From positions 1-20,704 of IMG/VR virus record IMGVR_UViG_3300009187_000937: DNA of 20,704 nt. The stretch is one strand, 5' to 3'. This document shows, piece by piece, positions 1 to 20,704 of this stretch. Under the pieces are notes generated by a model. That model saw only the letters and a list, made by a program, of their open reading frames with translations. It ran no database searches and had not been told where the DNA came from. Within the stretch, counting starts at the first letter, position 1; each line of letters starts with the position of its first letter. This DNA is from a virus. The position numbers and the translations under genes were made by a program.

Positions 1-1
1 A

Positions 2-526
2 ATCTTAGGTTGTTCAGGCAGCCAAAACAACAACAGTCTGGCCATAGACACTGCTTTGGGTGAAAAATTTATTATAGGTATGGAGTCTATACACAAGTAC
101 AAAGTGATATATCTCAATGGTCAATATCAAATTCAAAAAGATGGAGTATTAAACTCAGTGGAAAATGTGATTCATTCTAAAAAAACTGAAATAATCAATC
201 ACAACGTTTATAAAATTCCCAATAAAATTAAAAATCACAGTGGCATACAAATAAAATTACATTTGAATCAAAACAAAGTTGAATTCACAGCAGACAAAAC
301 ATTTAAAAAAACTTTAGAAACCATAGTTTCCAAAGAAAATCATCGTAACCACAAGTTTTATTGTTGCAAATCCAACGATGCCACACAACTGATTAAAATA
401 TTAGATTTGAATCTTTATGAACTGCTCACTCAAGACAGTGTGCAGATAGATGTGAATGCCGAGACAAACATGGACATTTACTGTAGAAAAACTTTTGATT
501 ATTCTATTGAAAGGATTTATGCATAA
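2..526 (+). CDS. Unknown protein, 5' end cut by window edge
   Basis: The reading frame is open from the first complete codon of the window, so the true start lies upstream; a TTG at 56 is only an internal candidate. The visible 174 residues begin ILGCSGSQNNN and continue through a lysine- and asparagine-rich, probably beta-rich middle. A CC pair sits near the centre (FYCCKS) and one more cysteine lies near the C-terminus (DIYCRK). I see no signal peptide, membrane segment or catalytic motif that I can name. The stop at 524-526 is overlapped by the ATG of the next gene (ATGCATAA, 519-526), so the two are probably translationally coupled. The GCSGS at the visible start might be a nucleotide- or SGNH-type loop, but without the N-terminus that is a guess. 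I do not recognise the family. Confidence 0.75.
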   Translation: MLGCSGSQNNNSLAIDTALGEKFIIGMESIHKYKVIYLNGQYQIQKDGVLNSVENVIHSKKTEIINHNVYKIPNKIKNHSGIQIKLHLNQNKVEFTADKTFKKTLETIVSKENHRNHKFYCCKSNDATQLIKILDLNLYELLTQDSVQIDVNAETNMDIYCRKTFDYSIERIYA

Positions 527-1427
527 GATTGCTATCAAAGATTGCGATGTGGTATTTTTGAGCTTTGATGAGCCCAATGCTGATAAAAATTATGCAGATT
601 TAAAAAGAAAAATACCTTGGGCCAAAAGAGTTCACGGCGTGGAAGGATCAGATGCTGCACACAAAGCCTGTGCTGCTGTGTCTGACACAGAATATTTTTT
701 AACTGTGGACGGAGACACACAACTAGATCCTAAATTTCTCAATATTCAACTGGATCTAAACAGCATGGGCATGGATCACACATATATTTTCAGCTGGTGT
801 GGACATACCAACGTGAATGGATTAAAGTATGGCAATGGCAGTTTAAAATTATGGACCAAAACTTTTGTGAATGAGATGAAAACACATGAAAATTTTTCTG
901 GTAAGGATAATAATGAGATAGAATTTTGTTATTTTGATAAACTGTTTCAATTCAATGAAAACTATTCCACCAGTTACATCAACAGCACACCCAAACAAGC
1001 ATGGAGAGCTGGATTTAGAGAAGGTGTTAAGATGAGTTTGTATAAAAATTTTAAAATACAGTCGTTGGATCAACTATGGTGGCAGAATTATCACAGATTA
1101 TTAATCTGGATGACTGTGGGTCAGGATGTGGAACATGGCATTTGGGCCATTGCAGGAGCCAGAGAAGGTTGTTATCGAACACTTTGCACCCAATGGGATT
1201 TCAAACAAGTGAGAGATTTTAAAGTTTTAGAACAATTATGGATCAGCACCAGCAACAATAACAGTATGAATGCACAAGATGCCAAACAAAAATGTATCTC
1301 TTTGGGTAAAACTATTAAAGAACGATTCCAAATGGAGTTTCCTACGGAACCATACGATGCAGAAAGCAGTGAATTTTTCAAAAAGGTGTATATCAATTCA
1401 CCCAGAACCATAAGAAAGACTGTATGA
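519..1427 (+). CDS. Glycosyltransferase-like protein (first of a tandem pair)
   Basis: This 302-residue protein is paralogous to the next gene. Shared blocks are EPNAD-NYA near residues 18-26, RVHGV-G at 37-43, VDGD at 63-66, YG-G--KL, W--(A/G)FRE-VK-S and LLIW-TVG. The VDGD, preceded by a hydrophobic strand, resembles the metal-binding DxD of GT-A type nucleotide-sugar transferases, so I infer a cytoplasmic glycosyltransferase; donor and acceptor are unknown. An upstream in-frame ATG exists at 456. I prefer 519 because the paralogue aligns from there, AAAGGA (510-515) lies just before it, and it gives the 8-nt overlap seen at other junctions in this window. It overlaps the next gene by ATGA. 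The GT call rests on the DxD and fold-like context only. Confidence 0.7.
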   Translation: MHKIAIKDCDVVFLSFDEPNADKNYADLKRKIPWAKRVHGVEGSDAAHKACAAVSDTEYFLTVDGDTQLDPKFLNIQLDLNSMGMDHTYIFSWCGHTNVNGLKYGNGSLKLWTKTFVNEMKTHENFSGKDNNEIEFCYFDKLFQFNENYSTSYINSTPKQAWRAGFREGVKMSLYKNFKIQSLDQLWWQNYHRLLIWMTVGQDVEHGIWAIAGAREGCYRTLCTQWDFKQVRDFKVLEQLWISTSNNNSMNAQDAKQKCISLGKTIKERFQMEFPTEPYDAESSEFFKKVYINSPRTIRKTV

Positions 1428-2131
1428 TGCACGATATATTTTTTATCAGTTACAATGAACCCAATGCAGATCAAAATTATGCTCTGTTGAAACAAAGATT
1501 TCCATTGGCGCAAAGAGTTCACGGAGTAAAAGGCATTCAACAGGCACATATCAAAGCTGCCACACAGAGTTTGACTAAAATGTTTTGGGTGGTGGATGGT
1601 GATGCAGTGATTGAACACAACTTTATGTTTGATTATGAAGTGCCTGATAAAGATATGGATGCTGTGCATGTGTGGAGAAGTCGAAATCCTATCAATGAAC
1701 TGGAATATGGTTATGGCGGAGTGAAATTATTGCCCAAAAGACTCACTATGAACATGGATCCCAACAGAATAGACATGACCACTAGTATATCTAATAGATT
1801 TAGAGCCATGCATGAAGTATCCAACACCACTGTGTTCAATACAGATCCATTCAACACATGGAAAAGTGCTTTTAGAGAGTGTGTCAAGCTCAGCAGCAAA
1901 GTAATCGATCGTCAAGAAGACAAGGAAACTGAAAAAAGATTATTGATTTGGTGCACAGTGGGAGATGATAAACCATACGGAGAGTATGCCGTTGCTGGAG
2001 CACTGGCAGGCAGAGTGTATGGCTCAGACAACCGAGATAATTCAGACACTTTGAGATTGATCAACAACTTTGAATGGTTGCGATTGGTGTTTGTGGGACA
2101 ATTTCCACACATGGAGAAAGAAATATTATGA
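1424..2131 (+). CDS. Glycosyltransferase-like protein (second of a tandem pair)
   Basis: At 235 residues this is a shorter paralogue of the preceding gene. It starts directly at the conserved block (MMHDIFFISYNEPNAD) and keeps RVHGVKG at 31-37 and WVVDGD at 55-60, the presumed DxD metal and nucleotide-sugar site. FRECVK and LLIWCTVGDD are also retained. It lacks about 60 residues that the first copy has, largely as a longer C-terminal tail. Start overlaps the upstream stop as ATGA and its own stop overlaps the next start as ATGA, so it sits inside a coupled operon. A GT-A type transferase is the best guess. That it follows its relative directly suggests tandem duplication and two related transfer steps, which is inference. 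Confidence 0.7.
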   Translation: MMHDIFFISYNEPNADQNYALLKQRFPLAQRVHGVKGIQQAHIKAATQSLTKMFWVVDGDAVIEHNFMFDYEVPDKDMDAVHVWRSRNPINELEYGYGGVKLLPKRLTMNMDPNRIDMTTSISNRFRAMHEVSNTTVFNTDPFNTWKSAFRECVKLSSKVIDRQEDKETEKRLLIWCTVGDDKPYGEYAVAGALAGRVYGSDNRDNSDTLRLINNFEWLRLVFVGQFPHMEKEIL

Positions 2132-3129
2132 TAGATTCCAACATTCCATTTGATAAAATTATAAACTTTGGTCAACGTACCATGCTGGACAGCAAATTAT
2201 TTTCTGTGAGTTGGATCTTGGCTCGTTTTTGCAACTATGATTGTTCTTACTGCTGGCCTTATGCCAAAAGCAAACAGAAAGATCACAGACCACTGTCAGT
2301 TTACACACAAGTGGTGGATGAAATCAAACGTCAGGCTAGACTGAATGGATTCACTGACTATCATTTCAGTTTTTCAGGTGGAGAACCCACTGCCTACAAA
2401 GATTTTTTACAATTGATACAGCATTACAGTGCTGATACTGCTCCAGAATATCAGAGTATTCACATGACCACCAACCTAAGTCCTTCGGAAAAATGGTGGG
2501 AAAGATGGTTGGAAGCCACAAAAACATTGAACCGCAGAAGTATCACTGCCAGCTTTCATGCTGAATTCGCTGATGAACAAAAATTTGGAGATAAAATATT
2601 GCTGTTGATGAAGCACAATGTGTTTGTCACAATCAATCAAGTGATGGTGCCCGAAAGATTCACAGAATACTATGATAGATGTGCAAGACTCCACTCCAGA
2701 GGTATCAATGTCACACTGAAACCACAGAGTGATCCCACAGCAAGTTTTATTATTGAAGGTTATACTCGAGATCAACTGAATACTTTACAAACAGGCTTCC
2801 CTCAACGCATTCAAGAAGGTGAAAATTACAAAGACTTGTTTCAAATTGAGATGCAAGATGTTCAAGGCAATAAGTATTATATGGATCAAGCAGAACGATT
2901 CAATGCTTTTGGGTTCAATAAATTCAAAGGATGGCACTGTAATGCTGGATATCAAAGTTGTATCATTAGAGAACCAAACGGAGAAGTCAAAAGAAGTTAC
3001 AGTTGTCATGATGAACCACTGGGCAATATAGAACAAGGATTTAAATTGTTTGATAAACCAAGAGTTTGTGTGACTCCCACTTGTGTGAGTTCAGCAGATT
3101 CAAAAATACCCAAGGCCAAACATGTATAG
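2128..3129 (+). CDS. Radical SAM protein with C-terminal cysteine-rich (SPASM/twitch-like) domain
   Basis: The 333-residue protein has the radical-SAM motif CNYDCSYC (C35, C39, C42), which binds a [4Fe-4S] cluster that cleaves S-adenosylmethionine to a 5'-deoxyadenosyl radical. GGEP at 84-87 is the second family hallmark. A C-terminal set of cysteines (GWHCNAG C271, C278, C293, C314, C319) probably binds an auxiliary cluster, as in SPASM or twitch enzymes. The start at 2128 is chosen over an in-frame codon at 2074 because it gives an ATGA overlap and follows GGAGAAAG. It is paralogous to the radical-SAM genes at 5963, 6855 and 10674; the block TDY----F-GGEPT-YKDF is nearly shared with the 6855 gene. 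The substrate is unknown; the neighbouring transferases suggest a modification pathway. Confidence 0.9.
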   Translation: MIDSNIPFDKIINFGQRTMLDSKLFSVSWILARFCNYDCSYCWPYAKSKQKDHRPLSVYTQVVDEIKRQARLNGFTDYHFSFSGGEPTAYKDFLQLIQHYSADTAPEYQSIHMTTNLSPSEKWWERWLEATKTLNRRSITASFHAEFADEQKFGDKILLLMKHNVFVTINQVMVPERFTEYYDRCARLHSRGINVTLKPQSDPTASFIIEGYTRDQLNTLQTGFPQRIQEGENYKDLFQIEMQDVQGNKYYMDQAERFNAFGFNKFKGWHCNAGYQSCIIREPNGEVKRSYSCHDEPLGNIEQGFKLFDKPRVCVTPTCVSSADSKIPKAKHV

Positions 3130-4111
3130 ATATCAAGATATAAGAGATATTCATTTGGAAATCACCAGCAAGTGTCAAGCCAAGTGCCCCATGTGTCCTA
3201 GAAGAATCAGTGGAGGACCAATAAATCCATTTATTAAATTGGACGAAATAACTTTGGGCGTATTCAAACAATGGTTTGAACCAGATTTCATAAAACAATT
3301 GGAAAGTTTATTCATGTGTGGTAATTTGGGAGATCCCATCATATCCAAAGACACATTGGAAATATATCAATACTTGCGTGAACTAAATCCCAACATTAGA
3401 TTGGCCATGCACACCAACGGCAGTGCTAGAGATACCGAATGGTGGAAAAGATTGGCTCAATTGAAAGTAAAAGTGACATTTGGTATTGATGGTTTGGCAG
3501 ATACCCATCATCTTTATAGAATCAGTACAGATTTCAATAAAATAATTGAAAATGCTCAAGCATTTATCTCAACAGGTGGAGTGGCCAAATGGCACATGTT
3601 GGTGTTTGCTCACAATGAACATCAAATTGAACAGTGTAGAACAATGTCCAAAGACATGGGCTTTGTGGATTTCTCAATCAAACACACTTCTAGATTCAAA
3701 CAGGATTATTTACAAGTGATTGATGACATGGGTAGACCCACACACAGAATCAAACCCACTCAAACCAGTTTGGATATGATTCCGTTGTCTGAAGCCGCAC
3801 AAAAAGAAGTCAAACCACACATTGCTTGTAAAGCACAAAAATACAAACAGTTGTATGTGAGTGCTTGTGGTAATGTGTCGCCTTGTTGTTGGTTGGATAT
3901 GGAATGGATACCACCCATGCAAGAATCTAGAGTGGATTATATGGAAAAAATTTCTAAATTTCCCAACTTACATCGCGAAACATTGAAAGAAATATTTGAT
4001 AATGGATTTTTTTCAAAAATAGAAACACAATGGAGCACAGTGGGATTGAAAGAATGCACCAAGCAGTGTGGTTCATTTGATAAACTAGGAGCACAATTTG
4101 TTGAAAATTAA
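3122..4111 (+). CDS. Radical SAM protein with SPASM-type C-terminus
   Basis: This 329-residue protein carries CQAKCPMC (C18, C22, C25) close to the N-terminus. CGNLGDP at 66-72 takes the place of the usual GGEP loop, a variant seen in several SPASM radical-SAM groups. The C-terminal cysteines C236, C249, C255, C256, C312 and C316 fit a SPASM domain holding one or two auxiliary iron-sulfur clusters; the SACGNVSPCCW stretch is typical. SPASM enzymes modify peptides, proteins or sugars, for example by thioether formation, sulfatase maturation or dehydrogenation, so either substrate class is possible here. Start overlaps the previous stop by 8 nt (ATGTATAG). It is clearly a different lineage from the 2128, 5963, 6855 and 10674 genes, with a shorter N-terminal lead and a different cysteine spacing. 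Confidence 0.9.
   Translation: MYRYQDIRDIHLEITSKCQAKCPMCPRRISGGPINPFIKLDEITLGVFKQWFEPDFIKQLESLFMCGNLGDPIISKDTLEIYQYLRELNPNIRLAMHTNGSARDTEWWKRLAQLKVKVTFGIDGLADTHHLYRISTDFNKIIENAQAFISTGGVAKWHMLVFAHNEHQIEQCRTMSKDMGFVDFSIKHTSRFKQDYLQVIDDMGRPTHRIKPTQTSLDMIPLSEAAQKEVKPHIACKAQKYKQLYVSACGNVSPCCWLDMEWIPPMQESRVDYMEKISKFPNLHRETLKEIFDNGFFSKIETQWSTVGLKECTKQCGSFDKLGAQFVEN
4087..4091 (+). promoter_or_regulatory. Ribosome binding site (AGGAG) for a TTG start
   Basis: AGGAG lies inside the 3' end of the upstream radical-SAM gene, 6 nt before TTG at 4098 and 9 nt before TTG at 4101. No ATG occurs nearby in that frame, so this site supports a TTG start for the methyltransferase gene. Confidence 0.6.
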
Positions 4112-4712
4112 TATACAAGACGTTTTATTTTGGATGGATGCTATCAGACAATCTGATGACAGATATCGCACATTGGAAAGTTTCTGGAAAGGTCAAATCA
4201 ACAGCAAAGTATGGTTGATTGAACAATTAAAAAAATTACCCAGAGCACACAGCATGGATATTTTGATTTGTGGTGGGTGGTATGGAGTGATGGCCACACT
4301 TTTGTTCAACAGTGATCTGTATGTGAACCAAATAACCAGCATGGATATAGACAGCAAGTGTGAAAACACAGCCAACACCATGAACAAACAGTATGAAATG
4401 TCTGGCAAATTCCATGCTATTACTCAAGACATGCTCACTTATAAAGATTACAGTCGTTATGACATGATTATTAACACAGTGTGTGAACATTTAACGCCAG
4501 AACAATACAATGAATGGTTGAAATTAATACCTGAGGACAAAATTATTGTGTGCCAAAGCAATGATTTTGTGATTCCTGAACATGTGAACCCTGTGAAAGA
4601 TTTGAATCAGTTTGTGAGCAATAGTAAACTGTATCCTATTGTGGAGCCCAGCGAATTACAAACAGAAAAATACAAAAGATTTATGATTGTAGGAAAGAAA
4701 AATGAAAAATAA
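4098..4712 (+). CDS. Class I SAM-dependent methyltransferase
   Basis: The 204-residue product shows a Rossmann-type methyltransferase core. ILICGGWYG at 55-63 is the glycine-rich motif I that binds S-adenosylmethionine, and MDID at 82-85 ends strand 2 with acidic residues for the ribose hydroxyls. QDM near 110-112 and DMIINTVCEHL at 122-132 match motif III/IV, with the acid and hydrophobic strand before the catalytic region. The acceptor cannot be deduced. It starts with TTG (4098 or 4101), supported by AGGAG at 4087-4091, and overlaps the upstream gene by 11-14 nt and the downstream one by 11 nt. Placement between two radical-SAM genes suggests methylation of the same unknown product. The N-terminal 50 residues are helical and not recognised. 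Confidence 0.75.
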   Translation: MLKINIQDVLFWMDAIRQSDDRYRTLESFWKGQINSKVWLIEQLKKLPRAHSMDILICGGWYGVMATLLFNSDLYVNQITSMDIDSKCENTANTMNKQYEMSGKFHAITQDMLTYKDYSRYDMIINTVCEHLTPEQYNEWLKLIPEDKIIVCQSNDFVIPEHVNPVKDLNQFVSNSKLYPIVEPSELQTEKYKRFMIVGKKNEK

Positions 4713-5970
4713 AAGTTGTACATTTTGTATGCATCCATTCACAGGATTGGCCACCAGAGAAGATGGTGCTATAAAGGTGTGTTGCAGAAGTTTACCCATC
4801 AGTAATATACAAAATGAAACCATGGAACAGGCATGGAACAATGAAAAGATGAAAGAAGTGCGACGTCAGGTGTTGAATGATGAGCGACCTGATGTGTGTG
4901 CGCCTTGTTTTGATCTAGAAGATCAAGGAGTGCAGAGTTTGAGACAAAGACACATCAGTGATAATATTCCTGAATCTAGAATCAATCTATATCCCACGGC
5001 TTTGGACAGTTTAAAAGAAGATTATACCATGCCTTTTGAATTGCCCACTATGGAAATCAAAATTAATAACTTGTGCAACTTGAAATGTCGTATGTGTAAT
5101 CCATTGGACAGCACACAATGGAAAGACTGGAACAGTATTGTGGATCATTACAAGAAAGAAAACAATTACTTGGTCAAAGCAGTGGAAGATCTGGGTTTGA
5201 CACAGGCTCCGCATGTGGATCTGTTTGAAGATAAACCACATTTTTGGGACAATTTAAAAAAACTTATTCCTCATTTTAAACGTGTGGAATTTGCTGGTGG
5301 CGAACCTCTAATGGATCCCACACATTATAAAATATTGGACCTATTGAGTGAGAATGGATCCAACATTGAGATCAAATATGCCACCAATGGCACAGTGTTG
5401 GGCATCAAAGGTGGTAGGACTATACAGGAATACTGGCCCAAATTTAAAAGTGTGGCAGTGAATGTGAGTATTGATGGAATCTTTGACACTTATGAATATA
5501 TCCGAGGCAATGGCAAGTTCATGGATGTGGTCAACAACATAAAAATAATAAAACAAATACCCACAGTGAGTAGAATAGTGGGAGCATTCACAGTGCAAGC
5601 CAACAATATCATGCAAATAGACCGTGTGATTGATTACTTTTTAAATGATTTGGGCATTGTGTTTTACAGTCACAGAGTAAACTATCCCCGAGCATTGAGT
5701 GCTCAAGTGTTGCCAGCAAAATTAAAAAATCAAGTGATAGACAAACTGGAAGCAATGAAACCTCGAATTAAAGATTATGCATTGGTCCAACAGCATCCAA
5801 TATTGGAAAAAATTACTCTACAACAAATACAGGACAACATTAATTTTTTAAAAGCCAAAGATCTTAATCAATACTGGATGGATTGTGTGGATTTTAATCG
5901 CCGATTAGACATCACAAGAAATCAAGGACCTTTTGAAAAAATAAATCCGGAGTTTGCTGATTATGTTTAA
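4702..5970 (+). CDS. Radical SAM protein with N-terminal twitch-type cysteine domain
   Basis: In this 422-residue protein a cysteine domain comes first: C6, C9, a CC pair at 27-28, then C66 and C69 (CAPC). The radical-SAM barrel follows with CNLKCRMC (C125, C129, C132) and AGGEPLM, GGEP at 199-202. I recognise this order from a family annotated as twitch-domain-containing radical-SAM proteins, common in marine phage and metagenome sequences; the front domain would hold an extra iron-sulfur cluster. SIDG and the NG-turn (ATNGT) later in the barrel fit the fold. Its closest relative here is the minus-strand gene at 8451. The start is preceded by AGGAAAG and overlaps the methyltransferase stop by 11 nt; its own stop overlaps the next start by 8 nt. 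Substrate unknown. Confidence 0.9.
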   Translation: MKNKSCTFCMHPFTGLATREDGAIKVCCRSLPISNIQNETMEQAWNNEKMKEVRRQVLNDERPDVCAPCFDLEDQGVQSLRQRHISDNIPESRINLYPTALDSLKEDYTMPFELPTMEIKINNLCNLKCRMCNPLDSTQWKDWNSIVDHYKKENNYLVKAVEDLGLTQAPHVDLFEDKPHFWDNLKKLIPHFKRVEFAGGEPLMDPTHYKILDLLSENGSNIEIKYATNGTVLGIKGGRTIQEYWPKFKSVAVNVSIDGIFDTYEYIRGNGKFMDVVNNIKIIKQIPTVSRIVGAFTVQANNIMQIDRVIDYFLNDLGIVFYSHRVNYPRALSAQVLPAKLKNQVIDKLEAMKPRIKDYALVQQHPILEKITLQQIQDNINFLKAKDLNQYWMDCVDFNRRLDITRNQGPFEKINPEFADYV

Positions 5971-6865
5971 AGTGGAACACTTGTATCCTCATATCAGAAA
6001 CAGTGTCAAAGTGGAATGGAATCTTGGCAAACGATGCAATTTGGATTGCAGCTATTGTCCAGCAGAAATACATGACAATCACAGTGAACACACTGATATA
6101 GAAATACTGAAACGCACTGTGGACACATTGAGCGTTATACCCAATGTGAGAATCAGTTTGACTGGCGGTGAACCTTGTGTGCATCCACACATAGAACAGT
6201 TGTTACAACATGCCAAAAATAAAATTGGTTGGATCAATGTCACCACCAATGGTACCAGAACTGTGGAATTTTACCAAAATATTTTGGAAAACTATATCAA
6301 TCATATTGTGTTCAGTGTGCATTTGGAATCTGATTGGCTGAAGGTGATAAACACAATTATCAAGGTTTACGCACAGTCTGCCAACAAAAATGTTCTAGTG
6401 CATATGATGATGCTGCCAGGACGTTTAAAAGACGTTAAAGACGCTTGTGAGGCTCTTTTAGATGCGGGCATACGCTATGCTCTGAGACCCATACGCTGGA
6501 CCAAAACACACGATGATTTTGAAGACATGATTCATTACAGTGCGGAAGAGAAAGAATTTTTGGCAGTAAACAATCATACCCCACCAAAAAATACTCTCAT
6601 AGACAACACAGTGGAATGCAATGTGAATGATTTACTGATCAACAAAACCAATCAATTTCTAGGATGGAGTTGTATGGCTGGTGTGGAAAGTCTTATGATC
6701 AATTGGGATGGTGCAGTTCACCGAGCCACTTGTAGAGTGGGTGGCAGTTTGGGCAACATCTATCAAGGCACTTTTGCAAAACCCACAACACCTATTGATT
6801 GTACTCGCAAATGGTGCACTTGTGCTGCAGACATAAACATAACCAAGTTGAACAATGTTGATTGA
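5963..6865 (+). CDS. Radical SAM protein with C-terminal cysteine-rich domain
   Basis: This compact 300-residue radical-SAM enzyme has CNLDCSYC (C25, C29, C32) and GGEP at 68-71. Its C-terminal signature is GWSCMAG (C237), then C257, then C280, C285 and C287 in DCTRKWCTC, followed by AAD. That ending is shared with the genes at 2128, 6855 and 10674 and probably coordinates an auxiliary cluster. I take ATG 5963 rather than the TTG at 5954 because it gives an 8-nt overlap (ATGTTTAA) with the upstream stop and has CGGAG upstream at 5948-5952. It overlaps the next gene by 11 nt. A radical chemistry step on an unknown substrate is all that can be said; a peptide, sugar or nucleotide are equally open. 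Confidence 0.88.
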   Translation: MFKVEHLYPHIRNSVKVEWNLGKRCNLDCSYCPAEIHDNHSEHTDIEILKRTVDTLSVIPNVRISLTGGEPCVHPHIEQLLQHAKNKIGWINVTTNGTRTVEFYQNILENYINHIVFSVHLESDWLKVINTIIKVYAQSANKNVLVHMMMLPGRLKDVKDACEALLDAGIRYALRPIRWTKTHDDFEDMIHYSAEEKEFLAVNNHTPPKNTLIDNTVECNVNDLLINKTNQFLGWSCMAGVESLMINWDGAVHRATCRVGGSLGNIYQGTFAKPTTPIDCTRKWCTCAADINITKLNNVD

Positions 6866-7835
6866 AAAAATAGATTATAAATTTAAAGAATTTAACCGTG
6901 TGCTGCAGATTGAATGGACATTGGGCAATACTTGCAATTACAATTGTTCATACTGTCTGCCCATACTGCACAACAATAGCTTTCCTTGGATAAACCTAGA
7001 TGAAAGCAAAACATTCATAGACAAACTTCACAATCATTACAGCAACCTAGGTATCACAGATTACATTTGGAAATTTGGTGGGGGTGAACCTACACTATAC
7101 AAGGATTTTGCCGAGCTGTGTGCCTACATAAATTCCAAACCTAATAATTATATCATACCCATTACCAATGGCAGTAGAAAATTACACTGGTGGCAGGAGC
7201 ATGCTAAAAACTTTTTTGCTGTGCATTTCAGCATACACCCAGAATTTGTGGATCCCAATCACATTGTAGCAGTGTGTGATAATCTGATAGAACAAAAAAT
7301 CGACAGCATCTGTCATGTGATGATGAAGCCCAACGATTGGAATAGATGTTTGGAAATAGTAGAAGTGTTAAAAAACAGTCAGCACAAACAATGGGGCATA
7401 CAAGCCAAACCTTTGCATCACACTTGGGAATCAGACACTGCAGAAGAAAGAGATTTATATCCTTACACTGCAGAACAAAAACAAATTTTTCAAACTCCTA
7501 TTAGAGCACAAAACAGAATCAGTCCAAGAGTGGATTCCAAATTGAACAGAGACATGTACATGGTCACTGAGGAAGGCATCAAAGATTTTGATCCTTATTG
7601 GGCAGTTACTCATGACATTGTGGACTGGAGTGGGTTCAAATGTGACGCAGGCATCAATAGAATATACATAAATTATGACAAACGCATGTATTTGGGAGCA
7701 GGCTGTAGAGTCGAATTAAATAATTTTGTTGGAAAAAAATACAATGAAGAATTTAAATTTCCCACAAAATCAATCATTTGTAATCAAAGGAGATGTGTAT
7801 GTATCGCGGACGTACAGGTGCCCAAAAGCAGATAG
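6855..7835 (+). CDS. Radical SAM protein with C-terminal cysteine-rich domain
   Basis: The 326-residue protein has CNYNCSYC (C27, C31, C34) and FGGGEPTLYKDF with GGEP at 76-79. The C-terminal set C263, C284, C309, C314 and C316 (GFKCDAG ... CNQRRCVC-AD) matches the 5963 and 10674 paralogues. The middle of the barrel aligns with the 10674 gene: VD-(P/N)HIVAV-D-L, then V(M/L)M-P--W--C--IVE-LK-S. That shows these are diverged copies of one ancestor rather than independent acquisitions. The last 37 nt are overlapped by the next gene, and the AAGGAG ribosome site of that gene lies inside this coding region. Likely role is one of several radical steps in the same pathway; the substrate is unknown. 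Confidence 0.88.
   Translation: MLIEKIDYKFKEFNRVLQIEWTLGNTCNYNCSYCLPILHNNSFPWINLDESKTFIDKLHNHYSNLGITDYIWKFGGGEPTLYKDFAELCAYINSKPNNYIIPITNGSRKLHWWQEHAKNFFAVHFSIHPEFVDPNHIVAVCDNLIEQKIDSICHVMMKPNDWNRCLEIVEVLKNSQHKQWGIQAKPLHHTWESDTAEERDLYPYTAEQKQIFQTPIRAQNRISPRVDSKLNRDMYMVTEEGIKDFDPYWAVTHDIVDWSGFKCDAGINRIYINYDKRMYLGAGCRVELNNFVGKKYNEEFKFPTKSIICNQRRCVCIADVQVPKSR
7787..7792 (+). promoter_or_regulatory. Ribosome binding site (AAGGAG) deciding the start at 7799
   Basis: AAGGAG directly abuts ATG 7793 (no spacer) but sits 6 nt before ATG 7799, a normal spacing. It therefore favours 7799 as the start of the SGNH hydrolase gene. It is the strongest Shine-Dalgarno match I noticed on the plus strand. Confidence 0.65.
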
Positions 7836-8485
7836 GATTTTTTGGAGATAGTTTTTGTTCCTATGCTGAAAAACAAAATTGGATGGGACAATTAGCAGAT
7901 CATTTGGACAGCAAAGTTGTTCACAATGGAGTGGGAGGTTCCAGCTATTGGACTACAGTGATAGATTACACAAAAAACTTTGATCAATACAAAAATTTAG
8001 ATTACACAGTGTTCTGCTGGACCGAACCTTACAGAATATATCATCACAAAGGAGATTTTACAGGTCCTAAAGCATACAAAAAAGACGATCCTAGATCTAA
8101 AGCAGCACAGATGTACATAGAACATTTGCGTGATTGGAACAAAGAAAGAATGGAATTCACAGCCACAGCATATTGGTTGGATCATGAATATCTCAGTAAA
8201 GTATCTGGAAAAATCATACATCTTTGGAGTTTTGGAGACATACGTATACATGATTGGCCCAAAGCAGAATTAAAAGACATTAAATTTTTACATGATTGGA
8301 AACATGGAATAGAAATGCGTACACCTTTGTTTTATATCAGTTGTAGAACAGATTCTTTTAGACATAAATTTGAAAATCATTGGTTGAATGATATATTTCA
8401 TTTCACAGTGAATCACATGGGACCGGAAGGTGATGCTGCTGTGTTTAAGGCTATAAAAGATGTGCTAACTCAGGAAAAACTTTAG
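7799..8485 (+). CDS. SGNH/GDSL-type hydrolase
   Basis: The 228-residue protein opens with a short tail and then IGFFGDSFCSY, with GDS at 16-18, the block I serine nucleophile of SGNH hydrolases. NGVGGSS at 43-49 fits the block II glycine and oxyanion region. CWTEP near 73-77 stands where block III GxND is expected and is atypical. At the C-terminus DIFH (D198, H201) followed by NHMGPEGD fits block V, DxxH. Such enzymes remove or transfer acyl groups on glycans, lipids or small esters, so an O-acetyl or acyl esterase role is plausible. There is no signal peptide, so it should act in the cytoplasm. ATG 7793 is an alternative start. Its 3' end overlaps the convergent minus-strand gene by 35 nt. 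Confidence 0.75.
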   Translation: MYRGRTGAQKQIGFFGDSFCSYAEKQNWMGQLADHLDSKVVHNGVGGSSYWTTVIDYTKNFDQYKNLDYTVFCWTEPYRIYHHKGDFTGPKAYKKDDPRSKAAQMYIEHLRDWNKERMEFTATAYWLDHEYLSKVSGKIIHLWSFGDIRIHDWPKAELKDIKFLHDWKHGIEMRTPLFYISCRTDSFRHKFENHWLNDIFHFTVNHMGPEGDAAVFKAIKDVLTQEKL

Positions 8486-9869
8486 CAGCACTCAATCCTC
8501 TGATAGCATCCAATTTGTTCACATATTCTTTAAAGCCTGGCAACAATCTAGAATTATCTTTGGCTTCCATGTGCATCAATACTGCTTCCCAACGTCTCCA
8601 TCCATAAGGATTGGTTTTCCAAAAATCATCGTCCTGTCTATAATTGTGCTTCAGCCAATCTTTAAAGTCCATAAACAGTTCTCTTATTTGTTGTTTGTCT
8701 TCTTTGGGCAATATTTGTATGCTTAAAAAAGTTGGTATGTATAATAAATGCATGTTGACCAATCCTCCACCCATTTGTACCCCACCAGGCACTGTGCCCA
8801 CATTTAATTTTTTAAATCCGCTCTGTATTTTCCATTTCATAAAATCAGGTAAGTGTTTGATATTAAAAATTTGTATGGCAGTGGCTAAACTCACTTGTAT
8901 GTTGTCAGGAGTATTGTCCAACATGTGTAAATTCTTTTCCACTGTGGCCCATTGTGTGGGAAAACGTATGTATTCATCACGCTGATGTGTGGCATCCATG
9001 CTCACAGCAAATTTAACTTTTTTAAATTTACTCCATAACTGGATTAAATCTTCATCCACTAATATACCATTGGAATTATAACGCAACAATATACGATCTT
9101 GATAACCCTGTCTTATGATTTCCTCTATAAAAGTTTTGTGTTCTTTGATCATTAGTGGTTCACCACCAGCAAAATACACCTGTTTGAGATTGGGTATTTG
9201 ACGATACATCTCCTGCCAAAAAGTATCTTTTTCATGCCAGAAGTTGTTGAATTCTTTTCGATCCCATTGTATTTGATCTTTGACTTCTTTGTTTTGTAAT
9301 TGTGGCATCAGTTGTTGCCAATCATTCACCCATTTGCTGCTGTCATGTGGAGAACACATCACACATTTGATATTGCAAGTGTGTCCCAAACGCAGATCCA
9401 AATACAATAATTTTTCAGGCACTGTGCCATCTTCTTGGGTTTGACGTATCAGTTCAGGCACATCCACACCATCTCGATGCCACGTGCCAGTTTCCCATAT
9501 TCTTTTGCTCACCACACCCACACGTTCTTCATCAAAACACTTGCGACAACTGGCAGGTATCTGACCTTTCAGCATGGTGGTACGCACACTTTTCATATAA
9601 TCATTGTTCCAAGCACTCATAGGAGTATCCACTCCAAAGTTGGCAGGTGTGCCATCTTCTTTTTTAATAATACCCACTGTGTGATCTGATCCAGCACCAC
9701 TGGCATTGGCTGAACAACACAGCCTCATGTCACCATTGGGTCTGGTGGCAAAATGTATCCAAGGCAATATACAATAGGTGGGTGTGCCTGTGACAGATTC
9801 TATTTCTCTCTGCCATTTGCCCAGTTGTGAATCTTCAGGATTCATCCAATATTCGTTATGGTCTGACAC
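8451..9869 (-). CDS. Radical SAM protein with N-terminal twitch-type cysteine domain
   Basis: At 472 residues this is the longest product in the window. The N-terminal domain has C33 in CILPWIHFATRPNGD, a CC pair at 51-52 and CRKC (C108, C111). The radical-SAM core follows with CNIKCVMC (C165, C169, C172) and FAGGEPLM with GGEP at 235-238. This is the same domain order as the 4702 gene, on the opposite strand; it belongs to the twitch-domain radical-SAM group. It uses a GTG start at 9867-9869, with GGGGAG 6 nt upstream, and overlaps the PP-loop gene stop by 14 nt. It is last in a three-gene operon (10674, 9856, 8451). CILPW-H resembles N-terminal cysteine motifs of this family. Substrate unknown. 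Confidence 0.9.
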   Translation of the reverse strand: MSDHNEYWMNPEDSQLGKWQREIESVTGTPTYCILPWIHFATRPNGDMRLCCSANASGAGSDHTVGIIKKEDGTPANFGVDTPMSAWNNDYMKSVRTTMLKGQIPASCRKCFDEERVGVVSKRIWETGTWHRDGVDVPELIRQTQEDGTVPEKLLYLDLRLGHTCNIKCVMCSPHDSSKWVNDWQQLMPQLQNKEVKDQIQWDRKEFNNFWHEKDTFWQEMYRQIPNLKQVYFAGGEPLMIKEHKTFIEEIIRQGYQDRILLRYNSNGILVDEDLIQLWSKFKKVKFAVSMDATHQRDEYIRFPTQWATVEKNLHMLDNTPDNIQVSLATAIQIFNIKHLPDFMKWKIQSGFKKLNVGTVPGGVQMGGGLVNMHLLYIPTFLSIQILPKEDKQQIRELFMDFKDWLKHNYRQDDDFWKTNPYGWRRWEAVLMHMEAKDNSRLLPGFKEYVNKLDAIRGLSAAKVFPELAHLL

Positions 9870-10677
9870 TGTCTACTCCCCATTGTCGCTCTTGACACCA
9901 AAAACATTCTCCACACACGGGCACGGGCTGGCCTGGCACATAAGTCCTGTAGTCCAAGTCTCCAAAGATTTTAGGTGATGTGTCGCGGTCACCTTCACAA
10001 CTGCGAGTGAGATCAAATAGGTCCATTATGCCTAATTTTTTATATTGGGCAACTATCCAATCTTTCTGCACATAAGTGAAAGGGTGACAAGCATAGCCGC
10101 CCATGTGTGCTTTGATTAATCTGTCCAGCACTGTGTCAGACAATGTGTCGAGCAACACATCTCTGTCAGTGAGACGATGATCAAATTCTTTATCGGGATT
10201 CTTGGTCACTCCACAGTACCAAGCATCTAATTTTTTTGTGTGAGCCACATATTCAGCATGTGCTCTCAGTTCTATTTGATTGCCACTCTTTAATCTACCA
10301 TATTCATCCACAATGCTGGGTCCTTTGGATCCCCATTCCAGTTCAGGAGCAATAAAATTTTCGTGTCTTTTGAATTTTATGCTTTTAAATTCATCAGTCA
10401 ACCAGTTATAAACTTCCATACTGTTGTGACGCTGCCAAGGTCTGGTTTTCCAACATCTAACATTGGTAATAATATGCACAGTGATATTCAACTGATTTTT
10501 GTCAATCAAATCACACAGCAGATATGCCATTAGAGCACTGTCAGCACCACCACTCACACTGACGCCAATGTTTTTCCACTGGCTGGCCAAAGGAAAATAC
10601 ACATCATCAACTAGATGCAATATGTTTTTGAACACACTGGTTTCGTAAATTGTTTTTAATTGCTCTGTGTTACTCAT
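9856..10677 (-). CDS. QueC-like PP-loop ATPase
   Basis: This 273-residue protein has the PP-loop SGGADS at 42-47, which binds ATP pyrophosphate and adenylates an acyl or carbonyl group. Near the C-terminus C227 and the cluster CGECFWC (C255, C258, C261) followed by QERQWG match the zinc-binding cysteines of QueC, 7-cyano-7-deazaguanine synthase. In QueC the first cysteine lies close to the other three; here 27 residues intervene, an unusually long loop. QueC converts 7-carboxy-7-deazaguanine to preQ0, but no QueD, QueE or QueF is recognisable nearby, so an amide- or nitrile-forming step on another carboxylate is equally likely. It lies between two radical-SAM genes, overlapping the upstream one by ATGA and the downstream one by 14 nt. 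Confidence 0.8.
   Translation of the reverse strand: MSNTEQLKTIYETSVFKNILHLVDDVYFPLASQWKNIGVSVSGGADSALMAYLLCDLIDKNQLNITVHIITNVRCWKTRPWQRHNSMEVYNWLTDEFKSIKFKRHENFIAPELEWGSKGPSIVDEYGRLKSGNQIELRAHAEYVAHTKKLDAWYCGVTKNPDKEFDHRLTDRDVLLDTLSDTVLDRLIKAHMGGYACHPFTYVQKDWIVAQYKKLGIMDLFDLTRSCEGDRDTSPKIFGDLDYRTYVPGQPVPVCGECFWCQERQWGVDSVRP
9876..9881 (-). promoter_or_regulatory. Ribosome binding site (GGGGAG) for a GTG start
   Basis: Read on the minus strand, GGGGAG stands 6 nt before GTG at 9869-9867, inside the end of the PP-loop gene. It supports the GTG start of the 472-residue radical-SAM gene. Confidence 0.65.
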
Positions 10678-11717
10678 AAAGTTTTTTTATTGCAGTTGAT
10701 TTCGGGTTGACAAGTACAGCGTTTTCTTTCACAAATTGTGGGCACAATATCAGGGTAAAAGTTATCAGTAAAATCATGGTTAAATAGATTGAATGAACGA
10801 TTCAAATTATAAAGACGATTACCACAAGAGCCTTTGATTAATCCATGCTTGTCGATCTGTATGGTGTCCACACCCACATTGCACTGCCATCCTTCAAAAT
10901 TGTTCATACTGTTCAATGAAAGATAATTTTGTAATACTCTTTTCTTTTTCTTATTGTTAAAATGTAATGTGGGAGTGGAATTAAATTTTTCAAACCTTCT
11001 TTTTTTCCAGTTGAACAGTTGAAAAAATGATGGATTTCTTTTGTTGCAGTCACTGAGATATTTCTTTTGTTCTTCATTGTAATTCACTGTGCTGTGATAA
11101 ATCTCCAACACATTTATGGCCCATTTTTTTCGGCTGGATTTTAACTGCTCCACTATGGCCACACATTTATCCCAAGCATGTGGATCCATCAGCACGTTGG
11201 CATCCACGCTGACTCCTTTTTTGTACAACAGATCTGCCACAGCAACAATATGTGGCACGTCCACTCTTTCATGATGACAGCTCAGCATCACAATGTCATT
11301 GTAATGACCATATTCTTCCCACCATCTCAGTGTGCGTGATCCATTGGTGCTCATGCTAATCAAACAGTTGAATTGTTCTTTAAAATATTTGGTAAATTCT
11401 CCAAAATCTTTCCATATGGTGGGTTCACCTCCTATGAGGTGCAGATAGAAATCTTTTTTGCCAATATTTTTTTTGTAGTGTTCAATGAGATGGGAAAGAT
11501 TCTTTTTGATCAATTCAAGATCAGGCCAACCATGTGTGCCTTCATTGGATCCTGGAAAACAATACCAGCACTTGTAGTTGCATCTGTTGCTGAGGAATAA
11601 TTCTATCCTAAAACTATCTTTTTTTTGGTTGCTCTGTATCCTGATTAACTGTTCAGATGATTGGCCAGCATTGACTGACGATTCATCACTGAAATTTGAC
11701 TGCTCGAAATTGGACAT
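10674..11717 (-). CDS. Radical SAM protein with C-terminal cysteine-rich domain
   Basis: The product is 347 residues from ATG 11717. CNYKCWYC (C46, C50, C53) and IGGEPTIWKDF (GGEP 96-99) define the radical-SAM core. The C-terminus repeats the paralogue signature: GWQCNVG, then SCG, then CERKRCTC near the end. It aligns with the 6855 gene through VDVPHIVAV and the W-KC-AIVEQLK block. An in-frame ATG at 11756 would add 13 residues. I prefer 11717 because a promoter-like GATAAATA lies between the two ATGs, and because starting at 11756 would leave only 23 nt for two divergent promoters. Neither start has a clear ribosome site. A serine/asparagine-rich leader of about 30 residues precedes the core. 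It is the first gene of the minus operon with the PP-loop ATPase. Confidence 0.85.
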   Translation of the reverse strand: MSNFEQSNFSDESSVNAGQSSEQLIRIQSNQKKDSFRIELFLSNRCNYKCWYCFPGSNEGTHGWPDLELIKKNLSHLIEHYKKNIGKKDFYLHLIGGEPTIWKDFGEFTKYFKEQFNCLISMSTNGSRTLRWWEEYGHYNDIVMLSCHHERVDVPHIVAVADLLYKKGVSVDANVLMDPHAWDKCVAIVEQLKSSRKKWAINVLEIYHSTVNYNEEQKKYLSDCNKRNPSFFQLFNWKKRRFEKFNSTPTLHFNNKKKKRVLQNYLSLNSMNNFEGWQCNVGVDTIQIDKHGLIKGSCGNRLYNLNRSFNLFNHDFTDNFYPDIVPTICERKRCTCQPEINCNKKTL

Positions 11718-11729
11718 AGTATGGACAGA

Positions 11730-11740
11730 GTATTTATCGT
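11730..11740 (-). promoter_or_regulatory. Promoter-like element, T4-late type (ACGATAAATAC)
   Basis: Read on the minus strand the site is ACGATAAATAC; its core GATAAATA (11738 to 11731) differs from the T4 late consensus TATAAATA only in the first base. No -35 hexamer is seen, as expected for that promoter type. It lies 12 nt before ATG 11717, which would leave a leader of under 10 nt. Short AT-rich matches arise by chance, so this is tentative. Confidence 0.4.
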
Positions 11741-11764
11741 AATTAACTGCCCACATAATTTTTC

Positions 11765-11775
11765 ACGATAAGTAC
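11765..11775 (+). promoter_or_regulatory. Promoter-like element, inverted partner (ACGATAAGTAC)
   Basis: ACGATAAGTAC matches the minus-strand element at 10 of 11 positions in opposite orientation. Its core GATAAGTA is two bases from TATAAATA. It ends 4 nt before ATG 11780, so as a promoter it would give a leaderless transcript; it could instead be an operator half-site. CATAAT at 11754-11759 is an alternative -10 hexamer for this gene. Confidence 0.3.
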
Positions 11776-11779
11776 AGCT

Positions 11780-12463
11780 ATGCTTGACCAAATTAATATC
11801 ACATGTTCAGCCAAAGAAATTTTTAACAGTTTACCAATTTTGGATTTACCAAAAACTCAATTGAATAAACCTACTGGAGATTTTTTCTATGATGCTTGGC
11901 AGTTGAAAGATGAATTCAAAAAGCCCGCCATTGTGGATCTGTTTGCTCAACTGGGATCTGTGGGTGAAGCAAGAATAATTGTATTAGAGCCAGGTGAAAG
12001 TTATTGTGCTCATGCTGACATAGATGACCGATACCATTTGACACTGCAAGGTGAACACAGTTATCTGTATGATTTAAAAAATTTAAAAATGTACCCCACT
12101 GAAGTGGACAACACAGTGTATCTTATGGATGCTGGTCGCATACATTCTGCTGCTAATTTGGGATATAAATCACGCATTCAACTTGTGGTAAGAAAATTAT
12201 TAAACAAAGTAGAACTAAAAGATCCGTGTTCGGTCAAAATTATAGTTAATGATCCTCCATACAATCTAAGATATTTGTTTGATCATAGTTTTTCCATAGT
12301 TTTAAATAGATTAAACAAACAAGGATGTATGAATAAATTTAAAAAAATTTCTGAAACTGAAATAAGTTTTAAAATAGAACGCACTCATCTACCACAAGTG
12401 AACAAACTGGTAGACACTTGTGGATTTAACATAAAGGTTATGTATGATGAAATATTGGAATAA
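11780..12463 (+). CDS. Aspartyl/asparaginyl beta-hydroxylase-like 2-oxoglutarate oxygenase
   Basis: The 227-residue protein has a double-stranded beta-helix pattern: PGESYCAHAD with H78 and D80, then DRYHLTLQGEHSYLYD, then LMDAGRIHSAANLG with H122, and SRIQLVV with R132. This HxD...H...R set is the Fe(II) and 2-oxoglutarate site of the AspH-like branch, in which RYHL-L-G following the HxD is typical. The expected reaction is hydroxylation or another C-H oxidation of an amino-acid-like group. The last 85 residues form an extra region not explained by the oxygenase core. It is the first gene of the third block and has no ribosome site; the divergent promoter-like pair lies just upstream. It overlaps the next gene by 20 nt. 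Confidence 0.7.
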   Translation: MLDQINITCSAKEIFNSLPILDLPKTQLNKPTGDFFYDAWQLKDEFKKPAIVDLFAQLGSVGEARIIVLEPGESYCAHADIDDRYHLTLQGEHSYLYDLKNLKMYPTEVDNTVYLMDAGRIHSAANLGYKSRIQLVVRKLLNKVELKDPCSVKIIVNDPPYNLRYLFDHSFSIVLNRLNKQGCMNKFKKISETEISFKIERTHLPQVNKLVDTCGFNIKVMYDEILE

Positions 12464-13079
12464 TTTTTACAAACATGAACTGGGCACATTAGCCATTGCC
12501 AACATGGTGTATGAACCATTGATTAGTCCTGACAAAGATATATTTAAAATGAATTTTAACAGCAATCAATATTTTGTTAATTCCAATATGACAGATGACT
12601 TTAGACAAAATTGGTTTGCTAGAGAAACCAATTATATAGAAAAATTAAAAAATAAACCATATGCTCCTGAAATCTTAAACATTGATCACAGAAATAGAAC
12701 CATTGAATTCAAATGGTATGATCGTAGTCTAAGCAAACTTATACACACAGGCGAAATATCCGCAGTGCCCAACTGGCAACAACAAGTCAAAGACATTTTG
12801 TCAGACTTATTGTCAATGAACATACACAAATCCAATCTGTATCCACACACATTTTATTTGGATGATAAAAACAAAGTTCGCATAATGGATCTTTACGGTT
12901 GTACCTGTGACGAAGATAGATATGTGTCCAAGGAATTGTTAAAATCCATATTATTTGATCCCACTCATCCTAGATTTGCTCAAAGTCTTGTGGGTGAATT
13001 GTATGACACTTTTAAATTGTATGAATTAACTGTGGAAATGAATTATGGCAATTGGCCAGGAGATTTTTTAAATGCTTGA
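12444..13079 (+). CDS. Kinase-like protein (degenerate protein-kinase/aminoglycoside-phosphotransferase fold)
   Basis: The 211-residue protein resembles small kinase-fold proteins. ARETNYIEKL (E61) could be the alpha-C glutamate, and EFKWYDRSL may be the hinge. IHKSNLYPHTFYLDDKN (127-143) stands where HxDLxxxN would be, and VRIMDLYG (145-152) stands where the metal-binding DFG or DxxG would be. The catalytic aspartate of the HxD motif appears as serine or asparagine (HKSN), so activity is uncertain. AAAGG at 12433-12437 lies 6 nt before ATG 12444; the next codon is also ATG. The start lies inside the upstream oxygenase gene and the stop overlaps the next start by 8 nt. It might phosphorylate a small molecule, or only bind one. 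I see the motif resemblance, not proof. Confidence 0.55.
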   Translation: MMKYWNNFYKHELGTLAIANMVYEPLISPDKDIFKMNFNSNQYFVNSNMTDDFRQNWFARETNYIEKLKNKPYAPEILNIDHRNRTIEFKWYDRSLSKLIHTGEISAVPNWQQQVKDILSDLLSMNIHKSNLYPHTFYLDDKNKVRIMDLYGCTCDEDRYVSKELLKSILFDPTHPRFAQSLVGELYDTFKLYELTVEMNYGNWPGDFLNA

Positions 13080-13620
13080 ATATGTGGGTAACTGCAAAGA
13101 TCTGATTGATTGGCACAGTGTTATAAAAAGCATTGAAGATCAACAGAGTGCTTATATAGGACCAAGACATGATGTGGGGCATCACGTGCCAGGAGTGGAA
13201 GAAGTGGCCAAACCATTGCGTGAAGCTGGCTATAAAATGAAACACGAAGGCGGCAATGCCAGTTGGGACATGTACCTACCAGGCACAAATTTTGATAAAA
13301 AGATAGCGGAAAAGTTTTGTGAATGGGTGGGAATGAGCAGCTATATCAATGCTTGGATCAGTAGAGTAAAACCTGGAGATGTAGCACCTTGGCATTGGGA
13401 TATCACCGACGATGAAAAAACTTTAGAACACAAAAAAGAAATAGTTCGATTTCATTGCCACATAAGTCCACCAGCACCAGGACATGTTTTAATTGTGGAA
13501 GATCATTGTTTGTACAATCAAGAAACAGGAGCCACTTGGAAATGGCCCAAACGCACTTCATGGCATGCAGGATCCAATGCAGGATTAGTGCCCAAATATA
13601 TTTTTAACATATGGGGATAA
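13072..13620 (+). CDS. 2-oxoglutarate/Fe(II) oxygenase-like (cupin-fold) protein
   Basis: This 182-residue protein has PGDVAPWHWD with H108 and D110, then RFHCHI, GHVLIVEDHCLYNQETGATWKWP and SWHAGSNAG with H165. This is a jelly-roll metal site of HxD...H type, and the order (HWD, a strand with GHV, a turn, then WHAG) fits AspH/PAHX-like oxygenases. The substrate is unknown. There is no clear C-terminal arginine for 2-oxoglutarate; K175 could serve, so a different co-substrate or a non-oxygenase cupin is possible. AGGAG at 13058-13062 lies 9 nt before the ATG, which overlaps the upstream stop as ATGCTTGA. The next gene begins one base after the stop (TAATATG), so translation is probably coupled. 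Confidence 0.65.
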   Translation: MLEYVGNCKDLIDWHSVIKSIEDQQSAYIGPRHDVGHHVPGVEEVAKPLREAGYKMKHEGGNASWDMYLPGTNFDKKIAEKFCEWVGMSSYINAWISRVKPGDVAPWHWDITDDEKTLEHKKEIVRFHCHISPPAPGHVLIVEDHCLYNQETGATWKWPKRTSWHAGSNAGLVPKYIFNIWG

Positions 13621-13621
13621 T

Positions 13622-14377
13622 ATGAAAGGTGTTTACGGCAAACCATACATCTGTATGGATCCTTATGTGAATATACAACAATTAAAAGACATCACAAAAG
13701 ATATTCACTATGGCATAGGCAAAGCTCACGCACATATTAGATTGAACTACGGCATAGAAAATCATGAAGAATATGTGGATGATATTAAAGGAGCCTATAA
13801 TTATTGGCGTGATAAAGAAACAGATCCTAAATTAAAACAGTACGGTGCAGAGTTGGAAAAAACCGACATGGTGGGTTTTCATTACTGGTTAATGTATCAG
13901 TATCCTGTGTACGAAGCACTGAATTATCTTGTGATAAGAGAATTTGATAGATGTATTAACGCTCCATATCTACCTTATGATGCAAATAAAAAACCAATGT
14001 ATGACTGTAGATGGACAGAAGAATCCAAGTATTTTCCATCACTGGTGGATTGGGCTAAAAAACTGCCATTTGAACCATTGGGACCAATCATACTATTGTT
14101 GAAAAATTCTGGATTAAAAACTGTCAAACACAGAGATTGCTTTTTACAGATGGAACCCTATGAACAAGAAGAGCATTTTATATGGTTTGATCCCATGAAT
14201 GTTAGATCTTTGTATGTGGAAAACGGAGACGAAAAAATACACATGAATCCCGGCAGCTCATTCTATTGGAACAATCATGATTGGCATGGCGGAGTGGAAA
14301 ATACCAACAAAGTGAGTTGGTCTATGAGAATAGAAGGTATCTTTAATAAAGAATTAATGGCTCAATTAAAACAATGA
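13622..14377 (+). CDS. 2-oxoglutarate/Fe(II) oxygenase-like protein
   Basis: In this 251-residue protein the metal site lies in the C-terminal half: VKHRDCF with H170 and D172, then SLYVENGDEKIHMNPGSSFYWNN, then DWHGG with H222, and SMRIEG with R236. The N-terminal 130 residues are helical, with several aromatic residues. It is paralogous to the gene at the right edge of the window (20002): TEESK-FP-LV-W-K, HRD and DWHGG are shared in the same order. That supports a common oxygenase family. A GGGG run precedes the start and the gap to the upstream stop is one base. It overlaps the next gene by ATGA. The reaction is probably a hydroxylation; the substrate is unknown. Confidence 0.65.
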   Translation: MKGVYGKPYICMDPYVNIQQLKDITKDIHYGIGKAHAHIRLNYGIENHEEYVDDIKGAYNYWRDKETDPKLKQYGAELEKTDMVGFHYWLMYQYPVYEALNYLVIREFDRCINAPYLPYDANKKPMYDCRWTEESKYFPSLVDWAKKLPFEPLGPIILLLKNSGLKTVKHRDCFLQMEPYEQEEHFIWFDPMNVRSLYVENGDEKIHMNPGSSFYWNNHDWHGGVENTNKVSWSMRIEGIFNKELMAQLKQ

Positions 14378-14955
14378 AAAAAAAATTACAGTTTGATTAT
14401 TTTCCAGTGATGCGTTCTTCTTATGTAGCCAATGAACTGGTTGCTGAAGGTAAGTTACAGGATCAATTGATACTGCAATGGAACAACTCTGTATTGTTTG
14501 ATACCATAGAATTAAGCAAGGAAACTGCTGAAAAAAAAAGCATAAGCAGAAGCGCTGAAATTGTTTTACAAAAAAACAATAACACATTGGTACTACAAAA
14601 TAAACAAAGTTGGCATGATGACAAACAAATAGAACTCACAGCTCAAATTGAGTTGATTTATAAAGATGTAGACTGGTGGTCATGTAAATTTACCTATAAC
14701 TTATCACTGTGTGATGCACAATCATTGCAATCTTTCAATGACAAATTTGGTATCAGTCAAGAATACTTCCATTTTAAACTGAATGGCGAAACACTGATAC
14801 ACAATCAAAACGTGCAAGCAGGCACCACCTTGAGTGCAGAAAAAGAATTTTTTTGGCAAGGAGTCAATCCTATCATGTTTGAAATTGAAGAATACGGACA
14901 TGGCAGCAGCATGGACAGTAGATTTATACAGATAGTGAGGTTCACAGTATTATGA
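14374..14955 (+). CDS. Unknown protein, probably beta-rich
   Basis: I do not recognise this 193-residue protein. It starts with a lysine run (ATG plus nine A) and contains alternating hydrophobic strands such as IELTAQIELIY, WWSCKFTYNL and FHFKLNGETLI, which suggests a beta-sandwich. A second nine-A run lies at 14531-14539. The C-terminus has HGSSMDSRFIQIVRF. Only two cysteines occur, and there is no signal peptide or membrane segment. It is coupled by ATGA overlaps to the oxygenase upstream and the dehydrogenase-like gene downstream, so it should act in the same pathway, perhaps as a binding or scaffold partner, or as the modified substrate. Those roles are inference from position only. Confidence 0.75.
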   Translation: MKKKLQFDYFPVMRSSYVANELVAEGKLQDQLILQWNNSVLFDTIELSKETAEKKSISRSAEIVLQKNNNTLVLQNKQSWHDDKQIELTAQIELIYKDVDWWSCKFTYNLSLCDAQSLQSFNDKFGISQEYFHFKLNGETLIHNQNVQAGTTLSAEKEFFWQGVNPIMFEIEEYGHGSSMDSRFIQIVRFTVL

Positions 14956-15506
14956 AAATATTAATGACCGGACATACTTCTCCCATAGGATCTGTGTTGT
15001 TTGAACATCTCAAACATCATCATGAAGTTGTGGGCATATCTAGAAACACTGGATACAATTTGAACAAATTGGAAGATATTCAACGAGTGGTTGATCAAAG
15101 TGCGAGTTATGACCATTTTGTCAATCTAGCACACGTGGGTGATGCACAGATTCAACTGTTGATGATGGTTCATAAAAAATGGAGTGAAACAAATAAAACA
15201 GGCAAAATAGTAACTTTTGGTACATTGGGTACTGAGTTATCAGAAGATATTTTAAAACAAGTGGGCGCTGATTTAAATTATATTAAACAAAAAACTCATT
15301 TGGAAAATGTGCATAGGTTTTTAAGTGTTAAAACACCATTTGGTGCTCAACCTCAAAGTGTGCTGATACGAATTTTAAATTATGGTGAAAAAACCGGAGT
15401 TAGACAGAGTGAACCCTTCTGTGATACTCAAGATATCATTCGTATTTTTAATACTGTATTGAATGAGCCTTTGTACGTCAGCACTATTGATGTAAGAAAA
15501 ATTTAA
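14952..15506 (+). CDS. Short-chain dehydrogenase/reductase-like protein (short)
   Basis: The 184-residue protein begins MKILMTGHTSPIG, a glycine-rich dinucleotide loop (residues 6-13) after a beta strand, as in NAD(P)-dependent short-chain dehydrogenases. VVGISRN follows, where strand 2 meets the cofactor ribose. FVNLAHVGD near 56-64 fits the NNAG position, TFGTLGTEL the catalytic serine/threonine strand, and Y110 with K114 (YIKQK) is the YxxxK pair. So the core appears intact, although the protein is some 60 residues shorter than typical members. It would oxidise or reduce a hydroxyl or carbonyl group. GAGG lies upstream, the start overlaps the previous stop by ATGA, and its 3' end overlaps the convergent amidinotransferase gene by 4 nt. 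Confidence 0.7.
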   Translation: MKILMTGHTSPIGSVLFEHLKHHHEVVGISRNTGYNLNKLEDIQRVVDQSASYDHFVNLAHVGDAQIQLLMMVHKKWSETNKTGKIVTFGTLGTELSEDILKQVGADLNYIKQKTHLENVHRFLSVKTPFGAQPQSVLIRILNYGEKTGVRQSEPFCDTQDIIRIFNTVLNEPLYVSTIDVRKI

Positions 15507-16576
15507 TTTATTATCTTTCTTTTTGAACCTTTTCTTTTAACATCTAGTGTGCAGCAATGAGTTCCACCTTCCCAATATACTTCGTGACGTTGTGGCACCA
15601 CATGACAATTGATGTTGAAAGTCTTTAAATATTGAAATAGTTCAGGTAAATGTTTGCCAAACAATATGTTTTTTGAATCTAAAATTAATACGTTTAAATC
15701 AAAACAAACTTCTTGTGTGTATCCTCGCCAATTAGCCAGATATTGCTCCAACCAAGCATTGGAATATCTGCCATCTGTGGCAGTGTAGTCTTTGATATAG
15801 TTGTCTATCACAACTTTGCCAACGTAGTTTTTAACATCTATTAATTTTTTATTTCTTAATGCCAAAGGCACCCATTCTATGCCAGCATGTATTACTGTGT
15901 CATCGTCTATTAATAAAAATCCATGATCAATATGTCCGTAGTTTTTAAACACAGTATCACCAGTGTTTTCAATCAGTGTATAATCCTTACAATTACGTTT
16001 GAACCATTCCAAACCAAAGCTAGAACCAGGACCTCTACTGTTATACAGCAAAGAATCTCCTGCTTTGAATATGGCAGCTGTGTGCCATAGCAATTGATCT
16101 GATAATTTTTCTTGATAGATAGAGTCAGATATGTACCAATTTTCATCTATCTGAGTGTTGATTAGTTTGGGCAGAGGCTGTGAAATCCAATTGTATCCTT
16201 CTTTGAATAATTCATTAAAAATTTTCACATAACTCAACGAATCAAAATATCTATCTGTGTAGCTGGTGTAAGTTTGTATAATTTGTCTATCCAAAATCAG
16301 ATATTGATCTCTAGGTACCATGGGGCACATGGGAAAATTCACTTTAAAATTAGGCATCTCTATAGATTTTGTGTATTTTAGTACTTCTGGTCTATGCACT
16401 TTGATGTTAGAGTTTTTTATAAAATCTGCAAGATTGTTAAGGTCTTGTTTGGTTTCTTCCAGTATTCTGTTGAAACTTGATATGCTTTCTTTGGGTAAAA
16501 AATGATCCATATCTCCAGGAGCATAACAATCTCCCACAATTACTTCTTGTAATGGATCAAATTCTGTGTGTATCAT
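15503..16576 (-). CDS. Glycine amidinotransferase-like enzyme
   Basis: This 357-residue protein belongs to the guanidino-group-modifying superfamily. FDPLQEVIVGD at the N-terminus, CPMVPRDQYLI at 84-94, GHIDHGF at 214-220 (H215, D217) and GGTHCCTLDVKRKG at 337-350 (C341) match the order of L-arginine:glycine amidinotransferase. In that enzyme the catalytic cysteine lies in a GG-HC-T-DVRRRG motif and the histidine in H-x-D. The expected reaction moves the amidino group of arginine to an amine through a thiouronium intermediate on C341. The acceptor here need not be glycine. It is last in the minus operon after the aminotransferase and the P4H-like oxygenase, which could supply or further oxidise the amine. 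It overlaps the upstream gene by ATGA. Confidence 0.85.
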   Translation of the reverse strand: MIHTEFDPLQEVIVGDCYAPGDMDHFLPKESISSFNRILEETKQDLNNLADFIKNSNIKVHRPEVLKYTKSIEMPNFKVNFPMCPMVPRDQYLILDRQIIQTYTSYTDRYFDSLSYVKIFNELFKEGYNWISQPLPKLINTQIDENWYISDSIYQEKLSDQLLWHTAAIFKAGDSLLYNSRGPGSSFGLEWFKRNCKDYTLIENTGDTVFKNYGHIDHGFLLIDDDTVIHAGIEWVPLALRNKKLIDVKNYVGKVVIDNYIKDYTATDGRYSNAWLEQYLANWRGYTQEVCFDLNVLILDSKNILFGKHLPELFQYLKTFNINCHVVPQRHEVYWEGGTHCCTLDVKRKGSKRKIIN

Positions 16577-17127
16577 ATTAAGTATTTGTGATTAATAAAC
16601 ATCTGTAAAGAATATCGAATCACTTCTTGGTTGGTTATTGCTGTAACTGCGTGATCAAGATCTTTGGAATTAATTATAACTCTATTACCTATGGGTTCAA
16701 CAAACTTGCCCTGTGTATCATTTTTATTTTCTTTGTAAACAAATAATCCTCCGTCATTTGTTTGCCAAACATCATTTAAGAAAATTGTTATGCCTATGTA
16801 ATCCAATTCATCTTTTTCAGCATACAATCCATCCAAATGCCATCTAGCATTGTAGGGAGCTCTATTGACATGATAGCGTAGCATACTGTCGTTATCATCC
16901 ATCACTTCAGCAGACAACAACTTATTTGCCACTAAATTTTTTAATACAATAATTTTAGCAGGACCATTTAAAAAATAATAATTGCTATTTTCTAATCCTA
17001 CATGATCTTTTTCTGTGCTCAGGTCGGATTTTTTAATAGCACTGATTTCGTTAGCTATTTCGTTTTGAATGGCTTTTTTTAGTTCTGATAGCGTTGCAGA
17101 GTCAAAAAAATTATCAATTATTTTCAT
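16573..17127 (-). CDS. 2-oxoglutarate/Fe(II) oxygenase, prolyl-4-hydroxylase-like
   Basis: The 184-residue protein fits the P4H-like 2OG-Fe(II) family closely. MKIIDNFFD opens the fold; NARWHLDGLY gives H97 and D99; IGITIFLND and DGGLFVYKE are the usual strands after it. PIGNRVIINSKDLDHAV gives H159, and R171 in VIRYSLQMF binds 2-oxoglutarate. It should hydroxylate an amino-acid-type carbon in the cytoplasm, using O2 and 2-oxoglutarate. It overlaps the aminotransferase stop by 14 nt and the amidinotransferase start by ATGA. The order aminotransferase, hydroxylase, amidinotransferase suggests that a hydroxylated guanidino or amino compound is made, which is inference. All four cofactor residues are present, so it is probably active. 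Confidence 0.85.
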   Translation of the reverse strand: MKIIDNFFDSATLSELKKAIQNEIANEISAIKKSDLSTEKDHVGLENSNYYFLNGPAKIIVLKNLVANKLLSAEVMDDNDSMLRYHVNRAPYNARWHLDGLYAEKDELDYIGITIFLNDVWQTNDGGLFVYKENKNDTQGKFVEPIGNRVIINSKDLDHAVTAITNQEVIRYSLQMFINHKYLI

Positions 17128-18229
17128 ATGATTCTAAATTTTGTTTAAGCACAGTAAAATATTCTTCAGTAGCATTCAAAGGCACAATATATAAATTTTT
17201 ATAATTGCCTTTGCGTATCATATAGAGGCAACCAAAACGATTCAGTATTTCAAAACCTGTGCTTTGAATAGTTTTAACAGCAGTGTTTTGAATTGTTTGA
17301 TGGTTGTTCAATACCTGTTCTTTTTCCAGTATGTCCATATATTTTAAAGCACTGTTGATGCCTGACAGAGAAAAATTATAGGTGTATCCATGATCCCAAT
17401 CAAAGTTTGTGGGCAGTGTTTGATGTATTTTTTCATTGTACATGGTAATGCTCAAAGGAAAATATCCACCTGTGATGGCTTTGCCCATGGTGCAGATATC
17501 AGGTTGTATGGGCAAGTGTTTCCACCCAAAATAATTACCTGTTTTGCCTCCCCCTATAAAAATATCATCCATAATGATCAACACATCAAATGTTTGTTGA
17601 ACATGTTTTAATTTTTGCCAAAACTCATTTGAGTTTGGAGTCATGTCCCCACCGTATGAACATGGTTCTACTATCACACTCATCACTTTGGTCCAATCCA
17701 CTTGATCTATTTCAAAATCTCTGGCAAGTCTTGTTGCACCATGATACCTATCCATGTTGTACATGGGATTGATCATCAGTAGATCTCCAAGATTATTGTT
17801 AAGGAAAGTGCTGCCGTGATAACTGCCCTCAAAACTTATCACTTGTTTTTTGTTATTGTTTTTCTTCACATGATGATAGGCAGAAGATAACTTTATTGCT
17901 CCTTCGTTGGCATCACTGCCTGACAATGCGAAGAAGCTTCTATATCCGCCACTCATCTTAAACAATTTATTGCTGAGTTCATAACTTGCATGGTTTAATT
18001 TTAAATCTTCAGCATGCACAATAGATTCTGCTATTTCTGGTTTGATATTTTTCATAGCATCACACACATATTGAATGATATCTGTTCTATCGAATCCCAA
18101 AGTAAAGCAACTATAATGCAACAAAGGATCAACCTTTTTAACGCCATTCATAACAGTACCAAATTGCCAATGTTTGTCTGCTGGATGTGTGGGCTGCTGT
18201 CTGCCAGGTATAAGTCCTTTGAGAGTCAT
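17114..18229 (-). CDS. Class III PLP-dependent aminotransferase
   Basis: In this 371-residue enzyme SGSDANEGAIKL (103-114) and SYHGST (136-141) are the PLP-phosphate and cofactor-stacking motifs of class III (omega) aminotransferases. IIMDDIFIGGGKTG supplies D221, which contacts the pyridine nitrogen, and MGKAITGGYFPLS places the Schiff-base lysine at K250. These motifs match glutamate-1-semialdehyde aminomutase and related omega-transaminases. It is about 50-60 residues shorter than usual, mainly at the C-terminus. It would convert an aldehyde or ketone to an amine, or the reverse; glutamate semialdehyde mutase activity seems less likely given the neighbours. An 8-nt gap separates it from the upstream gene, the only plain intergenic gap in this operon. 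Confidence 0.88.
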   Translation of the reverse strand: MTLKGLIPGRQQPTHPADKHWQFGTVMNGVKKVDPLLHYSCFTLGFDRTDIIQYVCDAMKNIKPEIAESIVHAEDLKLNHASYELSNKLFKMSGGYRSFFALSGSDANEGAIKLSSAYHHVKKNNNKKQVISFEGSYHGSTFLNNNLGDLLMINPMYNMDRYHGATRLARDFEIDQVDWTKVMSVIVEPCSYGGDMTPNSNEFWQKLKHVQQTFDVLIIMDDIFIGGGKTGNYFGWKHLPIQPDICTMGKAITGGYFPLSITMYNEKIHQTLPTNFDWDHGYTYNFSLSGINSALKYMDILEKEQVLNNHQTIQNTAVKTIQSTGFEILNRFGCLYMIRKGNYKNLYIVPLNATEEYFTVLKQNLESYENN

Positions 18230-18237
18230 AGCAATAA

Positions 18238-18774
18238 TTATAGTATTTCAAATTGTAATTGATCGTATGTGATGGCTGAAGTGTTATCAAAAACTTTTTT
18301 GGTTTCCACGCTGAAACAACAGTATCCGTTGGCATCTATGAGATCCTTAAAATTTATGTTTTGATGTTGTCCTTGATGATATTCCTTGCCCACTGAGTGA
18401 GTGTATTGATTACACTTCACTGTGATACGATAGTCATCTGACACATGTTCACTGCCTTGCACACTGTTGAGTCTGATCAACTGCACATGACTTTGATACA
18501 GATAATTTATTGGTTTAAGACTCCATATAATTTTGGCCTGCTCTTCCACTGAGTGAAATTTAATATCATAATTGAATTCAAAAACGTTGATATTATCGAA
18601 CACAATGGATTTTTCTAATATTATAGGAAGATTCTCCTCTGCATCATCAATGTTGGCAAATATTTTTTGTGCGTTGTGATACACATTCAACTTGTTGATA
18701 TAATTGTCATGTTGACGAGACATGTATTTTTTATTAAATTCTTTGGGGCAGGTAATACGCACTGTTCTATTCAT
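18238..18774 (-). CDS. Unknown protein, probably beta-rich
   Basis: The product is 178 residues from ATG 18774, chosen because it overlaps the upstream stop as ATGAATAG; an earlier in-frame ATG at 18810 would lie deeper in the neighbour gene. The sequence is rich in N, H, Y and Q with alternating strands (INVFEFNYDIKFHS, SHVQLIRLN, YRITVKCN), suggesting a beta-sandwich, and ends YDQLQFEIL. A GYCCFSVETKK stretch has a CC pair. I see no catalytic motif, signal peptide or membrane helix. It lies between an oxygenase pair and the aminotransferase, so it may be a partner or substrate protein; the position is similar to the unknown gene at 14374, but I could not align the two. Confidence 0.7.
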   Translation of the reverse strand: MNRTVRITCPKEFNKKYMSRQHDNYINKLNVYHNAQKIFANIDDAEENLPIILEKSIVFDNINVFEFNYDIKFHSVEEQAKIIWSLKPINYLYQSHVQLIRLNSVQGSEHVSDDYRITVKCNQYTHSVGKEYHQGQHQNINFKDLIDANGYCCFSVETKKVFDNTSAITYDQLQFEIL

Positions 18775-19384
18775 GAATATAATCTTTGAATATTTGCACA
18801 GCTTCTTCAAATTGTAGATGTGTGTTATCTAATTTTAACAGAGTAAAACACAGTGTCCAACGATCTTCAGTCATGTTGGGATTGAATGTGCTGTGCAGTT
18901 GTCCTATGTTCATCAAACTGGGTCTATTGATCACTTGCTCATGCACCAAATCACAATCTTCTTCACGTGCTGAGTAAGCATCTGTGACCACTATATCGGG
19001 CACCACACCCGCAATTAATATATGACTATTGTCTGGTTTGACCGGTTTTAAATATTCAGGTTGTTTCACATGCCACCATCTGGTCACACTGTTGTCTGGT
19101 CCCCAGGTAAAATTAATTTTTACAGCATTGCTTATGGTAGAGGTATCATTGTGCAGAGGTATCTTTCCACCATTTGTGGGAGTATAAAATCCTTCAATAA
19201 GATTGGATACTTTTAAATCGAAGGACTCGATCCATTTGATCACACTTTGGTCAATTGATTCTGGCAAAACATATATCATATTAGGATGATCATAACTTTT
19301 ATTAAAACATCTTGGTTTTAAATATTCAAATGGTAATTTTAAGTATCTGTGATAATAATTTTGATCAGACATAGTTTTATTCAT
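18767..19384 (-). CDS. 2-oxoglutarate/Fe(II) oxygenase-like protein (tandem pair, second)
   Basis: In this 205-residue protein IPLHNDTSTISNAVKINFTWGP gives H78 and D80, GQLHSTFN gives H164, and EDRWTLCFTL gives R175, an HxD...H...R set. It is a clear paralogue of the gene directly upstream: WGPDNS-TRWW, R-HSTFN or Q-HSTFN, EDRW, LQF-EA--IFKD-IHE are shared. The family resembles jelly-roll oxygenases, but I cannot assign it further. The conserved WGPDNS-TRWW block between the two metal-site halves is distinctive and could contact substrate. Start and stop both overlap their neighbours by 8 nt (ATGAATAA, ATGAATAG). Differences between the two copies in the insert after TRWW suggest different substrates or steps. 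Confidence 0.65.
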   Translation of the reverse strand: MNKTMSDQNYYHRYLKLPFEYLKPRCFNKSYDHPNMIYVLPESIDQSVIKWIESFDLKVSNLIEGFYTPTNGGKIPLHNDTSTISNAVKINFTWGPDNSVTRWWHVKQPEYLKPVKPDNSHILIAGVVPDIVVTDAYSAREEDCDLVHEQVINRPSLMNIGQLHSTFNPNMTEDRWTLCFTLLKLDNTHLQFEEAVQIFKDYIHE

Positions 19385-20000
19385 GTATTATGTCTTTAAA
19401 AATTTCTAATGCTTCAAAAAATTGTAATCTTTTATTATTTTTCATTAATGTAAGAGTAAGACCCCATCGATCTTCACTGCCATTATTAAATGTACTATGC
19501 AATCTGCCTGCGTTAATTATGCTTGGTTTAGATAAAACTTTTTCATACAATAAATTACAATCTTTTTCTTCATAACACAGTGCTCTGTCCGCATCATCAA
19601 ATTCATAAACATACGTGTCAGGATTGAAAATTTCAGCATGCGGGCCTCCTTGATCTGGTCGCATCTTTGAAGAAACTGCATCAATTTTAGGCTCCCACCA
19701 TCTAGTGAAACTGTTGTCTGGCCCCCAAATAAAAAGTAATTTGGTCATGTCCGACAATGTATCTGTATCGCTGTGTATGCCAATAGATCCATTATTAGGT
19801 GCAGTGTAAGTTCCTTCAAAAAATTGAGATGTGGAAATATTAAAACTATCCAACCATTCAAGGATTCTTTTATCAACATGCTGTTTAGCTATTTCAAAAG
19901 TCATACCACCACTTGACCAGTTAGGCACTTTTAATGTATCAAAAATTTTTGGTCTATCTATGGTAAAAGGTAGATTTATAAAACGATGAAAGTTATTCAT
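19377..20000 (-). CDS. 2-oxoglutarate/Fe(II) oxygenase-like protein (tandem pair, first)
   Basis: The 207-residue paralogue of the following gene has GIHSDTDTLSD with H76 and D78, GRLHSTFN with H168 and EDRWGLTLTL with R178, so the presumed iron and 2-oxoglutarate residues are kept. WGPDNSFTRWW at 92-102 is the shared central block, and the tail FEALEIFKDIIHE matches the other copy almost exactly. The insert after TRWW differs (KMRPDQGGPHAEIFNPDTYVY), which may reflect substrate choice. ATG at 20000 lies one base after the preceding stop (TAATATG), and the stop overlaps the next start by 8 nt. Fold and metal site are inferred from spacing; another cupin activity cannot be excluded. Confidence 0.65.
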   Translation of the reverse strand: MNNFHRFINLPFTIDRPKIFDTLKVPNWSSGGMTFEIAKQHVDKRILEWLDSFNISTSQFFEGTYTAPNNGSIGIHSDTDTLSDMTKLLFIWGPDNSFTRWWEPKIDAVSSKMRPDQGGPHAEIFNPDTYVYEFDDADRALCYEEKDCNLLYEKVLSKPSIINAGRLHSTFNNGSEDRWGLTLTLMKNNKRLQFFEALEIFKDIIHE

Positions 20001-20001
20001 A

Positions 20002-20704
20002 TTAATAATTTTTTAAATGATCGATGCCTAATTTTTTTCTAAATGCATCGGTGAACACACAGTCAATTCTCAATCCATACTCTTGTTCACGATTAATTTC
20101 TCCACCATGCCAGTCTTGATCGTTCCAGAAAGCTGCATTGGCATTGATGTAGGTTTTGTTTTTTGTTTCAGGATCCCAAATATAAAATCCTCTTTTGGTG
20201 TTATAACGTATGTGTATGAACTCATTGCGATGATCACTGTATCCTTGTTGATCACCCAGTTTGCCATCTAGATCTCTGTGTTCAAATGGTTGTCCATCAT
20301 GTTCACAGTGAAAAAATATCACTCTGCCTATTTGACTGATAATGTTTTGATCCACAAGATTTTTAACCCATGTGACCAATCCAGGAAAATGTTTGCTTTC
20401 CTCTGTGAGATGTCTTTCAGAATTTCTATTATCCCAATCGCCTTCATTCCATAAAAAATAATAGATGTATGGATCTTTGGCACCCAACACTGCTTTGAGG
20501 TAGCGTGTGAATTGATTTCTTGTGCGGTAATCTTTGATATTGGCATACAAATCATCACCGTTTTTTCTAATAGGATGATCTATGGGCAGTGCAAGATATT
20601 CTTTCACAGCCTGATAAATTGGTTTCCAATTCAATTGATAACTCATGTCTTGTAGATTAAATCCTGGTGACATCCATGTGCCTTCTTTGGCATATTCTCT
20701 AGCC
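20002..20704 (-). CDS. 2-oxoglutarate/Fe(II) oxygenase-like protein, 5' end cut by window edge
   Basis: The frame stays open to the window edge (residues AREYAKEGTW precede the first ATG at 20673), so the real start probably lies outside; ATG 20673 and ATG 20646 are internal candidates. Counted from ATG 20673, FEHRDLDG gives H132 and D134, DQDWHGGEIN gives H189 and YGLRIDCVF gives R202. The order TEESKHFPGLV-W-K, HRD, DWHGG is shared with the plus-strand gene at 13622, so the two are paralogues. Its extra SDHRNEFIHIRYN segment follows the metal site. It is first of the visible genes in the minus operon that ends with the amidinotransferase. Likely a hydroxylase acting on an amino-acid- or sugar-like group; the substrate is unknown. 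Confidence 0.65.
   Translation of the reverse strand, partial: AREYAKEGTWMSPGFNLQDMSYQLNWKPIYQAVKEYLALPIDHPIRKNGDDLYANIKDYRTRNQFTRYLKAVLGAKDPYIYYFLWNEGDWDNRNSERHLTEESKHFPGLVTWVKNLVDQNIISQIGRVIFFHCEHDGQPFEHRDLDGKLGDQQGYSDHRNEFIHIRYNTKRGFYIWDPETKNKTYINANAAFWNDQDWHGGEINREQEYGLRIDCVFTDAFRKKLGIDHLKNY

What the first reader, a model, noticed from the sequence alone, without database searches (positions are those of the whole stretch)
519..20704. Dense biosynthetic-type cluster: seven radical-SAM proteins beside seven HxD...H oxygenase-like proteins
Radical-SAM motifs (CxxxCxxC) are seen at 2128, 3122, 4702, 5963, 6855, 8451 and 10674. HxD...H sets are seen at 11780, 13072, 13622, 16573, 18767, 19377 and 20002. 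Around them lie an amidinotransferase, a class III aminotransferase, a QueC-like ATPase, a methyltransferase, an SDR-like enzyme, an SGNH hydrolase and two glycosyltransferase-like genes, with no housekeeping or transport gene between. I know of no described pathway with this gene set. The radical half occupies 2.1-11.7 kb and the oxygenase half 11.8-20.7 kb, so the cluster may combine an O2-independent part with an O2-dependent part.
Basis: partly seen in the sequence, partly recalled or inferred. Interest (0 to 1): 0.78.

Follow-up and report, generated by a model that had tools for sequence, protein, structure and literature searches.

The report
Phage radical-SAM and oxygenase gene cluster
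An uncultured T4-like phage carries, a few genes from its tail genes, a tightly packed and recurring set of radical-forming and oxygen-using enzymes together with likely sugar-transferring enzymes, probably to build or decorate an unusual glycan whose target is still unknown.

Summary
All seven CxxxCxxC proteins pass Pfam Radical_SAM; all seven HxD...H proteins keep the triad plus a basic residue, though only g13, g20 and the g23/g24 family have profile or fold support. The window is a fragment of an uncultured T4-like phage. In a near-identical 77.6-kb contig the cluster lies between tail and DNA-metabolism genes. 261 IMG/VR stretches encode g10 relatives; the nearest 80 were kept. In 22 of 22 of these with 7 kb on both sides (11 lineages), g02-g07, g10, g13 and g15 occur together, so radical and oxygenase genes share one core. 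Five core proteins searched in 50,697 deposited phage records hit only two Vibrio phages, distantly. dN/dS is 0.03-0.22 in 23 testable genes. Some relatives add sugar-nucleotide genes; g02 models with a GT-A-type fold. Most likely it is a late-expressed glycan synthesis and decoration cassette; virion or host target is undecided. Radical-SAM-rich T4-like marine phages are already in print; I found no account of this combined core.

The parts
1..526 (+). g00, unknown protein, cut by the window edge
   Evidence: 11 of 22 long loci
522..1427 (+). g01, glycosyltransferase-like (GT-A type by its paralogue)
   Evidence: 36% identity to g02; aligned in A6; 15 of 22 loci
1424..2131 (+). g02, glycosyltransferase-like, GT-A-type fold, core
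   Evidence: invariant D58 and D60; AF2 pLDDT 92.6; VIA Z 11.7 to B4GALNT1, 10.9 to WrtF and also to IspDF; 22 of 22
2131..3129 (+). g03, radical SAM 1, core
   Evidence: PF04055 52.8 bits; C34, C38, C41 conserved in 29 rows; 22 of 22
3122..4111 (+). g04, radical SAM 2 with C-terminal SPASM, core
   Evidence: PF04055 40.1, PF13186 24.3 bits; 22 of 22
4098..4712 (+). g05, methyltransferase-like (weak), core
   Evidence: PF13649 14.1 bits below cut-off 27; 22 of 22
4702..5970 (+). g06, radical SAM 3, N-terminal-twitch family, core
   Evidence: NF033640 323.3 bits, cut-off 170; 22 of 22
5954..6865 (+). g07, radical SAM 4 with C-terminal Cys cluster, core
   Evidence: PF04055 62.9 bits; conserved C25/29/32 and C237/257/280/285/287; 22 of 22
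6855..7835 (+). g08, radical SAM 5, accessory
   Evidence: PF04055 40.6 bits; 3 of 22
7793..8485 (+). g09, SGNH-like hydrolase (weak), accessory
   Evidence: no Pfam or PHROG match; G18 D19 S20 conserved in 4 rows; 3 of 22
8451..9869 (-). g10, radical SAM 6, N-terminal-twitch family, lowest dN/dS of the core
   Evidence: NF033640 389.5 bits; 80-86% identity to 14 relatives picked from the nearest 80; dN/dS 0.03-0.05
9856..10677 (-). g11, PP-loop ATPase, QueC-like, near-core
   Evidence: phrog_1550 QueC-like E 2e-5; S42 G43 G44 D46 S47 and C255, C258, C261 invariant; 20 of 22
10674..11756 (-). g12, radical SAM 7, near-core
   Evidence: PF04055 48.6 bits; 20 of 22
11730..11779 (.). divergent late-promoter-like motifs between g12 and g13
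   Evidence: minus-strand ATAAATA at 11731; plus-strand ATAAGTA about 5 nt before g13; function inferred
11780..12463 (+). g13, Asp/Asn-beta-hydroxylase-like 2OG oxygenase, core
   Evidence: profile A2 to 7v4f E 1.9e-15; H78 D80 H122 R132; 22 of 22
12444..13079 (+). g14, kinase-like by eye only, frequent
   Evidence: Y23, E61, K129 invariant; no PHROG match, no Pfam match over cut-off; 18 of 22
13072..13620 (+). g15, HxD...H oxygenase-like, core, multi-copy in some relatives
   Evidence: H108 D110 H165 K175; weak profile match to the g13 family, probability 58%; 22 of 22
13622..14377 (+). g16, HxD...H oxygenase-like, paralogue of g25
   Evidence: H170 D172 H222 R236 in 4 rows; 28% to g25 over 128 residues; 4 of 22
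14374..14955 (+). g17, unknown
   Evidence: 7 of 22
14952..15506 (+). g18, short SDR/epimerase-like protein
   Evidence: PF01370 22.4 bits, cut-off 20.9, residues 3-64 only; 19 of 22
15503..16576 (-). g19, amidinotransferase
   Evidence: HsvA 2.9e-22, SxtG 1.5e-19, 1bwd 2.5e-19, AGAT 5.2e-15; 8 of 22, one lineage
16573..17127 (-). g20, 2OG-Fe(II) oxygenase
   Evidence: PF13640 32.7 bits, cut-off 27; 8 of 22
17114..18229 (-). g21, class III PLP aminotransferase
   Evidence: PF00202 E 5.4e-43; 8 of 22
18238..18774 (-). g22, unknown; in the same 8 loci as g19-g21
18767..19384 (-). g23, 2OG-type oxygenase
   Evidence: AF2 pLDDT 92.5; VIA Z 10.1, rmsd 2.6, 123 aligned to 7v4f; H78 D80 H164 R175
19377..20000 (-). 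g24, 2OG-type oxygenase, paralogue of g23
   Evidence: 40% to g23; aligned in A5; 1 of 22
20002..20673 (-). g25, HxD...H oxygenase-like; longer (268 aa) in the near-identical contig, so its start lies beyond the window
   Evidence: H132 D134 H189 R202; 15 of 22

Best explanation
A phage-borne, probably late-transcribed pathway that assembles and decorates an unusual glycan. Inferred chain: g01/g02 and two neighbouring glycosyltransferase-like genes transfer sugars; the radical-SAM enzymes (g03, g04, g06, g07, g10, g12) and 2OG-type oxygenases (g13, g15 and others) oxidise, epimerise or otherwise activate C-H positions on the sugar or its carrier. In this lineage an extra module could act in order: 2OG oxidation of an alcohol (g20), transamination of the carbonyl (g21), and amidino transfer from arginine (g19), giving a guanidino group. 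The acceptor is either the virion's own fibre or tail proteins or the host's surface glycan. Shown: gene families as marked, conserved core, placement near tail genes, purifying selection, sugar-nucleotide genes in some relatives. Inferred: glycan product, order of steps, acceptor, late timing.
For: Core g02-g07, g10, g13, g15 in 22 of 22 long loci, 11 lineages at 95% g10 identity. Sugar-nucleotide enzymes in relatives, beside or among the core genes: UDP-glucose/GDP-mannose dehydrogenase in L034, L059, L070; NDP-sugar epimerase in L070; PfkB sugar kinase and mannose-P-isomerase cupin in L067. GT-A-type fold for g02, with glycosyltransferases first in both structure lists. Amidinotransferase related to the inosamine-phosphate enzyme 1bwd. 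Fibre-type genes a few genes upstream in three genomes. Motif ATAAATA in 24 of 68 gene-upstream regions against 3.8 in shuffles, among them fibre and baseplate genes; a copy with at most one mismatch before g13 in 22 of 27 and before g11 in 20 of 29 distinct upstream stretches, against 59 of 226 for g02-g07. dN/dS 0.03-0.22 in the 23 genes with a usable pair.
Against: No activity is known to me for any core radical-SAM family here. Sugar-nucleotide genes were seen in four relatives, not in the window, and I chose which 18 of 81 accessory ORFs to scan. Nucleotidyltransferases tie with glycosyltransferases in fold (IspDF Z 10.9 against 11.7), and peptide glycosyltransferases such as SunS are also listed. 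The two tail-adjacent genes that I read as glycosyltransferases have no Pfam match. Promoter evidence is mixed: the g13 motif lies about 5 nt from its start codon; measured from the longest frame g12 has it in 3 of 34; operon-internal g23 (7 of 11) and g19 (4 of 5) also score high at one mismatch. The g20-g21-g19 module is in one of 11 lineages. The core count comes from the 80 nearest of 261 relatives, so more distant ones may differ.
Confidence: 0.5

Rival explanations
1. Peptide-type modification of the phage's own tail or fibre proteins: radical-SAM enzymes and Asp-hydroxylase-like oxygenases modify side chains of a virion protein, possibly followed by glycosylation, like a RiPP pathway whose substrate is a structural protein.
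For: Tail genes lie a few genes upstream. g13 is of the Asp/Asn-hydroxylase type, g04 has SPASM; many of the weak radical-SAM hits are peptide maturases. A tail-adjacent protein of G001 is the most Ser/Thr-rich of 229 proteins of 150 aa or more (26%).
Against: No separate precursor gene fits in the window (33 non-coding bases). Those radical-SAM hits are far below cut-off. The Ser/Thr richness is weaker in relatives (18% in G005; the G012 relative is not in the top 25).
Confidence: 0.2
2. Synthesis of a diffusible small molecule, for example a guanidino- or nucleoside-type antibiotic or signal.
For: Amidinotransferase, class III aminotransferase and 2OG genes resemble antibiotic pathway parts; g13 and g23 match 7v4f, titled a hydroxylase of a nucleoside-antibiotic pathway.
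Against: No exporter or resistance-type gene recognised in the window (four genes are unassigned); the cluster lies near tail genes in the three genomes examined; g19-g22 are in one of 11 lineages.
Confidence: 0.12
3. A loose collection of auxiliary genes gathered in a plastic region without one shared pathway.
For: The tail-side region is hypervariable in T4-like marine phages (PMC7029224, passages), and many genes here are accessory.
Against: A nine-gene core is kept in 22 of 22 long loci through rearrangements, under purifying selection.
Confidence: 0.1
4. DNA, RNA or tRNA base modification (QueC-like ATPase plus radical SAM).
For: g11 has a PHROG QueC-like match, E 2e-5; g07 matches a PHROG QueE-like radical-SAM family, E 1.7e-11, as weaker do g06, g08 and g10.
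Against: g11 is missing from 2 of 22 loci; of the ten proteins given to NCBIfam none passes the cut-off of a queuosine-pathway model (g07 scores 42.8 against 260 for a QueE model); the sugar genes are unexplained.
Confidence: 0.06

Closest known systems
Host-recognition hypervariable island of pelagimyophages (PMC7029224; passages read)
   Same: T4-like marine phages, island beside tail genes, glycosyltransferases, radical-SAM cassettes mentioned
   Different: the passages read name no oxygenase partner core; capsid and baseplate proteins of the phages here match large T4-like phages best in the rows shown
TARA_ERS488813_N000010, 183-kb T4-like contig with 12 radical-SAM genes (PMC5332604; section 14 read)
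   Same: very radical-SAM-rich uncultured T4-like phage; may be the same group, not tested
   Different: discussed there as Fe-S cluster supply; the A-type carrier that it has was found in 0 of 18 records here and IscU in 0 of 18, most records being fragments
Vibrio phages K566/K567 radical-SAM cluster
   Same: several radical-SAM proteins similar to g06/g10 in one region of a deposited phage genome
   Different: 20-30% identity; no g02 or g13 homologue and only a weak local g03 match; annotated neighbours are nicotinamide genes and PagP, with no gene annotated as tail within about 18 kb
Aminocyclitol guanidination (inosamine-phosphate amidinotransferase, 1bwd; the name StrB1 and its streptomycin pathway are recalled)
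   Same: amidinotransferase homologue (E 2.5e-19) next to an aminotransferase
   Different: HsvA is a closer relative (2.9e-22); the rest of that pathway was not seen

Membership tests
Radical SAM superfamily | PF04055 over curated cut-off | tested here: met
   7 of 7 proteins, 39.2-62.9 bits against 29.5
Radical SAM superfamily | CxxxCxxC conserved in relatives | tested here: met
   family alignments; g08 rests on 4 rows
N_Twi_rSAM (NF033640) | score over 170 bits | tested here: met
   g06 323.3 and g10 389.5; of the four other radical-SAM proteins given, g03, g04 and g12 score 26-57 and g07 does not show it in the 25 rows listed; g08 was not given
2OG-Fe(II) oxygenases | HxD...H triad with a following R/K | tested here: met
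   7 of 7 claimed families; g24 within A5
2OG-Fe(II) oxygenases | double-stranded beta-helix fold or profile match | tested here: inconclusive
   found for g20, g13, g23/g24; none for g15, g16, g25
2OG-Fe(II) oxygenases | 2OG-dependent turnover | not testable with these tools
   needs assay
GT-A glycosyltransferases | GT-A-type fold with DxD | tested here: met
   model of g02; invariant D58, D60; Z 11.7, rmsd 2.6, 136 aligned
GT-A glycosyltransferases | glycosyltransferase rather than nucleotidyltransferase | tested here: inconclusive
   IspDF at Z 10.9 ties
Amidinotransferases | full-length homology | tested here: met
   HsvA, residues 2-354 of 357, E 2.9e-22
QueC | QueC profile over a curated cut-off | tested here: inconclusive
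   PHROG QueC-like 24.6 bits; Pfam lists only PP-loop 14.7 below 27; NCBIfam only TilS_N below cut-off
RiPP gene cluster | precursor peptide gene in the cluster | tested here: not met
   33 non-coding bases between genes; a precursor elsewhere is not excluded
Pelagimyophages | nearest relatives by virion genes | tested here: inconclusive
   the 15 rows shown of 2486 capsid matches and 15 of 62 baseplate matches are other large T4-like phages; the rest were not listed

The most novel reading that the evidence does not exclude
A group of uncultured T4-like phages carries, near its tail genes, a dedicated late pathway in which radical (O2-independent) and 2OG (O2-dependent) chemistry act on one substrate to build a guanidinylated or otherwise hypermodified glycan, or glycosylated side chains, on its own tail fibres, so that the adhesion surface is chemically diversified by swapping cassettes rather than by fibre mutation.
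Probability: 0.22. Interest if true: 0.88.

Novelty: new variant of a known kind. Interest (0 to 1): 0.62.

Why it matters
Radical-SAM genes have been noted in marine viruses as auxiliary genes (PMC5332604, PMC7029224, PMC7150976). Here they form, with oxygenase-like and glycosyltransferase-like genes, a core kept in the 11 lineages that could be tested, while five core proteins searched in 50,697 deposited phage records found only two distant relatives. If it modifies virion or host surface, it is a large untapped set of sugar- or peptide-modifying enzymes and a new way in which phages may set host range or exclude rivals; the conserved core genes give direct targets for expression and assay.

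Tried and rejected
Introns in g10: some IMG/VR matches span 1.8-1.9 kb; rejected, because in L006 and L008, for example, a g12-like paralogue begins where g10 ends. Phage-encoded Fe-S supply: PF01521 and PF01592 found in 0 of 18 records each; most are fragments. Canonical TATAAATA late promoter: 7 sites in three genomes, uninformative; the shorter ATAAATA came from a k-mer count against mononucleotide shuffles. Sigma-70 promoters and intrinsic terminators: not clearly above shuffles. Bacterial origin: the genome scan with A1 gave 8 pattern matches, of which one, a 3.5-kb contig binned as an archaeon, encodes a relative, probably a stray phage contig; the scan used two peptide patterns, so it is weak. 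Profile linkage among oxygenase families: A4 to A2 and A3, and A5 to A3 and A4, failed; A5 to A2 weak, probability 38%. The A5 match to designed protein Tako8 (E 4.5e-8) is taken as a local artefact. PDB sequence search found nothing for the glycosyltransferase-like profile and nothing meaningful for g11. Foldseek for g23 lists cysteine oxidases, oxalate oxidase and seed globulins among its first rows, all at TM under 0.5 to the model. Paper searches on the gene set and on virion glycosylation: I opened six of the listed papers; the others I judged by the listing. bioRxiv and most subscription journals are not held. The host was not determined and the habitats of the contigs were not shown to me.

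Full report
What is there. The window holds 25 complete or nearly complete genes plus one cut at the left edge, in four alternating blocks: g00-g09 on +, g10-g12 on -, g13-g18 on +, g19-g25 on -. Only 33 of the first 20,673 bases lie outside genes. The record is a virus record of exactly this length. Seven genes are radical-SAM enzymes by Pfam. Two of them, g06 and g10, belong to NCBI's N-terminal-twitch subfamily NF033640, far over its cut-off. The seven HxD...H genes keep the triad and a following basic residue in their family alignments; of 26 gene families only these and the amidinotransferase g19 do so, with few rows for g16, g20 and g24. g20 passes a Pfam 2OG cut-off, g13 matches the beta-hydroxylase 7v4f by profile, and the g23/g24 family folds confidently (pLDDT 92.5). 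Its best structural neighbours are 7v4f (Z 10.1, rmsd 2.6, 123 aligned), a BesD-like hydroxylase (Z 9.9, rmsd 3.5, 154 aligned) and PHD2 (Z about 9, rmsd about 3.6, 142 aligned), rows that are tied or nearly so; Foldseek's own list mixes 2OG enzymes with other cupins. g15, g16 and g25 have motif evidence only.

Where it sits. A 77.6-kb contig, G001, carries the cluster at 99-100% protein identity. To its left are a baseplate wedge protein, a tail-lysozyme hub protein, a 2,294-aa virion structural protein and three proteins matching tail, fibre or virion structural families, then a few small genes and two that I read by eye as GT8-type glycosyltransferases, although neither has a Pfam match. 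To its right are an HNH endonuclease, an ATPase and an exonuclease. Homologues of the left-hand genes lie in the same order in G005 and G012. Gp23 is found in 3 of 18 records searched. The capsid protein of G012 is 72% identical to that of Sinorhizobium phage Phosso and 71% to that of Pseudomonas phage PA5oct; the baseplate protein of G001 is 35-38% identical to those of Atu_ph07, Phosso and SCTP-2. The host is unknown.

Recurrence. A scan of IMG/VR with g10 found 261 stretches encoding relatives, of which the nearest 80 were kept; more distant ones were not seen. Of these 80, 22 have at least 7 kb on both sides of g10; they fall into 11 lineages at 95% g10 identity. Genes were assigned by best tblastn score at E 1e-6, which for paralogous radical-SAM genes is approximate. 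g02, g03, g04, g05, g06, g07, g10, g13 and g15 are in 22 of 22; g11 and g12 in 20; g18 in 19; g14 in 18; g01 and g25 in 15; g00 in 11; g23 in 10; g19-g22 in 8, all from one lineage; g17 in 7; g16 in 4; g08 and g09 in 3; g24 in 1. Gene order and strand differ between lineages while the core stays together. The 23 genes with a usable pair have dN/dS of 0.03-0.22, lowest for g10; several pairs have dS above 1, so values are rough, and g20 and g24 gave no pair. Against 50,697 deposited phage records, megablast of the whole window found nothing; g10 and g06 hit only Vibrio phages K566 and K567, distantly; g02, g03 and g13 hit none.

What it does. Genes inserted in relatives give the best clue. I listed 81 distinct unassigned ORFs from 25 loci and scanned 18 of them and two genes of G001 with Pfam. 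Three loci carry UDP-glucose/GDP-mannose dehydrogenases, one an NDP-sugar epimerase, one a PfkB sugar kinase and a mannose-phosphate-isomerase cupin; others carry further oxygenases (TauD, 2OG-FeII_Oxy_3, Asp_Arg_Hydrox), another radical-SAM type and a desaturase. Nine of the 20 had no match at E 0.01 or only one below cut-off. The model of g02 has a GT-A-type fold (pLDDT 92.6); its best alignments are B4GALNT1 (Z 11.7, rmsd 2.6, 136 aligned) and WrtF (Z 10.9, rmsd 3.0, 133 aligned), tied with the nucleotidyltransferase IspDF (Z 10.9). The amidinotransferase g19 is related to HsvA, SxtG and inosamine-phosphate amidinotransferase. Together these favour synthesis and decoration of a glycan. The adjacent trio g20 (oxygenase), g21 (class III aminotransferase) and g19 (amidinotransferase) could turn an alcohol into a guanidino group; that order is my inference.

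When. A k-mer count upstream of 68 genes in three genomes found ATAAATA in 24, against 3.8 in shuffles; it precedes fibre and baseplate genes and resembles the T4 late promoter (recalled). A copy with at most one mismatch precedes g13 in 22 of 27 distinct upstream stretches and g11 in 20 of 29, against 59 of 226 for g02-g07; exact copies are 4, 9 and 0. Other genes in that call, at most one mismatch (exact in brackets): g10 16 of 54 (1), g12 3 of 34 (0), g14 9 of 27 (0), g15 8 of 34 (0), g18 3 of 14 (0), g25 5 of 11 (2), g23 7 of 11 (0), g19 4 of 5 (0). So the loose match alone does not mark operon heads. For g13 the start was chosen by script, for the others the longest frame was used. In the window the minus-strand copy at 11731 lies inside the longest g12 frame, just before a later possible start. 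The g13 copy is about 5 bases from the start codon, so its role is uncertain. Late timing is likely, not shown.

Target. Proximity to fibre genes and late-type motifs fit modification of the virion; sugar-nucleotide genes and the published reading of the pelagimyophage island (PMC7029224, passages) fit change of the host surface. I cannot decide.

Novelty. Radical-SAM-rich T4-like marine phages are in print (PMC5332604, section 14; PMC7029224, passages), and radical-SAM genes are reported as common in some marine viromes (PMC7150976, passages). The joint core of radical-SAM, glycosyltransferase-like and oxygenase-like genes and its context were not described in anything I saw through eight completed searches, most of whose papers I saw only as listings.

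Noticed in passing
L100:18495-19640 (G001, about 1.4 kb beyond the window's right edge); relative L023:556-1788: An eighth radical-SAM gene (PHROG); its relative in L023 carries the HMPTM N-terminal zinc ribbon over cut-off, a type different from the seven in the window.
   Followed up: partly
L099:13338-14234: A tail-adjacent protein between the fibre-type genes and the cluster is the most Ser/Thr-rich of 229 proteins in three genomes (26%); a possible glycan acceptor, though relatives are less rich.
   Followed up: partly
L103 (Vibrio phage K566, about 161-170 kb and 178 kb of the record): A deposited phage with five radical-SAM proteins similar to g06/g10 near glycosyltransferase-like genes (by eye) and an annotated PagP; could serve as a laboratory model.
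   Followed up: partly
L072:9142-10795, L065:16517-17616, L070:18369-19522: The g15 oxygenase family occurs in two or three neighbouring copies in several relatives (rows of A3).
   Followed up: no
L102: A 3.5-kb contig binned in a Thermoplasmata MAG carries g10 and g07 relatives; probably a misbinned phage piece.
   Followed up: no
L006:31-531: A fatty-acid-desaturase-like gene near the cluster in one lineage.
   Followed up: no
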